Shown one piece after another: positions 1-64,000 of a stretch of 64,000 bases of DNA. The notes beneath the pieces are model-generated. The model saw nothing but the letters and a program-made list of their open reading frames with translations. It did not search any database and was not told the DNA's origin. Both the position numbers and the translations under genes were made by a program. Source of the stretch: Crossiella sp. CA-258035 (lineage in GTDB: Bacteria; Actinomycetota; Actinomycetes; Mycobacteriales; Pseudonocardiaceae); assembly GCF_030064675.1 (NCBI RefSeq), contig NZ_CP116413.1:4310001-4374000 (forward strand). Reading direction: 5' to 3'. Within the stretch, counting starts at the first letter, position 1; every line of letters begins with the position of its first letter.

Positions 1-100
1 GGTGTCGATTCCGCCAGTCATCGTCCCCCGCAACCCTTCGGCGATCGCACCGCGAATTGTCGGGGCCAAGAACGTTGCCGCGCGGGGGTTTGCCGCCGGA

Positions 101-850
101 CTACGCGATCGGGCTAGCGCGCCGAAGTCGCATCCGGTAGCCCTCGGTCACATAAGGCATCTCCGTCGGCTGCCGGTCCGCCAGCAGCGCGCGCACCCGC
201 CCCAGCAGCTCCTCCCTGGTCGCGGACGGCAGGGTGATCACGTAGCTGCGGGAGGCGACCATGTCCAGCGCCTCCGCCGTGGTGATCGGCTGCTGCCAGC
301 GGAAGTCCCGCCGCTCGACCGGTCCGAACGGCTCGCCGACCTGGTTGGCCTGCCGCTCCTCGTTGGTGGCCGGGCCGTAGTCGCGCAGGATCCGCTCCAG
401 CTCGGCGACCCAGGGCACCGAGACGTCGCGCATGTTCCACACCAGGCCCAGCCAGCCGCCGGGGCGCAGCACTCTGGTGGCCTCCGGGACCGCGCGGGCC
501 GGGTCCACCCAGTGCCAAGCCTGCGCGCAGACCAAGACGTCCACGCTGTTGTCCGGCAACGGGATTGACTCGCCGCTGCCCGGCAGCACCCGGACCTCCG
601 GGAGCACCTGGGCGAACTGCTCGCGCATGCCGTCGGAGGGCTCCACCGCGATGACCTCGCGGTCCGGGGCGCGCAGCGCGCGGGTGAGCTTGCCGGTGCC
701 CGCGCCGAGGTCGACCACGGTGCGGGCGTCCCCTGGCACCAGCCAGGCCACGGCTTCCGGTGGGTAGCCGGGGCGGCCGCGTTCGTAGGTGTCCGCGGCC
801 GCGCCGAACGAGCGGGCCTGCCGGTCTCTCTCCTGCTCCATGCCGGTCAT
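101..850 (-). CDS. Class I SAM-dependent methyltransferase
   Basis: A 249-residue protein with the Methyltransf_11 pattern: motif I DLGAGTG at about residues 47-53 and the post-motif VLRPGG loop near residue 138. This family methylates small molecules using S-adenosylmethionine; the substrate cannot be read from sequence. I chose the ATG at 850 because it overlaps the stop of the upstream ABC-F gene as ATGA, which implies translational coupling; a second in-frame ATG at 841 is also possible. Pairing with an ABC-F resistance-type protein suggests a role in drug tolerance, but this is not an rRNA methyltransferase by motif, so the link is inference. The 100 bases to the left edge hold nothing I can support. 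Confidence 0.85.
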
Positions 851-2427
851 CCTGCCTTTCCGCGCAGGGCCAGCCGGGGCCAATGCGCCAGTTCGGTCAG
901 CAGGCCGCGGTCGTGGGTGGCCACCACCACGGCGGCGCTGGTGCCCGCGATCGCCTCGGTCAGCTCGTCGACCAGGGCGGGGGAGAGGTGGTTGGTGGGC
1001 TCGTCGAAGATCACCAGGTCTGGGCGGGTGGCCAGCTTCATGGCCAGGTCCAGCCGCCGTTGCTGGCCCAGGGACAGGCGGGCCACCGGGGTGCGCGCGG
1101 CCTCCCGGTCGAGCAGGCCGGAGGCGGTGGGCGAGCCGGGCAGGGCCGCCCGCTCGAACAACTGCCGGGCGGTCAGCTCACCCGGCCAGTCCGGCACCTC
1201 TTGGGCGATCAACGCGATCCGCGCGCCGGGTAGCCGCCGCACCTCGCCGCTGGTCGGTGGCAGTTCCCCGGCCAGCACCGCGAGCAGGGTCGACTTCCCG
1301 GTCCCGTTCCCACCGGTGATCAACAACCGGTCGCCGCCGTCCACCGTGAGCGTCACCTCCTCCTCAAGACGACCGGTCACCTTCACGGCGTGGGCGCGCA
1401 ACAGCCCAGCGCCGGCCCGGGTGCTCGGCTCCGGCCAGCGCAGGGTCAGCGGCGGCGCGGGCACGGTGACCCGGTGCGCCGCCAGTGCCTCCTGCGCCCG
1501 GTTGAGCGCCTGCACCACACCCGGCGCGCGGGACTGCCGCTGGTGCTTGCCGGTGCCCTTGTCCGGCCGCCACCCGGTGCTCAGCCGGGACCGCGCCTGG
1601 TCGAGGGCGACGGACAGGCCACGCTGCTCGGCCTGCTGCTCCTCGTACTCCTGCACCCACTGCGCCCGGTCCCGCCGACGGCCCTCCAGCCAGGCCGCGT
1701 AACCCCCGGCATACCACCGTGGCCTGCCGTCCTGGCTGGGATCGAGGTCGAGGAACTCGCGGGTCACCTCGCGCAGCAGCGTGCGGTCGTGGCTGACCAG
1801 CGCCAGCCCGCCCCGGTGCGCCCGCAGCCGCTCGGTGAGGAAGGTCAGCCCACCGGCGTCGAGGTGGTTGCTGGGCTCGTCCAGCAGCAGGATGTCGTGC
1901 CCGGCGCTGAGCAGGCAGGCCAGCCGCACCCGGTACCGCTGCCCGACCGACAGCGTGCGCAGCTCCCGCTCGCGGTCGGTGCAGGCGTCCAGTCCGGCCA
2001 GCGCCACGTCGAGCCGCCGCTCGGCGTCCCAGGCGTCCAGGCGGGTGGTCGCGTCCAGGGCGCGGGCGTAGCGCTCGTCCGCGCCGTCCTCGCCCCTGGT
2101 CAGGCCGTCGGTGGCGGCGTCGAGGGCGCGCAGCGCGGCGCGCGCGTTGTGCAGGGCCTCGTCGGTCAGCGAACCGACGGTGGCACCCGCCTGGGCTGGC
2201 AAAGCCTGCTGGGACAAGCCGAATGTGCCCGCGCGGTGCACCGAGCCCCGGTCCGGGACGCGGAGCCCGGCGAGCACGTGCAGCAGGGTGGTCTTGCCCC
2301 GGCCGTTCTCGCCGACGATGGCCAGCCGGGACCGGGCCGAGACGGTGACGGAGACGTCGGTGAGCAGCACGCGCCCGCCCAGGGTGGCCGAGACGTCGGT
2401 GGCGCGCAGATGAGGGGTGATGGACAA
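847..2427 (-). CDS. ABC-F ATPase, antibiotic-resistance (ribosome-protection) type
   Basis: A 526-residue protein with two ABC ATPase domains and no membrane segments. Domain 1 has Walker [10 protein letters not shown] (39-47), signature LSVGQ (159-163) and DEPSNHLD (183-190); domain 2 has Walker [10 protein letters not shown] (372-380), signature LSLGQ and DEPTNHLS. The charged linker between them (about 245-325, with [15 protein letters not shown]) matches actinobacterial ABC-F proteins of the TlrC/CarA/OleB kind. Those bind the ribosomal E site and dislodge drugs from the peptidyl transferase centre or exit tunnel. The gene is preceded by a short upstream ORF and hairpins, as expected for antibiotic-inducible members. 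The resistance role is inferred from family and leader; a housekeeping EttA-like role is less likely. Confidence 0.9.
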
Positions 2428-2471
2428 GGGAATGCTCCGCAGCTCTGGTGGGAGCCGGGCAGCACGAACAC

Positions 2472-2536
2472 GCCGCCCGGCGATGGCCGGAACGGCGGGC
2501 AGGGAGAAAGGTCTCGGTGCGCCGCCGTCAGGCGGC
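2472..2536 (-). promoter_or_regulatory. Candidate attenuator hairpins between leader ORF and ABC-F gene
   Basis: Two GC-rich inverted repeats follow the leader peptide on the minus strand. One is GCCGCC-TGAC-GGCGGC, spanning 2536-2521 with the leader stop in its loop. The other is a CCGGC/GCCGG stem at about 2477-2490, next to a GGGCGGCG tract that could instead pair with the leader's final codons. Mutually exclusive stems after a leader ORF are the hallmark of ribosome-mediated attenuation. Folding energies were not computed. Confidence 0.4.
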
Positions 2537-2590
2537 GGAGCTGGGCGGCATGACCGCGATCGTCGCGGCGAAGCCGGCGCTGTAGTGCAT
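2528..2590 (-). CDS. Upstream leader ORF of the ABC-F gene (20 residues)
   Basis: The 20-codon ORF reads [20 protein letters not shown] and stops at TGA (2530-2528), 100 bases before the ABC-F start. There is no Shine-Dalgarno sequence. A promoter-like pair, TTGGCC (2626-2621), 17 bases, TAACCT (2603-2598), ends seven bases before the ATG, so the transcript would begin at or next to the start codon (leaderless). The stop codon sits in the loop of a GCCGCC/GGCGGC hairpin. This layout fits a ribosome-stalling leader peptide. Function is inferred; no homology is claimed. Confidence 0.55.
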
Positions 2591-2597
2591 GGCGGCC

Positions 2598-2626
2598 AGG
2601 TTAGTCAGGCGACTGGAGGGGGCCAA
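2598..2626 (-). promoter_or_regulatory. Predicted promoter of the ABC-F leader transcript
   Basis: TTGGCC and TAACCT are separated by exactly 17 bases, and the -10 box ends seven bases upstream of the leader ATG at 2590. This predicts a leaderless leader-peptide transcript. A short AATT-containing stretch lies just upstream of the -35 box; a WhiB7-type site is possible but weak. Confidence 0.5.
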
Positions 2627-2654
2627 CCGAATTGTCGGCCGCGCGGGTCTGCGC

Positions 2655-4574
2655 TCAGCCTGGGGTGCAGGTCAGTGCCGGTGGCGCTGCCCTTCCGGTG
2701 GCCTGGAACCCGAAGGTGGTGCTGCCGCCCGCGCCGATCGAGCCGTTCCACCCGGCGTCCGTGGCCACCACACCGGCGGCGTCCTGCTTCAGGGTGGTGT
2801 TCCACGACTTGGTGACCTGCTGGTCGCCGGGCCACGTCCAGCTGACCCGCCACCCGGTCATCGCGGCGCGCCGGTCGTTGGTGACGGTCACCGTCGCGGC
2901 GTGCCCGGTGCCCCAGTCGCCGTTGACGTGCAGGCTCGCCGAGCACCCGGCCGCGGGCAGGACCAGCAGCGTGATGGAGTTCGCCGGGTAGGTCGCGTTG
3001 ACCTGGCCGTTGCTCACCTGGAGATCGTCGCCGCGCACGATGGCGCCCAGGTTGGCCTCGCCGTAGGTGAACCGCTGCGCCGCACCGGCGCTGTCGAACC
3101 CGGCCACCGACAGCGGCGAGGTCAGCTCGCCGCCGGTCTTGTTGACGACCATGACGGTCAGCGCCTTGTCGGCGGAGCGCTGCGCCGCGTAGACCGCGAG
3201 CCTGCCCTGGTCGGCGGCGGTGGCCGACACGCTGACGTCACCGAAGCGGCTGCCCGCGCCGTCGTAGTCGCGGTACATCCGGAAGGCGTAGGCGCCCGGA
3301 TCGGTCGGCTTGGGCTCGCCCCACATCGTGGCCAGGTCGAGGCCCTCACGTCCGAAGATGCCCAGGACGTCGGCTTGCGCCAGCGCACCGTTGATGTGGT
3401 CCAGCGCGCCCCAGTTGTACTCGGTGATGGCGGTCTTGGTGCCGGGGTTGTACTGGGCGATCCACGACTTCATCGTGCGGATGAACTGCAACGGCGGCGC
3501 GTTGACCCCGCCGGGGCCGATCCAGTTCTCCTCGACGTAGGTCGGGTCCCACAGCGACCGGGTGGACCGCAGCCGCAACGCGTTGGCCGCGGGGTCCTTG
3601 TCAGCGCTGATCTGCGGGTAGAAGTGCTGGTCGAAGTAGTCCAGGAAGCGTTGCCCGCCATGGGCGTCGCTGAAGTCCTTCATGTTCTTCAGGTACCACT
3701 GGGAGAGGTTGAGCCCGCCGTGCGCGGCGGAGTCGGCACCCGGCCCGCAGCCGTCCACTCCGGAGGCGACCCACTCGCAGTACCCCCAGCCGGACGGGCC
3801 GAGGACCTTGGCACTGGGGTCGGCGGCCTTGATCGCCGCGGCGGTCGCGGTGCCCTTGCCGCCCAACTCGTCGTAGGAGACCGGCTCGGGGTGCACGTCG
3901 CGATGCGTCTGGGCCCACAGCACCGGCTCGTTGTCGAGCTGGTAGATCGGCACGCCACCCCGTGCTGCCGTGCCGAACCTGTTCGCCAGGTGCGCCACCA
4001 TCTCCCCGGCGAACGCCGCGTCCGCCTTGATCGAGGTGTCGGCGGGCACACCGGTGAGGTTCTGCTGGTTCAGCTGGCCGTTGCCGCAGTTGGGGTCCCA
4101 CTCGTCGAACTTGTCCTGCTGCGGGAACCGGGTCGCCGGGAAGCCACAGTTGAACGGGTGCGTGGACGGGGAATCCTTGGCCACCCACCCGATCATGGGC
4201 ACCGTGACGACCGGCTTGATGCCGCGGTCGAGGTTGGACCTGACCATGCCCTCGACGGAGCGTTCCTGGTCGGTGACGATGTTCTCGAAGAACCAGTCGC
4301 TGCCGGTGTTGTAGGTGCGGTTCTTGAAGTTGTAGCGGCTGGTCGTGTTGCCGCCCCAGCGCGCCACCGACTGGCCGATCTCGGCGTTGAACGCCGGATC
4401 GCCGCCGTTGAGGCCGTAGATGTCGGGGCTGATCGCGTGCCGGGCGGCGGAGACGTCCACTGACAGCGCGGGCCCCGTGGCCGTGGCGCTGGCGGCCGCG
4501 TGGCCGGTGAGCATCACGGTGAGCGTCAGCACCGCGACGGCCGATCCGCCTCGCACCAGACTTCTTGGTCGCAT
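2655..4574 (-). CDS. Secreted GH44 endoglucanase/xyloglucanase with CBM2
   Basis: A 639-residue secreted enzyme: signal peptide (1 to about 30), a GH44 catalytic domain, and a C-terminal family 2 carbohydrate-binding module (about 537-639, with the typical GWRVSWTWPGDQ and GSIGAGGSTTFGFQ segments). The GH44 acid/base glutamate is in DNEPVLW (about 215) and the nucleophile in ITEYNWG (about 385). GH44 cleaves internal beta-1,4-glucan bonds and is often active on xyloglucan and carboxymethylcellulose; CBM2 binds crystalline cellulose. The start at 4574 is chosen because the signal peptide begins there; the longer upstream reading would run through the operator. It is transcribed divergently from a GH9 gene, each behind a CebR-type palindrome. 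Confidence 0.92.
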   Translation of the reverse strand: MRPRSLVRGGSAVAVLTLTVMLTGHAAASATATGPALSVDVSAARHAISPDIYGLNGGDPAFNAEIGQSVARWGGNTTSRYNFKNRTYNTGSDWFFENIVTDQERSVEGMVRSNLDRGIKPVVTVPMIGWVAKDSPSTHPFNCGFPATRFPQQDKFDEWDPNCGNGQLNQQNLTGVPADTSIKADAAFAGEMVAHLANRFGTAARGGVPIYQLDNEPVLWAQTHRDVHPEPVSYDELGGKGTATAAAIKAADPSAKVLGPSGWGYCEWVASGVDGCGPGADSAAHGGLNLSQWYLKNMKDFSDAHGGQRFLDYFDQHFYPQISADKDPAANALRLRSTRSLWDPTYVEENWIGPGGVNAPPLQFIRTMKSWIAQYNPGTKTAITEYNWGALDHINGALAQADVLGIFGREGLDLATMWGEPKPTDPGAYAFRMYRDYDGAGSRFGDVSVSATAADQGRLAVYAAQRSADKALTVMVVNKTGGELTSPLSVAGFDSAGAAQRFTYGEANLGAIVRGDDLQVSNGQVNATYPANSITLLVLPAAGCSASLHVNGDWGTGHAATVTVTNDRRAAMTGWRVSWTWPGDQQVTKSWNTTLKQDAAGVVATDAGWNGSIGAGGSTTFGFQATGRAAPPALTCTPG

Positions 4575-4608
4575 CAAGGCCCTCGCAGCATCGTCGCCGG
4601 GACTGGAC

Positions 4609-4622
4609 TGGGAGCGCTCCCA
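4609..4622. promoter_or_regulatory. CebR-type operator in the GH44 promoter
   Basis: Perfect 14-bp palindrome TGGGAGCGCTCCCA, the consensus bound by the cellulose-utilisation repressor CebR (LacI family) of Streptomyces. It lies 34 bases upstream of the GH44 ATG and just downstream of a TACAGT -10 candidate (4638-4633), a roadblock position. Confidence 0.85.
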
Positions 4623-4639
4623 GTTGAGGAAGACTGTAA

Positions 4640-6742
<2,103 letters not shown>

Positions 6743-6748
6743 ACCTCG

Positions 6749-6783
6749 GCGCGGGGCGTTCGGTGTGCGCGGGCGCCCCGCGC
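6749..6783 (+). terminator. Stem-loop after the GH9 gene
   Basis: Ten-base perfect arms GCGCGGGGCG (6749-6758) and CGCCCCGCGC (6774-6783) around a 15-base loop, starting seven bases after the GH9 stop. There is no T-run, as is usual for high-GC terminators. Confidence 0.55.
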
Positions 6784-6812
6784 GTTTGCCGATGTGGCGT
6801 TGTGGTCAAATC

Positions 6813-6834
6813 GTCGAATTCGATGTCGAATTCG
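6813..6834. promoter_or_regulatory. Tandem GTCGAATTCG repeats upstream of the fucosidases
   Basis: GTCGAATTCG occurs at 6813-6822 and again at 6825-6834, a 12-base period, and each copy contains the palindrome CGAATTCG. They lie about 80 bases upstream of the GH29 start in the only AT-containing part of this gap. This is a candidate operator for a regulator other than the CebR-like protein, as no TGGGAGCG box is present here. Regulator unknown. Confidence 0.4.
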
Positions 6835-6914
6835 GAAAATCGGCGCTCTTTCAGGAGATGGGGTGTATTGCTAGCCTTTGCCAAGCGGTGGTCGCGCGAA
6901 CAATAGGAGCGTTG

Positions 6915-8846
6915 ATGACGACATCAGGCATGTCCCGCCGCGGCTTTCTGGCGGCCACCGGTGTCGCGGCGGCCGCGACGGTGGTGCCGGGCCTGGTGGG
7001 GCAGCCGCTCCGGGCTGCCGCGGCGGAGGCCCGGACGAACCTGGCCGAGCTGGTCGACCTCCGCTTCGGCATGTTCAACCACTTCAACCTCGGCACCTTC
7101 ACCGACGAGGAATGGGCGGCGGGTGGCCAGAGCCCTTCGCTGTTCGCACCGTCCTCAGTGGACTGTGCACAGTGGGCGGACGCGGCCGCCGCCGCGAAGA
7201 TGAGCTACGGCGTGCTGACCACCAAGCACCACGACGGGTTCGCGCTGTGGCCCACCGCGTTCGGCAGGCAGAACGTGGCGTACTCGGGCTACCGGCGGGA
7301 TGTGGTGCGCCAGTACGTGCACGCGTTCCGCGCCCGAGGGCTCAGGGTCGGGCTGTACTACTCGATCTGGGACCGCACCCACACCATCCAGGCCCTCGGC
7401 GGGCACGTCAGCGACCCGGCCCAGACCGTCGAACCGGGCGACCTGACCGTGGTGCTCGGCCAGCTCCGCGAGCTGCTGACGAACTACGGCGCCATCGACA
7501 TGCTCGTCACCGACGGCTGGTCCTGGCAGATGGGGCAGCAGCAGATCCCCTACCAGGAGGTCCACCACCTGGTGAAGTCCTTGCAGCCCAACTGCGTGAT
7601 CATCGACATCGGCGGGCTGTCGCAGCCCTGGCTCAGCGACGCGATCTTCTTCGAGGCGCCGCTGGGTGTCCGGGCCCCCGAGGGGAACACCTACGCGGGC
7701 GTCCAGGGCGAGACGATCAGCAACGGCTGGTTCTGGCATCCCAGCACGCCCACCACGAACCCGCGCAGTCGCGACGCGATCCTGACCGACCTCAGGGACC
7801 TGGAGCCGAAGTACACCTCGTACCTGCTCAACTGCCCGCCCAACCGCGACGGCAGGCTCGACACCAACATCGTCACCCGGCTCGCGGAGGTCGGCGCCGC
7901 CTGGAGCCCGAACCACTCGCGCCCGCCGCTACCGGCCCAGCCCTTGCGCGTCGAGTGGCCGGTGAACGCGGTGGCGGCCTACGCCTCGTCCTTCAACAGC
8001 GGCGAGTTCGCCTACCACGCGATCGACAACCGCAGCGACGTCCGGTTCGAGACCTGCTGGTCCACCTGGGGTGGCGGCCGGACCCTGCCGCAGACGATCA
8101 CGATCGACCTGGGCGGCGTGTGGAGCAACGTGTCCACTGTGGAGTACCTGCCCAAGCAGTGGCATCGGGACAGCACGAACACCAACGGCGACATCACCGC
8201 GGCCACGATCTCCACCAGCACCAACGGAATCGACTTCACCGAGGTGGCCGCCGTCAACTGGGCCGCGGGCCAGCGGTTCAAGATCGCCGAGTGGTCCGGC
8301 CGCGACGTGGGCTTCGTGCGCGTGCACGTCACGGCCGCCACCGGTGGCTACGTCAACATCAGCGGGACCCACATCGGCGGGCGGCTCGCGCGCCCCCGGC
8401 TGGTCTCCCGCTTCCCGCTCGCGCACACCGTCTACCGCATCCAGGCCCGGCACAGCGGCAAGGTGCTGCACGTGCAGAACTCCGCCACGGCCGACGGCAC
8501 CCCGGTGCAGCAGTGGAGCCGGCAGGACAACGCGGGGCAGAAGTGGACCTTCATCTCCACCGGGGACGGGTACTTCAGGATCCGGGACCAGAACAGCGGC
8601 AAGCTGCTGGAGGTCGGTGACCTGGCGCGGGGCAACGGCGGAAAGATGAACATCCGGGGTGGGGCGAGCCTGCACCAGCAGCACTGGGCGGTCACCCCGG
8701 TCGGCGAGGGTTTCTTCATCCTCACCAACCGGCTCAGCCAGCGCGTGCTCAACGTCCCCGACGCCTCGACCGCGGACGGCACGGTCCTCGACCAGTGGGA
8801 CTACCACCACGCACCGCAGCAGCAGTGGCAGCTCATCCCGTCCTAG
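6915..8846 (+). CDS. Tat-exported GH29 alpha-L-fucosidase with CBM32 and ricin-type lectin domains
   Basis: A 643-residue exported enzyme. The N-terminus carries a twin-arginine signal ([10 protein letters not shown]). The GH29 domain (about 38-330) has its nucleophile aspartate in LVTDGW (about 200). A discoidin/CBM32-like domain (about 345-490) and a C-terminal ricin-B/CBM13-like domain (about 500-643, with repeated QQW and QKW motifs) follow. GH29 enzymes remove alpha-L-fucose with retention of configuration. The start at 6915 is supported by AGGAG five bases upstream. The next gene is a GH95 fucosidase 32 bases on, so both are probably one transcript. With the endoglucanases, the likely substrate is fucosylated xyloglucan, although a glycan from another host cannot be excluded. 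Confidence 0.88.
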
Positions 8847-8878
8847 CCAGGTCAGCCGGTCCGCCGGAAGGGAACGAT

Positions 8879-11293
8879 ATGAGCAGGCTCAGCTCGGGCA
8901 CCCGCCTGGTGGCCGTGGCCACCGCTGTGGTGGCGGTGGCGTCGACGGGCCTGGCGCTGCGGCACTCCGGTGTCCCGGCCGCGACGGCGCAGGCCGTGCC
9001 GGAGGGCAACACCCTGTGGTACGACGAGCCCGCCACCGACTGGGAGAGCCGCGCGCTGCCCATCGGCAACGGCGCGCTGGGCGCGATGGTGTTCGGCAGT
9101 GTGCCCTCGGAACGGTTGCAGTTCAACGAGAAGTCGCTGTGGACCGGCGGCCCCGGCTCACCGGGGCACAACTCCGGCAACTGGACCTCGCCGCGTCCGG
9201 GGGCGCTGCGCGAGGTCGTCGACGCCATCGGCCGGGACGGCAAGGCCGCCCCGAACTGGGTGGCGGGCAAGCTCGGCCAGCGCAGGTCCGGGTTCGGCGC
9301 CTACCAGACCTTCGGCGACCTGCACCTGGACCTGACCGGTCAGTCCAGCGCCGTCACCGGGTACCGCCGCGAGCTGAACATCGGCAACGCCATCGCCGAG
9401 GTGGGCTACACCCAGGGCGGTGTCGTGCACGACCGCGAGTACTTCGCCAGCCACCGCGGCAAGGTGATCGCCGGGCGACTGGGCGCGAACCAGTCGGGCA
9501 AGGTGTCGTTCAGCCTGCGGTACACCTCACCGCGGGCCGACTTCACCGCCTCCGCGGCGAACGGCAGGCTGACCATCCGCGGTCAGCTGGCCGACAACGG
9601 GATGATCTTCGAATCGCAGGTCCGCGTGCTCACCGACGGCGGCACGGTCACCAGTAGCGGCAGCACGGTGACGGTGTCGGGCGCCAACAGCGCGACCTTC
9701 CTCGTCGGCGCCGGCACGAACTACGCCGACACCTACCCGAACTACCGCGGCGCTGACCCCAGGAACGCGGTCACGGCCGCGGTGGACGCCGCGGCGGCGA
9801 AGTCCTACGCGATCCTGCGGTCGGAGCACATCGCCGACCACAAGGCCTTGTTCGACCGGGTGAAGCTGAACATCGGCCAATCGGTGCCGGACAAGCCCAC
9901 CGACGACCTGCGCGCCGCCTACACCGGTGGCGCTTCGGCGGCCGACCGCGCGCTGGAGGCGCTGTACTACCAGTACGGCCGGTACCTGCTCATCGCGTCC
10001 TCCCGGCCGGGATCGCTGCCCGCCAACCTGCAAGGGGTGTGGAACCAGTCGACCTCGCCACCGTGGGCGTCGGACTACCACACCAACATCAACGTCCAGA
10101 TGAACTACTGGCCCGCCGCGCAGGCGAACCTCGGCGAGACCGCGGAACCGTACGTCCGGTTCGTGGAGCAGCTCAAGGCCCCCGGCGAGCGGAGCGCGGC
10201 CAACATCTTCGGCACCCGCGGGTGGGTGGTGCAGAACGAGACCAACCCGTTCGGCTTCACCGGTGTGCACGACTGGGCGACGGCGTTCTGGTTCCCCGAG
10301 GCCAACGGCTGGCTGGCCTCCCAGCTCTACGACCTCTACCGGTTCAACCTGGATCCCGCGCTGTTGCACAGGGTGTACCCGCTGCTCAAGGGCGCGAGCG
10401 AGTTCTGGCTGGCGAACCTGCGCACCGACCCCCAGGACGGCAAGCTGGTCGCCACGCCGTCGTACTCGCCCGAACACGGCGACTTCACCGCAGGCGGCTC
10501 GATGGCCCAGCAGATCGTGTGGGGTCTGTTCAAGGACACCATCGCCGCCGCCGGCACGCTCGGCGTGGACGCCGCGTTCCGCGCGCGGGTGCAGGGCGCG
10601 CTGGACCGGCTCGACCCCGGCCTGCGGATCGGCTCGTGGGGGCAGTTGCAGGAGTGGAAGGCCGATCTGGACAGCCAGACCAACGACCACCGGCACGTCT
10701 CGCACCTGTACGCCCTGCACCCCGGCAGGCAGATCGCGGCAGGCTCCGCTCTTGGTGCGGCGGCCAAGGTGTCGCTGACCGCGCGCGGCGACGGGGGAAC
10801 CGGGTGGAGCAAGGCATGGAAGATCAACTTCTGGGCCCGGCTGCTCGACGGCGACCACTCCCACAAGATGCTCGTCGAGCTGCTCAAGAACTCCACCCTG
10901 GCCAACCTGTTCGACACCCACCCGCCGTTCCAGATCGACGGCAACTTCGGCGCGACCGCGGGTATGACCGAAATGCTGCTGCAGAGCCAGCACGGTGACG
11001 TCCACGTCCTGCCCGCCAAGCCCAGCGGCTGGACCTCGGGCTCGGTGACCGGCCTCAAGGCTCGCGGCAATGTCACCGTGGACGCGGCCTGGACCACCGC
11101 GGGCGGCCTGGACTTCACGGCGAAACCGGCGGCCTCGGGCAGCCTGACCTTGCGCAGCAAGATGTTCACCGGGCGGTACACGCTCACCGACACCTCGACG
11201 GGGCAGTCCGTCGGCGGCGCCCGCGACGGCGACCGGGTCACCTTCACCGCCGTGGCGGGCCGCACCTACCGGGCAACCGGTGTGCAGAGCTGA
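8879..11293 (+). CDS. Secreted GH95 alpha-L-fucosidase (alpha-1,2)
   Basis: An 804-residue secreted protein with an N-terminal hydrophobic signal (about 1-38) and a full-length GH95 domain. The paired asparagines that activate water are in [10 protein letters not shown] (about 403 and 405), and the acid residue is in FQIDGNFG (about 687), matching the catalytic set known from Bifidobacterium AfcA. GH95 enzymes are inverting and prefer the alpha-1,2-linked fucose found on xyloglucan side chains. A strong GGAAGGGA ribosome site precedes the ATG. Having GH29 and GH95 together gives cover of different fucose linkages. The gene ends 11 bases from the convergent LacI gene. Confidence 0.9.
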
Positions 11294-11304
11294 GCCTCAC
11301 CGGG

Positions 11305-12315
11305 TCACGCGGAGTCCCGGCGGACCAGGCTCACCGGGAGCACCTGCCTGCCTGGCGCCGGGCCCGCTCCGTCGATGAGCTGGAACAGGGTGTCGACCAT
11401 CTGCCGGACCTGCCCGCGCGGGTCCTGGTGAATGGTGGTCAGCGGTGGCCGGGTGGCCTCGGCCAGCCCGCGGTGGTCGTCGAAGCCCACCACGGCAACG
11501 TCTTCCGGCACCCGCCGTCCCGCGGCCCGCAGCGCGCGCAACGCGCCCGCGGCCATCGGGTCGTTGGCCACGAACACCGCGTCCAGCCTGGGCACCCGTC
11601 TCAGCAACCGGGCCATCGCCCGCTCACCGCTCTCGGCGCTGAAGTCGCCCTCTTCGGACAGACGGGCGGCGGCGCGCTCGTCCAGGCCGAGGGTGCCGCG
11701 CCAGCCCGCGCAGCGGTCGATCGCCGAGCGCTGGTCCTGCGGGCCGGCCACGGTGCCGATGTGCTTGCGCCCCAAGGACAGCAGGTGTTCGACGGCGAGC
11801 TTCGCGCCGCCCTCGTTGTCGAAGTCGACCAGGTGCAGCCCGCGGGTGCCGCTGCCGGGCCGGCCGCCGCCGAAGACCATCGGCAACCGGAGCAGGCGCA
11901 GCGCGGTGGGCAGGGGGTCGGCCTGGTGGGAGGCGAAGACCAAGGCGCCGTCGACGTGGCCGCCGTCCAGGAAGCGCAACGTGCCCGGCACGTCCTGCCT
12001 GCTGTCCACCAGCATCATCAGCATCTGGCTGCCGCGTCCGGTCAGCTCGCGGAAGGCGCCGCGGACTATCTCGGCGAAGTAGGGGTCCTCCAGCACCTTG
12101 GGCTCCGGCTCGGACAGGACCAGGGCGATGGCGTTGGTGCGGCGGGTGACCAGAGAACGGGCCGCCTGGTTGGGGGAGTAGCCGAGCGCCTGGGCCGCGA
12201 CCAGGACCTTCTCCCGGGCATCGGGGCTGACGTAGACCTCGGCGTTGAGCGCCCTGGACGCGGTCGAGCGGGAAACACCGGCGTAGGCGGCGACATCCTC
12301 CAGCGTGGGCCGCAT
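11305..12315 (-). CDS. LacI-family repressor, CebR-like
   Basis: A 336-residue LacI/GalR-type regulator: an N-terminal helix-turn-helix (DVAAYAGVSRSTASRALN) and hinge, then a periplasmic-binding-protein-like sensor domain (about 62-330) ending in the usual VVGFDD and TTIHQDP segments. I infer that it represses the glucanase genes and itself: the CebR-type operator occurs perfectly in both glucanase promoters and with one mismatch in its own. In Streptomyces CebR is released by cellobiose; the inducer here is presumed similar. The ATG at 12315 follows AAGGTGAG and begins exactly at the HTH; an upstream extension would read through the operator. Confidence 0.88.
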   Translation of the reverse strand: MRPTLEDVAAYAGVSRSTASRALNAEVYVSPDAREKVLVAAQALGYSPNQAARSLVTRRTNAIALVLSEPEPKVLEDPYFAEIVRGAFRELTGRGSQMLMMLVDSRQDVPGTLRFLDGGHVDGALVFASHQADPLPTALRLLRLPMVFGGGRPGSGTRGLHLVDFDNEGGAKLAVEHLLSLGRKHIGTVAGPQDQRSAIDRCAGWRGTLGLDERAAARLSEEGDFSAESGERAMARLLRRVPRLDAVFVANDPMAAGALRALRAAGRRVPEDVAVVGFDDHRGLAEATRPPLTTIHQDPRGQVRQMVDTLFQLIDGAGPAPGRQVLPVSLVRRDSA

Positions 12316-12368
12316 CTCACCTTGGACCGTCACATCCACCACCCCATCCGCGTCAGCCCAGCCAACCC

Positions 12369-12397
12369 AGAATATCGAAATCTGGGAGCGCTTCCAG
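12369..12397 (-). promoter_or_regulatory. Promoter and CebR-like operator of the LacI-family gene
   Basis: TGGGAGCGCTTCCA (12383-12396) differs from the two perfect glucanase operators at one base. It overlaps the -35 box and spacer of a predicted promoter, CTGGAA (12397-12392), 17 bases, TATTCT (12374-12369). This implies weak autorepression. Confidence 0.65.
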
Positions 12398-12495
12398 GCT
12401 GCTGACGGTTCCCATCCGGTTTCCGGCCGGTTACGGACCGGGATGGGCATGCCGTTGACGCGCGGGCGGGTCAGGACTCACCGCCCGGGGGCGGA

Positions 12496-13065
12496 TCAGG
12501 CCAGTGCCGCCGCCAGCAGCGCGCTCGCCGCGGTCCGGGCCACCGCGCTCGCGCCCGGATCGCGGTCGGTGCGGGTGGCGTGCCCGGTGCCGTCGTAGAC
12601 CAGGTGCAGCTGGTGCGCGAGTGCCGCGGGATCCTTGGCCCCGGCCTGTTCGGCGAGCTCGGCGAACAGCCCGCGCACCCAGGCCCGGTACTCCCTGGTG
12701 GCCTGTTCCACCCGGTCGCCGGGCCGGGACTCCGCACTGGCGCGGTGGAAAGCGCAGCCCAGGTAGCCGCTTTCGGCGTACAGCGCGGCCTGGGCCTCGA
12801 AGACCGCGAGCACCTTGGCCTCCGGTGTCCCGGCCGCGTCGACTGCGGCCCGGATGCGCGCGGCCATCCGGTCCTGCCTGCCTTTGAGGTAGGCGTGGAT
12901 CAGCTCGTCCTTGCTGCCGAAGGTGTTGTACAGCGAGGCCTTGGCCACCCCGGCGTGCTCGATCACCCGGTCGATGCCCACCGAGCGCACGCCCTCGCGG
13001 TAGAACAACTCGTCGGCGGCGCTGAGCAAGCGCTCCCGGGCGGACACCTTGGCCGCGGTAGCCAT
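12496..13065 (-). CDS. TetR-family regulator of the adjacent MFS exporter
   Basis: A 189-residue TetR/AcrR repressor. The N-terminal HTH (about 25-52) includes VIEHAGVAKASLYNTFGSK, followed by a helical ligand domain. The gene lies 37 bases downstream of the MFS transporter on the same strand, so the two are probably cotranscribed. Paired TAGACA-N4-TGTCTA palindromes in front of the transporter are its likely operators. This is the usual layout of a drug-sensing repressor that controls its own efflux pump. The ligand is unknown. The start at 13065 was chosen over an upstream in-frame ATG because the family N-terminus begins here. Confidence 0.85.
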   Translation of the reverse strand: MATAAKVSARERLLSAADELFYREGVRSVGIDRVIEHAGVAKASLYNTFGSKDELIHAYLKGRQDRMAARIRAAVDAAGTPEAKVLAVFEAQAALYAESGYLGCAFHRASAESRPGDRVEQATREYRAWVRGLFAELAEQAGAKDPAALAHQLHLVYDGTGHATRTDRDPGASAVARTAASALLAAALA

Positions 13066-13102
13066 CCTCGCCACACTCCTTCGAACCGGACGAACCCACA
13101 GG

Positions 13103-14311
13103 TTACAGCCGCACCGGCACCGGCTCGGGATCACTCGTCCGCACCGGGGTGAGCAGCCGGACCAAGGCCAGCAGCGCCAGCGCGATCAGCACGCCGCCGT
13201 AGATCAGCGCCGCGCCCACCAGACCGGGACCGTGCACGACGAGGACTCCGGCGACCACCGCGGGCACCCCAAAACCGAGGTAGGACACCACGAACAGCAG
13301 CGAGAGCACCCCGGCCCGCTCGTGCGGCGCGGCCTGCGGCACCGAGGTGCGGAGGCCGCCCTGGAAACCCGCGCCGAAGCCGATCCCGGCGATCGCGGTG
13401 CCCAGGAAGAACACCGGCAGCGAACCGGCCTCCAGCCCGGCCAGGGTGACCGCCACGCCGATGATCAGCGCGACCACCCCGGTGCGCATGGTCCGGCCGG
13501 GGGACTGCGTGCGCAGCACCACCGTGGTCAGCGCCGCGACCCCGGCCATGGTGAACAGGCTCAGCCCGCCCAGCACCGGCGATCCGCCGCCACCGAGCCT
13601 GGTCACCAGCGCCGGGCCGAGCGCGCCGTAGAGCCCGGCCAGCGCCCACACCGCGAACAGCGCCGGCGCGGCGGTCAGCACCCTGGCCCGCACCGCCCTG
13701 GGCAGGGTGATCTCCGGCCGCAGGCTGGCCAGCGCGCCGGGGGCCCGGCTGACCGTCTCCCGCATCAGCGCGATCCCCAGTCCCTGCACCAGGAACACCA
13801 CCAGCAGGACCAGGTAGACCAGCTCGGTGGGCGCGGGCAGGTAGCTCACCAGCAGCGCGGAGAACAGCGCGCCCACCGCGGTGCCGATGCCGGGCGCGAC
13901 CGCGTTGGCCAGCTGCCCGCGCTGGGCGTCCAGGTCGAGCATGCCCGCCCCGAGCGCGCCGATCGCGGCCCCGGTGGCGACCCCCTGCACGACCCTGGCG
14001 ACCAGCAGTGCGGCCACCCCGTCGGCGGTGGCGAAGACCAGCATCGCGGCGGCCTGCACGACCAGCGCGACCAGCAGCACCGGCTTGCGGCCGAGGTGGT
14101 CGGAGAGCTTGCCCAGCACCAGCAGGGCGGCCAGCACGGACACCGCGTACACGCCGAAGACGATGGTGGTGGTGATCGGCGAGAACCCCCATTGCTGCTG
14201 GTAGAGGGCATACAGCGGGGTTGGTGCGCTGGAGGAGGCGAGCAGCGAGACGACCAGGGAGGCGAGCAGGTACAGCGCCGCCGAGTCCGGCAGCCGCGGG
14301 GTCCGGGCCAT
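13103..14311 (-). CDS. MFS transporter, probable drug exporter
   Basis: A 402-residue integral membrane protein with about twelve hydrophobic segments. It carries MFS motif A (GKLSDHLGRKP) between segments 2 and 3 and an alanine/glycine-rich exporter-type motif in VVQGVATGAAIGALGAG. Such proteins expel small hydrophobic compounds in exchange for protons. The start at 14311 has a clean GGAGGT ribosome site ten bases upstream; a much longer reading frame exists upstream but runs through the operators. It is followed by a TetR repressor gene and preceded by two matching operator palindromes, so expression is probably drug-inducible. Confidence 0.87.
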   Translation of the reverse strand: MARTPRLPDSAALYLLASLVVSLLASSSAPTPLYALYQQQWGFSPITTTIVFGVYAVSVLAALLVLGKLSDHLGRKPVLLVALVVQAAAMLVFATADGVAALLVARVVQGVATGAAIGALGAGMLDLDAQRGQLANAVAPGIGTAVGALFSALLVSYLPAPTELVYLVLLVVFLVQGLGIALMRETVSRAPGALASLRPEITLPRAVRARVLTAAPALFAVWALAGLYGALGPALVTRLGGGGSPVLGGLSLFTMAGVAALTTVVLRTQSPGRTMRTGVVALIIGVAVTLAGLEAGSLPVFFLGTAIAGIGFGAGFQGGLRTSVPQAAPHERAGVLSLLFVVSYLGFGVPAVVAGVLVVHGPGLVGAALIYGGVLIALALLALVRLLTPVRTSDPEPVPVRL

Positions 14312-14332
14312 GCCGGGCACCTCCAGATTGAG

Positions 14333-14378
14333 TAGACAGGTCTGTTCAGTCCCAGTCGACCATAGACAGGTCTGTCTA
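14333..14378. promoter_or_regulatory. Tandem TetR-type operators upstream of the MFS gene
   Basis: TAGACAGGTCTGTTCA (14333-14348) and TAGACAGGTCTGTCTA (14363-14378) start 30 bases apart, about three helical turns. The second has perfect six-base arms around GGTC; the first has one arm mismatch. They lie 22-67 bases upstream of the MFS start. Confidence 0.65.
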
Positions 14379-14403
14379 CTTCGGCAAGCAGGTGCGATTC
14401 TGA

Positions 14404-14758
14404 CCACGGCCGTTCCTGAGGGACCCGACCGCGGTGGACCGCTGGGTCGCCCCGGACTACCGCCAGCACAGCTCACTCGCCGCCGACGGCCCGGAGGCCC
14501 TGCGCGCACTGGTCGCCGGCCTGCCCGACGGCTTCCGCTACGAACTGGCCAGGGTGGTCGCCGACCGCCGAGCGCTGGGCGGAGCAGGGCAAGCACCTGC
14601 GGTACAAGACCGTGCACCGGGTGGTGGCCGAGGGCGAGTTCGGCGTCCCGGTGGCCTACTGGGACCTCTTCCGGGTCCACAGTGGACGGATCGTCGAGCA
14701 CTGGGACGTCATCGCGCCGGTCCCGTCGGCGCTGCCGCACGACAACGGCATCTGCTGA
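14404..14758 (+). pseudogene. Frameshifted, N-terminally truncated SnoaL-like protein
   Basis: Translation from 14404 gives a SnoaL/NTF2-like stretch (DPTAVDRWVAPDYRQHS, then DGPEALRALVAGLPDGF) up to about 14565. The reading then shifts by one base: from 14576 the matching C-terminal half continues in another frame (KHLRYKTVHRVVAEGEF and VHSGRIVEHWDVIAPVP) to the TGA at 14756-14758. A stop at 14401 and the lack of a first strand and ribosome site mean the N-terminus is missing too. The family comprises small cone-shaped cyclases or isomerases and proteins of unknown function. The gene is almost certainly dead here, unless the frameshift is a sequencing error. Confidence 0.7.
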
Positions 14759-14781
14759 CGTGTGCCAGCTGCTGGCCGCGG

Positions 14782-15444
14782 TCAGCCCTGCTCCCGCTCC
14801 CGGAACGCCCCGGGGGACACTCCGGCCTCCCTGGTGAAGAACTTGCCGAGGTTGGTGGGCTCGGTGAACCCCAGCCGACGGCTGATCGCAGCTACCGGCA
14901 GGTCGGTCTGCGCGAGAAACCGCTTGGCCGCCAAGGCAACCCGCTCGTCGATCAGTGCCTTGGCGGTCCGCCCGGTGACCGCCTGGCATGCCCGGTTGAG
15001 CCCGCGCAGCGAGTAGCCGACCCTGGCCGCGTAGTCGGCGGCGTTGCGGTTGCTCGCGAAGGACCGCTCCAGCTCCTCCCGGAACCGGGAGAACGGCCCG
15101 TCAGCGGGTTCGGCGACCAGGCCGGGCAACCGCGCCAGCCGCAGCAGCAGCGCGCCGAGCAGGTGCCGCAACAGCTCCGCCGTCACCGGCGAGGGCGTCT
15201 CCCGCACCGCCCGCCGGTACTCCCGCACCAGCTCGGTCGTGGCCGCGATCAGTCCACCCCACTCCGGCAGCGGCACCGCGCGCGCCGCGGGCGCGAACGG
15301 GCTCACCAGCGGCCGGGCGTGCGCCAGCCGCGGCGGGAAGCCCGGCGTGAACAAGGCGACGAACCCGGTCAGTACCCCGTTGGCGGGTCGCGTGCGGGCG
15401 GCTTCGGCCAGCGCCTTGGCCGCCGTGACGATGACGGCGTTCAC
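14782..15444 (-). CDS. AraC-family regulator, short N-terminus
   Basis: A 220-residue protein whose last 100 residues are a double helix-turn-helix AraC domain (SLRGLNRACQAVTGRTAKAL, then AAISRRLGFTEPTNLGKFF). Typical members have about 290 residues with an N-terminal cupin sensor; here only the end of that region is left (TGFVALFTPGFPPRL), preceded by about 25 unrelated alanine-rich residues. The GTG start has a perfect AGGAGGT, so it may be expressed, but the sensor is truncated or replaced. It lies 43 bases downstream of a PadR regulator on the same strand. Its target may have been the neighbouring dead SnoaL-like gene. Function is inferred only from the HTH. Confidence 0.75.
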   Translation of the reverse strand: MNAVIVTAAKALAEAARTRPANGVLTGFVALFTPGFPPRLAHARPLVSPFAPAARAVPLPEWGGLIAATTELVREYRRAVRETPSPVTAELLRHLLGALLLRLARLPGLVAEPADGPFSRFREELERSFASNRNAADYAARVGYSLRGLNRACQAVTGRTAKALIDERVALAAKRFLAQTDLPVAAISRRLGFTEPTNLGKFFTREAGVSPGAFREREQG

Positions 15445-15487
15445 GGGAACCTCCTGATGATGTGTTGATCGGCCAGGAGGTGCCGGA

Positions 15488-16060
15488 TCAGGTCTCGTCG
15501 AGCAGCCGTAGTCCGTCCCGGGCCCAGGCGATCCTGGTTCTGGCCACGGCCGCCTGTCCGGCGAACACGTGTGCCTTCAGTTTGACCATCCGGTCGTGCT
15601 CGGTTGCCGGCCGGTGGCCGATCCGTTCCTTGAACAGCTCGGTGTCCTTGGCCAGCAGCCGGGCGCTGTGCGCCGCCGCGTGCTCGGCCACGGCCTCCTG
15701 CTCGGCGATGAACTCGGTCAGCACCCGCTTGGCCGCCGCCGGCTCCACCAGGTCGAAGTAGAGCGCCTGCACGTCCAGCGCGTCCCGGCTCGGCGGGCTG
15801 GCGTGCGGGGTGCCGACCCACTCCCGCAGCTCGCGCAGCCCGGCCTTGGTGAGGGAGTAGACCGTCCTGGTCCGGCCGCCGGTCTGGTGCTGAGTGCCCT
15901 CGATCAGCCCGGCGGCCGCCATGGTCTTCAGCGCCGGGTAGATCTGGCTCTGCGGCGCTGACCAGACCCAGCGGGTGGAGGCGCTGCACAGCTGGGTCAG
16001 CTCATAGCCGCTCATCGGCCGGGCTTCGAGTGCCCCGAGCAGAACGTGCTGAACAGACAT
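15488..16060 (-). CDS. PadR-family transcriptional regulator
   Basis: A 190-residue regulator with an N-terminal winged helix: VLLGALEARPMSGYEL, the SAPQSQIYPALKTMAAAGLI recognition helix, and a GRTRTVYSLTKAGLRELREW wing. A C-terminal Vir_C-like alpha-helical dimerisation domain (about 90-185) follows. PadR proteins usually repress detoxification or transport genes and respond to phenolics or drugs. It precedes the AraC-like gene on the same strand, and a small membrane protein gene ends 18 bases upstream of its start on the same strand. No clear operator was seen in that short gap, so its targets cannot be named. Confidence 0.85.
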   Translation of the reverse strand: MSVQHVLLGALEARPMSGYELTQLCSASTRWVWSAPQSQIYPALKTMAAAGLIEGTQHQTGGRTRTVYSLTKAGLRELREWVGTPHASPPSRDALDVQALYFDLVEPAAAKRVLTEFIAEQEAVAEHAAAHSARLLAKDTELFKERIGHRPATEHDRMVKLKAHVFAGQAAVARTRIAWARDGLRLLDET

Positions 16061-16078
16061 GTATCGAGCTTAATGTCC

Positions 16079-16456
16079 TCATCGGTTGATCCGCATGTGA
16101 CGGCGCGGTGCGGCGGAGCGCCTGCGGTGCACCAGGTGCGCGATGGCCACCACCACGCCGACCGCGATCACGATCCCGGTCACCAGCGGGCTCATGAACT
16201 TGGTCAGGCTCGGCGCGTCACTGGACCCGAGCAGCCAGAACGCCAGCGGCGTGGCGTAGGCGACCGCGCTCGCCGCGCTCCACCAGCGCAGGGCGCGCAG
16301 CCGGGGGTCGCGCAGGGTGCTGATCAGCAGGACGAGCACGGGGAAGCCGGAGAGCAGGCCGAAGCCGCCGAGCACGAAGACGGGAAAGGCCCAGGCCGCG
16401 ATGGGCACGGCCAGTGCGGGGCGGTGGGTGCGGGTGCGTTGCGGGGTGGTGGTCAT
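16079..16456 (-). CDS. Small membrane protein of unknown function
   Basis: A 125-residue protein with about four hydrophobic segments (near 14-30, 33-47, 60-76 and 88-108) and an arginine-rich tail. I do not recognise the family. Its ATG overlaps the stop of the preceding SRPBCC pseudogene as ATGA, so it was once translationally coupled to that gene; with the upstream partner broken, its expression is uncertain. Together with the divergent TetR gene this looks like a small regulated two-gene unit. Confidence 0.65.
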   Translation of the reverse strand: MTTTPQRTRTHRPALAVPIAAWAFPVFVLGGFGLLSGFPVLVLLISTLRDPRLRALRWWSAASAVAYATPLAFWLLGSSDAPSLTKFMSPLVTGIVIAVGVVVAIAHLVHRRRSAAPRRHMRINR

Positions 16457-16856
16457 GGCTGTTGCTCCTCGAGGTCGGGGTGGTGGTCAGGCGGGCAGAC
16501 GGGGGGCGCGGACTCGATCTGCTTGCCGGTCCAGCTCTCCTCGGTGCGCACGATGACGCCGCCCTTGACCTTGACGAAGTTCCACACGTGCACGCCCTCG
16601 TCGATGCGCAGCCCCTCGCCGATGGCGGGCCCGCTCCAGCGGACGCACTGGTTGTGCTTGACCTGCTTGACCGAGGAGGTGATCACCAGGGTGGTCGCGG
16701 GGGTGACCGGCGTGGCCGGGGCCGGGGTGGTCCACCGGAACCACGAACCCTTGCGGCCTGGGCCGGGGCGGCCGCGGCGAGGATGTCGGCGGCGGCGAGC
16801 GGGACGGCGGTCAGGGCGGCGCGCAGCCGGGCCGGGCTGGCGTTGGTGCTGGTCAT
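16453..16856 (-). pseudogene. SRPBCC-family protein with internal deletion
   Basis: From the ATG at 16856, preceded by a GGAGCAA-like ribosome site, the first 33 or so codons read TSTNASPARLRAALTAVPLA, a plausible SRPBCC start. The matching C-terminal half (GSWFRWTTPAPATPVTPATT, then GPAIGEGLRIDEGVHVWNF and VRTEESWTG) lies in a different frame and ends at 16453. The central strand/helix region of about 40-60 residues is missing at the junction near 16745-16755. SRPBCC proteins form a lipid- or polyketide-binding START-like fold. The reading is broken by a deletion that also shifts the frame. The TetR gene opposite was probably its regulator. Confidence 0.65.
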
Positions 16857-16896
16857 GGCGTTGCTCCTGGCTGAGGTGTAAGCGCCTATCGCGTTT

Positions 16897-16959
16897 GTTA
16901 GAAGCTATAACTCGGCCAGTCGAGGTGTCAATAGCGAAAGTGAGAGGGTCTAACTAGAC
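16897..16959. promoter_or_regulatory. Candidate TetR operators in the SRPBCC/TetR divergent gap
   Basis: GTCTAACTAGAC (16948-16959) has perfect five-base arms, and GTTAGAAGCTATAAC (16897-16911) is a looser palindrome carrying the same GTTA/TAAC ends. Both sit in the AT-richer part of the divergent intergenic region. Confidence 0.4.
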
Positions 16960-16995
16960 TTCGGCCGTGTCAGGCCGAGAGATGGGGAGTGACCG

Positions 16996-17634
16996 GTGAC
17001 GGAGCAGAGCCCGCGGGAGCGCTACCGGGCCCAGGTGCGTGAGCAGATCAAGGAGCGCGCGTGGGAGCAGATCGCCGCGGCCGGCGTGCCGGCCTTGTCG
17101 CTCAACGCGATCGCCAAACAGGTGGGCCTGAGCGGCCCCGCCCTGTACCGGTACTTCGCCAGCCGCGACGAGCTGATCACCGCGCTGATCCGGGACGCCT
17201 ACCGCAGCCTGGCCGACACCGTCCGCGCGGCCTTCGACGCCGGCGCCGACCTGGCCGGGCTGGCCGCCGTGATGCGGGAGTGGGCGCGCGCCGACCCGCA
17301 GCGGTACTTCCTCATCTACGGCACGCCGGTGCCCGGCTACCACGCGCCTGCGGACACCACCGCGATCTCCTCGGAGGTCATGACGGTGCTGATGGAGGCC
17401 TGCGCCGCACTGCCCTCGGACCGGCCGCCGACCCCGTTCGACACCCACCTGGACGGCCACCGCGACTGGGCGGGCGGCCACCCGGCCCCGGCCGCCGCCC
17501 TGCACCGCGCGCTGTCCTTCTGGACCCGCCTGCACGGCGTGCTCTCGCTGGAGCTCGCCGGTCACTTCGCCGGGATGGGGTTCGACCCCGACCTGCTCTT
17601 CGCCGAGGAACTGGCCGCGCTGCTGGCGGAGTGA
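16996..17634 (+). CDS. TetR/AcrR-family regulator
   Basis: A 212-residue TetR protein with an N-terminal HTH (NAIAKQVGLSGPALYRYFAS at about 36-55) and a C-terminal WHG-type ligand domain (MREWARADPQRYFLIYGTPV near 93-112 and SFWTRLHGVLSLELAGHF near 175). The GTG start follows GGGGAG. It is divergent from the SRPBCC pseudogene and membrane protein and probably represses them and itself through palindromes in the shared gap. It is convergent with the NmrA-like gene, six bases apart. Ligand unknown. Confidence 0.87.
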   Translation: MTEQSPRERYRAQVREQIKERAWEQIAAAGVPALSLNAIAKQVGLSGPALYRYFASRDELITALIRDAYRSLADTVRAAFDAGADLAGLAAVMREWARADPQRYFLIYGTPVPGYHAPADTTAISSEVMTVLMEACAALPSDRPPTPFDTHLDGHRDWAGGHPAPAAALHRALSFWTRLHGVLSLELAGHFAGMGFDPDLLFAEELAALLAE

Positions 17635-17640
17635 GCGTGG

Positions 17641-18348
<708 letters not shown>

Positions 18349-18379
18349 CTTCCCGCTCCCACCACTCGTGTCCCGCCGG

Positions 18380-18417
18380 ACTTACGTTGTAAGTCACGCT
18401 AGGCTTACTATGTAAGT
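18380..18417. promoter_or_regulatory. Tandem CTTAC-N3-GTAAG operators
   Basis: ACTTACGTTGTAAGT (18380-18394, perfect six-base arms) and GCTTACTATGTAAGT (18403-18417, perfect five-base inner arms) have centres 23 bases apart, between the divergent NmrA-like and TetR genes. They are the likely operators of the adjacent TetR protein. Confidence 0.7.
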
Positions 18418-18439
18418 CCGTCAACCGGCAGGAGGAGCC

Positions 18440-19102
18440 ATGGGCGAACGCGGCGCGAAACCGAAACGGGCGCCGCTGAGCCGGGAACGGGTGGTCGCCG
18501 CCGCCCTGGCGCTGGCCGATGAGAAGGGCGCGGCCGGGGTGACCATGCGCGCGATCGCCGGCCAGCTGGGCGTGGAGGCGATGTCGCTGTACAACCACGT
18601 AGCCGGGCGCGAGGACATCCTCAACGGCATGGTCGACGCGGTCTTCGCCGAGATCGACCTGCCAGCAGCGGACACCGACTGGAAGCAGGCCATGCGCGCC
18701 CGCGCCACCGCCGCCCGCGCGGTCCTGCGCCGCCACCCGTGGGCCGTCGGCCTGCTGGACTCCCGCCGCCGGCCCGGCCCAGCCACCCTGCGCCACCACA
18801 ACGCTGTCCTGGGCGCACTGCGCGCGGGCGGCTTCTCCGTGGCGCTGGCCGCGCACGCCTTCTCGGTGATCGACAGCTACCTGTACGGCTTCGTGCTCCA
18901 GGAGTCGAGCCTGCCGTTCAGCAACCGCGCCGAACTGGACGAGGTCGCGGGCGAGATCCTGAGCGAGCTACCGGCCGAGGCGTACCCGCACCTGGCCGAG
19001 CTCATCGCCGACCACGCGCTGCGCCCGGACTACCAGTACGCCGACGAGTTCGACTTCGGCCTCGAGCTGATCCTGGACGCCCTGCACCCGGACCTGGCCT
19101 AG
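18440..19102 (+). CDS. TetR/AcrR-family regulator with TetR_C domain
   Basis: A 220-residue repressor. The HTH AIAGQLGVEAMSLYNHVAGR lies at about 38-57, in the arrangement seen in TetR-class proteins with a C-terminal TetR_C_1-like drug-binding domain (HAFSVIDSYLYGFVLQE, about 138-154). The start follows GGAGGAG. It is divergent from the NmrA-like reductase gene and should bind the two CTTAC/GTAAG palindromes to control both genes. The inducer is unknown. Confidence 0.87.
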   Translation: MGERGAKPKRAPLSRERVVAAALALADEKGAAGVTMRAIAGQLGVEAMSLYNHVAGREDILNGMVDAVFAEIDLPAADTDWKQAMRARATAARAVLRRHPWAVGLLDSRRRPGPATLRHHNAVLGALRAGGFSVALAAHAFSVIDSYLYGFVLQESSLPFSNRAELDEVAGEILSELPAEAYPHLAELIADHALRPDYQYADEFDFGLELILDALHPDLA

Positions 19103-19110
19103 CCGACCCG

Positions 19111-19135
19111 GATTCGCTGCCGCCGCAAGCGGATC
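19111..19135. terminator. Bidirectional stem-loop between TetR gene and small ORF
   Basis: Arms GATTCGCT (19111-19118) and AGCGGATC (19128-19135), with one mismatch and a nine-base loop, lie just after the TetR stop and overlap the final codon of the converging small ORF. Confidence 0.45.
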
Positions 19136-19331
19136 ACCGCGGCTGGGTCGCGGCGTGCAGCTGCTTGGCCAGCTCGGCCGCACGCCCCCGGCACTGCTCG
19201 CCCCGCGGCGGCTCGTTCTTGCCGGACACGAAGAACACGCTGTCAGGATCCAGCCAGCGAGCCTACGCCCCGATCCCCAGCCCGGTCGCGCGCTCATCCC
19301 GAGGCGTCGCGCGCCGGGGATTGTTGCCCAT
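19134..19331 (-). pseudogene. Small ORF interrupted by an amber codon
   Basis: An ATG at 19331 with a strong AAGGAG site opens 22 codons ending in TAG (19265-19263). The same frame continues without further stops for 42 codons (ARWLDPDSVFFVSGKNEPPR, then CRGRAAELAKQLHAATQPR) to TGA at 19134. Without the amber codon this would be a 65-residue protein. I do not recognise the family. The likeliest reading is a recent nonsense mutation; a true 22-residue peptide or readthrough cannot be excluded. This is the only coding potential in the gap between 19103 and 19420. Confidence 0.4.
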
Positions 19332-19420
19332 GACTCCTTCTCGACTGGTGCGAGGCCAGCAGGGATGACCGTTGTTGGCGCGGCCAGATCGCTGCCGGCG
19401 CCTGTGGCACAGTCGGCACC

Positions 19421-20353
19421 GTGCCGTTGGATGATCTGCCGGACTGGTTGCCGGCCTGGTGTGTGGACCAGTTGGGGGACGAGCCGGTCGGCGTGCTGTT
19501 CGAGGTGCGGTCGATATCGGCGGTGTTCGGGCTGCGGCTGGCCGCTGGGCGGGACGTCGTGGTGAAGGCGCGGGAGGACGACGGCCGGGCCGCGTCGTGT
19601 GTTGCCGCGCAGGCCCGGTTGGCGGAGCGGGGGTTTCCCTGTGCCCGGCCACTCACGCCAGTGGTCAGTGTTGATGACGCTGCCGGTGCGCTGGCCGTGC
19701 ACGCTGAGGAGTATCGGCCCGGCGGTGAACTGTTGCCTGGCGACTCGCCGGCGGTCGCCGTGCGCTACGCGGGGGTGTTCGCCCGGCTGATGGGCGAACT
19801 GGTCGACGTGGTTGTCGCGCCTCCGGTGCCGAATCCGCGCTGGGTGCGTTGGGACCACCCGGATTCCGGGTTGTGGCCGGCGATCGGGTTCCTGGACGAA
19901 CGGGACCAGAGCCTCGTGCCCGGGTACGTCCTCGACACGGCCGAGCGGGTCCGCGACCGGTTGCTGGCCGCCGACCTGCCGTGCGTGCTCGGCCACGCCG
20001 ACTTCGAGGCGCAGAACCTCCGCTGGCAGGACGGCCAGGTCTGGGCCGTGCACGACTGGGACAGCCTGGCGTGGCAGCCGGAGGCGGCGCTGGTGGGAGC
20101 GGCGAGTGGCGTGTTTCCCAAGACCGGGCCGGCCACGCTGCCGCCGATCGAGAGTTCCGAGGCGTTCCTGGTGGCCTACCAGGATCTTCGGGGGCGCCGG
20201 TTCACCGCGGCGGAGCTGGAGGTCGCGTGGGCGGCCAGCCTGTGGCCGGCGGCGCACGACGTCCGTTGGGAAGCACTGCACGGTAATCCCCCGGGGTCCG
20301 GTGACGCCCTCCGCGCGCAGGCAACCGACCGCCTCCGCCGAGCGAACGCCTAG
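19421..20353 (+). CDS. Aminoglycoside phosphotransferase-family (APH/choline kinase-like) protein
   Basis: A 310-residue kinase-like protein. The catalytic loop is HADFEAQN (about 192-199), corresponding to HxDxxxxN, followed by a metal-binding aspartate in VHDWDSL (about 208-214). An N-lobe lysine lies in DVVVKAREDD (about 47). This fold phosphorylates aminoglycosides, macrolides, choline or similar alcohols with ATP/GTP; closer assignment is not possible by eye. It starts at GTG without a strong ribosome site. Actinobacterial genomes carry many such genes of unknown substrate, so resistance should not be assumed. Confidence 0.8.
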   Translation: MPLDDLPDWLPAWCVDQLGDEPVGVLFEVRSISAVFGLRLAAGRDVVVKAREDDGRAASCVAAQARLAERGFPCARPLTPVVSVDDAAGALAVHAEEYRPGGELLPGDSPAVAVRYAGVFARLMGELVDVVVAPPVPNPRWVRWDHPDSGLWPAIGFLDERDQSLVPGYVLDTAERVRDRLLAADLPCVLGHADFEAQNLRWQDGQVWAVHDWDSLAWQPEAALVGAASGVFPKTGPATLPPIESSEAFLVAYQDLRGRRFTAAELEVAWAASLWPAAHDVRWEALHGNPPGSGDALRAQATDRLRRANA

Positions 20354-20388
20354 CCGCCAACACCAATGCCAGCGCGGGTTCGAGGCGA

Positions 20389-21111
20389 CTACGGTTCCGT
20401 TGCGGGCTGGCTGGCCGCTCGTACCGCGCGCCATTCCTCGGCCGCCAGCACCAGGTTGTCGTGCACCCGCTCCAGGAACACGCTGACATCGCGCAGCCGC
20501 TGGCCGGCCGGGCTGTCCGGGCCGAACAGCTGTGCGCCTTCCTTCGCGGTGTCGCCCAGCTCCCGGTTGACCTGGGCGCTGGCCAGCATTGCCCGGTACC
20601 AGACGTCGTCGCCGATGAAGTAGCGGTCGCGGCGGGCGTTGCCGTCCCGGTCCCGGGTGATCAGTTCCTGCTCCTCCAGGAACTTCACCGCCGCGGAGAT
20701 CGAGGCTGGGCTCACCTGGAGGCGGCGGACCAGGTCTGCTGAGGTGAGGCTGCCTGAGTCGGTGGTGTGCAGGCAGGTCAGGACCCTGGCCATCATTCGC
20801 GGCACGCCGTTGCGCACCAGTTGGTCGGTGAAGCGCTCCTCGAACTCGCGTACCAGGTCTTGGCCAGGTGCGGGTGTGGTCGCCGGTGGTGTGGTCAGGC
20901 GGTGCACCGGGCGGCGGCGGGCGCGGCGGGTGGTGGCCAGCTGGGCCGAGTTGGGGCGGTAGCCCGTGGCGCCGCCGTTGCGGGCGACCTCGCGGGTGAT
21001 GGTGGAGGCCGGGCGGTCCAGCCGCTTGGCGATCTCGGCGAAGGTGAGGCCCTCGCGCAGCCCCTCGGCGATCTCCTGGCGGTCCTGGTGGGTCAGCCGT
21101 GCTCCTGGCAT
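20389..21111 (-). CDS. GbsR/MarR-type regulator with IS30-like HTH at the N-terminus
   Basis: A 240-residue protein with two DNA-binding parts. Residues about 5-50 (IAEGLREGLTFAEIAKRLDR, then ITREVARNGG) match the HTH_38 domain that starts IS30-family transposases. Residues about 85-190 form a GbsR/MarR winged helix (SADLVRRLQVSPASISAAVK). No transposase catalytic domain is present. I chose the ATG at 21111: a CATACT -10-like box ends six bases upstream, giving a leaderless transcript; a TTG 15 bases further upstream is the alternative. It is divergent from a secreted serine hydrolase gene. Targets unknown. Confidence 0.75.
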   Translation of the reverse strand: MPGARLTHQDRQEIAEGLREGLTFAEIAKRLDRPASTITREVARNGGATGYRPNSAQLATTRRARRRPVHRLTTPPATTPAPGQDLVREFEERFTDQLVRNGVPRMMARVLTCLHTTDSGSLTSADLVRRLQVSPASISAAVKFLEEQELITRDRDGNARRDRYFIGDDVWYRAMLASAQVNRELGDTAKEGAQLFGPDSPAGQRLRDVSVFLERVHDNLVLAAEEWRAVRAASQPATEP

Positions 21112-21226
21112 GGCACGAGTATGCAATGAGTTCTTCGAGCTGTGCTGAAGATCAGCTGACAGGTGTCACGGTCGCTCGTGATAGGCGGCACTGGTGGGGG
21201 GACTTCCCGGCGGACATCCTGCCCAC

Positions 21227-22396
21227 ATGGTGTTACCAGGTAGGAGAAGAAGGGCGCTGACCGTGCTCGGCGTCTGCGCCCTGGCGGTCAGCGTGGTCAC
21301 GCCCACCGCCACCGCCGACCCGTCGCGTCTGGGCCCCGCACTGCGCGCGGTCGTCGCGGCGGGGGTGCCTGCCAGTTATGCCGAGGCGGTGACCGGTGGC
21401 AGCCCTGAGCGCGGCGTGGCCGGTACCGCGGAGCTGGGGCAGGCGCGGGCACCGAATCCGAAGGGGCGGTTCCGGGTGGCCAGTGTGACCAAGACCTTCG
21501 TCGCCACCGTGGTCCTGCAACTGGTGGGCGAGGGCAAGCTGGGGCTGGACGACCCGGTGGCCGGTCATCTGCCCGGACTGCTGCCGTACCCGGAGCCGAT
21601 CACCGTGCGCCAGTTGCTCGGGCACACCAGCGGCCTGCCCCGGGACATCGCGCACTGGACCACGCTGGCCGAGGTGGACACCTTGCGCTTCCAGCGGTTC
21701 GGCCCCGAGCAGCTGGTGCGTGAGTCGACCACCGGCAAACCGCTGCTGTTCGCTCCCGGCACCTCCTTCTCCTACTCCAACACCGGCTACACGGTGCTGG
21801 GCCTGCTGGTCGAGAAGCTCACCGGTCGCCCGTTCGCGGTCGAGCTGGCCCGCCGGATCACGGTGCCGCTCGGCTTGCGGGACACGGAGTTCCCCGCGCA
21901 CCAGCCGTTCCTGCTCCGCCCGGCCGCCCGCGGCTACGAGCAGCTCTACCCGGACAAGCCACCCACCGATGTCACGACCTACGTCATGTCCCGGGTCTGG
22001 GCCTCCGGCAACCTGATCAGCTCGGCCCGCGACCTCAACCGCTTCTTCGCCGCCCTGCTCGCCGGCGACCTGCTGCCACCGGCGCAACTGCGCGAGATGA
22101 CCACCGCCCGGCCCAATGCCCTGGGCCCCTTCGGTTACGGCCTCGGCCTGATGACGGTGGCCGGTCCGTGCGGCGGACCGGACTGGTGGGGCCACGGCGG
22201 CGACTTCGCGGGCTTCAACACCTGGAGCATGCACACCAGGGCCGCCGACCGCCAGATCAGCGCGGGCATGAGCATGGACCTCACCGCACCGCCCGCCGCG
22301 CGTCTGGCCATGCTCAACCAGGTCCTGCCCGCCGCCCTGTGCACCGGCCCGGCATCGCGCACCGCCACGCAGCTCACCTCGCCCGACCTCCGCTAG
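21227..22396 (+). CDS. Secreted serine hydrolase, class C beta-lactamase/DD-peptidase fold
   Basis: A 389-residue secreted protein: signal peptide (1 to about 30), then a beta-lactamase-family domain with the SxxK nucleophile motif SVTK (about 88), the YSNTGY tyrosine motif (about 184), and a C-terminal HGG box (WGHGGDF). Relatives include D-alanyl-D-alanine carboxypeptidases, D-aminopeptidases and esterases; a true beta-lactamase is not implied. The start at 21227 is chosen because the signal peptide begins there; a GTG at 21194 is possible. Its stop shares a CTAG with the converging agmatine deiminase-like gene, so the two ends overlap by four bases. Confidence 0.87.
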   Translation: MVLPGRRRRALTVLGVCALAVSVVTPTATADPSRLGPALRAVVAAGVPASYAEAVTGGSPERGVAGTAELGQARAPNPKGRFRVASVTKTFVATVVLQLVGEGKLGLDDPVAGHLPGLLPYPEPITVRQLLGHTSGLPRDIAHWTTLAEVDTLRFQRFGPEQLVRESTTGKPLLFAPGTSFSYSNTGYTVLGLLVEKLTGRPFAVELARRITVPLGLRDTEFPAHQPFLLRPAARGYEQLYPDKPPTDVTTYVMSRVWASGNLISSARDLNRFFAALLAGDLLPPAQLREMTTARPNALGPFGYGLGLMTVAGPCGGPDWWGHGGDFAGFNTWSMHTRAADRQISAGMSMDLTAPPAARLAMLNQVLPAALCTGPASRTATQLTSPDLR

Positions 22397-23538
22397 CGGG
22401 GCTGGTCGTGGGTGGCGCAGTGGATGCCACCCCCGCCGGCGGCGATCGCGTTGATCGCCACCGGCACCACCTCGCGGCTGGGGAAGTGCTCGCGCAACAC
22501 CTGTTGGGCCCGGTCGTCGGCCTGGCGGTCGCCGAAGCGGGGCAGGAACAGCGCGCCGTTGGCGACGTAGAAGTTGGCGTAGGAGATGACGCTGGTGTCC
22601 CGGTACCCGGCCACCAGGTCCGGGTCCGGCTGGGTCAGCTCGACCACCTGCAACGGCTTGCCGTCGGCGTCGGTCGCCGCGCGCAGCACCTCCTTGGCCT
22701 GGGCGGCGGCCCGGGACCAGGAGTCCGGTGCGGTGCCCGGGGCGGCCTGGTCCAGCAGCACCGTGCCGGAGGGGGTGCAGCGGACCAGTGAGTCCACGTG
22801 CGCGTCGGTGATGTCCTCGCCGCGCACCCCGGCGAACCAGATCACCTTGCGCACGCCGAGCGCCTTCTTCAGCTCCGCCTCGACCCGGTCCCGGCTCATC
22901 CCGGGGTTGCGGTTGTCGTTGACCATCGAGCTCTCGGTGACCAGCAGCGTGCCCTGCCCGTCGGTCTCCAACGAGCCGCCCTCGCCCACCAGCGGCGTGG
23001 CCACACCGGGAATCCCGTACCTGGCCAGCACCGCGGCGGCGACCTTGCCGTCCCGGTCGTGCTGCTGCTTTCGGCCCCACCCGTTGAAGTGGAGGTCCAC
23101 CCCGGCGACCTTGCCGCCCTCCTCGACGAACACCGGCACGGTGTCCCGCGCCCACAGGTCGTCCACCGGGATCGGCACCACCTCCACCTCCTTGCCGCAG
23201 GCCCGCTGCGCCGCCTCGGCCTGCTCCGGCCGGGCCAGCAGCACCACCGGCTCGAAACCGGAGATCGCCTGCGCCAGCCGCGCGATGTCCGCCCGGACCC
23301 CGCTCAGGTCCGCGCCCCAGATCGCGGTGGCGGCCGGCCAGGACAGGAAGGTCCGGGCGTGTGGTTCCCACTCGGCGCCGAACCGCCGGGCAGGGGCCGC
23401 CACCTGCTCCGGCGAGGTGGCGGGAGAGGTCGCCGGAGCAGGGGAGTCCCGGGCTGAGCACGCCGTGGTGAGGGCGAGCGCGCTCAGCCCGGTGAGGCCG
23501 TGCAGCACGGTTCGGCGGGACAGCGGGTTGGGCGGCAC
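22393..23538 (-). CDS. Exported agmatine deiminase/PPAD-family protein
   Basis: A 381-residue protein of the agmatine deiminase/Porphyromonas-type peptidylarginine deiminase family. The nucleophile cysteine is in GGGIHCATHDQP near the C-terminus; the guanidine-binding WARDTVPVF and GEGGSLETDG segments and the HVDSL histidine are present. Unusually, the N-terminus is a combined Tat and lipoprotein signal (SRRTVLHG, then lipobox LTTAC at about 23-27), so the enzyme should be anchored outside the membrane. It converts agmatine or a related guanidine to the carbamoyl compound plus ammonia. The GTG start follows GGAG. A perfect palindrome lies just upstream. Confidence 0.87.
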   Translation of the reverse strand: MPPNPLSRRTVLHGLTGLSALALTTACSARDSPAPATSPATSPEQVAAPARRFGAEWEPHARTFLSWPAATAIWGADLSGVRADIARLAQAISGFEPVVLLARPEQAEAAQRACGKEVEVVPIPVDDLWARDTVPVFVEEGGKVAGVDLHFNGWGRKQQHDRDGKVAAAVLARYGIPGVATPLVGEGGSLETDGQGTLLVTESSMVNDNRNPGMSRDRVEAELKKALGVRKVIWFAGVRGEDITDAHVDSLVRCTPSGTVLLDQAAPGTAPDSWSRAAAQAKEVLRAATDADGKPLQVVELTQPDPDLVAGYRDTSVISYANFYVANGALFLPRFGDRQADDRAQQVLREHFPSREVVPVAINAIAAGGGGIHCATHDQPR

Positions 23539-23574
23539 TCGGTCACTCCACGGTAGGCTGGGCGGCGGCCATTA

Positions 23575-23588
23575 ACTGAAATTTCAGT
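23575..23588. promoter_or_regulatory. Perfect palindrome ACTGAAATTTCAGT upstream of the deiminase
   Basis: A 14-bp perfect palindrome in an AT-rich island 37 bases upstream of the agmatine deiminase-like start, inside the 73-base gap to the next gene. It has the size and symmetry of a TetR- or GntR-type operator. No regulator gene is adjacent, so it may answer to a distant regulator. Confidence 0.5.
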
Positions 23589-23611
23589 CAGCCTAGCGGA
23601 GTGGTGCCGGG

Positions 23612-24778
23612 TCACGCCACTTCGGTGAGCTTCCGCCAGATCGCCTCCGCCGGGTGCGGCGCCTGGTTCCGGTTGACCACCACGGCGATCGTGACCCCGC
23701 GAGCCATGTCGGTCCCGGCCATCGAGGTGAACCCGACGTAGCTGCCGCCGTGTCCCTGCCAGGTGCGGCCGCCGGACTTCGTGCGGGAGGTGCCCATGCC
23801 GTAGCCGCGCCCGTCCGGGCTCGCTTCCGACTGCGGGGACGGGGTGGTCATGCGGCGCACGGTGTCCGGGCGGAGCAGGTTGCCGCGGGCGAACGCCGCG
23901 TCCAGGACCAGGCCCGCGCCCAGTGCGGTGCCGGCCAGCGCGCCGTCGGTGAACGGCAGGCCGTACAGGTCGGTCGGGATGCCCTTGGCGCCGTAGGCGG
24001 TGAAGAAGTCCTGCAGCGAGCCGTCCTCCTGGCGGCTGTAGCCGTGCGCGAAGCGGCGCAGGGCCTGCGCGGAGCGGTCCATGGTGACCAGGTGCTCGGT
24101 CATCGGCGTCTGCCGGGTGCCCGCGCGCTGGAGGAAGTGCCGGTAGGCGCGGCGGAGTCCGTGGTCGCCGCCGGTGGTCCTGGTCAGCACGTGGCCGAGC
24201 ACGATGTAGCCGGTGTTGGAGTAGGCGAAGCGTGCCCCTGGCTCGACCGGTTCGCGGATACCGGCCTTGAGCTGCTCGAAGGTGTAGGGCCGGTTCGGGT
24301 CGTACTTCGCGCTGGGCGGGAACAGCGGCGCGGTGGCCGGGTCCGAGTACAGGTCGGGGTAGCCGCTGGTGTGGGTGAGCAGCATCCGGAGCGTGACCAC
24401 CCGGGAGCCGGCCACCTCGTCACCGACGTAGGCCGAGATCGGCTTGTCCAGCTCCAGCACCCGGTTCTCGACCTGGTGCAGCACGAACGTGGTCAGCATC
24501 AGCTTGCTGAGACTGGCGTAGGAGAACATGGTGCCCTCGGTGACCGGCTGCCGCGGCTCGTTGATCGCCGCGCCGCGGGTGCCCGACCACAGCACCCGGC
24601 CGTTGCGCAACGCCACGGCCTGGACGCCGGCGTCACCGAAGGCGGCGGAGGCCTGCGCCAGCGCCTCGTCCATCTTCTTGGCGAAGTCCCGCTCCGGCGC
24701 CGCGGCCGCGGGCGTGGGCAGGACGCTGGCCACGGCGAGGGCCAGGATGAGAACGCAGTGCCGGAACCGGCCGCTCAT
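23612..24778 (-). CDS. Secreted serine hydrolase (beta-lactamase/D-aminopeptidase fold), last gene of the N-acyl amino acid operon
   Basis: A 388-residue secreted protein with a signal peptide (1 to about 27) and the penicillin-recognising fold: nucleophile motif SLSK (about 94), YSNTGY (about 170), and a C-terminal GHGG box (about 345). Members hydrolyse D-amino acid peptides, amides or esters. Its ATG overlaps the upstream enolase-family gene as ATGA, completing a five-gene chain of such overlaps. In this operon a role in releasing D- or N-acylated amino acids outside the cell, for import by the first gene's permease, is a reasonable inference. Confidence 0.87.
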   Translation of the reverse strand: MSGRFRHCVLILALAVASVLPTPAAAAPERDFAKKMDEALAQASAAFGDAGVQAVALRNGRVLWSGTRGAAINEPRQPVTEGTMFSYASLSKLMLTTFVLHQVENRVLELDKPISAYVGDEVAGSRVVTLRMLLTHTSGYPDLYSDPATAPLFPPSAKYDPNRPYTFEQLKAGIREPVEPGARFAYSNTGYIVLGHVLTRTTGGDHGLRRAYRHFLQRAGTRQTPMTEHLVTMDRSAQALRRFAHGYSRQEDGSLQDFFTAYGAKGIPTDLYGLPFTDGALAGTALGAGLVLDAAFARGNLLRPDTVRRMTTPSPQSEASPDGRGYGMGTSRTKSGGRTWQGHGGSYVGFTSMAGTDMARGVTIAVVVNRNQAPHPAEAIWRKLTEVA

Positions 24779-25893
24779 GGTGCCTCCCTGAGGTCGATCG
24801 CCCGCACCCCGGTGGTGACCGAGTCGAGCGCGTCGTGGTTGATGACCGCGCCGCTGCCCGGTCCCGCCGGGACCTCCAGGCAGCCGTCCACCAGCTCGAA
24901 GGACTGGGTGATGTCGTTGGTGTAGTAGCGGCTGGTGGCCGAGATGTCGGCGGGCAGGGTGAACCCGGGCAGCGCGGCCAGGGCCAGGTTGGCCGCCCGG
25001 CCGATACCGGTTTCCAGGACCCCGCCGCAGAACACGGGGATGTTGTTGGTGCGGCACAGGTCGTGGATGGCCCGCGCTTCCAGGTAGCCGCCGACCCTGG
25101 CCGGCTTGATGTTGATCACGTCGGCCGCGCCCAGCGCCAGCGCGGTGGTCGCGCTCTGCAGGCCGGTGATCGACTCGTCCAGGCAGATCGGGGTGCCGAT
25201 CCGCTCGGCCAGCCGGGCGTGCGCGACCAGCTCGTCGGCCGGGAACGGCTGTTCCAGCAGCAGCAGGCCGAACTCGTCCAGCGCGAGCAGCACCTGGGTG
25301 TCCGCGCTGCCGTAGGCCTGGTTCGCGTCGACCTGGAGCAGCAGCTCGTCGCCGAAGGCCCGGCGCACCGCGGCCACCGGCTCGACGTCCCAGCCGGGCT
25401 CGATCTTCAGCTTGATCCGGCGGTAACCCTCGGCGAGGTAGCCCTCGACCCAGGCCAGCAGCTCGGCGAGGTCAGCCGCGATGCCGACCGAGACGCCGAC
25501 CTCGATCCGCTCGCGCACGCCGCCCAGGTAGTCCACCAGCGGCATGCCGCTGGCGCGCAGCTCGGCGTCCAGGATGGCGGTCTCCACGGCGGCCTTGGCC
25601 AGCACGTTGCCCGGCACCCGGCGCATCAGCCGCTGCGCGCGAGCGGCGGTGACCGGTTCGGCGGTGGGCAGCAGCGGCAGCAGCACGTGCTCGATGACGT
25701 GCTGCGCGCCGTCGAGGTACTCGGCGAAGAAGACCGGTTCGGGACCGGCGGCGCACTCGCTCCAGCCTTCCCCCTCCGGTCCGATCCAGCGCAGCAGCAA
25801 CACTTCCCGCTCCGTCTCCACGCCCTTCGATGTCCTGAAAGGACGGACCAGGGGCATGTGCACGGTGCGCAGCTCGATCCGGGTGCCGGTCAT
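24775..25893 (-). CDS. Enolase-superfamily N-acylamino acid racemase / o-succinylbenzoate synthase-like
   Basis: A 372-residue member of the MLE subgroup of the enolase superfamily. An N-terminal capping domain (1 to about 125) precedes the barrel, which has the KLKI catalytic lysine pair (about 163-166), the three metal ligands in VDANQ, LEQP and LDES, and the second lysine in INIKPARVGG. Such proteins make o-succinylbenzoate for menaquinone, racemise N-acylamino acids, or both. Placement beside a D-aminoacylase, and away from other men genes, favours the racemase role: conversion of N-acyl-L to N-acyl-D amino acids or the reverse. Confidence 0.85.
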   Translation of the reverse strand: MTGTRIELRTVHMPLVRPFRTSKGVETEREVLLLRWIGPEGEGWSECAAGPEPVFFAEYLDGAQHVIEHVLLPLLPTAEPVTAARAQRLMRRVPGNVLAKAAVETAILDAELRASGMPLVDYLGGVRERIEVGVSVGIAADLAELLAWVEGYLAEGYRRIKLKIEPGWDVEPVAAVRRAFGDELLLQVDANQAYGSADTQVLLALDEFGLLLLEQPFPADELVAHARLAERIGTPICLDESITGLQSATTALALGAADVINIKPARVGGYLEARAIHDLCRTNNIPVFCGGVLETGIGRAANLALAALPGFTLPADISATSRYYTNDITQSFELVDGCLEVPAGPGSGAVINHDALDSVTTGVRAIDLREAP

Positions 25894-26687
25894 GCCGCCT
25901 GCTCCTGGCGCAGCAGGTAGCAGCCCTCGGCGGTGATCCCGGCCGGGCGGTACCCGGCGGTCCAGCCACGGGCCAGCACCGTGCGCGAGGCCAGCCGCCA
26001 GCGCCGGGCCTTGGCGGGATCCTCGCGGCGCATGGTCTCGATGTCCGGTGGCACCCAGGCCAGCAGGACCGGATCGGCCGGTGCGCCGGTGACCAGCGGC
26101 TCGCCCTGGGCGTCCTGGTCGAGCACGCGCGGTCCAGAATCCTCAGGTGGGGCAAGGGGTGCGGGGTCGGCCAGGTGCCAGGTCACGACGAGCCGGTCGG
26201 TGTGGTCGGCTCGGTTCACCAGGTCGTTCATGGGCGGGTAGAAGTCCTTCCGGTAGTCGGTGACGCGGGCGCCGAGCCGGTTGAGGTTGAAGTGCGCGTT
26301 GCGCCGCACCAGCGGGTCGAAGGTCCACACCATGGTGGCAGCGCCGCGCTCCAGCGCCCACAGCCGTTGGGTCTGCTTGAGCGCCAGCCCGATGCCGCGA
26401 CCGGCGTGCGTGGCGGCGACCGCGGCGACCATCGAGTACAGGCTGTCGGACCCGGGTGCGCCGGCCACGCCCACGGTGAGCCCCACGACCGCCTCCCCGG
26501 CGAAGGCCCCGAGCACGCAGCCGCCGCTGTGCAGCAGGCTGGTCAGCAGGTCGGCCGGGATCGGCGGCGCGTGCGGGGGAGTGCCCCACACCCCGGCGAG
26601 CAGCAGCTCAGCGGCCACGCACTCCTCGGTGGTGTGCAGCTCCCGCACGGTCACCCCGGCCAGGCTGGGCCCGGTCTTGATCGTCAT
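25890..26687 (-). CDS. GNAT-family N-acetyltransferase-like protein
   Basis: A 265-residue protein with one GNAT fold (about 10-170): motif A around VAATHAGRGIGLALKQTQ (about 95-112), preceded by the VVGLTVGVAG strand. The C-terminal 80 residues are an extra proline-rich region. Proteins of this kind often sit beside N-acylamino acid racemase genes in bacteria, and an N-acyltransferase acting on an amino acid would fit that pairing. It is coupled on both sides by ATGA overlaps. The actual acyl donor and acceptor cannot be read from sequence. Confidence 0.8.
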   Translation of the reverse strand: MTIKTGPSLAGVTVRELHTTEECVAAELLLAGVWGTPPHAPPIPADLLTSLLHSGGCVLGAFAGEAVVGLTVGVAGAPGSDSLYSMVAAVAATHAGRGIGLALKQTQRLWALERGAATMVWTFDPLVRRNAHFNLNRLGARVTDYRKDFYPPMNDLVNRADHTDRLVVTWHLADPAPLAPPEDSGPRVLDQDAQGEPLVTGAPADPVLLAWVPPDIETMRREDPAKARRWRLASRTVLARGWTAGYRPAGITAEGCYLLRQEQAA

Positions 26688-28612
26688 GTCAGGCTCCCGT
26701 AGCTCAGCCCGGTCCCGTCGATCCGGACCGTGGCCCGCCGTTGACCAGGTCCGGCCAGCGGGTCGTGCTCGTCGACGGTCAGGGTGAACGCGCGCTCGGT
26801 GCCGTTGGCCAGCCTGCCGATTCCGGTCACGCTGAACCACCCGTCGGCGGTCTGCAGCCTGCCGAGGCGGGTCGAGCGCAGCACGCCGAACGGACCGGCG
26901 ACCAGCACCGCGCCCGAGGCGGACCGCTCCCCGGCCCGCTGGCTGAGCGAGGCCGCCACCACGCTGGCGCCACGGCCTTCCAGGGGTCGCAGCAGGCCCG
27001 CCGCGCTCGCGGTGAGGTCGCGGTCCGCGTTCTGCGGCCTGGTGGGCATGCTGGCGGCCCGGCGCAGCGCCTGTCCGGCTGCGGCGCGGGTCGGTTCGCC
27101 GCCGGTGAGGGCGAGCTTGCCGTTGACGAAAACCTGCCGCACACCAACGGAATACTGCTTCGGCTGCTCGAAGGTGGCCCGGTCGCCGATGGTCTTGGGG
27201 TCGAAGACCGTCACGTCCGCGGCCATGCCCTCGGCCAGGTAGCCGCGGTCGACCATGCCGACCATGGTCGCGGGCAGGCCGGTCATCTTGCGGATCGCCT
27301 CTTCCCAGGACAGCAGGCCGCGGTCGCGGACGTAGCGGCCGAGCACCCGCGGGTAGCTGCCGTAGTGCCGGGGATGGGTCTGCGCGGAGTCGGTGACGCC
27401 GCCGTCGGAGGAGAACGCGACGAACGGATCGGTGATGAAGTTGGCCAGGTCCTGCTCGGAGCCGATGTGCATCACGGCGAGGATGGATCCGTTGTGCGCG
27501 GCCAGAATCCGCATGATCGCCTCGCCGATGCTCACCCCGCCGTACTCCGCCATGAGGTCGGCGACCGACCTGTTGGCCAGCTCCGGCAGCACCACCTTGT
27601 CCGGCGTGCCGACGTCATCGCGGACGAACGCGCTGGTCTCGGTGTCGATGCGCGGGCGCAGCGCGGGATCGGCGAAGCGGGCCAGCATCGCCGCGGTGCC
27701 ACCGTCCTTGGCCCAGCCCGGCACGTAGAACTCCAGCGCGGTGGAGGCGGCGGTGTAGGGGTAGACGTCGCCACCGGCGTGCGTGCCCGCGGCCCGCGCC
27801 TCGCGGAGCAGCCGCAGCACGGTCGCCGACTTGCCCCAGTTGCGCGGACCGGCGACCTTCAGGTGGGTGATCTCCGGCATCAGCCCGGCGGCCTTGCCGA
27901 TCGCGATGTCCTCGGCGGTGGACTCGACCACCAGGTTGGTCTCGTCCCGGATGTGGTCGGTGAACAGGGTCCGCCAGGCGCGCGCGCCGCGCACCACGTC
28001 GATGACCTCGTTGGTGCGCGCGTAGGAGGCAGGCGGGTAGCCGAGGCCGCCGGAGACGCCCCAGCCGCCCTGGCGCATGCCGCTCTCGATCCGGGCGCGC
28101 ATCTGGGCCGACTGGGCGGCGGTCGGGCGGGTGTCCTTCTCGCCCATCGTGGCTTCCCACACGGAGTTGAAGCCGACGTAGGGGGCGACGTTGATGCCCT
28201 TCTCGACCGCGTCCAGCTCCTTGAGCTGCTGGGAGATCTCGTACGCGCCGCCGCCGTCCGGGCCGAGCAGTTCGGTGGTCACGCCCTGGGTGAGCGAACT
28301 CTTCGCCGAGGCCAGCGGCGCGCCGGTGTCGGTGTGCGCGTGCACGTCGATGAAGCCCGGGGTGACGAACAGGCCGGTGGCGTCATAGCGCGCCCTGGCC
28401 CGGACCCGGCTGAGGTCGCCGACGCGGTGCACGCGCCCGTCCTTGAGGCCCACATCGGTGATCCGGCCGGGTGCGCCGCTGCCGTCGAAGACCTTGCCGC
28501 CGTGGATGATCGCGTCCAGTTCCGGTGGCGCGGCCACCGCCGGTGCGGGCGAGGCCAGCAGGAGCCCGGCGGCCAGCACGGCCGCCACACCCCGCCGTGG
28601 TGTGCGCGTCAT
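26684..28612 (-). CDS. Secreted N-acyl-D-amino-acid deacylase (D-aminoacylase family)
   Basis: A 642-residue amidohydrolase with an N-terminal signal peptide (about 1-28). The metal motif FIDVHAHTD (about 76-84), the D-aminoacylase segment TTELLGPDGGG, and late motifs HPRHYGSYPRVLGRYV and FSSDGG identify the family, which removes the acyl group from N-acyl-D-amino acids. The protein is about 100 residues longer than the catalytic core; the tail (about 535-642) looks like a beta-rich domain of unknown role. It is coupled to the permease gene upstream and the GNAT gene downstream through ATGA overlaps. Secretion implies extracellular release of free D-amino acids. Confidence 0.87.
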   Translation of the reverse strand: MTRTPRRGVAAVLAAGLLLASPAPAVAAPPELDAIIHGGKVFDGSGAPGRITDVGLKDGRVHRVGDLSRVRARARYDATGLFVTPGFIDVHAHTDTGAPLASAKSSLTQGVTTELLGPDGGGAYEISQQLKELDAVEKGINVAPYVGFNSVWEATMGEKDTRPTAAQSAQMRARIESGMRQGGWGVSGGLGYPPASYARTNEVIDVVRGARAWRTLFTDHIRDETNLVVESTAEDIAIGKAAGLMPEITHLKVAGPRNWGKSATVLRLLREARAAGTHAGGDVYPYTAASTALEFYVPGWAKDGGTAAMLARFADPALRPRIDTETSAFVRDDVGTPDKVVLPELANRSVADLMAEYGGVSIGEAIMRILAAHNGSILAVMHIGSEQDLANFITDPFVAFSSDGGVTDSAQTHPRHYGSYPRVLGRYVRDRGLLSWEEAIRKMTGLPATMVGMVDRGYLAEGMAADVTVFDPKTIGDRATFEQPKQYSVGVRQVFVNGKLALTGGEPTRAAAGQALRRAASMPTRPQNADRDLTASAAGLLRPLEGRGASVVAASLSQRAGERSASGAVLVAGPFGVLRSTRLGRLQTADGWFSVTGIGRLANGTERAFTLTVDEHDPLAGPGQRRATVRIDGTGLSYGSLT

Positions 28613-30036
28613 GGTGTGCGTTCCTTTCCTCCGTGAGCGCCGAGCCGCGAGTGGTGGCGGCTGTAGAGCAGGTAGACCGCGAGCGCCAGCAGCAGCCAGC
28701 CGCCGAAGAGCAGGTAGGTGCCGGCCGGGAGCTGGTAGACCAGGTAGCCGCAGCAGCCGATGGACAGCAGCGGCACCACCGGGTAGCCGGGCACCGAGAA
28801 GCCGCGTTTGAGCTCCGGCTCCCGCCGCCGCAGGATGATCACGCCAAGGGACACCACCGCGAAAGCCACCAGCGCGCCCATGCTGGTCAGGTTCGCCAGC
28901 TGGTCCAGCGGCACGACCGCGGCGATCAGCGCGACAAAACCGCCCACCAGCACGGTGCCGGCCACCGGGGTGCCGGTGCGCGGCGCGATCCGGCAGAACA
29001 CCGGCGGGATGATGCCGTCGCGGCCCATCGAGTACAGGATGCGGGTCTGCCCGTACAGCACGATCAGGATCACGCTGACCACCGAGATCACCACCCCGGC
29101 GGAGAACACCGGCCCCGGCCAGCCGCCGCCGGTGACCCGCTCCAGGATCGCGGACAGCCCGGCCTGCTGGCCCTCGAAGGCCGTCCACGGCTGCGCGCCG
29201 ATGCCGACCAGCGCCACCAGCACGTACACCGCGGTGATCACCAGCAGCGCGCACAGGATGGCCAGCGGCAGCGTGCGGCGCGGGTCGCGCACCTCCTCAC
29301 CAGCGGTGGACACCGCGTCCAGGCCGATGAAGGAGTAGAAGACGGTGGCCGCCGCCGCGCCGACCCCCGCGAAACCCATGGGGGCGAACGGGTGCAGATT
29401 CCCGGCGTCGAACCCGGCCGCGCCGACGACCACGAACAGCGCCAGGATGCCGAGCTTGAGCAGCACCATCACCGTGTTGACCACCGCCGACTCCCGCGCG
29501 CCCCGGACCAGCAGCAGGCAGCACAGCCCCACCAGGACCACCGCGGGCAGGTTGACGTAGCCGCCCTGCCCGGGTGGCGCGGTGATCGCCGCGGGCAGCT
29601 GCGCGCCGAAGAGCCGCTCGGTCAGGTCGTTGAGGTACTGGCCCCAGGTGACCGCGATGACCCCGGCGGAGACCGCGTACTCCAGCAGCAGGCACCAGCC
29701 GACCGCGACCGCGGCCAGCTCGCCGAGGGTGGCGTAGGCATAGGAGTAGGAGGACCCGGCGACCGGCACGGCGGAGGCCAGCTCGGCGTAGCACAGCGCG
29801 GTCAGCGCCGCGGTGACCGCGCCGAGCACGAAGGAGACGATCACCGCCGGTCCGGCCTTGGGCACGGTGGAGCTGAGCGCGAAGAAGATCCCGGTGCCGA
29901 TGGTGGCGCCGATGCCGATCATCGTCAGCTGGAAGGTCCCGATGGTCCGGCGCAGGCCGCCGGTGGCCTCACCCAGCAGCGCGTGCACTGGTTTTCGCCG
30001 CAGTAGCTGCTCCCGCAGCGACACACCGTTGCGCAA
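28609..30036 (-). CDS. APC-family amino acid permease (cationic amino acid transporter type)
   Basis: A 475-residue membrane protein with about twelve to thirteen transmembrane segments. The APC core signature GIGATIGTGIFFALS (about 41-55) and the helix 3 segment CYAELASAVPVAGSSYSYAY (about 82-101) place it near YfnA/CAT-type transporters, which import amino acids with protons. It heads a five-gene operon with D-aminoacylase and racemase genes, so its cargo is probably a free D- or L-amino acid. The TTG start at 30036 has GAGG eight bases upstream; a GTG four codons in lacks a ribosome site. The gene is divergent from PucR. Confidence 0.87.
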   Translation of the reverse strand: MRNGVSLREQLLRRKPVHALLGEATGGLRRTIGTFQLTMIGIGATIGTGIFFALSSTVPKAGPAVIVSFVLGAVTAALTALCYAELASAVPVAGSSYSYAYATLGELAAVAVGWCLLLEYAVSAGVIAVTWGQYLNDLTERLFGAQLPAAITAPPGQGGYVNLPAVVLVGLCCLLLVRGARESAVVNTVMVLLKLGILALFVVVGAAGFDAGNLHPFAPMGFAGVGAAAATVFYSFIGLDAVSTAGEEVRDPRRTLPLAILCALLVITAVYVLVALVGIGAQPWTAFEGQQAGLSAILERVTGGGWPGPVFSAGVVISVVSVILIVLYGQTRILYSMGRDGIIPPVFCRIAPRTGTPVAGTVLVGGFVALIAAVVPLDQLANLTSMGALVAFAVVSLGVIILRRREPELKRGFSVPGYPVVPLLSIGCCGYLVYQLPAGTYLLFGGWLLLALAVYLLYSRHHSRLGAHGGKERTP

Positions 30037-30112
30037 GGCGGCCTCATTCCGTTTCCGAGGGGTGCCGCCATTCTGGGTTCCGGCGCACGGCCGAGTCGTT
30101 GGCGGAACTGCC

Positions 30113-30118
30113 TATACT
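30113..30118 (+). promoter_or_regulatory. -10 box of a leaderless pucR-type transcript
   Basis: TATACT ends six bases before the in-frame GTG at 30125, which lacks a Shine-Dalgarno sequence, so transcription should start at the first codon. The -35 region (about 30090-30096) is weak. Confidence 0.45.
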
Positions 30119-30124
30119 TCCGCG

Positions 30125-31330
30125 GTGCGGATGTCGGAATCGCCGAACGTGGGTGGCACCAGCGAGGAGCTCTACGCCCTCGCCGACGCCATGGCCGCGG
30201 TCATCGGCGGTTCGGTGTCCATCGAGGACCTGGACAACCGGGTGCTGGCCTACTCCTCGCTGCCCGAGCAGCGCATCGACGAGCTGCGCCGCCGCGGCAT
30301 CCTGGACCGCCGGGTCCCCGACCAGCCCGAGCAGGTTGGCCAGTACCGGCAGGTCCTGGCGGCCGAGGGAGTCGTGCGGCTGCCCGTGCTGGCTCCGGAC
30401 GAGCTGCCCAGGGTGGCGGTGGCGATCCGGGCCGGTGAGCGGCCGCTGGGCACCATCTGGGCGATCGAGGGGGAGTCGCCGCTGGGGGAGACGGGGAAGT
30501 CCGCGCTGCTCGACGGCGCGCGGCTGGCCGCGACCCACCTGCTGCGCCACCGCGGGGCGGCCGAGCTCGACCGCCAGGTCCGGGAGAACGCGCTGCGCAG
30601 CGCCTTGGTCGGCGACGACGCGGCTGGTGAGGCGCGGGTCCGGCTCGGGCTGCCCGACCCGCCGCAGCTGACCCTGCTCGGTCTCGCCCCGGCCCGCCGC
30701 GAGTCCCCGCTGGAGGTGCCGCTGAGCGCCGCCGCGGCCCGGCACTGGGCCGCGGTCTCCGCCGAGGCGGCCACCGCGACCATCAACCGCACCGTCTACG
30801 TGCTGCTGTTCAGCGATCCACCGGCCACCGCGCGGAGGCTGGCCGAACAGGCGGTCGCGGCCCTGGAGAGCACCCTGGACGCGCCGGTGCGCTGCGCGCT
30901 GAGCCGCACCACCGGCGAGGCCGCCGACCTGCCCGCCCTGCGCACCGAGGTCGACGACATCCTCCGGGTGACCACCGCCGACCCCGCGGGTCTGCCGGTT
31001 GCCGTGCTCGGGCAGGTGCACGCCAGCGTGCTGCTCACCCACCTTGCCGACGAGCTGGCCCGCCATCCCGGCCTGCGCCACCCCGGCATCGAGGCGATGG
31101 TCGAGCACGACCGCACCCGCCGCACCCAGTACGCGGACTCGGTCACCGCCTGGCTGGACGCGGCGGGCAACGTCGGTGAGGCGGCCCGGCGGCTGTCCGT
31201 GCACCCCAACACGCTGAAGTACCGGCTGCGGCGGGTGCACGACCTGTTCGGCGTGGACCTGCTCGGCCACCCGGACGACCGGCTGTCCTGCTGGCTCCAG
31301 CTCCGCTGCGGTTCGCGCGGAACTGGTTGA
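30125..31330 (+). CDS. PucR-family transcriptional regulator
   Basis: A 401-residue regulator with a GAF-like N-terminal sensor (about 15-165), a GGDEF-like central region, and a C-terminal PucR helix-turn-helix (GNVGEAARRLSVHPNTLKYR, about 352-371). Such proteins usually activate purine, amine or amino acid catabolic genes in response to a metabolite. It is divergent from the permease/D-aminoacylase operon, its probable target. The GTG at 30125 is preferred because a TATACT box predicts a leaderless message; an ATG two codons later is equally in frame. Confidence 0.85.
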   Translation: MRMSESPNVGGTSEELYALADAMAAVIGGSVSIEDLDNRVLAYSSLPEQRIDELRRRGILDRRVPDQPEQVGQYRQVLAAEGVVRLPVLAPDELPRVAVAIRAGERPLGTIWAIEGESPLGETGKSALLDGARLAATHLLRHRGAAELDRQVRENALRSALVGDDAAGEARVRLGLPDPPQLTLLGLAPARRESPLEVPLSAAAARHWAAVSAEAATATINRTVYVLLFSDPPATARRLAEQAVAALESTLDAPVRCALSRTTGEAADLPALRTEVDDILRVTTADPAGLPVAVLGQVHASVLLTHLADELARHPGLRHPGIEAMVEHDRTRRTQYADSVTAWLDAAGNVGEAARRLSVHPNTLKYRLRRVHDLFGVDLLGHPDDRLSCWLQLRCGSRGTG

Positions 31331-31346
31331 CCCGCGTTGGGGACGC

Positions 31347-31967
31347 TCAGGTCGTGCGGATGGTGTCCTTGATCCACTGGAGCGAGGCGTGCGCTGACCC
31401 GTAGATCCCGTGCTGGTCCCGCGCGCCGCGGGAGTCCACGCCGTGCACGGTCCAGGCCCCGTTCGCCCGGCGCGGCAGTGGGCCGCCGGAGTCGCCGGCG
31501 CGGCTGGTCTGCGGCCACTTGCCGGGGCCGGGCAGGGCGGCCATGCACAGTTCGCCCGGTTCCATCGGCTCACCGCTCATGCCGAGGCAGCGGTCGGGTT
31601 CGAACACCCAGCTGTCCAGCTGCCGCAGCTTGACCGGGGGCGGCGGCCAGGGATCGCCGGGGTTCTCCGGGAGCTGGTGGTCGCCCCAGCCGATCGTGTG
31701 GACCGCGTCACCTGGCCGCAACTCCTTGTGCGGCAACACAACGGGCCTGCGCCAGGACGGCAGGTCGAGCTTGAGCAGGGCGACATCCGGCCCGTACTCG
31801 CCGCCCTTGGCGCGGTTGTTGCTGCCCAGCCGGACCCGGATCTGCCTGGGGTCCTTGCGTTTTCCGTCGGCGTCCACCTCGCAGTGCTTCGCCGTGAGTA
31901 TCCACTGTGGACTGACGAGCGAGCCTGCGCAGAAGTGACCGCCGTTGGCGTCTTGGAGTGACGCCAC
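31347..31967 (-). CDS. Trypsin-like (S1) serine protease lacking its N-terminus
   Basis: A 206-residue S1 protease body with the complete catalytic triad: histidine in LTAKHC (about 28), aspartate in PDVALLKLD (about 61), and serine in AGDSGGP (about 160). Normal secreted members begin with a signal peptide, a propeptide and a mature IVGG end that inserts to activate the enzyme; here the frame opens only at MASLQDANGGHFCAG. Immediately upstream, another frame reads MWLVTGGV, resembling the missing activation end, so a frameshift near 31970 has probably split the gene. A further upstream ATG (about 32170) opens a signal-like stretch in that same frame. The gene is likely inactive or only partly functional. 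Confidence 0.65.
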   Translation of the reverse strand: MASLQDANGGHFCAGSLVSPQWILTAKHCEVDADGKRKDPRQIRVRLGSNNRAKGGEYGPDVALLKLDLPSWRRPVVLPHKELRPGDAVHTIGWGDHQLPENPGDPWPPPPVKLRQLDSWVFEPDRCLGMSGEPMEPGELCMAALPGPGKWPQTSRAGDSGGPLPRRANGAWTVHGVDSRGARDQHGIYGSAHASLQWIKDTIRTT

Positions 31968-32036
31968 CCGTCACCAGCCACATCCGGCCGCGCTTGCGTG
32001 CAGTGCTCATGGCGCCAGGCGACCACAGCGGATGAT

Positions 32037-32117
32037 TTGGCGATGTTTCGGCGCGGAATGCGAGCAGCCGCAGGCCGATCGCGCCGCCGGGCCGGTCCGG
32101 CCCGATGTTTCGGCGCA
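32037..32117 (+). repeat. Direct repeat CGATGTTTCGGCGC
   Basis: The 14-base sequence CGATGTTTCGGCGC occurs near 32040 and again near 32103, in the region upstream of the truncated protease. The 63-base spacing suggests a local duplication that may have damaged the protease N-terminus. Confidence 0.5.
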
Positions 32118-32178
32118 CCGGCAGAACTAGGCCAAACGCGAGTAGCGCGCCAACTGAACGATTGCTCATAATTGGGCA

Positions 32179-32808
32179 ATGACCAGCAGCGATGCTCGCC
32201 CGCGGCGGCTCTCCTTCGCGGAGGTGCGGGCCAGGCTCGGACAGCCGGAGCCGATGGCCAGGGTCAAGGTGAAGGACCGCGTCGACCGGCACGCGCACCG
32301 CTTCATCGCCCACTCGCCGTTCCTGGCCATGGCCACCTCGGATGCCACCGGCCTGCCCGACTGCTCACCGCGCGGCGACTACCCGGGGTTCGTCAAGGTG
32401 CTCGACGAGCGCACCCTCGCGATTCCGGACCGGCCGGGCAACAAGCTCGCCGACTCCTTCCACAACCTCGCCGAGAACGACGGGATCGGACTGCTGTTCC
32501 TCATCCCGGGGCTGCGGGAGGTGTTGCGGGTCAACGGTCACGCCTATCCCACCGACGAACCCGACGTGCTGGCCCGGATGCGCACCGAGGGCAGGGACGC
32601 CGAGCTGGCCCTGGTCGTGGAGGTGGCCGAGGTCTACTTCCACTGCGGCCGCGCGCTGATCCGGTCCCGGCTGTGGGATCCGGCCAGCCAGGCCCTGGCC
32701 GCCGAGATCCCGTCCATGGGCGAGATCGCCGTCGAGCAGCTGGGCATCGACTTCGATCCGGCGGTGCTGACGGCCAGTGTCGAAGCAGGTTACCGGAAGC
32801 TGTACTGA
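32179..32808 (+). CDS. Pyridoxamine 5'-phosphate oxidase-family FMN protein (MSMEG_1061-like)
   Basis: A 209-residue protein with a split-barrel flavin-binding fold: HSPFLAMATSDATGLPDCSP (about 45-64) is the typical PPOX strand pair, followed by DRPGNKLADSFHNL, which is characteristic of the MSMEG_1061-type FMN subgroup. These proteins bind FMN or F420 and reduce or oxidise poorly defined substrates; pyridoxal phosphate synthesis is not implied. An iron-sulfur reductase gene starts 11 bases downstream and is probably its electron donor. The two form an operon with no visible dedicated regulator. Confidence 0.83.
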   Translation: MTSSDARPRRLSFAEVRARLGQPEPMARVKVKDRVDRHAHRFIAHSPFLAMATSDATGLPDCSPRGDYPGFVKVLDERTLAIPDRPGNKLADSFHNLAENDGIGLLFLIPGLREVLRVNGHAYPTDEPDVLARMRTEGRDAELALVVEVAEVYFHCGRALIRSRLWDPASQALAAEIPSMGEIAVEQLGIDFDPAVLTASVEAGYRKLY

Positions 32809-32819
32809 GGAGATCCCCT

Positions 32820-33728
32820 ATGCAGCACACAGTTCTGGACCGCGTGGAGCCGGTCGCCGACGGCGTCGTCTCGCTCGTGCTGCGCGGCGCCGAAGGCCCA
32901 CTGGCGCCGTGGGAACCGGGCGCGCACGTCGATCTGACCTTGCCCAACTGGCTGATCCGGCAGTACTCGCTGTGCGGCGACCCGGCCGACCGCGAGACAT
33001 ACCGCGTCGCCGTCCGGCACGACCGGCTCAGCCGCGGCGGCTCGGAGTACCTGCACCTGTTCCTGCGCGCGGGCCACCGGCTGCCGGTCTCGTTGCCGCG
33101 CAACAACTTCCCGCTGCTGCCCGCGCCGGAGTACCTGTTCCTGGCCGGCGGCATCGGCATCACCCCCATCATGCCCATGCTGGCCGCGGCGGTCGAGTCG
33201 GGAGCCAGGGCCACGCTGACCTACGTTGGCAGGTCCTTGTCCACCATGCCCTTCGCCGAGGAGCTCCGCGCCGCGCACGGTGACCGGGTGCGCGTGCACG
33301 CCACCGAGGAGCAGGGCAGGCCCGACTTCACCGCGCTGGCGGCCACGCTGAGCCCCCAGGCGCTGGTGTACTGCTGCGGCCCCGCCTCGATGCTCGATGC
33401 GGCCGAGGCGGCGTTTCCCGCTCAGCGACTGCACATCGAGCGTTTCCGGCCGCAGGTCAAGGAGTTCCCGCCCAACCAGCCGTTCGAGGTTCGCTGTGTC
33501 CAATCAGGACAGACCATCGTGGTGGGCGCGGACGAGTCGCTGCTGGACGCGTTGAACCACGCCGGACTCCGGGTGCCGTCCGGTTGCCGCGAAGGCGTGT
33601 GCGGCAGCTGCGAGATCCCGCTCCTCGACGGCGAACCTGAGCACCGGGACGACATCGGCGCGCCGCCCGGCCGGATGTACTGCTGCGTCTCCCGCGCCCG
33701 GTCCGGCCACCTCGCCGTCGACCTCTGA
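32820..33728 (+). CDS. PDR/VanB-family flavin and 2Fe-2S oxidoreductase
   Basis: A 302-residue reductase of the phthalate dioxygenase reductase type. An FMN-binding barrel (about 1-100, with RQYSLCGDP) and an NAD-binding region (about 105-215, GGIGITPI) are followed by a C-terminal plant-type ferredoxin with cluster cysteines in CREGVCGSC and a later CC pair (YCCVSR). It passes electrons from NADH through flavin and iron-sulfur to a partner. The closest partner here is the PPOX flavoprotein just upstream. The GAGGAG ribosome site overlaps the end of that gene, so the pair should be coexpressed. Confidence 0.87.
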   Translation: MQHTVLDRVEPVADGVVSLVLRGAEGPLAPWEPGAHVDLTLPNWLIRQYSLCGDPADRETYRVAVRHDRLSRGGSEYLHLFLRAGHRLPVSLPRNNFPLLPAPEYLFLAGGIGITPIMPMLAAAVESGARATLTYVGRSLSTMPFAEELRAAHGDRVRVHATEEQGRPDFTALAATLSPQALVYCCGPASMLDAAEAAFPAQRLHIERFRPQVKEFPPNQPFEVRCVQSGQTIVVGADESLLDALNHAGLRVPSGCREGVCGSCEIPLLDGEPEHRDDIGAPPGRMYCCVSRARSGHLAVDL

Positions 33729-33735
33729 CCCGGGG

Positions 33736-34110
33736 TCAGCTGGCCGCCGCCCGGAAAGTCGCGCGGTAGGAACGGTTCGTGGCCATCAGCTCGTCCAGCG
33801 CGTCCCTGGTGCGGCTGAGCTCGGCGATGTGCTCGGAGAGGCGGTCGCGTTCCCGCTCCATGCGGGCCATCGCGGCGTCGACACTCTCCGCGCTCGGCGA
33901 GTCCACACAGGGCAGCACCTCGGCGATGGTGCGGCTGGACAGCCCGGCGGCGAACATCCGCTGGATGAAGTGGACCCGCTCGACCTCGTTGTCCGTGTAG
34001 TGCCGCTGCCCGCTCGCGCTGCGGCGGCTGACCAGCAGGCCCTGTTCCTCGTAGTAGCGCAGGGACCGGATGCTGACCCCGGTTCGTGCCGCCAACTCCC
34101 CGATGCGCAC
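33736..34110 (-). CDS. MerR-family regulator
   Basis: A 124-residue MerR-type activator/repressor: winged HTH VRIGELAARTGVSIRSLRYY (about 1-20), YTDNEVERVHFIQRMFAAG, and a coiled-coil dimerisation helix (about 75-112). No metal-binding cysteine pair is present beyond a single cysteine in VLPCVDS. The GTG at 34110 is supported by GGGAGGGG just upstream; an extended N-terminus is less likely. It is divergent from an old yellow enzyme, and a dyad inside an over-long promoter spacer facing that gene indicates the classical MerR twist-activation mechanism. Confidence 0.87.
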   Translation of the reverse strand: MRIGELAARTGVSIRSLRYYEEQGLLVSRRSASGQRHYTDNEVERVHFIQRMFAAGLSSRTIAEVLPCVDSPSAESVDAAMARMERERDRLSEHIAELSRTRDALDELMATNRSYRATFRAAAS

Positions 34111-34146
34111 TTCGCCCCTCCCGGCTGTGACCCGTGGCACACGTCT

Positions 34147-34178
34147 TTGCCTCTGACATCGATGTGAGGTTCTAGCGT
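34147..34178 (+). promoter_or_regulatory. MerR-type promoter and dyad for the old yellow enzyme gene
   Basis: TTGCCT (34147-34152) and TAGCGT (34173-34178) are separated by 20 bases (19 if CTAGCG is the -10). The spacer carries an imperfect dyad, CCTCTGACATCGATGTGAGG (34150-34169), centred on ACATCGATGT. A stretched spacer with a central dyad is diagnostic of MerR-regulated promoters. Confidence 0.6.
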
Positions 34179-34225
34179 AGCCGTAACGCCCGGGACCGGG
34201 CGTCGCGGAACAGAGGAGCCCTGAC

Positions 34226-35299
34226 GTGCCAACACTTTTCGACCGCTACCAGCTCGGCGGCCTGACCCTGCCCAACCGGGTGGTGATGGCGCCGATGACC
34301 AGGGCCAGGGCCGCACGCGGCGGCCTGGCCACCCCGTCGATGGCGAGCTACTACGCCCAGCGCGCGACCGCCGGTCTGATCGTGACCGAGGGCGTCCAGC
34401 CAAGCCTGATCGGACAGTCCAACCCGGGCACGCCGGGCCTGCACACCGAGGAGCAGGTCGCCTCGTGGCGGCCGGTGACCGAGGCCGTGCACACCAACGG
34501 CGGCCGCCTGTTCGCCCAGATCATGCACGGCGGCAGGGTCTCGCACCCGGACACCACCGGCCTGCGACCGCTCGGCCCCTCCGCCGTGCCCGCCGCCGGC
34601 GAGGTGTTCACCCCGACCGGCCGCCAGCCCGCGCCGATCCCGCGCGCCCTGGACACCGCCGAAGTGCCCGAACACGCCCACTCCTACGCCGAGGCCGCCC
34701 GCCGGGCCGTCGAGGCGGGCTTCGACGGCGTGGAACTGCATGGCGCCAACGGTTACCTCATCTCGCAGTTCCTCGCTGCCAACGCCAACCTGCGCACCGA
34801 CCACTACGGCGGCTCGGTGGCCAACCGGATCCGCTTCGCCGTCGAAGCCGTCTCGGCCACCGTGGACGCCATCGGCGCGAGCAGGACCGGCATCCGCCTG
34901 TCCCCGGGCGCGACCTTCTGGGGCGTCCAGGAAACCGACATCCCCGAGCTCTACACCGCCCTGCTGCGCGAACTGGCGCGCCTGGAGCTGGCCTACGTCC
35001 ACCTGGAGGCCACCACCGACGAGGAGGTGCTGCTCGACCTGCGCCGCGCCTGGCCGGGCACCCTCATCATGAACCCGGTGTATCCGTTGGGCCCCAAGCA
35101 GGTCGGCCGCGACAACGCCGACCACTGGCTGGGCCTGGGCGCTGACCTGATCAGCTTCGGCCGCGCCTTCATCGCCAACCCGGACCTGGTCGAACGCCTG
35201 CGCAACGCACTGCCGATCGCGCCCGTGGACGAGGCCACCTACTACCAGGGCGGCGACGCGGGCTACCTGACCTATTCCGCGTACCAGTACCAGGCCTGA
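34226..35299 (+). CDS. Old yellow enzyme-family alkene reductase
   Basis: A 357-residue FMN-dependent TIM-barrel enzyme of the NemA/OYE type. Landmarks are the MAPMTRARA strand (about 21-29), the HGANGYLISQFL substrate-anion motif (about 171-182), the LRTDHYGGS loop, and the FGRAFIANPDL phosphate-binding end. These enzymes reduce activated carbon-carbon double bonds, quinones or nitro compounds with NADPH, often as defence against electrophiles. Control by the divergent MerR regulator fits a stress-induced detoxifier. A remnant of a FAD monooxygenase begins directly after its stop. Confidence 0.92.
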   Translation: MPTLFDRYQLGGLTLPNRVVMAPMTRARAARGGLATPSMASYYAQRATAGLIVTEGVQPSLIGQSNPGTPGLHTEEQVASWRPVTEAVHTNGGRLFAQIMHGGRVSHPDTTGLRPLGPSAVPAAGEVFTPTGRQPAPIPRALDTAEVPEHAHSYAEAARRAVEAGFDGVELHGANGYLISQFLAANANLRTDHYGGSVANRIRFAVEAVSATVDAIGASRTGIRLSPGATFWGVQETDIPELYTALLRELARLELAYVHLEATTDEEVLLDLRRAWPGTLIMNPVYPLGPKQVGRDNADHWLGLGADLISFGRAFIANPDLVERLRNALPIAPVDEATYYQGGDAGYLTYSAYQYQA

Positions 35300-35300
35300 C

Positions 35301-35490
35301 GGCTGCCGGGCGCTGGTCGTGGAGCGTCATGCCGGGACGGCCACCCATCCCAAGGCGCGCGGGTTCAACGCCAGGACCATGGAGCTCTTCCGCGGCACGG
35401 GCATCGCGGAACGGGTGCTGGCAGCGGCATGCGGCTCCTCCCGGGGAGAGATCCCACCGGGAGTGTCCGGCAGGGCCGGGCGGGTTGATC
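35301..35490 (+). pseudogene. Remnant of a FAD-dependent aromatic monooxygenase
   Basis: Directly after the OYE stop, in frame from 35301, the translation reads ALVVERHAGTATHPKARGFN and then ARTMELFRGTGIAERVLAA, the post-dinucleotide segment of class A flavin hydroxylases (PheA/TfdB type, MhpA-like). The start, the GxGxxG motif and everything beyond about 60 residues are missing. It is a fragment left by deletion, not an expressed enzyme. Confidence 0.7.
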
Positions 35491-35500
35491 AGGTCCGGCG

Positions 35501-37789
35501 TCAGGACTGGTGCGAACCGTGGCCGTTCGTACCTGACGAGGGGTGCTTTCGGGCAAGGACGGGCCTGCTGTCGGCTTCCCCCACCTGTAGTCGCCACAGG
35601 GCGGCGTAGAGGCCGTCGCGGGACAGGAGCTCGTCGTGGGTGCCCTGCTCGGCGACCACGCCGCCCCGGTCCAGCACCAGGATGTGGTCGGCGTGCCGGA
35701 TCGTGGACAGGCGGTGGGCGATGACCAGCAGGGTGCGGTCGCGGGCGAACTCGCGCAGGGCGCGCTGGATGGCGGCCTCGGTCTCGTTGTCCACGGCGGA
35801 GGTGGCCTCGTCCAGGATGAGCACCGGGGCGTCCTTGAGCATCGCGCGGGCCAGGGACAGGCGTTGGCGCTGGCCGGTGGACAGGGTGGCGCCGCGTTCG
35901 CCGACCGGGGTGGCGTACTGCTCGGGCAGGGCGTGGATGAACGGGGCGGCCTCGGCCTGCTCGGCGGCGTGGCGGACGGCGGCGGGCGGGGCGGTGAAGG
36001 TGCCGTAGGCGATGTTGTCGGTGATGGTGCCGTCGAAGAGGAAGGCGTCCTGGGCGACGAAACCGATGGCCTGGCGGAGGTCACGCAGGCGGAGGGTGCT
36101 GATGTCCTTGCCGTCCAACAGGATCGTGCCCGCGTCCGGCTGCTGGAAGCGGAGCAGGAGCTTGGCGATGGTGGTCTTGCCCGAACCCGTGGTGCCGACG
36201 ATTGCGGTGACCCGGTGCGGAGCCACCCGCAGCGACAGCTTCTCCAGCACCGGGGGACGGCCGGGGTAGGCGAAGGTGATGTCCCGCAACAGGATCTCGC
36301 CCCGGACCTCGGCGACCGGCAGGGGGCGGCCGCTGCCGTTGGGCTCGGTGGGCAGGGCGCGCAGGCGCAGGATGTTGTCCAGTGCGACCACCGAGCGCTG
36401 GTAGCGGTCCACCGAGTCGCCCAGCGTCCGCAGCTTCCACAGCACCTGCAGCGGCAGGCTGATCAGGGTGCTGAAGACCTCGAAGCGCAACGGCCCGGCC
36501 AGCACCGCCCGTCCGCCCAGCAGCAGGATGCCGGCCAGGGACACGGTGGCGCAGCCGCGCACGGTCTCGGCGTAGGCGCCGACCTCCCGGTCCGAGTGTT
36601 CCTCACCCTGACGGCACTCCTCGCTGAGCGCGGCGATCCGGCGGATCTCGTAGTCCTCGGCGCAGAAGCTCTTCACCGTCGCGTCGGCCTCGATCGCGTT
36701 GACCACCTGGCTGTTCAGCCGCGCCGAGCGTTCCCGCGCGGTGACGAAGTTCGGGGCCACGTCCTCCTGGTAGTGCAGGGACAGCCCGGCGATGACCGGC
36801 ACCGGCAGGAAGGCGATCCAGGCGACGCCGGGGGCGAAGACCAGGAAGGCGGGCAGGGTGATCAGGAAGCTGGTCACCAGCTGGGTCATCTCGTGCGCGG
36901 AGGTGGCCAGGAAGCGGCCCAGCGCCTCGATGTCCTCGGTGAGCACCTTCGCGATCCGGCTGCCGCGCTCCTTGGTGACGTGCTGGGCGGAGAGGCGTTG
37001 CACGTGCGGGTGCAGCTCGGTGCGCCAGTCGTGGCGCACCCGGTGGGCCAGGTTGCGCCACAGCAGACCCGAGCTGAAGGAGAGCACCGCCACCGCGACG
37101 CACACCAGCGCGGCCAGCCCGGCCAGCAGCCACAGCTGCGCGGTGGCGGTGACCAGCCCGATGCGCACCAGCAGGGTGCTCTGGCCGCGGATGAGCACCA
37201 CCGCGACCCAGCCGATGAACACCGCCAGCGTCAGATCCATCACCTGGCCCAGCGCGGAGACCACCGTGGCCAGGTAGAACCGGCCGCGGTGCCGGCCGAC
37301 GATGCGCAGCAGCGGGCGGCGCACCCCGGCGGAGGCCCCGCGGATCCGCCTGGCCCGCACCCAGGCGCGCCGGATGATCACCGCGGTGGCCAGCAGCACC
37401 AGGCCGAGGCCCACCACCGGCGAGGGCCGCAGCACCAGGCCGAGCACGGCCGCGCCGCAGGCGATGGCCAGCGCGCGGGCCAGCCGTCCGCGCCTGCGGG
37501 TGCGCACCGGCGCCGCGGGGGCGGTCCGTGCGGGGGCGCGCAGCAGTTGGACCGCGCGCGCGACCACCACGCGCACCCGCTGGCCGACCGTCTCGGCGGC
37601 CACTCCGGGATCGTGGCGGAGCAGGATCCGGCCGGTCACCGGACTGGCGCGAATCACCTGAATTCCGGCAGACGTGTCCAGGCTCCTCGCCACGTACTCA
37701 GTGAGCCGTGGCCGGCCCCGCAACACGTCGATCTCCCAGCGCTGACGCCCGGGAACGACTGACAGTGGTTGTGCCGCCGTGGTTTCCAT
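35501..37789 (-). CDS. ABC exporter (fused permease-ATPase) with HMA-like N-terminal domain
   Basis: A 762-residue half-transporter. Residues about 15-85 look like a degenerate heavy-metal-associated ferredoxin-like fold (RWEIDVLRGRPRLTEYVARS) lacking the CxxC pair. Two hydrophobic helices, a type I exporter membrane domain (about 160-470) and an ATPase (about 495-740) follow, with Walker A VGTTGSGKTT, signature LSTGQRQRLSLARA and Walker B LILDEATSAVD. It is probably homodimeric, moving lipids, drugs or metal complexes outward. A DUF5132-like gene lies 62 bases upstream on the same strand. It sits at the edge of the biosynthetic cluster and could export its product, but transcription away from the cluster makes that uncertain. 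Confidence 0.87.
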   Translation of the reverse strand: METTAAQPLSVVPGRQRWEIDVLRGRPRLTEYVARSLDTSAGIQVIRASPVTGRILLRHDPGVAAETVGQRVRVVVARAVQLLRAPARTAPAAPVRTRRRGRLARALAIACGAAVLGLVLRPSPVVGLGLVLLATAVIIRRAWVRARRIRGASAGVRRPLLRIVGRHRGRFYLATVVSALGQVMDLTLAVFIGWVAVVLIRGQSTLLVRIGLVTATAQLWLLAGLAALVCVAVAVLSFSSGLLWRNLAHRVRHDWRTELHPHVQRLSAQHVTKERGSRIAKVLTEDIEALGRFLATSAHEMTQLVTSFLITLPAFLVFAPGVAWIAFLPVPVIAGLSLHYQEDVAPNFVTARERSARLNSQVVNAIEADATVKSFCAEDYEIRRIAALSEECRQGEEHSDREVGAYAETVRGCATVSLAGILLLGGRAVLAGPLRFEVFSTLISLPLQVLWKLRTLGDSVDRYQRSVVALDNILRLRALPTEPNGSGRPLPVAEVRGEILLRDITFAYPGRPPVLEKLSLRVAPHRVTAIVGTTGSGKTTIAKLLLRFQQPDAGTILLDGKDISTLRLRDLRQAIGFVAQDAFLFDGTITDNIAYGTFTAPPAAVRHAAEQAEAAPFIHALPEQYATPVGERGATLSTGQRQRLSLARAMLKDAPVLILDEATSAVDNETEAAIQRALREFARDRTLLVIAHRLSTIRHADHILVLDRGGVVAEQGTHDELLSRDGLYAALWRLQVGEADSRPVLARKHPSSGTNGHGSHQS

Positions 37790-37851
37790 GAACAACAGCC
37801 ACCGGTTTTCCTAGCGCGTCAAGCCTATGACTGGATCCGCACCCAATGGTG

Positions 37852-38121
37852 TCAATTGGGTGATGTGATCGTGCTTGGCGACTGTTTCCTGGGCTTCGGC
37901 TTGACCGGTTCGGGCTCGGTCAGGTCGGCGGTGGCCTCGGCGGTGAGGTCGGAGATCCCCTCGGCCGCTTTCGTCGCGGCTTTCCGCACCTCCAAGGCCA
38001 ATCCCACCGAGGCGCGGATCACGCCGCGAACCAGGGGTTTCGCCACCTTGGCCGCCAGTGGGGCGGTGACCAGCCCGATCAGGAACGGGGCGACGGCAGG
38101 CAATGGCATGGCCAGGTCCAT
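37852..38121 (-). CDS. DUF5132-like small membrane-associated protein
   Basis: An 89-residue protein: an N-terminal hydrophobic hairpin (about 5-45, with AVAPFLIGLVTAPLAAKVAK) and a charged helical tail ending in a KPKPRK segment. The pattern AKPLVRGVIRASVGLALEV is that of DUF5132 proteins, which commonly neighbour HMA-domain transporters and are of unknown function. It is transcribed with the downstream ABC exporter, whose HMA-like start is of the same genomic company, so an accessory role for that transporter is likely. Confidence 0.7.
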   Translation of the reverse strand: MDLAMPLPAVAPFLIGLVTAPLAAKVAKPLVRGVIRASVGLALEVRKAATKAAEGISDLTAEATADLTEPEPVKPKPRKQSPSTITSPN

Positions 38122-38310
38122 CCGTTCTTGTGAGTTTCCGAAATGCGCTGACTCCCAATTCCGACGCTAGACCCAGCTGTTGATCGAGTCAATCCCGCCG
38201 ACGCGCGGTGTGGATCATGACGTCTCTGATTAAGTGCATTCGCGGAGCCTGGGAATTCGCCGGTTCGGCCTAGTCAGGTCCGGGTCGGCCGGGGCTCGGC
38301 TGCGCACAGT

Positions 38311-38342
38311 GGTGTCTTTCTGTCGCTTCCCGTGAAGACACC
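38311..38342. promoter_or_regulatory. Inverted repeat upstream of the first biosynthetic gene
   Basis: Perfect eight-base arms GGTGTCTT (38311-38318) and AAGACACC (38335-38342) flank a 16-base centre, ending ten bases before a predicted -35 box. This is a candidate operator of a pathway regulator. The rest of the 300-base gap from 38122 shows nothing else I can support. Confidence 0.4.
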
Positions 38343-38352
38343 CCTCAGCCGA

Positions 38353-38381
38353 TTGTCACGAACTGGTGGACTTGCTCTACT
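38353..38381 (+). promoter_or_regulatory. Predicted promoter of the aminotransferase-ligase-hydrolase operon
   Basis: TTGTCA (38353-38358), a 17-base spacer, and TCTACT (38376-38381), followed 40 bases later by the GTG start with GGAGG. It would drive the three-gene operon 38422-41798. Confidence 0.4.
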
Positions 38382-38421
38382 TGATTACCCTGCGGGTGTC
38401 TCACGAATACGGAGGACGGCA

Positions 38422-39747
38422 GTGTCCACCTCATCGGTCAACCGGCAGAGCAATGCCGGCGCCCTGGACAAGATCAGGACCGTCATCGCGGGCGGGGTCA
38501 GCAGCGGCATGCGGATCGATGCCATCCCCCAGCCCCTGGTGGTGCGCCGGGCCAAGGACTGCCGGGTCTGGGACGTTGAGGACAACGAGATCATCGACCT
38601 CAACATGGGCTACGGCTCGCACCTGTTCGGCTATGCCGACACCGAGGTGCTGGCCGAGGTCGGCGAGCAGTTCGCCCTGGGCCACCTCACCGGCCTGCCG
38701 CACGAGCTGGACGCCGAGGCCGGTGCGCTGATCGCCGAGCTGGTGCCGGGCATCGAGCAGGTGCGCTTCGCCAACTCCGGCACCGAGGCGGTCACCTCCG
38801 CGCTGCGCCTGGCCAGGGTGAGCACCGGCCGGTCCCTGGTGGTGACCTTCGAGGGCCACTACCACGGCTGGAGCGAGACCGTGCTGCGCGCGGGCAAGGC
38901 CGTGGGGCACCTGCGGGAGGGCTCGCCGGAGCAGGTGCGGCCGGGCGCCCCCGGCATGATCCCGGAGGCGTTGGCGCACACCGCGCAGCTGCCCTGGAAC
39001 GACCACCGGGCCGCGCGGGAGCTCTTCGCCCGCGCCGGTCAGGACATCGCCGCGGTGGTGCTGGAACCGGTGCTGGTCAACGCCAACGTCATCCCGCCCG
39101 CACCCGGTTTCCTGGCCCTGCTGCGGGAGCTGACCCGCGACTCCGGCGCGCTGCTGGTCTTCGACGAGGTGATCACCGGCTTCCGGGTGGCCAGGGGTGG
39201 CGCGCAGGAACGCTACGGCGTGGAGCCCGACCTGACTGTGCTGTCCAAGGTGCTCGGCGGCGGGTTCCCGGTCTCGGCCTTCGGCGGCAGGCGGGCGGCG
39301 ATGCGGCTGCTGGCGGCCAACCAGGCCCACCACGCCGGGGTGTTCGCGGGCAACCACGCCGCGATCCGCGCGGTCGTCGCGCAGCTGGGCAAGATCCGCC
39401 GCACCCCCGGGGTCTACGCCGAGCTGGAACAGCTGGGCGCGCACGCCGAGGAAGGCGTCCGCGCGCTGGCCGCCGCCGAGGGCCGCCTGGTCCGCGTCGG
39501 CCGGGTCGGCTCGCTGGTGTCGGTGGCGCTGCTACGAGAACCGGTGGCGGCGGAGGCGGGGCTGCGGGAACTGGCCGCCGCGATCGACTTCGACGGCCAT
39601 CGGCGCTGGCAGATCGCCGCGCAGAAGGAGGGCGTCTACTTCCACCCCAATCCCATGGAACCCTGGTTCCTCAGCACCGCGCACACCAAGGACGTGCTCG
39701 ACAAGGTGCTCACCGCCCTCGGCCGGGCACTGGCCGGGGCCAGGTGA
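38422..39747 (+). CDS. Glutamate-1-semialdehyde aminomutase-like class III aminotransferase
   Basis: A 441-residue fold-type I PLP enzyme: phosphate-binding NSGTEA (118-123), DEVITGF (248-254) and the Schiff-base lysine in LSKVLGGGF (about 276). The family includes heme-pathway glutamate-1-semialdehyde aminomutase, but a cluster setting with a GTG start behind GGAGG indicates secondary metabolism. A similar enzyme in pactamycin biosynthesis turns 3-dehydroshikimate into 3-aminobenzoate; the next gene being an acyl-AMP ligase fits supply of such a starter acid. It is the first gene of a three-gene operon, with a GTGA overlap to the ligase. The specific reaction is inference. Confidence 0.88.
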   Translation: MSTSSVNRQSNAGALDKIRTVIAGGVSSGMRIDAIPQPLVVRRAKDCRVWDVEDNEIIDLNMGYGSHLFGYADTEVLAEVGEQFALGHLTGLPHELDAEAGALIAELVPGIEQVRFANSGTEAVTSALRLARVSTGRSLVVTFEGHYHGWSETVLRAGKAVGHLREGSPEQVRPGAPGMIPEALAHTAQLPWNDHRAARELFARAGQDIAAVVLEPVLVNANVIPPAPGFLALLRELTRDSGALLVFDEVITGFRVARGGAQERYGVEPDLTVLSKVLGGGFPVSAFGGRRAAMRLLAANQAHHAGVFAGNHAAIRAVVAQLGKIRRTPGVYAELEQLGAHAEEGVRALAAAEGRLVRVGRVGSLVSVALLREPVAAEAGLRELAAAIDFDGHRRWQIAAQKEGVYFHPNPMEPWFLSTAHTKDVLDKVLTALGRALAGAR

Positions 39748-41153
39748 GCGGCCGCGCCGAGCTCCTGGACACCCTCCGGGCCCAGGCCGCCCGGCTGGGC
39801 GAGCGGCCGCTGCTGGTGACCGGGGAGCACAGCCTCAGCGGCACGGAGTTCCTGGCGCTGCTGGTGGAAAAGATGCGTCGCTACCAGGGTGTGGGCATCG
39901 GCGGGGGCGCGGTGGTGGGCATCCAGGCCTGGCCACCGGCGGAGTTCCTCAGCGACCTGTTCGCCGCGATCGGCACCGGCGCGGTCGCCGTGCCGCTGCC
40001 GCGTCGTCTCACCGCGTGGGGACTGGAACGCGCCGAGGCGCTGCTGCCGCTGACCCACCTGGTGGTGGCGCCCGGTACCGGCTTCGGGCTCGGCCCGGTC
40101 ATCGCGCACGTCGGCGACAGGGTGCTGAGCCTGAACACCGCCCGCTCCGGGGAGGGGCCACGGCAGGCGGCCACTGCGCAGATCACCTCCGGCACCACCG
40201 GCCGCCCACGGGCCGCGCTGCGCACGGCCGCGGCCCTGCTCGCCGAGGCCGCCGCCTACCGGGACACCCTGGAGCTGGGCGAAGGCCAGGTGCTCGGCTG
40301 CTCGGTGCCGCTGCACCACGCCTACGGGTTCGGCCTGTGCGCGCTGGCCGCACCGCTGGCCGGGGTGTGCGTGCACCACCTCTCCGCCGAGCGGCCCCGG
40401 GTCCTGCTGCGCGAGCTGGCCGCCCGCGGCATCACCCTGTTCCCGGGGGTGCCACCGATGCTGCGGGTGCTGGCGAGCGCGGCGACCACCGCGGCGGGCA
40501 CCGACTTCCTCACCGCGGGCATGCCACTGGACGCCCGCACCGCCGACCTGGTGACCGGCAGGCTCGGCGCGCGGCTGGGCCAGGTGTACGGCACCACCGA
40601 GACCGGCCCGATCTGCGTGCGCCCGCCCGGCCCCCGCGCGGCCGACGGCTCGGTCGGCCCGCCACTGCCCGGAGTGGAGGTGCTGCTGGCCGCGCCGCCG
40701 GTGGACGCGCTGACCGCGGGCGGGCTCACCGGCGCGGGCCTGGTCACGGTGCGCTCGCCCAGCCTGATGTCCGGCTACGCCCACGACAGCCCGCCGCTGA
40801 CCGGGCACTTCGCCACCGGTGACCTGGCCAGGTGGTCCGGTGGGGAACTGGTGCTGGCCGGTCGGGTGTCCACCTGTCTCAACGTGGCCGGGATCAAGGT
40901 CAGCCCGGAGGAGATCGAGGCGGTGCTGCTGGCTTTCCCCGCCGTGTCGGCCTGCCTGGTGTCCGGAATGGACGATCCACTGCTGGGCCAGCGGATCACC
41001 GCGCTGGTCACCCCGGCCACCGTCGACCTGACCGCGCTGGCCGCGTTCTGCCGGGAGCGCCTGGAACCGGCCCTGCTGCCGCACCGCATCACCGCGGTGG
41101 CCGCGCTGGTCACCACCGAGACCGGCAAGGTCCTGCGGGACCAGCCGGTGTAG
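39744..41153 (+). CDS. Acyl/aryl-AMP ligase (adenylate-forming)
   Basis: A 469-residue ANL-superfamily enzyme: P-loop TSGTTGRPRA (about 149-158), YGTTETGP (about 281-288), GDLAR, the hinge after GRVSTCLNVAGIKVSPEE, and the C-terminal catalytic lysine in TETGKVLRD (about 463). It is shorter than acetyl-CoA synthetases and matches stand-alone ligases that activate aryl or fatty acids and load a carrier protein. The nearby discrete ACP is the obvious acceptor and the product of the preceding PLP enzyme the likely substrate. Its GTG overlaps that gene's stop, ensuring equal expression. Confidence 0.88.
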   Translation: MSGRAELLDTLRAQAARLGERPLLVTGEHSLSGTEFLALLVEKMRRYQGVGIGGGAVVGIQAWPPAEFLSDLFAAIGTGAVAVPLPRRLTAWGLERAEALLPLTHLVVAPGTGFGLGPVIAHVGDRVLSLNTARSGEGPRQAATAQITSGTTGRPRAALRTAAALLAEAAAYRDTLELGEGQVLGCSVPLHHAYGFGLCALAAPLAGVCVHHLSAERPRVLLRELAARGITLFPGVPPMLRVLASAATTAAGTDFLTAGMPLDARTADLVTGRLGARLGQVYGTTETGPICVRPPGPRAADGSVGPPLPGVEVLLAAPPVDALTAGGLTGAGLVTVRSPSLMSGYAHDSPPLTGHFATGDLARWSGGELVLAGRVSTCLNVAGIKVSPEEIEAVLLAFPAVSACLVSGMDDPLLGQRITALVTPATVDLTALAAFCRERLEPALLPHRITAVAALVTTETGKVLRDQPV

Positions 41154-41156
41154 GCC

Positions 41157-41798
41157 GTGCACCCCGTCCTGCTGCTGCACGCCCTCGGTGACACCAGCGC
41201 GAGCTGGCGTCAGCTGAGCACCCGGCTGGCCGCGCCGGGCCGCCAGGTGCTCACCCCGGACCTGCGCGGACACGGCGGCACCGCGGCCGAGTACACCGCC
41301 GCGCTGGTGTGCCAGGACCTGGTCGCGTTGCTGGACCGGCACGGGCTGGACCGGGTGGACGTGGTGGGCCACTCCCTCGGCGGGCACGTGGCCACGCTGC
41401 TCGCCCAGCGGCAGCCGCACCGCGTGCGCCGCCTCGTCCTGGAAGATCCGCCGCCGCCACCGAGGGATGAGCGGGACGCCGCCGCGATCCGCGCCCGGGT
41501 CCAGCCGCTGACCGCGTTCCTGCGGGATCGGCGCGGCCGGGTGGACCCCAGGGCGGTGCGCGCCTTCATCGAGGAGCTCCGCGAGCCGGACCCGGACTGG
41601 TGGCGGCGGCTGGCCACGATCACCGCGCGCACCCTGGTGGTCAGCGGCGGCCTGGACAGCCCGGTGCCGCCCGCCCTGCTGGCCAGGGTCGCCGCCGCGA
41701 TCCCGGACGCCCGGCTGATGTCCGCCTCGGCCGGGCACCATGTGCACCAGCGCCGGCCGGTGTACTTCGGCACGGTGGTCTCGGCGTTCCTGGCCTGA
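41157..41798 (+). CDS. Alpha/beta hydrolase, small (thioesterase/esterase-like)
   Basis: A 213-residue alpha/beta-hydrolase: oxyanion loop LLHALGDTSASW (about 6-17), nucleophile elbow GHSLGG (serine about 72), late aspartate in SGGLDSPVP and histidine in SAGHHVHQ. The length is typical of minimal members. In the cluster it might act as a type II thioesterase that clears the carrier protein, or hydrolyse an ester late in the pathway; sequence alone cannot tell. It starts at GTG three bases after the ligase stop and ends directly against the converging dehydrogenase gene. Confidence 0.85.
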   Translation: MHPVLLLHALGDTSASWRQLSTRLAAPGRQVLTPDLRGHGGTAAEYTAALVCQDLVALLDRHGLDRVDVVGHSLGGHVATLLAQRQPHRVRRLVLEDPPPPPRDERDAAAIRARVQPLTAFLRDRRGRVDPRAVRAFIEELREPDPDWWRRLATITARTLVVSGGLDSPVPPALLARVAAAIPDARLMSASAGHHVHQRRPVYFGTVVSAFLA

Positions 41799-42725
41799 TC
41801 ACACTCCGGCGAGCCGGTAGGCGGAGGTCACGATCTCCTGTAGTGCCAACGCCTCTCCGGCGGTGACCACCGCGCCGGGGCCGGATCCGGTGACGGTGTC
41901 GAAGAAGCCCGTCAACGCGGCCAGCTCGGGTCGTTGCCCGCTCGCCCGGACCGTGCCGCCGGCCAGCCGCAGCTCACCCCGCCGGAAGTCCAGCACGTGC
42001 GCGCCTGCCGGGGTGTGCGCGGTCAGCGTCATCGCCACCGTGCGCGCCGCCCGGTCCAGCCGCAGCACCGCGGGCACCCCGTCGAAGGTCAGCCGCAGCT
42101 CGGCCTGGTCCTCCACCGCCCCACCGGTCAGCGAGCACTCCTCGACCTCCGGCGGCCCGAACACGGTGACCAGCACGTCCAGGGCGTGCGTGCCCAGGTC
42201 CAGCAGCACGCCACCGCCGGCCAGCCGCCGGTCCCGGTGCCACGGCGTGCAGGCCCGCCACAGGCGGTCGCCGGGCGTGCTCATGGTGAACTCGATCCCG
42301 GTGACCACGCTGTCCCGCACCGCCGAGGTGAAGGCGGGCAGCAGCTCGTGGAAGCGGTAGGGCAGGTTGACCCCGAACAGCGGGTCCCCGTTGACCCGTG
42401 CGGCCAGCAGCCGGGCCTGGTCGATCCTGGCCGCCAGGGGTTTCTCGCACAGCACCGCCACCCCGGCGGCCAGCGCGGCCAGCGCCGGCGGCACGTGGTC
42501 CTCGTTGGGCGTGCACACGGTGAGCACGTCCGGCCGGGTGCGGCCCAGCAGCTCCTGGACCGAGTCGCCGACCCACACCCCGGAGTCCGCCGGGAACAGC
42601 CCCGCGGTGCGTCCGGGGTCCCGGTCGCAGGCGCCGACCAGCTCCAGGTCCGGCCGGGAGTCCAGGAACGGCAGGTGGTAGCGCTGGCAGACCCGGCCGC
42701 AGCCGATGACCGCGACCCGGATCAT
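41799..42725 (-). CDS. Gfo/Idh/MocA-family NAD(P)-dependent dehydrogenase
   Basis: A 308-residue oxidoreductase: N-terminal Rossmann domain with VIGCGRVCQRYHLP (about 6-19), the family's EKPLA motif (about 94-98, the lysine being catalytic), and a C-terminal alpha/beta domain with a DLGTHALD segment. Such enzymes oxidise or reduce a hydroxyl of sugars, inositols or aminocyclitols. In a cluster with a PIG-L deacetylase, an aminotransferase and a carbamoyltransferase, an amino sugar or cyclitol substrate is likely. Its ATG overlaps the stop of the radical SAM gene upstream. Confidence 0.88.
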   Translation of the reverse strand: MIRVAVIGCGRVCQRYHLPFLDSRPDLELVGACDRDPGRTAGLFPADSGVWVGDSVQELLGRTRPDVLTVCTPNEDHVPPALAALAAGVAVLCEKPLAARIDQARLLAARVNGDPLFGVNLPYRFHELLPAFTSAVRDSVVTGIEFTMSTPGDRLWRACTPWHRDRRLAGGGVLLDLGTHALDVLVTVFGPPEVEECSLTGGAVEDQAELRLTFDGVPAVLRLDRAARTVAMTLTAHTPAGAHVLDFRRGELRLAGGTVRASGQRPELAALTGFFDTVTGSGPGAVVTAGEALALQEIVTSAYRLAGV

Positions 42726-44455
42726 CGGCTGGTGGCCGGGGCGGGGGACTGGCAGGCCTGCTCGATCTGGACGGCGAAGTCGGGGAAGGCCGCGCCGAGG
42801 TGGCAGCGGTCGTACCCCTCGACCAGCCCGCGCAGCGCGGTCTCCAGCCGCGCAGCCAGGTCAGGGCCGCCCAGGTCGGCCAGCAGCAACCCGGTGTTGA
42901 GGAAGGCCACCAGCAACCGGTCCAGGCTCTGGTCCCAGCGGCGCAACCGGCTCAGCAGCGGCCGCACGTCCGGGCCCGCGCCGCCGCGCCGGGCCCGGAC
43001 CGTGTCGGCGATGCGCTGGGCCAGGAAGGGGACCTCGTTCTCCTTGCGGTCGTTGATGTCCGAGCTGACCGCGCTCCACGCCGACCACAGGTCCTCCACC
43101 CGTTCGTCGGCCACCCGGTACTCCCGGCGCGCCTGCCGCAGCACCTCCCAGGCCACCCCGTCCACCCCGGGGATGTCCGGTTCGCCGTAGGTGGTGACCT
43201 TGTCGTAGATCTCGGTGCCGCGCAACGCGATCGCCCGGTTGATCAGGAAGAACGGGTTCTCGCACTCGTGCACCCTGGCTGCCACGATGAACTCCAGGTT
43301 CTGCCACAGCTCGTCCACCGTGGTGCCCGGTTCGATCATGATCCAGCCGGGTTCCAGCTCGATCCGCTCCTGCTTGAACATGCGGGCGGCGTCGAAGTTG
43401 TAGTCCACCGTGGTGCCCTTGCGGAAGCGCTTCATCATGCCCGGCGAGCCGGTCTCCATGCCCAGCAGCGCCAGCTCCATGCCCGCCCGGCGCAGGGTGC
43501 GCAGGGCCTCGCGGTCGATCAGCCCGGTGTCGACGCGGAACTCGCAGTGGAAGCTCACCTTCAGGTTGCGCCGCAACACTTCCTCGGCGAAACCCACCGC
43601 GTGCTGGTAGCCCTCGGCGAACGCGCCGCCGAAGTTGTCGTCGTTGAACCAGACGAACCGGGTGCCGAACTCCCGTTGCAGGAACTCGATCTCATCCACC
43701 GCGTCCACGATCGGCCGCACCCGCCACGGACCGCCCTCCACCCCGGGTTGCCTTGGCGCGTAGCAGAACGTGCACTTGGCGTGGCAGCCCCGGCTGGTGT
43801 AGGTGGAGGCGCGCGGGGTGGGGATGCCGGTGGCCCGGTGGTGCAGCAGCAGGTCCCGGGCCGGCCAGGGCTCCGCGGCCAGGTCGGGCAGCTTCGGCGG
43901 GCCGCTGGTGCTGACCCGGCCGTCGCGCCAGAAGTACAGACCGGGCACCTGCCGCCAGTCCCGCCCGGCGGCCAGGCAGTCCATCAAGCCTTCCGCGGTC
44001 AGCTCGCCCTCGCCGTAGGCCACGCAGTCGGCCTCCGGCACCCGTTCGGCGATGAGCTTGGCGTTGTAGGTGCAGAACGCCCCGCCGATGGCCACGAACA
44101 CCGAGGGGTCGGCCGCGCGCACGCAGCGCAGCAGGCGGACCGCGTCGATGATGTGCAGGTCGTACATGATGCTGATGCCCACGAACACCGGGCGTTCCTG
44201 GCGCACCAGCGCGGTGATCGCCTCGTCGCTGGGGTTGCGGCCGTGCAGGTTCAGCGCGGTGACCGAGTAGCCGCGGTGGCGCAGGTGCCCGGCGATGCAG
44301 GCCACGCCCAGGTTTTCCCGCACCCGCTTGTAGAACAGCCGCATGGCCGGGTCCAGGCGCAGGTACTCCTCGTCGTTGATCAGCACGTTCTGGTTGTTCA
44401 GGCTGGCCGCGCCGGTGGAGATCTCCCGTGGGGTCAGCAGGACCACGTCGGACAT
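42722..44455 (-). CDS. Cobalamin-binding radical SAM enzyme 1 (tandem copy A)
   Basis: A 577-residue class B-type radical SAM protein: an N-terminal B12-binding-like domain (about 1-175; IGGAFCTYN is the GGxxxT-like part, but the canonical DxHxxG is replaced by LNLHGRN), then the radical SAM core with cluster cysteines CHAKCTFC (224, 228, 231), and about 180 helical residues at the C-terminus. Enzymes of this class commonly methylate unactivated carbon, though some catalyse other rearrangements. The neighbouring gene upstream on the same strand is a close paralogue (about four-fifths identical by eye in the first half), a recent duplication. An aminobenzoyl- or sugar-derived intermediate is the presumed substrate. 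Confidence 0.88.
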   Translation of the reverse strand: MSDVVLLTPREISTGAASLNNQNVLINDEEYLRLDPAMRLFYKRVRENLGVACIAGHLRHRGYSVTALNLHGRNPSDEAITALVRQERPVFVGISIMYDLHIIDAVRLLRCVRAADPSVFVAIGGAFCTYNAKLIAERVPEADCVAYGEGELTAEGLMDCLAAGRDWRQVPGLYFWRDGRVSTSGPPKLPDLAAEPWPARDLLLHHRATGIPTPRASTYTSRGCHAKCTFCYAPRQPGVEGGPWRVRPIVDAVDEIEFLQREFGTRFVWFNDDNFGGAFAEGYQHAVGFAEEVLRRNLKVSFHCEFRVDTGLIDREALRTLRRAGMELALLGMETGSPGMMKRFRKGTTVDYNFDAARMFKQERIELEPGWIMIEPGTTVDELWQNLEFIVAARVHECENPFFLINRAIALRGTEIYDKVTTYGEPDIPGVDGVAWEVLRQARREYRVADERVEDLWSAWSAVSSDINDRKENEVPFLAQRIADTVRARRGGAGPDVRPLLSRLRRWDQSLDRLLVAFLNTGLLLADLGGPDLAARLETALRGLVEGYDRCHLGAAFPDFAVQIEQACQSPAPATSR

Positions 44456-44482
44456 GCTCGCTCCTTGGATGTCAGGGCCGGG

Positions 44483-46207
44483 TCAGCCGGTCAGCGCGCG
44501 CGTGCCGCAACGGCGTTCGGTGTCGGCGACGAACTCGGGGAAGGGCAGGCCGAGGTGACGCCGGTCGTAGACGGCCACCAGTTCCCGCAGCTGCGCGTCG
44601 GCCCGCTTGGCCAGCTCGTCCTGCCCGTCCTCGGCCAGCAGCAGCCCGGTGTTGAGGAAGGCCAGCATCAGCTGCGGCAGCTCCGCCACCCACCGGCGCA
44701 GCAGCCCGAGCAGCGGGCGCAGCCCCTCCTCGCCCTGCGCGCGGCGCTGCCTGGTGGCGTCCACGATGCGCTGGGCCAGGAACGGCAGGCGTTCCTTGCG
44801 GTCGCTGACCTCGGCGCTGACCTCGCTCCACACCGTCCACAGCTCCTCAAGGCGCGGGTCGGCCAGCCGGTACTCCCGGCGCGCCTGGCGCAGCACCTCC
44901 CTGGCCACCCCGGAGACGCCGGTCAGCTCCGGCGGCAGCGGGTCGGCCACCTTGTCGTACATCTCGGTGCCGCGCAAGGCGATCGCCCTGCTGAAGAAGG
45001 AGAACGGGTTCTCGCTGACCGCGATGTCGGCGGCGATGATGAACTCCAGGTTCTGCCACAGCTCGTCCACCGTGGTGCCCGGTTCGATCATGATCCAGCC
45101 GGGTTCCAGCTCGATCTTCTCCTGTTTGAACATGCGGGCGGCGTCGAAGTTGTAGTCCACCGTGGTGCCCTTGCGGAAGCGTTTCATCATGCCGGGCGCG
45201 CCGGTTTCCAGGCCCAGCAAGGCCGAGGTCATCCCGGCGCGGCGCAGGGTGCGCAGCGCCTCGCGGTCGATCAGGCCGGTGTCCACCCGGAACTCGCAGT
45301 GGAAGGAGATGCGGATGTCGCGGCGCAGCAGCTCCTCGGCGAAGCCGATGGCGTGGTGGTAGCCCTCGGTGAAGGCGCCGCCGAAGTTGTCGTCGTTGAA
45401 CCACAGGAACCGGGTGCCGAACTCCCGTTGCAGGAACTCGATCTCATCCACCACGTCCTCCGGCGGCCGCACCCGCCAGGCGTTGCCGGAGACCCCGGGA
45501 GCCCTTGGCACGTAACAGAAGGTGCACTTGGCGTGGCAGCCCCGGCTGGTGTAGGTGGAGGCCACCGGGGTGCGGATGCCTGCCGCGCGGTGGCGGCGCA
45601 GCATGTCCCTGGCCGGCCAGGGCTCCTCGGTGAGCACCGGCAGCTTCGGCGGCCCGCTGGCCCGCACCCGGCCGTCGCGCCAGAAGTACACACCGGGCAC
45701 CTGCTGCCAGTCCCGCCCGGCGGCCAGGCTGTCCATCAGTCCCGCCGCGGTCAGCTCGCCCTCGCCGAAGGCCACGCAGTCCGCCTCCGGGATCAGCTCG
45801 GCGATCAGCTGGGCGTTGTAGGTGCAGAAGGCGCCGCCGATGGCCACGAACACCGAGGGGTCGGCCGCGCGCACGCAGCGCAGCAGCCGCACGGCGTCCA
45901 CGATGTGCAGGTCGTACATGATGCTGATGCCCACGAACACCGGGCGTTCCCGGCGGATGAGGTCGGTGATCATCTCATCGCTCGGGTTGCGCCCGTGCAG
46001 GTTCAGCGCGGTCACCGAGTAGCCGCGGTGGCGCAGGTGCCCGGCGATGCAGGCCACGCCCAGGTTCTCCCGGACCTTCTCGTAGAACAGCCGCATGGCC
46101 GGGTCCAGGCGCAGGTACTCCTCGTCGTTGATCAGCACGTTCTGGTTGTTGACACTGGAGAACCCGGTCAGGATCTCCCGTGGTGTCAGCAGGACCGCGT
46201 CCGCCAT
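44483..46207 (-). CDS. Cobalamin-binding radical SAM enzyme 2 (tandem copy B)
   Basis: A 574-residue paralogue of the following gene with the same layout: B12-binding-like domain (1 to about 175, LNLHGRNPSD in place of DxHxxG), radical SAM core with a CHAKCTFC triad near 224-231, and a helical C-terminus. The two copies agree closely through the catalytic core and differ most in the last 150 residues and in the loop after the cysteine triad (VPRAPGVSGNAW versus APRQPGVEGGPW). Divergence in those parts suggests two successive or regioselective steps, or a split in partner recognition. It lies 18 bases downstream of the ketosynthase gene on the same strand. Confidence 0.88.
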   Translation of the reverse strand: MADAVLLTPREILTGFSSVNNQNVLINDEEYLRLDPAMRLFYEKVRENLGVACIAGHLRHRGYSVTALNLHGRNPSDEMITDLIRRERPVFVGISIMYDLHIVDAVRLLRCVRAADPSVFVAIGGAFCTYNAQLIAELIPEADCVAFGEGELTAAGLMDSLAAGRDWQQVPGVYFWRDGRVRASGPPKLPVLTEEPWPARDMLRRHRAAGIRTPVASTYTSRGCHAKCTFCYVPRAPGVSGNAWRVRPPEDVVDEIEFLQREFGTRFLWFNDDNFGGAFTEGYHHAIGFAEELLRRDIRISFHCEFRVDTGLIDREALRTLRRAGMTSALLGLETGAPGMMKRFRKGTTVDYNFDAARMFKQEKIELEPGWIMIEPGTTVDELWQNLEFIIAADIAVSENPFSFFSRAIALRGTEMYDKVADPLPPELTGVSGVAREVLRQARREYRLADPRLEELWTVWSEVSAEVSDRKERLPFLAQRIVDATRQRRAQGEEGLRPLLGLLRRWVAELPQLMLAFLNTGLLLAEDGQDELAKRADAQLRELVAVYDRRHLGLPFPEFVADTERRCGTRALTG

Positions 46208-46225
46208 GCTCGCTCCCTTCCCGGT

Positions 46226-47971
46226 TCAGGCCACGCCATGGCTGTCCTCTGTGGACTCCGGTGGCGCGGTGAGGACCATGGCCGCGCTGCTGCCGCCGTA
46301 GCCGAAGTTGCTGACCAGCACCGAGCGCACCGGCCGCCGTTCGGACCGCTGGAGCACCCGCACCCGCTGCGCGGCCAGCGCGCGGTCCAGGCCAGGGGTG
46401 CCGGGCACGGTGCCCTCGCCGATCGCGCGCACCGCGGCGGCCAGCGCCGGGAACGCCGAGGCGTGCAGCAGGTGCCCGGCGGCGCCCTTGTGCGAGCTGA
46501 GCGGAACCCCTTGCCAGCCGAGCTGTTCCCCGACGGTCTCCAGCGCGAGCAGCTCCGCCGCGTCGCCCTGCCTGGTGCCGGGCGCGTGCCCGTGCACGTA
46601 GTCCACGGTGGCCAGTCCGGCCATGGCGAGCGCGGACCGGACGCACTGGGCGCCGACCTCGCTGTGCAGCCGCCGCCGTCCCGCGCCGCCGACCCGGCAG
46701 GCGATTCCGGCCAGCACCGCGACCGGGGTGTGCCCGCGGGCCGCGGCGTGCTCGGCGGTCTCCAGCACCGCGACCCCCGCGCCCTCGCCGATGGTGAGCC
46801 CGGCGCGGTCCAGGTCGTAGGGCCGGGCGGGCCTGCTGCTGGAGGTGCGCACGGCCTCCATGGCGGCGCAGTCGTAGCGGTTGAGCGAGGACACCCCGGT
46901 GACCACGGCGACGTCGGCGAGCCCGCAGCGCAGCCACTCCCTGGCCATGGCCAGGCTGAAGGTCCCCGAGGCGCAGGCGTGCGCGAGCACCGCCGCGGTC
47001 CCGCTCGGCCCGACCACCCCGTCCCCGCGCCACCCGGGTTCCAGCGCGATCTCCCGCACGTGCTCGGGCGTGCCGGCCCCGGCCAGGTCCGGCACCACGC
47101 CCACGGTGGTCAGCAGCGCCCGCTCGGGCAGCAGGGACAGCCCGGCTCCGGCCAGGGCCTCGCGCAGCGCCAGGTCGAGCAGCACCCGCCGCCGCGGCAC
47201 CCCGGGTGGGGCGGTCACGGTGGTCTGCCCGACCACCTTGCTGCGCAACCGAATCGGGTCGAACCGGGTCAGCGGCACCAGCGCGCGCTCTCCGGTGACC
47301 AGCCCGCGCCAGAACCGCGCCACGCCGTTGCCGTACCCGGTGACCAGCCCGAGTCCGGAGATCACCACGGCGGACCCGGTGGCGCGCGCGGTATCTGCGG
47401 TGACCGGTCCCCGCAGCAGGCGGAGCAGCACGCTGCCGGGTGCGGTGTCCTCGGCGGGCGGCTCGGGCACCGGGCGGCCGCCGGGACTGACCAGGGTGGC
47501 CACCACGAGGTAGGCCCCGTGCCGGGCGTCGTGGGTGATCTCGCAGACCGCCATGGCCCGGTGCCAGCCGGTGGACACCGCGGCCCTGGCCCAGCGCAGT
47601 GCCTGGCAGGTGGCGGTGCGCTGGTTGATCAGCACGTAGGTCGGCCCGTCCCAGGTACTCGTCTCGGCGAACTCCTGGACCAGGTGCGCGGGTTCCGGCG
47701 AGATCGCCTCCAGCGGCCGCAGCTTGCGGCCCTCGTGCTCGGCCTCCTCGCAGCGGTTGACGAAGGCCGCGGTGGCCCGCGCGCCGTAGTCCGGGGCCGC
47801 CAGCACCACCGGCAGCCCGGCCAGCAGCGCCGGGGGGAGGGGATCCAGCAGCGCGCCGAGCACGGCCGAGACCACGCCCGGCACGGTGCCGGCGGTGACC
47901 CCGCCCGGGGTGCCCAGCAGCGCCGGGTTGGTGGAGCCCTGGACGAGGGGGCCGAACCCCGCCGCGCTCAC
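46226..47971 (-). CDS. Ketosynthase with an extra degenerate KS-like N-terminal region
   Basis: A 581-residue protein. Residues about 195-575 form a complete beta-ketoacyl-ACP synthase with cysteine in HACASG (about 333), histidine in HGHAPGT (about 462) and histidine in HKGAAGH (about 500), so condensation is possible. The first 190 residues resemble part of another thiolase-fold half (FVNRCEEAEHEGRKL, and CQALRWARAAVSTGWHRA) without a recognisable nucleophile site. Stand-alone KS proteins usually have about 410 residues. It probably extends the ACP-bound starter with malonate. Its ATG overlaps the ACP stop, so KS and ACP are made together. Confidence 0.83.
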   Translation of the reverse strand: MSAAGFGPLVQGSTNPALLGTPGGVTAGTVPGVVSAVLGALLDPLPPALLAGLPVVLAAPDYGARATAAFVNRCEEAEHEGRKLRPLEAISPEPAHLVQEFAETSTWDGPTYVLINQRTATCQALRWARAAVSTGWHRAMAVCEITHDARHGAYLVVATLVSPGGRPVPEPPAEDTAPGSVLLRLLRGPVTADTARATGSAVVISGLGLVTGYGNGVARFWRGLVTGERALVPLTRFDPIRLRSKVVGQTTVTAPPGVPRRRVLLDLALREALAGAGLSLLPERALLTTVGVVPDLAGAGTPEHVREIALEPGWRGDGVVGPSGTAAVLAHACASGTFSLAMAREWLRCGLADVAVVTGVSSLNRYDCAAMEAVRTSSSRPARPYDLDRAGLTIGEGAGVAVLETAEHAAARGHTPVAVLAGIACRVGGAGRRRLHSEVGAQCVRSALAMAGLATVDYVHGHAPGTRQGDAAELLALETVGEQLGWQGVPLSSHKGAAGHLLHASAFPALAAAVRAIGEGTVPGTPGLDRALAAQRVRVLQRSERRPVRSVLVSNFGYGGSSAAMVLTAPPESTEDSHGVA

Positions 47972-48258
47972 CGGACCGGGGGCGCGGCGGAGGGCTCACC
48001 GGTCTTCTGCGCGAGGATGTACTCGGCCAGGCCGTCGATGTTGAACAGGGTCTCCTCGGTGAGCTCCTCGTCCTCGAAGACCACGTCGAAGCGTTCCTCC
48101 AGCACCAGCAGGTACTCCAGGGCGTCCAGCGAGCTGAACCCGTAGCGCTCCACCAGGCTCACCTCGGCCAGCTCCTGATCGGTCACCGGGGGCAGCGGGG
48201 TGCGCGTCATCTGCGCGGCCAGCTCGTGCAGCTCCCTGATGAGTTCGGCCTGATCCAT
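47968..48258 (-). CDS. Discrete acyl carrier protein
   Basis: A 96-residue acidic four-helix protein. The phosphopantetheine serine is in GFSSLDALE (about 43), where SSL replaces the usual DSL, followed by the typical LVLEERFDVVFEDEEL helix. It carries acyl chains as thioesters; the stand-alone ligase near the left end of the cluster is its likely loader and the coupled ketosynthase its partner. A downstream alanine/proline tail is probably disordered. The gene lies 27 bases downstream of the third cobalamin radical SAM gene. Confidence 0.9.
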   Translation of the reverse strand: MDQAELIRELHELAAQMTRTPLPPVTDQELAEVSLVERYGFSSLDALEYLLVLEERFDVVFEDEELTEETLFNIDGLAEYILAQKTGEPSAAPPVR

Positions 48259-48285
48259 TCGTGTCCTCCTCGATGCGGTGGCTGG

Positions 48286-50178
48286 TCACCCCGTGACCGC
48301 GTGGAACCGTTGCGCCAGCTGCCCTTCGGTCAACCCCCGGTAGGCGTCCATCCGGTAGAAGTGCTGGGGGTCGGCGCCGAAGCCGGTGGGGTAGTAGAAG
48401 TCGGTGGTGCACGGCTCGGGCTCGCCGCGCTCACCCCTGCGCAGCGCGGCCACCAGCGCGGGCACGTCCCAGCCGAAGGACTGCCCGGCCCGCAGGAACC
48501 AGTCCCGGCCGTACCGGCGCACCACCGGCAGGTCCTCGGCCGGGTCGCCCTCGGGCCCGCAGCGGATCGGCTGGCACAGCAGGTCGAACCGGAACACTTC
48601 CTCCACTGTGGACAGTGCATGGGCCGGCAGCAGCGGGCGCACCGCCGCCTGCCACCAAGCGCGCAGCACCTCCTGGGTCAGCAGCGGCCACACTGCCGCG
48701 TCCACCAGGTCACCTCGGGCGCCGGCCGCGGCCTCGCGCAGCCGGGCCACCTCCTGGTCCTGCGCGGTCTGCACCCAGTCGGCGAAGCCCAGCACCACCT
48801 GGGACTGCGGGATGCCGGCCAGCTCGCGCAGCGCGGTCCACACGCCGTGCAGCAGCCTGCCCCTGGCCAGCACCCGGTTCCAGCACAGGAACCGGCCCAT
48901 CCGCTCGTTGTCGGCCATGGTCATGGTGTCGTGGGCCAGCACGTACTCGAAGTCGTCCTGCTCGCCGCGCACGGTCACCAGCCCGTACTGCTCCCGCTTG
49001 TCGTGGTAGCCGGTGTTGGGCAGCACCATCAGCTGGTGCACCGCGACGAACGGGGTGTGCCGCGCGGCCCGGTCGTACCCCGCCAGGAAGGTCTGCACGG
49101 TCTCGCCGGGCGCGCCCCAGATCAGCTCCAGGTAGACGTTCATCTCCCGTTCGGTGAGCCAGCCGACCAGGTCCTCCCACTCGTTGAGCCGCATGTTGCG
49201 CCGCCGCATCCGGGACAGGGTGGCCTCGTCCATGGTCTGCAGCGCCAGGATGAACGAGTTCTGCATCCCGGCCTCGCGCAGCTTGGCCATGATGCGGAAG
49301 AACCCGGCCGACTTGTTCTTGGCCCAGGAGGTCTCCAGGCTCCGCGGGTAGCCGTAGCGGGCGCGCACCGCCAGCAGGTCGTCCAGGAAGTCCTCGTCGG
49401 CGGGCAGCATGCCGAAGTTGGAGTCGCACAGCACGAGCGCGGGCGCGCGGTGCCTGCCCAGCAGCTCCAGCTCGGCCCGCAGCCGTTCCCGGGAGAAGGA
49501 GCGCATCTTCTGCCCGGTCGCGCCGCCCCAGTAGCAGAAGGAGCACTTGTACGGACAGCCGCGGTTGGTCTCCAGCAGCGCGTAGCCGTAGGGGAACTCG
49601 CCGCGGGCGCCGGTCAGCGGGATGGCGCCGGAGAGGATCGGCGAGGGCAGCGAGTCCAGGTCCTCGATGCGCGGCCGCTCCTCGGTGGTGACCAGCGCGC
49701 CGCCGGTTTCCCGGAAGGAGATGCCGCGCACGCCGTGCAGTTCCTGAGGGGTGCCGCCGTCGAGGTAGGCGTGCAGCAGCTCGGGGAACACCGGCTCGCC
49801 CTCGCCGTTGACCACGACGTCGACCTGGGGGAACAGCCGGAACACCCGCTCGGCCTGGTGCGCGACGTGGTTTCCGCCGAAGATGACCCAGCCCCGGGGG
49901 TTGAGCTGTTTGAACGTCTCGGCCAGCGCGCCGAACGCGCGGTGGTTCCAGCCGAGCACCGAAAAGCACAGGATGTCCGGGAAACCGTCCTGGAAAAGTT
50001 CTCTGGCCATCCGGTTCGAGCCCACGTCACCGGCATAGTTGTGAATGGTGACGTCCATTCGCGCGTTAATGCGCGCATCCGCGTCCGCGCAGGCCTTGAG
50101 GTATCCCATTGCCAACGGCATCGAGGCATGTGAATTTGTCCAGACACCTTGCTGGACAAGTGACACCCGGGTCTTCAC
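48286..50178 (-). CDS. Cobalamin-binding radical SAM enzyme 3
   Basis: A 630-residue protein of a different branch from the tandem pair. The B12-binding-like domain (about 1-150, with IFGGNHVAH) is followed by a radical SAM core with CPYKCSFC (208, 212, 215) and a long C-terminal region (about 430-630). The WGGATGQKMR segment after the triad resembles class B methylases and related enzymes that act on antibiotic intermediates. It heads the left-running operon of ACP, KS, two radical SAM genes and the dehydrogenase. The GTG at 50178 is chosen for its GAGGAG ribosome site; an in-frame ATG further upstream lacks one. Confidence 0.87.
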   Translation of the reverse strand: MKTRVSLVQQGVWTNSHASMPLAMGYLKACADADARINARMDVTIHNYAGDVGSNRMARELFQDGFPDILCFSVLGWNHRAFGALAETFKQLNPRGWVIFGGNHVAHQAERVFRLFPQVDVVVNGEGEPVFPELLHAYLDGGTPQELHGVRGISFRETGGALVTTEERPRIEDLDSLPSPILSGAIPLTGARGEFPYGYALLETNRGCPYKCSFCYWGGATGQKMRSFSRERLRAELELLGRHRAPALVLCDSNFGMLPADEDFLDDLLAVRARYGYPRSLETSWAKNKSAGFFRIMAKLREAGMQNSFILALQTMDEATLSRMRRRNMRLNEWEDLVGWLTEREMNVYLELIWGAPGETVQTFLAGYDRAARHTPFVAVHQLMVLPNTGYHDKREQYGLVTVRGEQDDFEYVLAHDTMTMADNERMGRFLCWNRVLARGRLLHGVWTALRELAGIPQSQVVLGFADWVQTAQDQEVARLREAAAGARGDLVDAAVWPLLTQEVLRAWWQAAVRPLLPAHALSTVEEVFRFDLLCQPIRCGPEGDPAEDLPVVRRYGRDWFLRAGQSFGWDVPALVAALRRGERGEPEPCTTDFYYPTGFGADPQHFYRMDAYRGLTEGQLAQRFHAVTG

Positions 50179-50221
50179 GCACGCTCCTCGCCCGCAATTG
50201 GCACGGCTCGGCATTCTCGCC

Positions 50222-50227
50222 AATGTA
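50222..50227 (-). promoter_or_regulatory. -10 candidate for the left-running radical SAM/ACP/KS operon
   Basis: TACATT on the minus strand (50227-50222), about 44 bases upstream of the GTG start, is the best -10 box in the 174-base divergent gap. The -35 is not clear. Confidence 0.3.
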
Positions 50228-50340
50228 GCGCACAACCGGTGGCTCGACTACCGTCGCGAAATGTCGCTGGGTAAATCGGGGCACCTTGGGCCGATCGCAT
50301 TACATTTGCTTTGCGGGTCGTTGGGTCCGGCTGCGGCAGC

Positions 50341-50346
50341 TACGCT
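50341..50346 (+). promoter_or_regulatory. -10 candidate giving a leaderless PIG-L transcript
   Basis: TACGCT ends six bases before the ATG at 50353, and there is no Shine-Dalgarno sequence, so the message probably starts at the initiation codon. Confidence 0.35.
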
Positions 50347-50352
50347 GAGCGA

Positions 50353-51312
50353 ATGACCGAATTACCGGATGCGTGGCGGCCCATCGCGCTGCCCCATACG
50401 GAGGTCACCGCCACCGGAATGTCTTTCCTGGGCCGTCCGGTCGAACCACCCGTAGCCGATCCGGACCTACTGGCCCGCTGCGACGGCAGCCGGGCACTCC
50501 GCGAGTTCTCCTCGGCGGAACAGGACCTGCTGCGGCACGGCCACCGCGCCGGGCTGCTCGTGCTGGCCCCGCCACCCCGGCCCCGCGCGGGCGAGGCTCC
50601 CGTGGTGGTCTCCCCGCACCCGGATGACGCCGTGCTCGCCCTCGGCGGCCTGCTGGCCGCGCGCGGCGGCCGGGTGCTCGACGTGTTCAGCGTGGAGACC
50701 TGGACCAGCCGCCCCTACTACGCGGCCCGCCCCGAGCTGACCACCCGGCTGCTGGTGGCCGAGGAGCTGGTGGCCTGCCGGGTGCTGGCCGCCGAGCCCG
50801 AACTGCTGGGCTTCCTCGACGCCGCCGACCGGCCTGAACGCGCGGCGGGCTTCCTGGCGCCGGACCCGGTGGCCGGGCACACCGGGGAGCCGGAGCTGTT
50901 CGCGGCGCTGACCGCCAGGTTGGCCAAGGAGCTCGCCGGGTGCGCCGAGGTGTACCTGCCGCTGGCGGTCGGCGGGCACGTCGACCACCTGGCCTGCCGA
51001 GAGGCCGTGCTGGCCCTGGCCGCCAGGGGAGCGTTGCGTAACAGTCGCCTCCACTTCTACGAAGACCAGCCGTACTCGCTGTTCACCTCGGCGGGCGAGC
51101 TGAGCGCGGCACTGGCCCCACGGTTGCGCGCGGCCGGGCTGGACCGGCTCCAGTCGCGACTGCTGCCGATGGACGCCATCGCCGGGCAGGCCAAACAGGA
51201 GGCGCTGAAGGCCTACCGCATCCAGGTGCGCGCGGGCATCCGGCGGCGGGTGGCGCGGTACGGCCGGGCACTGGGCGGGCCGGGCGCGGCCGCCGAACGG
51301 GTGTGGAGCTGA
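50353..51312 (+). CDS. PIG-L/LmbE-family zinc deacetylase
   Basis: A 319-residue deacetylase with the family zinc motif SPHPDDAVLALGG (HPDD at about 89-92) and the third ligand in GGHVDH (about 209). Members remove N-acetyl groups from GlcNAc-containing small molecules, as in mycothiol, teicoplanin and pactamycin biosynthesis. An 85-residue N-terminal region precedes the domain. In this cluster it implies an N-acetylated amino-sugar intermediate, although no glycosyltransferase is present. It is divergent from the main left-running operon and is followed by a regulator gene 15 bases on. Confidence 0.87.
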   Translation: MTELPDAWRPIALPHTEVTATGMSFLGRPVEPPVADPDLLARCDGSRALREFSSAEQDLLRHGHRAGLLVLAPPPRPRAGEAPVVVSPHPDDAVLALGGLLAARGGRVLDVFSVETWTSRPYYAARPELTTRLLVAEELVACRVLAAEPELLGFLDAADRPERAAGFLAPDPVAGHTGEPELFAALTARLAKELAGCAEVYLPLAVGGHVDHLACREAVLALAARGALRNSRLHFYEDQPYSLFTSAGELSAALAPRLRAAGLDRLQSRLLPMDAIAGQAKQEALKAYRIQVRAGIRRRVARYGRALGGPGAAAERVWS

Positions 51313-51327
51313 GCAGGAGGGAACCAG

Positions 51328-51942
51328 ATGTACGTGTTGGCCGGAACACTGGCCGCGGCGGACCTCGCCGTGGTCACCGACGCGTGTGCCGAGCTGGGCC
51401 TCGCGGTGCACCACGACGATCACGAGGTGGCCGACGACGTCATGCTGTGCGCCCTGCACCGCACCGGGGGCGAGGCGGTCGAGCCCTCCCCGGCCGAGGT
51501 GCGGCGGCGCGGCGGCTACCCGATCGCGGTGCTGGACTCCGTCTCGGCCACCGGCGTGCTCGGCGCGCTCACCGAGGGCTACGCGTTCGCGCTGGCCACG
51601 CCGTTGCGGCGGCCCCGGGTAGTGGCGGCACTGGGCTACCTCAAGTCGGTGGCCCCGCCGGAGCCCGCGCAGCGGCTGACCCTGGCGCCCGGTCTGCTGC
51701 GCTCCCCGTCCCGGCAGACGCCGGTGACCGCGGCCGAGGCCGGGCTGCTGCGGGCGCTGGCGAACAAGCCCGGGCAGATCGTCTCCCGCACGGAGCTGGC
51801 CGGGGCCGCGGGCGACGAGGACGTGAACGCGGTGGTCTCGGTGCTGCGGCGGAAGCTGGCCGACATCGACTCCGGCGCGAAGATCCTCAAGGTGCCACAC
51901 CTGGGGTTCCGGCTGGTCGGCACGGTCGAGGACACCCGGTAG
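51328..51942 (+). CDS. Atypical OmpR-type response regulator, probable pathway regulator
   Basis: A 204-residue protein with a C-terminal winged helix of the OmpR/PhoB type (about 118-200: VNAVVSVLRRKLADIDSG and VPHLGFRLVG). The N-terminal 110 residues look like a receiver fold, but the strand that should carry the phosphorylated aspartate reads DDVMLCALHR, and the KPF-like position is ATPL, so aspartate and lysine are both lost. No sensor kinase is nearby. Such receivers (JadR1 is the known example) respond to ligands, often pathway products. The likely targets are the cluster promoters. A GGAGGGA site precedes the ATG. Confidence 0.75.
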   Translation: MYVLAGTLAAADLAVVTDACAELGLAVHHDDHEVADDVMLCALHRTGGEAVEPSPAEVRRRGGYPIAVLDSVSATGVLGALTEGYAFALATPLRRPRVVAALGYLKSVAPPEPAQRLTLAPGLLRSPSRQTPVTAAEAGLLRALANKPGQIVSRTELAGAAGDEDVNAVVSVLRRKLADIDSGAKILKVPHLGFRLVGTVEDTR

Positions 51943-51946
51943 CCGG

Positions 51947-52498
51947 ATGCGCGTGCTCGTGATCACCGGCGCCCCCGGCGCCGGCAAGACCCAGGTGGCC
52001 CAGCGGCTGGCCGCCTGCTTCCTGGTGCCGGTGGCGGTGCTGGACTGCGATCCGTTCGTGCACCCGTGGGAGTCCGGCGAACCCCTGCACCGGCTGATGG
52101 CGGCCGAGCTGGCCGCGCGCATCCCCGCCTATGCGGAGTGGGGCGCGCGGGTGATCGTGGTGCACGGGGTGATCCTGGCCGGCGGGCGCACCTATGAGCC
52201 GGTGATGGCCGCGCTGTGGTCGCTGGGCACCACACCCGTGGTGTACGGGCTGCGCGCCGGACCGGAGGTGCTCGCCGACCGGATCCGGCAGGACCAGGCC
52301 GCCCCGCACCTGGTCGACGGGCGGCTCGCGCTGACCCACCTGGACGAGGACGTGCCCGAGGTGCCCGGGGCCCGCCTCATCGACACCGCGCACCGCGACG
52401 CGGAGGCCGTGGTCGCCGAGATCGCCCGCCAGGAGTCAGCCGACCTGGGACCCGGCTGGCTCCTGGGCCAAACACCCCGCGAAAAGCCCCGCCCGTAA
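51947..52498 (+). CDS. P-loop NTPase, small-molecule kinase-like
   Basis: A 183-residue protein with Walker A GAPGAGKT (8-15) and an adenylate-kinase/AAA_33-like fold: a following DCDPFVHP loop, a lid-like VVYGLRAGPEVLADRIRQD segment, and an HLDED region. Relatives phosphorylate nucleotides, sugars or antibiotics, the last as self-resistance (chloramphenicol phosphotransferase-like). It starts four bases after the regulator stop, so it belongs to the PIG-L/regulator/kinase operon. Either a biosynthetic phosphorylation or a resistance function is possible. Confidence 0.75.
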   Translation: MRVLVITGAPGAGKTQVAQRLAACFLVPVAVLDCDPFVHPWESGEPLHRLMAAELAARIPAYAEWGARVIVVHGVILAGGRTYEPVMAALWSLGTTPVVYGLRAGPEVLADRIRQDQAAPHLVDGRLALTHLDEDVPEVPGARLIDTAHRDAEAVVAEIARQESADLGPGWLLGQTPREKPRP

Positions 52499-52507
52499 CC
52501 CGCACGC

Positions 52508-52608
52508 GTGTTGGCCGTTGTCGTACACAGTGTTGGCCGAACTGGTACGTCATTCGGCCAACACCCTGTACGACAACGGCCAACACGCCGTACGACAACG
52601 GCCAACAC
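52508..52608. repeat. Array of GTGTTGGCC-type repeats forming nested hairpins
   Basis: GTGTTGGCCGTTGTCGTAC occurs forward at 52508-52526 and in reverse complement, identical over 19 bases, at 52568-52586 and 52590-52608. Between them a variant unit forms a perfect 12-base stem, GTGTTGGCCGAA (52530-52541) with TTCGGCCAACAC (52553-52564). The array fills the gap between two converging genes and could serve as a bidirectional terminator. It looks like a dispersed palindromic repeat family rather than an IS end. Confidence 0.7.
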
Positions 52609-52632
52609 GCCGGGGGCAGGACGGCCTGGAAC

Positions 52633-53700
52633 TCAGCTGTAGCGGCCTATCGTCAGGCCGCCGTCGCCGGGCCGCAGGGAGAGCACGCAGGGGTGGTAGT
52701 GGGTGGCTCCGATGCTCTGCACGTACGCGCGGTACTCGCGGCCGAGGTCCCCGGCCAGGTTGCCCTGCTCGTCGCGTTCGGCGAAGGCGGGCCAGCGCGG
52801 CGGCGTCGGCGGCTTGAGCAGCATCCGCGCGGACAGGCCGAGTCCGGGCAGCTCATCGGCCAGTTGCGCCGCGCAGAACGGGCCGCGCTGGTCGCCGAAG
52901 GAGGCGAACTGCACCAGCGCCTCACCCCGCTCGGTCAGCAGCTCCGGCAGCTGGCGCACGATGGCCCACACGAAGTCCAGCCCGTCCGGGCCGCCCTCCC
53001 CGGCCAGCCAGCCCAGCGCGCCCCGGCGCAACGGCAGGAACGGCGGGTTGGAGATCACCAGGTCGAACCGCTCGCCCAGGTCCAGGGCCGCCATGTCGGC
53101 CTGCCGCACGGCCACCCGGTCGGCCAGGCCGTTGAGGGCGGCGTTGAAGGTGGTCGCGGCCAGGCACTCCGGGTTGATGTCCACCGCGAGCGCCCGCGCG
53201 CCGTTGCGGGCCGCGGTCATGGCCAGCGCGCCGGTGCCGCAGCCCAGGTCCAGCGCGGTCCGGGCGGTGCGCCGGGCGGCCACCAGGCGGCAGAGCGTGC
53301 TGGTGTCGGTGCCCACCCACGGCGCGTACGAGCCGACCTCCCGGCCGGCCGCGCGCCAGGCCGCCAGCAGCGTCAGGCCCTCCAGCCGGACCAGCGCGTA
53401 GTCGGCCGAGAGCAGGCCCGACCCGACGGAGACGATCTTGGCGTGGCTCAGCAGCGCCAGCAGCGGCGCGGGCAGCGACCCCTCCGGCACCTGCCGTCCC
53501 AGCACGAACAGCGCGGCCAGCGCCTGCTCCTCCGGCAGTCCGGCGACCGCGCGCAGGTACTCCGGGTGGCGCCAGGGCGCGAGGTCGCCGAAGCGGGCGC
53601 CGGCCATGACCAGCAGGTCGTGCTGGGGCAACCGGGTCAGCCTGGCCGCGTCCGCCCGCTCGTAGTCAGTGGGGCCCAGTCCGTCCACCGAGATCATCAC
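52633..53700 (-). CDS. SAM-dependent methyltransferase with NPPF motif
   Basis: A 355-residue class I methyltransferase: SAM motif LDLGCGTGAL (about 149-158), acidic motif AVDINPE, and an NPPF tetrapeptide (about 217-220), typical of methylation on a planar or amide nitrogen (HemK/PrmC-like). The first 130 residues are a helical N-terminal domain. In this cluster it is the natural candidate for N-methylation of the product. The GTG start overlaps the stop of the upstream radical SAM gene as GTGA, with a near-identical ATG option one codon on. Confidence 0.87.
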   Translation of the reverse strand: MMISVDGLGPTDYERADAARLTRLPQHDLLVMAGARFGDLAPWRHPEYLRAVAGLPEEQALAALFVLGRQVPEGSLPAPLLALLSHAKIVSVGSGLLSADYALVRLEGLTLLAAWRAAGREVGSYAPWVGTDTSTLCRLVAARRTARTALDLGCGTGALAMTAARNGARALAVDINPECLAATTFNAALNGLADRVAVRQADMAALDLGERFDLVISNPPFLPLRRGALGWLAGEGGPDGLDFVWAIVRQLPELLTERGEALVQFASFGDQRGPFCAAQLADELPGLGLSARMLLKPPTPPRWPAFAERDEQGNLAGDLGREYRAYVQSIGATHYHPCVLSLRPGDGGLTIGRYS

Positions 53701-54863
53701 GCGCTCCCGAACACTGGTGCGAACGTCGACTTCAGCTCCCGCAGCCGGGCGAGGGCCCTGGGACCCGCGTACGGCGCGCAGCGGGTGATCTCCTCATCGG
53801 AGATGTGGTCCAGCAGGTACAGGTTGACCACGTCGATCGGCCCGGTGCAGCTGCGGCAGTAGGGGAACCGCGGCCGCGGCTGCATGAACATCTCGTAGTG
53901 CTGGTGCTTGCCGAACTGCTCGTGGATCAGCTGCGGCTCGGCGGTCACGTTGCCCATCGGCTTGAGCCAGGCGTAGGGACAGCAGGACACATCGCCCTGC
54001 CCGAACAGCTGGACCATGGTCGCGGTGGCGTAGCAGCGCAGGGTGCGCACGCCGGTGCGCAGCTGGTTGCCGATGTGCTCGACGAAGGCCCGCGGCGGCA
54101 GCACCGGCGCCAGCTCGTCGTAGCGGGCCAGCAGCTCGGCGAAGTGGTCGCCCAGCGGCGGGGCCAGGTTGTCCTTGGCCTCCCCGCGCACCGGGAAGAA
54201 GTACAGCATCGCGCCGGAGCCGTAGCGCTGGAGCAGGAACTCGGCGAAGGCGGCCTGCCCGGTCACGTTGACGTTGCTGAGCACCGACTGCACCTCGACC
54301 GGGATGCCGCGTTCGACCGCGCCGTCCAGGCCACGCATGATCACCTCGAACAGCCGGTGCTGCTTCGGCGGCAGCCGGTGGGCGTTCATCGCCAGGGTGT
54401 GCCCGTCCAGGGACAGGCAGAGCTGGCAGTTGCCCAGCGCGGCCAGCGCGTCCAGCCGGGCGTCGGTGAGGAAGACGCCGTTGGTGATTACCTGGACAAC
54501 CTCGTACTTCTTACTGCATTCGGCGACAAACTCGGTGGAGCCTTTCAGCCAGAAGAACTCACCACCGGAGAGCCGCATGATCGGGCTGTCCACCTGCTCG
54601 TGATAGGCGTCCAGGATCCGGTGCCAGTCTGCCCGCCGGTCCGTGGTGAGCCGGAACTTGGCATCCGGCACGTTCATCAGCAGGTTGAAGTCCTCGGTCA
54701 GGCAGTACGAGCACCGCATCTGGCACAGCTGCTCCTCGATGACCATGTCGTTCATGAGCAGCCGCAGCCGATTGTGCTCGTCCCGGTTCGCGAACATCGC
54801 CGCGCGGTAGTCGTCCTTGAGAGACACGCCGTACCCCATGATTCGTGAGGCATTCCGGCCCAT
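53697..54863 (-). CDS. Radical SAM enzyme with C-terminal auxiliary cysteines (SPASM/twitch-like)
   Basis: A 388-residue protein with the cluster motif CQMRCSYC (47, 51, 54), a GGEFFW segment for SAM binding (MRLSGGEFFW), and a late cysteine-rich region (CYATAT, then SCCPY and CRSC) that could hold one or two more iron-sulfur clusters, as in SPASM/twitch enzymes. No B12 domain is present. Members dehydrogenate alcohols, epimerise or form bonds; in aminoglycoside and aminocyclitol pathways they oxidise a sugar hydroxyl. I keep the ATG at 54863, just after a promoter predicting a near-leaderless transcript; an ATG eight codons in is the alternative. A methyltransferase is coupled downstream. 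Confidence 0.85.
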   Translation of the reverse strand: MGRNASRIMGYGVSLKDDYRAAMFANRDEHNRLRLLMNDMVIEEQLCQMRCSYCLTEDFNLLMNVPDAKFRLTTDRRADWHRILDAYHEQVDSPIMRLSGGEFFWLKGSTEFVAECSKKYEVVQVITNGVFLTDARLDALAALGNCQLCLSLDGHTLAMNAHRLPPKQHRLFEVIMRGLDGAVERGIPVEVQSVLSNVNVTGQAAFAEFLLQRYGSGAMLYFFPVRGEAKDNLAPPLGDHFAELLARYDELAPVLPPRAFVEHIGNQLRTGVRTLRCYATATMVQLFGQGDVSCCPYAWLKPMGNVTAEPQLIHEQFGKHQHYEMFMQPRPRFPYCRSCTGPIDVVNLYLLDHISDEEITRCAPYAGPRALARLRELKSTFAPVFGSA

Positions 54864-54873
54864 TCGGTTGCCG

Positions 54874-54903
54874 AGCCTAGGAGGGCCGTCAGCAGACGGT
54901 CAA
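54874..54903 (-). promoter_or_regulatory. Promoter of the radical SAM-methyltransferase pair
   Basis: TTGACC (54903-54898), 18 bases, TAGGCT (54879-54874), ending ten bases before the ATG at 54863. The short distance means little or no untranslated leader. Confidence 0.55.
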
Positions 54904-54956
54904 TACGCCATACGATACCGGCGGAAAGCACACTGTAGAACTCGGCTGGCAATTCC

Positions 54957-54985
54957 TGGACCGGGTCGGAACCGGTCGGTAAACT
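54957..54985 (+). promoter_or_regulatory. Promoter of the carbamoyltransferase-DegT pair
   Basis: TGGACC (54957-54962), 17 bases, TAAACT (54980-54985), about 47 bases upstream of the ATG at 55032. It is back to back with the radical SAM promoter, so one regulator could act on both. Confidence 0.5.
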
Positions 54986-55031
54986 CGCGAATCTCGACCG
55001 TCCCCATTTTCCTGCGGGTAAGGACACGCGT

Positions 55032-56723
55032 ATGCTCGCGCTCGGTCTCGGTGGTTCCAATCACGACTTCTCCGCCGCCCTGGTGCACGAGGGCGGGATC
55101 AGCGTCGCCATCGAGGAGGAGCGGCTGGCCCGCCGCAAGTACGCCGTCGGCGTCAACTCGCTGGCCAACCGGGGCTGGCGGTACTGCCTGGACACCCACG
55201 GCGCCCGGCTGGCCGAGGTCGACGTCATCGTCGCCGACGACACCCTGCTGCCCACCTGCTACTTCCAGTTCCGCGGCCGCACCCAGCTGATCCGCCACCA
55301 CCTCGCGCACGCCGCCAGCGCCTTCTACCCCTCCCCGTTCCCGGAGGCGGCGATCCTGGTGGCCGACGGCGCGGGCAGCATGGTCGACGGGCACGGGGTG
55401 GAGACGCTGACCCTCGGCGTGGGGCACGGGACCGGCATCCACGAGCTGTCCAAGGTCTACGGCACCGAGTGGACCACCGACGGCAGGCACGCCGACCGGG
55501 TGTACCAGGCCGGGGACAGCAACCACTCCCTCGGCTTCCTGTACAAGGCGGTCAGCCACGCCATCGGCTTCACCCTGTACGAGGAGGGCCCCTGGTACCT
55601 CACCGAGGACGGCAAGACCATGGGCCTGGCCCCCTACGGCGGCGACCGCTACCTGGCGCGGTTCCGCCGGCACCTGGAGCTGCTGCCGGAGGGCCGCTTC
55701 GCCTTGCACCTCAAGGGTTCCGACGGCCTGCTGGAGTTCCTGGAACACGCGCTGGACGGCCTGGAGGGGGAGGAGCGCTTCGCCAGGGCCGCGGACCTGG
55801 CGTGGGCGGCCCAGGAGACCCTGGAGACCGCGCTGCTGCACGCGGCGCGCTGGCTGCAACGGGAGACCGGCCTGACCCGGCTGGCACTGGCCGGCGGGGT
55901 GGCGCTGAACTCGGTGGCCAACGGGAAACTGTTGCGGCACACGCCGTTCACCGAGGTCTTCGCCCAGCCCGCCGCCGGGGACAACGGCTGTGCGATCGGC
56001 TGCGCCTACTACGGCTACCACCAGCTCGTCGACCGCCCCCGCCCGCGCGGCCCCCGGCCACAGACCCACACCTACCTCGGCCGCACCCACACCGACGAGG
56101 AGCTGCAAGCCGCGCTGGCGGCGGCCGAACTGCCCTACCGCAAGGTCGAGCACCCGGCCCGGCTGGCCGCGGCCCTGCTGCCCCGCGGCGCGCTGCTCGG
56201 CTGGTTCACCGGCGGCTCGGAGTTCGGTCCGCGCGCGCTGGGCCACCGCAGCATCCTGGCCGACCCCCGGCGGCCTGAGATGAAGGACATCCTCAACAGC
56301 AAGGTCAAGCACCGGGAGTCCTTCCGCCCCTTCGCCCCCGCGGTGCTGGCCGAGCGCTGCGCGGAGTACTTCGAGCTGGACATCGAGTCGCCGTTCATGC
56401 TGATCGTGGCGCCGGTCCGGGAGCACCGCCGGGCGGAGGTGCCCGCGATCACCCACGTGGACGGCACCGCCCGCGTGCAGACGGTGACCCGTGAGGCCAA
56501 CGGGTCCTTCTACGAACTGGTGGCCCGCTTCGGTGAGCTGACCGGGGTGCCGGTGGTGCTCAACACCTCCTTCAACGACCGGGGCGAGCCGATCGTGGAG
56601 ACCCCGGAGCAGGCGCTGGCCTTCTTCGGTCCGAGCAAGCTGGACTACCTGTTCCTGGAGGACTACCTGGTGGCGCACAGCGAGCCGGAGCTGGACACTG
56701 CCCTGGCGGGGACCGCCGGGTGA
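55032..56723 (+). CDS. O-carbamoyltransferase (NodU/CmcH/TobZ family)
   Basis: A 563-residue full-length carbamoyltransferase. The N-terminal Kae1-like domain has the HHLAHAASAF metal-binding histidines (about 88-97), the DGAGSMVDG nucleotide loop and a GGVALNSVAN ATP site; the C-terminal YrdC-like part (about 380-550) carries FGPRALGHRSILAD and FNDRGEPIV. The enzyme makes carbamoyl-AMP from carbamoyl phosphate and ATP, then transfers the carbamoyl group to a hydroxyl (or amine). It is a clear sign that the cluster product carries a carbamate or urea. The following aminotransferase overlaps its stop as GTGA. Confidence 0.93.
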   Translation: MLALGLGGSNHDFSAALVHEGGISVAIEEERLARRKYAVGVNSLANRGWRYCLDTHGARLAEVDVIVADDTLLPTCYFQFRGRTQLIRHHLAHAASAFYPSPFPEAAILVADGAGSMVDGHGVETLTLGVGHGTGIHELSKVYGTEWTTDGRHADRVYQAGDSNHSLGFLYKAVSHAIGFTLYEEGPWYLTEDGKTMGLAPYGGDRYLARFRRHLELLPEGRFALHLKGSDGLLEFLEHALDGLEGEERFARAADLAWAAQETLETALLHAARWLQRETGLTRLALAGGVALNSVANGKLLRHTPFTEVFAQPAAGDNGCAIGCAYYGYHQLVDRPRPRGPRPQTHTYLGRTHTDEELQAALAAAELPYRKVEHPARLAAALLPRGALLGWFTGGSEFGPRALGHRSILADPRRPEMKDILNSKVKHRESFRPFAPAVLAERCAEYFELDIESPFMLIVAPVREHRRAEVPAITHVDGTARVQTVTREANGSFYELVARFGELTGVPVVLNTSFNDRGEPIVETPEQALAFFGPSKLDYLFLEDYLVAHSEPELDTALAGTAG

Positions 56724-57868
56724 CGCGGTACGAGCCGTGGCGCGGGCTGGCGCTGTGGGGCCAGGAGGAGGAAACCGCCGCGCTGGAGGTGCTGCGCTCC
56801 CGTTCGCTGTTCCGCTACTACGGGCCGGAGTTGTTGCACCGCACCGATTCTTTCGAACGCGAGCTGGCGGAGCTGCTGGAGGTGCCGCACACCGTCGCGG
56901 TCTCCTCGGGCACCGCCGCACTGGCCTGCGCGCTGATCGGCCTTGGCATCCCGGAGGGCGCGGAAGTGATCATGCCCGCGGTCACCTTCGTCGCCTGCGC
57001 CAACGCCGTGGTCTGGGCCAGGGGAGTGCCGGTCTTCGCCGAGGTCGACGACACGCTCACCCTGGACCCGGTGGCGCTGGCGGAGAAGGTCAGCGACCGC
57101 ACCTGGGGCGTGCTGCCGGTGCACCTCAACAACGCCGCCGCCGACCTGGACCCCATCCTCGCGGTGGCCCGGCGGCATGACCTGGTCGTGCTGGAGGACG
57201 CCGCACAGGCCGCCGGGGTCCGTTACCGGGGCCGCCGGGCCGGGTCCCTGGGCGACGCGGGCGCGTTCAGCTTCCAGCTGGAGAAGAACATCACCGCGGG
57301 CGAGGGCGGCGCGGTCAGCGTGCGGGATCCGTTGGCGCACCAGCGGATCGTGCGCTACCAGGACCAGGGCGGCCAGTTCACCACCGCACGGGGCGAGTCC
57401 CGCGCGCAGGCGGCCGAACCCTTCCTCGGCGTGAACCTGCGCATGACGGAACTGACCGCGGCCCTGCTCCGCGTGCAACTGGGCCGCCTGGACCCGATGC
57501 TGGCGCACCTGCGCTCGGTGGCCGCCGAGGTCCGCGCCGCACTGCCCGAGCTGCACTGGCGGCGACTGCCGGATGAAGAGGGCTCCGGCGGCGACCTGAC
57601 CTTCTTCCTCGGCTCCCGCCTGGAAGCCCGCGACCGGGTGGCCGCCCTGACCGCGGACGGCATTCCCGCGCACACCCTCTACCAAGGGCAGCCGGTGTAC
57701 AGCAGTCCCGCGATCCGGGCCGGGCGCACCCCCTGGGGCACGCGGTGGGGCACTCCTGCCCGCTGCCGGGACAGCGAGGGCCTGCTGGGCCGTTCGGTGA
57801 CGATCAGCCTGGGCGCCACCATGACCGCGGCGGACGTGCGCGCGGTGATCACCGCCCTGCGCGGCTGA
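56720..57868 (+). CDS. DegT/DnrJ/EryC1/StrS-family aminotransferase
   Basis: A 382-residue PLP enzyme of the sugar aminotransferase group: SSGTAAL (about 64-70), the EDAAQAAG aspartate segment (about 156-163) and the PLP lysine in LEKNITAGEGG (about 190). These enzymes transfer an amino group from glutamate or glutamine to a keto-sugar or ketocyclitol. Partnered with the Gfo/Idh dehydrogenase and the radical SAM dehydrogenase-like enzyme, it would install an amine on an oxidised position of the core. It is coupled by GTGA to the carbamoyltransferase and ends at a strong stem-loop that bounds the cluster. Confidence 0.92.
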   Translation: MTRYEPWRGLALWGQEEETAALEVLRSRSLFRYYGPELLHRTDSFERELAELLEVPHTVAVSSGTAALACALIGLGIPEGAEVIMPAVTFVACANAVVWARGVPVFAEVDDTLTLDPVALAEKVSDRTWGVLPVHLNNAAADLDPILAVARRHDLVVLEDAAQAAGVRYRGRRAGSLGDAGAFSFQLEKNITAGEGGAVSVRDPLAHQRIVRYQDQGGQFTTARGESRAQAAEPFLGVNLRMTELTAALLRVQLGRLDPMLAHLRSVAAEVRAALPELHWRRLPDEEGSGGDLTFFLGSRLEARDRVAALTADGIPAHTLYQGQPVYSSPAIRAGRTPWGTRWGTPARCRDSEGLLGRSVTISLGATMTAADVRAVITALRG

Positions 57869-57874
57869 ACCGGC

Positions 57875-57901
57875 CCGGCACCCCGGAGACCGGGGCGCCG
57901 G
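57875..57901. terminator. Bidirectional terminator at the cluster's right boundary
   Basis: CCGGCACCCCGG (57875-57886) and CCGGGGCGCCGG (57890-57901) form 12-base arms with one mismatch around an AGA loop, between the converging DegT and PHP-domain genes. Confidence 0.7.
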
Positions 57902-57910
57902 ACACAGGTC

Positions 57911-59575
57911 CTAGGCAGGCAGCGCCCACATCGGGTTGGTGTAGAACCACAGGTCCTCCCACGGGTCGGCGTCCCCGGCCACGTCCATCGCCGGACCGGC
58001 CGGATCCACCGCCGCACCACCCAGCCCCACCGCGACCCGCTTGCCGTCGGTGCCCCGCAGCCGCAGGTAGAACGGAGAGTCCAAGCGCCCCAAGGGATGC
58101 GTGAACCGCACCGTGCCCGCGGACGCGGTGACCGCGAAGGAGCGCACCACCTTGGTCCTCGGCGCGCTGAAGGTGTCCCGGTCGGCGACCGGGCCGGTCA
58201 CCGCGCCCTGGATGAGGTCCACCCTGGCCAGCTTCGGCACGAACTGCGCCCAGTTCGGCAACCGCGCCAGGTCCACCTCGATCACCAGCTCCAGCGCGGT
58301 GCCCCGCTTCGCCCGCAGCACCCCGCCCAGCGTGACGCTGTCCTGCGCCCACCGGTCCGCGGTGCGCAGCCGGATGTCCAGCCCGGCCACCAGCGCGCCG
58401 TGGTCCACCCAGACCCGCCCGGCCCGGATCCCGGCCATCACCGCGCGGTAGGAGTGCCCGTCGGCGCCGACGTGCGTGCGGGTGTAGGCGCCGGGCCAGA
58501 AGTCGGCGTTGGTGAGGTCGGGCACCGGCCCGTGCACGGCGTCGGCCAGCTTGCCGTCCCGGTCGAAGTTGGAGCCGGGGCCGGTGACGGCGGTGTCGCC
58601 GTAGACGGCGTGCGAGTCGGAGTTCGCGGTGACCCACCACGGCCTGCCCTCGGCGAGCAGGCTGTCCCACAACCCGCCCACGGTGGCGGTCATCCAGTCG
58701 AAGCCGCCGAAGGTCCGGTAGCTCGCCGGCGGGTAGGCGGGGAAGGAGTCCGGGCCCGGCTCCATGAAGTAGTAGCCGCGGGAGAGCCCGGCCCCGTGCG
58801 GCTTGGCGATGCCCGCGGCCTGGTGCCCCGGCGCGGCCTCCATGCCCACCGCGATGTGCGGCTGGGCGTCCCGCCAGTTGCGGATCTCGTGCGGGGTGTC
58901 GATGCCCTGCCGGGCCGGGTGGTTGGCCAGGAACAGCACGTCCTCGATCCGCCTGCGCCGCAACGCCTCGGCCAGGAAGTCGATGCCCGCGATGGCCAGC
59001 GCCTCGTTGGCGGGGGTGTTGCCCAGGGCGTTGCGCACGATGCCGTCGAAGGAGCCCTCGAACTCCTTGAGCACCCGCACCTCCTCCCGTCCGGGGTGGA
59101 CGAACACGGTGCCGTGCTCGGCGGCCGGGATGTTCCACTCCAGGCCCTGGAACACCAGCGCGTCCGGCACGTCCCGGCGCGCGGCCACGATCTCCGGGTT
59201 GACCCGCTCCACCCCGATCCGGGCGTGCGTCGGGCCGCCGTGGTCGGTGATCACCATCCAGTCCAGCCCGTGCGCCGCGCCCTGCCGCACGTGGTCGATC
59301 ACCCGGTAACGACCGTCCAAGCTGTACTGGGTGTGGATGTGGTGGTCCCCGGCCAGCCACCGGTAACCCCCGCGCGGCGGCGGCGCCGCGTTGGCCGCCG
59401 CCGCGAGGACCCCTGGCGCGACCGCGAGTCCGGCACCCAGCAGCCCGGCCCGGCGCAGCATCGCCCGGCGGGACAACCCGTCCGGTGGCAACGCCTCGTC
59501 CGGCACCGCGCTGTCGAGTGCCTCAGGTAGGGGATGGTCATGGGCATGATGGTGGTGCAGATGATGATGGTCCAC
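57911..59575 (-). CDS. Tat-exported PHP-domain phosphoesterase/metallohydrolase with histidine-rich leader
   Basis: A 554-residue protein. The first 14 residues are strikingly histidine-rich (MDHHHLHHHHAHDH), followed about 20 residues later by a twin-arginine signal (SRRAMLRRAGLLGAG). The PHP metal motifs follow: HHIHTQYS (about 77-84), TDHGG and NSDSH (about 318). A C-terminal beta-rich domain (about 400-554) completes it. PHP proteins hydrolyse phosphoesters with two or three metal ions; the exported subgroup is poorly known. The GTG start lacks a clear ribosome site, so the histidine tract might lie upstream of the true start, though it is in frame and uninterrupted. Confidence 0.83.
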   Translation of the reverse strand: MDHHHLHHHHAHDHPLPEALDSAVPDEALPPDGLSRRAMLRRAGLLGAGLAVAPGVLAAAANAAPPPRGGYRWLAGDHHIHTQYSLDGRYRVIDHVRQGAAHGLDWMVITDHGGPTHARIGVERVNPEIVAARRDVPDALVFQGLEWNIPAAEHGTVFVHPGREEVRVLKEFEGSFDGIVRNALGNTPANEALAIAGIDFLAEALRRRRIEDVLFLANHPARQGIDTPHEIRNWRDAQPHIAVGMEAAPGHQAAGIAKPHGAGLSRGYYFMEPGPDSFPAYPPASYRTFGGFDWMTATVGGLWDSLLAEGRPWWVTANSDSHAVYGDTAVTGPGSNFDRDGKLADAVHGPVPDLTNADFWPGAYTRTHVGADGHSYRAVMAGIRAGRVWVDHGALVAGLDIRLRTADRWAQDSVTLGGVLRAKRGTALELVIEVDLARLPNWAQFVPKLARVDLIQGAVTGPVADRDTFSAPRTKVVRSFAVTASAGTVRFTHPLGRLDSPFYLRLRGTDGKRVAVGLGGAAVDPAGPAMDVAGDADPWEDLWFYTNPMWALPA

Positions 59576-59736
59576 AGCCGGTGGATCGGGGCCGTTCGAA
59601 GCGGGGCTGGATCGCCCACCCCGGTGACTCCGCCGTCGCCCGTTCGTGCCGGGTGTCAGCCCAGGTCGCGCCGGGCGCGGCGAGGTACCCAGGCAGATAG
59701 TTCAGCCTTCGCGACTGCGGAGAACTCCTACCGGAG

Positions 59737-61029
59737 TCAACGGCTGGGCCCTGGTCCCGCGGTGACCGGTATGCCGACCGACCGGTAGCCCGGACCGACC
59801 TGGTTGTCGCGGTAGAACTTCACGCCGGTGGAGGCCGAGGTGGCCTCCACGACCCGCGTCGAGGAGCCGACGAACCGGTTGCGGGTGATGAACACCTGGT
59901 CCGGACCGTCCACCTTGATGGCCTGGTTCCAGCTGTCGCCGACCTCGTTGTCCGCGATGATCCAGTTCCGCATGCCGTCGGTGTTGCCGCCGGAGTTCCC
60001 GCCACGGCCGTAGTCCTCGGCCATCAGGAACTGGTGGATGCTGGGGATGCTGTGGTCGCGGTCCGGGTTCGCCGGGCCGATGGCCTTGTTGCCGCGGATC
60101 TGCACGTCGTCACTGGCGATGGGGTGCGAGCTGGACACCCAGGTCTGGATGAAGTCGGTGTGGCTGTCGCCGGGGTCGCCGGTGACGAAGTTGACCGCGG
60201 TGTTGTAGAGGATCTTGTGGCCGTCGCCGAAGAAGGTGATGGCGTTGAGGTCGCCGGGGCCCCTGACGCCCTTGATGTCGTTGTTCTGGATGGTGACATC
60301 GGTGTTGTTGTCGGAGTAGATGCCGTACTGCTGCCTGGCGTCCACCCGGCAGTTCTGCAGCACCACGTGGTCGGCCGCGATCAGCACACCGCCACGGATG
60401 GTGTTGCCCTGGCAGTCGTGGACCTTGGGCGCGGCCGCGGTGCCACCGGAGCTGATCTTGTACCGGGAATCCTGGTTCGGCACCAGGACCGCGCCCGCCG
60501 GAGTGGCCACCCCGCCGACGCCGAGGGTCTGCTTGGGCGGCGGCTGGGTGCCGGTCGAGCCGGACACGGTCGCCTCGGTGATGCTCGTCCACTTGGCCGA
60601 GTCGGCGGAGTTGTTGCCGTGCCCGACGATCCGCAGGTAGCGGGCAGGCCCGTCAGCGAAGTCGTGGTTCTCCAGGCCGAGGGTGCTGCCGCTGCTGGTC
60701 GTCCGGGACAGCACGGTCGACCACGCCGAGCCGTCCTCGGACAGTTGGACGTCGAAGCTCGCCCGCCGGCGGTCCCCGTCGTGCCAGGCCAGCGACACCG
60801 AGTCGACGGTGACGACCGAACCGAGGTCGAAGCGGATCCAGACCCCGTCCCCGGCGGCGGACCACCGGGTGGACAGGTCGCCGTCGATCGCGCCGGCCGG
60901 TCCGTTGCCGTCGTGGGTGTCGGCGGTCGCGGCGAGGATGGGCAACGTCGCCGCCGGGGGTGGGCCGTGCAGCGCCATCGAGCCGAGTGCCGCGAACATG
61001 CCCAGTGCGGCGGTCAGCATGCGTTTCAC
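59737..61029 (-). CDS. Secreted discoidin (F5/8 C) plus right-handed beta-helix protein
   Basis: A 430-residue secreted protein: signal peptide (1 to about 27), a discoidin/CBM32-like domain (about 30-155, with DGDLSTRWSAAGDGVWIRFD), a short proline linker, and a parallel beta-helix domain (about 185-420) with rung repeats such as VLQNCRVD, YGIYSDNNTDVTIQNN and NWIIADNEVGDSW. The fold occurs in pectate and alginate lyases and in glycan-binding proteins; no lyase catalytic set could be confirmed by eye. The GTG start follows AGGAAGG. It stands alone, convergent with nothing, 161 bases from the PHP gene upstream region. Confidence 0.82.
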   Translation of the reverse strand: MKRMLTAALGMFAALGSMALHGPPPAATLPILAATADTHDGNGPAGAIDGDLSTRWSAAGDGVWIRFDLGSVVTVDSVSLAWHDGDRRRASFDVQLSEDGSAWSTVLSRTTSSGSTLGLENHDFADGPARYLRIVGHGNNSADSAKWTSITEATVSGSTGTQPPPKQTLGVGGVATPAGAVLVPNQDSRYKISSGGTAAAPKVHDCQGNTIRGGVLIAADHVVLQNCRVDARQQYGIYSDNNTDVTIQNNDIKGVRGPGDLNAITFFGDGHKILYNTAVNFVTGDPGDSHTDFIQTWVSSSHPIASDDVQIRGNKAIGPANPDRDHSIPSIHQFLMAEDYGRGGNSGGNTDGMRNWIIADNEVGDSWNQAIKVDGPDQVFITRNRFVGSSTRVVEATSASTGVKFYRDNQVGPGYRSVGIPVTAGPGPSR

Positions 61030-61106
61030 CGAAACACCTTCCTGTCCTTCGCCGGAGGTGAGCTCCTGGGGTAGTTGCTAGCGGACCGGGCCCGGGACCG
61101 GTCCCC

Positions 61107-62108
61107 TCAGCGGGCGGGCGCCATCGGCACCTGGCCGACCGCCCGGCCCTCGCGATTGAGCAACCGGCCCATCCGCTTCGGGATCCGCAGGCTGAGGTTG
61201 CGCTCCCCGACGGTCACCGCGGGCGCGGCCAGCCGCATCCTGGCCTCGAAGTCCGCGCAGTCGCCGGTGCCGTGCAGCCAGGCGGCCAGCAGCAGGTTGT
61301 GATCGCCGATCACCGCGCTGCACAGCCGGGTCTCGGGCAGCGCGGCCAGTGCGCGGGCGGACTCGGCGAGCTGGTCGGCCGGGACGGTGATCCGGTACAT
61401 CGCGGTGACCGGCCAGCCGGCCAGCGTATTGGCGATGTCGCAGCGGAAGTCCAGTTCCCGGTGCCGCAGGATGCGCTGCAGCCGCCTGCGCACGGTGGCG
61501 TTGCCCGCGCCGCAGCGCTGGGCCAGCTCGGCGGCGCTGCGCCGGGGCTCGATGGTCAGCTCGCGCACCAGGTCCGCGTCCAGCTTGCGCCACGGGGTGC
61601 TGGTGGACGGGTGGGGGAGTGGCGCGGGGGCCGGTAGCCGGGCGCGCTGGTCCGGGGTGAGGGCGCGGGCCAGCCAGTCGCCGCCTTCCCGGTACACCTG
61701 GGACACCACGGTCAGCCGCAGCGACAGCACCCCGTCCAGCGCGCCGATCCGGCTGGTCACCAGGGTGTCCAGGGCGGCCAGGTCCACCGCGTCCACGCCG
61801 AGGAACAGCTGGTGGCGGCCGGTGGTGTGCTCGACGCTGAACACCGGCGGCCAGGAGCACAGCTCGGCGCTGAGCGCGGCGATCCGGTCCGGGCGGCAGG
61901 CCAGGTCCAGGTAGCCGATGGTCAGCGTCGGTGGCGGCACGTAGGCGGTCAGCCAGGCCAGCCCGCCGGCCCGCAACCGCTCCCAGCGGCGGGCCGCGGT
62001 GCGCGCGTCCACCCCGATCGCCGCGCCGAGCACCGCCCACGGGGCCCGGGGCGCGAGCTGCAACGCCTCGACGAGCATGAGGTCGGATTCGCCCAGCGGA
62101 GTCGGCAC
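61107..62108 (-). CDS. Lrp/AsnC-type regulator with two modules
   Basis: A 333-residue protein built of two Lrp-like units, each an N-terminal HTH and a ligand-type ferredoxin fold: the first around AAIGVDARTAARRWERLRAG (about 29-48), the second around RSAAELAQRCGAGNATVRRR (about 190-209). Normal Lrp proteins have one unit of about 150 residues, so this is an internal duplication of the kind seen in actinobacteria. The ligand is presumably an amino acid. A longer upstream ATG reading (62186) adds an unlikely basic stretch; I prefer the GTG at 62108. It is divergent from the LuxR-type ATPase gene. Confidence 0.8.
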   Translation of the reverse strand: MPTPLGESDLMLVEALQLAPRAPWAVLGAAIGVDARTAARRWERLRAGGLAWLTAYVPPPTLTIGYLDLACRPDRIAALSAELCSWPPVFSVEHTTGRHQLFLGVDAVDLAALDTLVTSRIGALDGVLSLRLTVVSQVYREGGDWLARALTPDQRARLPAPAPLPHPSTSTPWRKLDADLVRELTIEPRRSAAELAQRCGAGNATVRRRLQRILRHRELDFRCDIANTLAGWPVTAMYRITVPADQLAESARALAALPETRLCSAVIGDHNLLLAAWLHGTGDCADFEARMRLAAPAVTVGERNLSLRIPKRMGRLLNREGRAVGQVPMAPAR

Positions 62109-62198
62109 CCGGGCAGTGTGCCGCCATCCGGCCGGTGCCGGACACCGGCGTTGGTCGGGGCGGTGCTGAGCGCTTTCCGGCATCACCCGGACCGGAAT

Positions 62199-62214
62199 TG
62201 GCGCAATGGCGCAA
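62199..62214. promoter_or_regulatory. Tandem TGGCGCAA repeat in the Lrp/LuxR divergent gap
   Basis: TGGCGCAA is repeated head to tail (62199-62206, 62207-62214), with TTG/CAA ends like Lrp-family sites. A candidate binding site for the adjacent Lrp-like protein. Confidence 0.35.
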
Positions 62215-62283
62215 ACCCGGTGGTCACTGTGGCCGGTGCCGCATTGTCGTACTCGTCAGTAGACCTGGTGGAAGGACGGTGCG

Positions 62284-64000
62284 GTGATGGCGACCTCCGG
62301 GCGTGCGGCCGAGCTGGCCGCGCTCACCTCGGCACTGCGGGCCACCCCCTCCCTGGTGCTGGTCAGCGGAGAGGCGGGCATCGGCAAGACGCACCTGATC
62401 AGCGCCGCGCTCGCGGAACTGGACCGGCGCTCGGTCGCCGTGGTGCTCGGCCGCTGCCAGCCGGGCACGCCGTTCCGCTACGGCGTGCTGGTCGAGGGAC
62501 TGCGCTCCTGCCTGCGGGAACGGCCGCGGCCCTCGATGTTCGGCTCCGCCGCCGCGGGCGCGCTCGCCGTGCTCCTGCCGGAGCTGGCCGACCGCCTGCC
62601 ACCACCGCCGGACCGCGCCGATCCGGCCGAGCTGGCGCACCTGGTGTGCCGGGGGGTGCGCGATGTGCTGGCCGCCCTCGGCCGGGTGGTGCTGGTCGCC
62701 GAGGACGTGCAGTGGGCCGATCCGGACTCCCGCACCGTACTCCGGCACCTGCTGGCCGCGCCGCCGCCCGGCCTGTCGGTGGTGCTGAGCCACCGGCCGG
62801 CCGAACTGCCCCAGCCGCTGGTCCGCCCCGCGCCGGGGACCACGGTGCTGCGGATCGCGGTGGGACCGCTGGCCGAGCCGGAGGTGGCGAAGCTGGTCCA
62901 GGACCGCCTCGGCCCGGCCGCCGGCCTGGCCGGTGAGCTGGCCGCGCACACCGCGGGCATCCCGGCGGTGCTGACCGAGGCGCTCACCGAGCTCGCGCGC
63001 ACCGGCTGGCCACCCGCCGACGGCCGCACCGCCGCCGAACTGCTCGGCGCGCTGGAACTGCCAGGGGTGCGCGAGCAGCTGGACGCGGCCCTGCACGCCG
63101 TGCCCCGGCACGCCCGGCTGGTCGCCGAGGCCGCGGCCGTGCTGGCCGGGCCGGCCACCGCCGAGGACCTCGGTTCGGTCGCGGGCCTGCCCGTGGGCCG
63201 GGCCAGGGCGGGGGTGGCCGCGCTGCTGGCCGCCGGGGTGCTGCGCGAGGAGTCCGCCTGCCACTACACCCTGCGGCACCCGCTGGCCCGGCGCGCGGTG
63301 TACCGGTCGCTGGCCGGGCCACACCGGCAGGAGCTGCACCGCAGGGCGATCCGCCTGCTGGCGCGGGCCGATCCGCTACCGCTGCGGCGGCTGACCGAAC
63401 ACAGCGGGCAGGCGGGGGAGTCCGCGCTGGCGCTGCGCTACGGACGGGAGCTCATCGAGGCGGCCCAGCGGGTGGGTGACCTGAGCACGGCGATCGAGGT
63501 GCTCACCACCCTGCTGGCGGCCGATCTCGGCGGCGCCGACCGCGCGGGCCTGGTGCGGTCCCTGTGCCGGCTCGCTCCGGCGGGCACCCACCAGCGGCAG
63601 GCGGCTGCGACGGTGCGGCGGCTGCTGGCCGACCCCTGCCTGTCCGAGGAGCTGCGCGCGGAGGTGCGGCTGTGCCACGGGCTGCTGCTGGTCCGCCAGG
63701 CCGAGGGCATCGAGAGCGGCCGGACCCAGCTGACGGCCGCGGTCCGGGACCTGGACCACGGCGGCGCGCGACTGCGCGGGATGTCCCTGCTCGCCCTGCC
63801 CTGGCTGGGCGCCACCCCGGTCGCCGAGCACCGGGCCTGGGTGCGGCGGGTCGAACGGGACACCCCGGCCGCCACCGAGCCGGAGCTGCGCCTGGGCCTG
63901 CTGGCCAACACCCTGGCCTGCCGGGTGCACCTGGGCGAGCTCGACACCGAGAGCGCCGTGGCGGCCGCGCCCGAGCACGCCACCGAGGCCGGGGCGCGCA
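62284..64000 (+). CDS. LuxR-type (LAL) AAA-ATPase regulator, truncated by the window edge
   Basis: An open reading of at least 572 codons continuing past 64000. Walker A GEAGIGKTH (about 32-40) and Walker B-like VVLVAEDVQWADPDS belong to the AAA_16 ATPase of large LuxR (LAL) regulators; helical TPR-like stretches follow. The C-terminal LuxR HTH, if present, lies beyond the window. Such proteins are ATP-binding activators of antibiotic or carbon-use genes. GTG at 62284 or ATG at 62287 follows GAAGGA. Its target is unknown; the biosynthetic cluster ends 4.4 kb away and could be one. Confidence 0.85.
   Translation, partial: MMATSGRAAELAALTSALRATPSLVLVSGEAGIGKTHLISAALAELDRRSVAVVLGRCQPGTPFRYGVLVEGLRSCLRERPRPSMFGSAAAGALAVLLPELADRLPPPPDRADPAELAHLVCRGVRDVLAALGRVVLVAEDVQWADPDSRTVLRHLLAAPPPGLSVVLSHRPAELPQPLVRPAPGTTVLRIAVGPLAEPEVAKLVQDRLGPAAGLAGELAAHTAGIPAVLTEALTELARTGWPPADGRTAAELLGALELPGVREQLDAALHAVPRHARLVAEAAAVLAGPATAEDLGSVAGLPVGRARAGVAALLAAGVLREESACHYTLRHPLARRAVYRSLAGPHRQELHRRAIRLLARADPLPLRRLTEHSGQAGESALALRYGRELIEAAQRVGDLSTAIEVLTTLLAADLGGADRAGLVRSLCRLAPAGTHQRQAAATVRRLLADPCLSEELRAEVRLCHGLLLVRQAEGIESGRTQLTAAVRDLDHGGARLRGMSLLALPWLGATPVAEHRAWVRRVERDTPAATEPELRLGLLANTLACRVHLGELDTESAVAAAPEHATEAGAR

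What the first reader, a model, noticed from the sequence alone, without database searches (positions are those of the whole stretch)
37852..57868. Biosynthetic cluster with pactamycin-like parts but no glycosyltransferase or PKS
Seen: GSAM-like PLP enzyme, acyl-AMP ligase, discrete ACP and KS, three cobalamin radical SAM enzymes, one further radical SAM enzyme, PIG-L deacetylase, O-carbamoyltransferase, NPPF methyltransferase, Gfo/Idh dehydrogenase and DegT aminotransferase. Known: pactamycin biosynthesis uses a GSAM-like 3-aminobenzoate synthase, an AMP ligase, discrete ACP/KS, a PIG-L deacetylase, several radical SAM methylases and carbamoyl transfer to build an aminocyclopentitol from GlcNAc. 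Inference: this is a related aminobenzoyl/amino-sugar pathway. The missing glycosyltransferase and salicylate synthase, and the tandem radical SAM pair, suggest a distinct product.
Basis: partly seen in the sequence, partly recalled or inferred. Interest (0 to 1): 0.88.

Follow-up and report, generated by a model that had tools for sequence, protein, structure and literature searches.

The report
Pactamycin-type cluster lacking its glycosyltransferase
A rare soil actinomycete (Crossiella) carries a trimmed version of the gene cluster that makes the antibiotic pactamycin, with the sugar-attaching enzyme gene cut out of the cluster and a possible stand-in kept elsewhere on the chromosome.

Summary
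Window 38332-57868 is a nearly colinear counterpart of the pactamycin cluster, not a loosely related pathway. The PLP enzyme matches structures 4zm3/4zm4 (S. pactum PctV, identity recalled) at 664.6 bits, against 270.6 for the best haem-pathway GSAM. Six of six Streptomyces clusters readable at that point have a glycosyltransferase between ACP and KS; seven of seven have a type I PKS and KASIII beside the ligase. Three of three Crossiella clusters lack that PKS/KASIII pair, so I predict a de-6-methylsalicyl, 7-deoxy (jogyamycin-like) product. The glycosyltransferase is present in Crossiella sp. S99.2 but excised in the window's species and Crossiella sp. SN42, its last codons fused to the ACP gene. 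A homologous glycosyltransferase + dehydrogenase pair sits about 220 kb away. Sixteen cluster genes remain intact and constrained (pooled dN/dS 0.18), so glycosylation probably continues, perhaps through the satellite enzyme; but the satellite also occurs in one species without the cluster. A pactamycin-like cluster in S99.2 was already in print (PMC9415966).

The parts
35501..37795 (-). ABC exporter, probable export gene of the island
   Evidence: Pfam ABC_tran/ABC_membrane; beside the cluster in all three Crossiella genomes that have it
37852..38121 (-). small DUF5132 protein
   Evidence: Pfam PF17195; beside the ABC gene in all three
38332..39747 (+). 3-aminobenzoate synthase (PctV/PtmT type); the true start probably lies at least 11 codons further in
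   Evidence: 664.6 bits to 4zm3 against 270.6 to the best haem GSAM; a stop lies in the upstream frame in G187
39744..41153 (+). aryl-AMP ligase (ptmS slot)
   Evidence: Pfam AMP-binding; 53-57% to Streptomyces counterparts
41157..41798 (+). alpha/beta hydrolase (ptmO slot)
   Evidence: Pfam Abhydrolase; 52-54% to counterparts
41799..42725 (-). Gfo/Idh sugar dehydrogenase (ptmN slot)
   Evidence: Pfam; 49-55% to counterparts
42722..44455 (-). cobalamin radical SAM protein (ptmM slot)
   Evidence: Pfam B12-binding + Radical_SAM; 80-84% to counterparts apart from a short end piece
44483..46207 (-). cobalamin radical SAM protein (ptmL slot)
   Evidence: Pfam; 73-86% to counterparts apart from short end pieces
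46226..47971 (-). two-part ketosynthase (ptmK slot): extra N-terminal region fused to a KS with Cys, two His and Lys motifs
   Evidence: Pfam; NCBIfam AmcF 111.4 bits over residues 202-568, below its cut-off of 325; motifs read; N-terminal region also in Streptomyces
47968..48258 (-). acyl carrier protein (ptmI slot); its last two codons and stop (47968-47976) match the end of the excised glycosyltransferase gene
   Evidence: Pfam PP-binding; codon comparison with G188 and G187
48286..50235 (-). cobalamin radical SAM C-methyltransferase (ptmH slot)
   Evidence: NCBIfam NF033712 879.7 bits; 67-68% to counterparts
50311..51312 (+). PIG-L/LmbE deacetylase (ptmG slot)
   Evidence: Pfam 30.0 bits, cut-off 28.2; 46-60% (partly in pieces) to counterparts
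51328..51942 (+). winged-helix regulator (ptmF slot)
   Evidence: Pfam Trans_reg_C; 55-61% to counterparts
51947..52498 (+). P-loop protein (ptmE slot), role inferred as regulatory
   Evidence: AAA match below cut-off; 49-53% to counterparts
52633..53700 (-). PrmC/HemK-like N-methyltransferase with NPPF motif (ptmD slot), probably methylates the urea nitrogen
   Evidence: Pfam/NCBIfam; 55-60% to counterparts; substrate inferred
53697..54863 (-). radical SAM protein (ptmC slot), homologue of mitomycin-type radical SAM proteins
   Evidence: Pfam; 79-84% in seven Streptomyces pactamycin-type loci, 29-33% in 18 distant loci
55032..56723 (+). carbamoyltransferase (ptmB slot)
   Evidence: Pfam Carbam_trans_C 234.2 bits; 73-83%
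56720..57868 (+). DegT sugar aminotransferase (ptmA slot)
   Evidence: Pfam 258 bits; 66-72%
57911..59575 (-). PHP-type metallohydrolase carried with the island, role unknown
   Evidence: Pfam PHP; next to the cluster in all three Crossiella, with 71-75% paralogues elsewhere

Best explanation
This is a pactamycin-type aminocyclopentitol pathway without the 6-methylsalicyl branch. Expected route (steps inferred from homology and recalled pathway knowledge): the PctV-type enzyme makes 3-aminobenzoate from 3-dehydroshikimate; the ligase loads it on the ACP; the two-part KS extends it once; a glycosyltransferase attaches GlcNAc to the aryl amine; Gfo/Idh + DegT, PIG-L and the PtmC-type radical SAM protein turn the sugar into the five-membered aminocyclitol; the cobalamin radical SAM proteins add carbon groups; carbamoyltransferase plus NPPF methyltransferase make the dimethylurea. 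Without ptmQ/ptmR and a nearby P450 the product should be a de-6-methylsalicyl, 7-deoxypactamycin (jogyamycin-like). In this species the in-cluster glycosyltransferase gene was excised cleanly; the step is most likely supplied in trans by a paralogous glycosyltransferase in a GT-Gfo/Idh-AdoMet decarboxylase satellite locus about 220 kb away. Shown here: homology, gene order, excision, intactness, constraint. Inferred: reactions, product, trans supply (about 0.5 on its own).
For: PctV match. Colinear Streptomyces clusters whose slots agree with the ptm gene roles in PMC13402214 (passages): radical SAM C, H, L, M; glycosyltransferase J; sugar genes A, B, G, N (that the letters follow gene order is recalled). 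PMC9415966 (passages) reports about 80% similarity to S. pactum for a pactamycin-like cluster of the S99.2 strain. Glycosyltransferase in G187 between ACP and KS; scar identical in window and SN42. Satellite GT 66-69% and Gfo/Idh 72-75% identical over the four genomes, same GT motifs, Gfo/Idh grouped with the Crossiella in-cluster copies. After the loss: 16 of 16 genes without a stop in the aligned stretch; dN/dS 0.181 (0.137-0.230) overall, 0.177 (0.107-0.247) for nine sugar-side genes. No orthologous 6-MSA synthase: best PKS 42% in the window genome, with a 42-43% match in each of the other four Crossiella genomes.
Against: The satellite pair also exists, syntenic, in a species without the cluster (G185) and is followed by an AdoMet decarboxylase gene, so it may have its own role. 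No product, expression or enzyme data. The S. pactum cluster itself was not held; only PctV (identity recalled) is a direct S. pactum comparison. The place of the satellite GT relative to the in-cluster GT is unresolved. Two sugar-side genes are less constrained after the loss (KedN5-type 0.30, NPPF methyltransferase 0.37).
Confidence: 0.75

Rival explanations
1. The cluster is glycosyltransferase-less in function: it makes and releases an unglycosylated 3-aminobenzoyl-derived compound, or is silent and decaying.
For: The in-cluster gene is cleanly gone; the satellite has an independent distribution.
Against: Sugar-side genes show no stops and remain constrained after the loss (pooled dN/dS 0.177, 0.107-0.247); three of the four radical SAM genes and the carbamoyltransferase lie at 0.04-0.08. 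No long identity patch at the junction suggests a very recent spread of the deletion.
Confidence: 0.2
2. A distinct aminobenzoyl/amino-sugar pathway unrelated in product to pactamycin.
For: No 6-MSA synthase and no glycosyltransferase in the cluster.
Against: All other slots are filled by counterparts in pactamycin order; the tandem radical SAM pair is part of that order.
Confidence: 0.1
3. A mitomycin-type (AHBA) pathway.
For: The single radical SAM protein, ligase, PIG-L and Gfo/Idh have distant counterparts in mitomycin-type loci.
Against: Only 29-33% identity for the radical SAM protein; the window has a PctV-type enzyme and its DegT is not AHBA synthase-like (126 bits to 1b9h against 419 and 498 for the AHBA-type proteins).
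Confidence: 0.02

Closest known systems
Pactamycin / 7-deoxypactamycin cluster (ptm/pct, Streptomyces pactum)
   Same: 3-aminobenzoate synthase, ligase, ACP, KS, three cobalamin radical SAM proteins, PtmC-type radical SAM protein, PIG-L, carbamoyltransferase, DegT, Gfo/Idh, hydrolase, N-methyltransferase and two regulator-slot genes in the same relative order (judged on seven Streptomyces clusters of this type and the recalled ptm order)
   Different: no ptmQ/ptmR (6-methylsalicyl branch), no P450 found nearby, in-cluster ptmJ excised
Jogyamycin (Streptomyces sp. a-WM-JG-16.2; structure recalled, only a citation seen)
   Same: predicted product class: pactamycin core without the 6-methylsalicyl ester
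   Different: I know of no published jogyamycin gene cluster to compare with (recalled)
Pactamycin-like cluster of Crossiella sp. Cross-1/Cross-2 (PMC9415966, passages; S99.2 here)
   Same: same island, 83-97% protein identity, same lack of ptmQ/ptmR
   Different: keeps the glycosyltransferase; the passages read mention neither the missing PKS nor the glycosyltransferase
Mitomycin cluster (mitA-E, PMC8621148, passages)
   Same: aminobenzoate + ligase + ACP + GlcNAc transferase + PIG-L + radical SAM logic; radical SAM protein of mitomycin-type loci homologous at about 30%
   Different: AHBA starter, no PctV, different tailoring
Cispentacin KS AmcF with partner AmcG (PMC10698177, passages)
   Same: KS part resembles AmcF (111.4 bits, below the family cut-off)
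   Different: window KS carries its own N-terminal extra region in one chain; likeness to AmcG untested

Membership tests
pactamycin cluster | PctV/PtmT 3-aminobenzoate synthase | tested here: met
   664.6 bits to 4zm3/4zm4 against 270.6 to the best haem GSAM; identity of these entries as PctV is recalled
pactamycin cluster | ligase, ACP and KS | tested here: met
   53-57%, 61-67% and 47-56% to the Streptomyces clusters
pactamycin cluster | four radical SAM proteins at slots C, H, L, M | tested here: met
   slot letters from PMC13402214 (passages)
pactamycin cluster | sugar-modifying genes A, B, G, N in order | tested here: met
pactamycin cluster | glycosyltransferase PtmJ in the cluster | tested here: not met
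   absent in window and SN42; present in G187 and in 6 of 6 Streptomyces clusters readable there (a seventh contig ends before it); paralogue outside the cluster
pactamycin cluster | 6-MSA synthase PtmQ and KASIII-like PtmR | tested here: not met
   homologues in 7 of 7 Streptomyces clusters (one PKS cut by a contig end, one in two pieces), none between hydrolase and ligase in 3 of 3 Crossiella; no orthologue elsewhere in the genome (PKS only)
pactamycin cluster | C-7 P450 PtmY | tested here: not met
   no P450 among the 20 proteins given to Pfam between 35.5 and 61.0 kb; genes further out not scanned
pactamycin cluster | produces a pactamycin | not testable with these tools
   needs culture and mass spectrometry
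mitomycin-type cluster | AHBA synthase | tested here: not met
   window DegT 126 bits to 1b9h, against 419 and 498 for AHBA-type proteins

The most novel reading that the evidence does not exclude
A split antibiotic pathway: the cluster lost its essential glycosyltransferase by a clean excision and now depends on an old, syntenic chromosomal GT-Gfo/Idh-AdoMet decarboxylase locus that exists independently of the cluster. Cluster-only genome mining would misread such a pathway as glycosyltransferase-free.
Probability: 0.45. Interest if true: 0.6.

Novelty: new variant of a known kind. Interest (0 to 1): 0.5.

Why it matters
Pactamycin's cytotoxicity has kept it from use as a drug, and engineered congeners such as de-6MSA-7-demethyl-7-deoxypactamycin are reported as much less toxic (PMC4418703, passages). 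The Crossiella clusters look like a natural source of the de-6-methylsalicyl class outside Streptomyces. The excised glycosyltransferase and the satellite pair give a clean, testable case of whether a biosynthetic cluster can outsource an essential step. The wider survey also ties pactamycin and mitomycin logic together through one radical SAM family and shows AHBA-primed pactamycin-type clusters for which I found no description in the one search made.

Tried and rejected
Tried without use: KS relatives in G372, G373 and G213 (43-48%) proved not to be pactamycin-type: beside the KS only exporter matches and, in G373, one weak ligase match in 40 kb each. AlphaFold of the two-part KS failed (mean pLDDT 36.1), so the idea that its N-terminal part is an AmcG-like partner domain is untested; no fold search was run. 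The P-loop protein found no informative solved relative. Whether the GT loss is a recent sweep was checked by identity along the junction: one 150-base bin beside it has no differences, but so do two bins further off, and the bin holding the junction has five; so no clear sweep. ACP has 0 synonymous and 4 non-synonymous differences between window and SN42, unexplained. The first blast script and the first dN/dS script failed part-way and were rerun. In one search two aligned stretches held one stop each: the exporter in SN42 (not followed) and the PLP enzyme in G187 (upstream of the likely start). With the PLP start moved in, 16 of 16 cluster genes show none (exporter, DUF5132 and PHP genes not in that set).

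Rejected: haem GSAM reading of the PLP enzyme; mitomycin reading; tandem radical SAM pair as a sign of a new product; assembly error as the cause of the missing glycosyltransferase (same junction in a one-contig genome and a separate draft).
Full report
The window lies in a single-contig 9.17 Mb genome at G000:C1:4310001-4374000.

Observation. The cluster also holds an alpha/beta hydrolase, a winged-helix regulator and a P-loop protein.

Relatives. Among 390 genomes of the family, full-length relatives of the KS appear only in the window genome, SN42 and S99.2. One scan of a collection of 84,980 species genomes with the single radical SAM protein returned 31 loci (records near the window's own genome may be left out). 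They fall into tiers. Crossiella: two, 97-99%. Tier 1, seven Streptomyces (Tue 6430, A012304, niveiscabiei, acidiscabies, DSM 15324, griseoruber, AJS327): 79-84%, with the window's gene order, apart from AJS327 where part of the cluster is rearranged. In the six whose locus reaches that far a glycosyltransferase lies between ACP and KS; the niveiscabiei contig ends before it. All seven carry KASIII and type I PKS homologues beside the ligase (Tue 6430 in two PKS pieces, niveiscabiei cut by the contig end) and a PLP enzyme of 67-71% identity (domains of the acidiscabies pair). Tier 2, four loci, 61-62%. Tier 3, 18 loci at 29-33%, including Pseudomonas and Burkholderia.

Link to pactamycin. No S. 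pactum record turned up in the scan. Three lines tie tier 1 and the window to its cluster. The PLP enzyme matches 4zm3/4zm4 at 664.6 bits against 270.6 for the best haem GSAM; that these entries are S. pactum PctV is recalled. [quoted passage not shown] The ptm gene roles given in PMC13402214 (passages) fit the order slot by slot, if the letters follow gene order (recalled). PMC9415966 (passages) reports pactamycin as the closest known cluster for one region of Crossiella Cross-1/Cross-2, with neighbouring genes about 80% similar to S. pactum, and lists that region as exclusive to these strains against C. cryophila and C. equi; its accession JALMDK is the S99.2 record found here. So presence in Crossiella is already in print; the passages read mention neither the missing PKS nor a missing glycosyltransferase. 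A paper search for Crossiella, pactamycin, jogyamycin and gene cluster found 49 papers with two of the terms; among the 15 listed no other holds both Crossiella and pactamycin.

What is missing. In the window, SN42 and S99.2 the hydrolase and ligase genes are adjacent, so ptmQ and ptmR are absent there. The best match to the tier 1 PKS in the window genome is 42%, with a 42-43% match in each of the other four Crossiella genomes, so it is not cluster-specific. In S99.2 a family 2 glycosyltransferase of 290 residues lies between ACP and KS. In the window and SN42 no trace remains there. The ACP genes in both end in GTC CGG TGA like the S99.2 glycosyltransferase gene, whereas the S99.2 ACP gene ends in GGC CGA TGA: the deletion fused the end of the glycosyltransferase gene to the ACP gene, keeping the 4-base overlap with KS. 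Since tier 1 has the gene in the same slot, loss rather than gain is the simpler reading.

Satellite. The window genome has one close homologue, 67-68% identical, at C1:4127568-4128452, followed by a Gfo/Idh gene 73% identical to the in-cluster one and by an AdoMet decarboxylase gene. The locus is syntenic in SN42, S99.2 and G185; G186 has only remote matches. G185 lacks the cluster: no match to the single radical SAM protein at E <= 0.001, while 3 of 5 Crossiella genomes have a full-length one. Glycosyltransferase motifs are kept in all four satellite copies; the Gfo/Idh tree groups satellite and in-cluster Crossiella copies (92/100), while the glycosyltransferase tree leaves the in-cluster copy unresolved. 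The satellite genes themselves show dN/dS of 0.10-0.34 between genomes.

Is the pathway alive? Between the window and SN42, both after the loss, 16 of 16 cluster genes have no stop in the aligned stretch; pooled dN/dS is 0.181 (bootstrap 0.137-0.230), and 0.177 (0.107-0.247) for the nine sugar-side genes, not higher than against S99.2 (0.236 and 0.200). Values per gene run from 0.04 to 0.37; ACP has no synonymous change, so none could be given. Enzymes that act on the sugar are still under selection, so some enzyme probably still supplies it. That the satellite does so is inference, weakened by its presence without the cluster.

Island. Exporter, DUF5132 and PHP genes lie with the cluster in all three genomes, but outer neighbours differ: the OYE-type neighbour at 34226 has only a 54% match in S99.2, and a flanking S99.2 gene has no match at E <= 1e-60 in the other four genomes.

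Wider pattern. Tier 2 clusters (L073-L076) have a second DegT whose L074 copy matches AHBA synthase 1b9h at 418.7 bits, with counterparts plus an AroB-like gene in 4 of 4; none of these four genomes has the PctV-type gene at E <= 1e-60. They look like AHBA-primed pactamycin-type clusters. In 4 of 18 tier 3 loci (L080, L081, L083, L086) the order DegT, GT, PIG-L, radical SAM, ligase is visible and matches mitA-E as recalled, with roles as in PMC8621148 (passages); an AHBA-synthase-like gene lies inside 8 of 18 fetched stretches, and in S. griseoviridis just outside. The type of the other tier 3 loci, the Pseudomonas ones among them, was not settled.

Verdict. Works like the pactamycin pathway up to the de-6-methylsalicyl core; it is a variant rather than a full member, because the 6-MSA branch and the in-cluster glycosyltransferase were tested and not found.

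Noticed in passing
L073-L076: Four loci (Streptomyces IBSBF 2953, Actinobacteria OV320, S. phaeoluteigriseus, S. bobili) combine pactamycin-type genes with AHBA synthase-like and AroB-like genes, and their genomes lack the PctV-type gene at E <= 1e-60: apparently AHBA-primed pactamycin-type clusters.
   Followed up: partly
L077-L094: The PtmC-type radical SAM protein has about 30% homologues in mitomycin-type loci and in loci of unsettled type in Pseudomonas, Burkholderia and a Rhodospirillaceae MAG.
   Followed up: partly
L116 (S. niveiscabiei, G791:C517): A second pactamycin-like locus in a genome that also has a tier 1 cluster: GT 51%, PctV-type 63%, ligase 52%, PIG-L 48%, cobalamin radical SAM 67%.
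   Followed up: no
L057:18204-20000 and L058:1-957 (G000:C1:4126203-4128452 and just beyond): Conserved GT-Gfo/Idh-AdoMet decarboxylase locus, syntenic in four Crossiella genomes, with a weak winged-helix regulator match beside it in the window genome and SN42.
   Followed up: partly
window 57911-59575: PHP-type metallohydrolase tied to the island, with a tandem pair of 71-75% paralogues elsewhere in four of five Crossiella genomes.
   Followed up: no
L032:10779-13055: The SN42 exporter alignment holds one stop codon; not examined whether it is real or an alignment overrun.
   Followed up: no
window 46226-47971: The ketosynthase has an extra N-terminal region, also in Streptomyces counterparts, possibly a fused partner domain like cispentacin AmcG; structure prediction failed.
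   Followed up: partly
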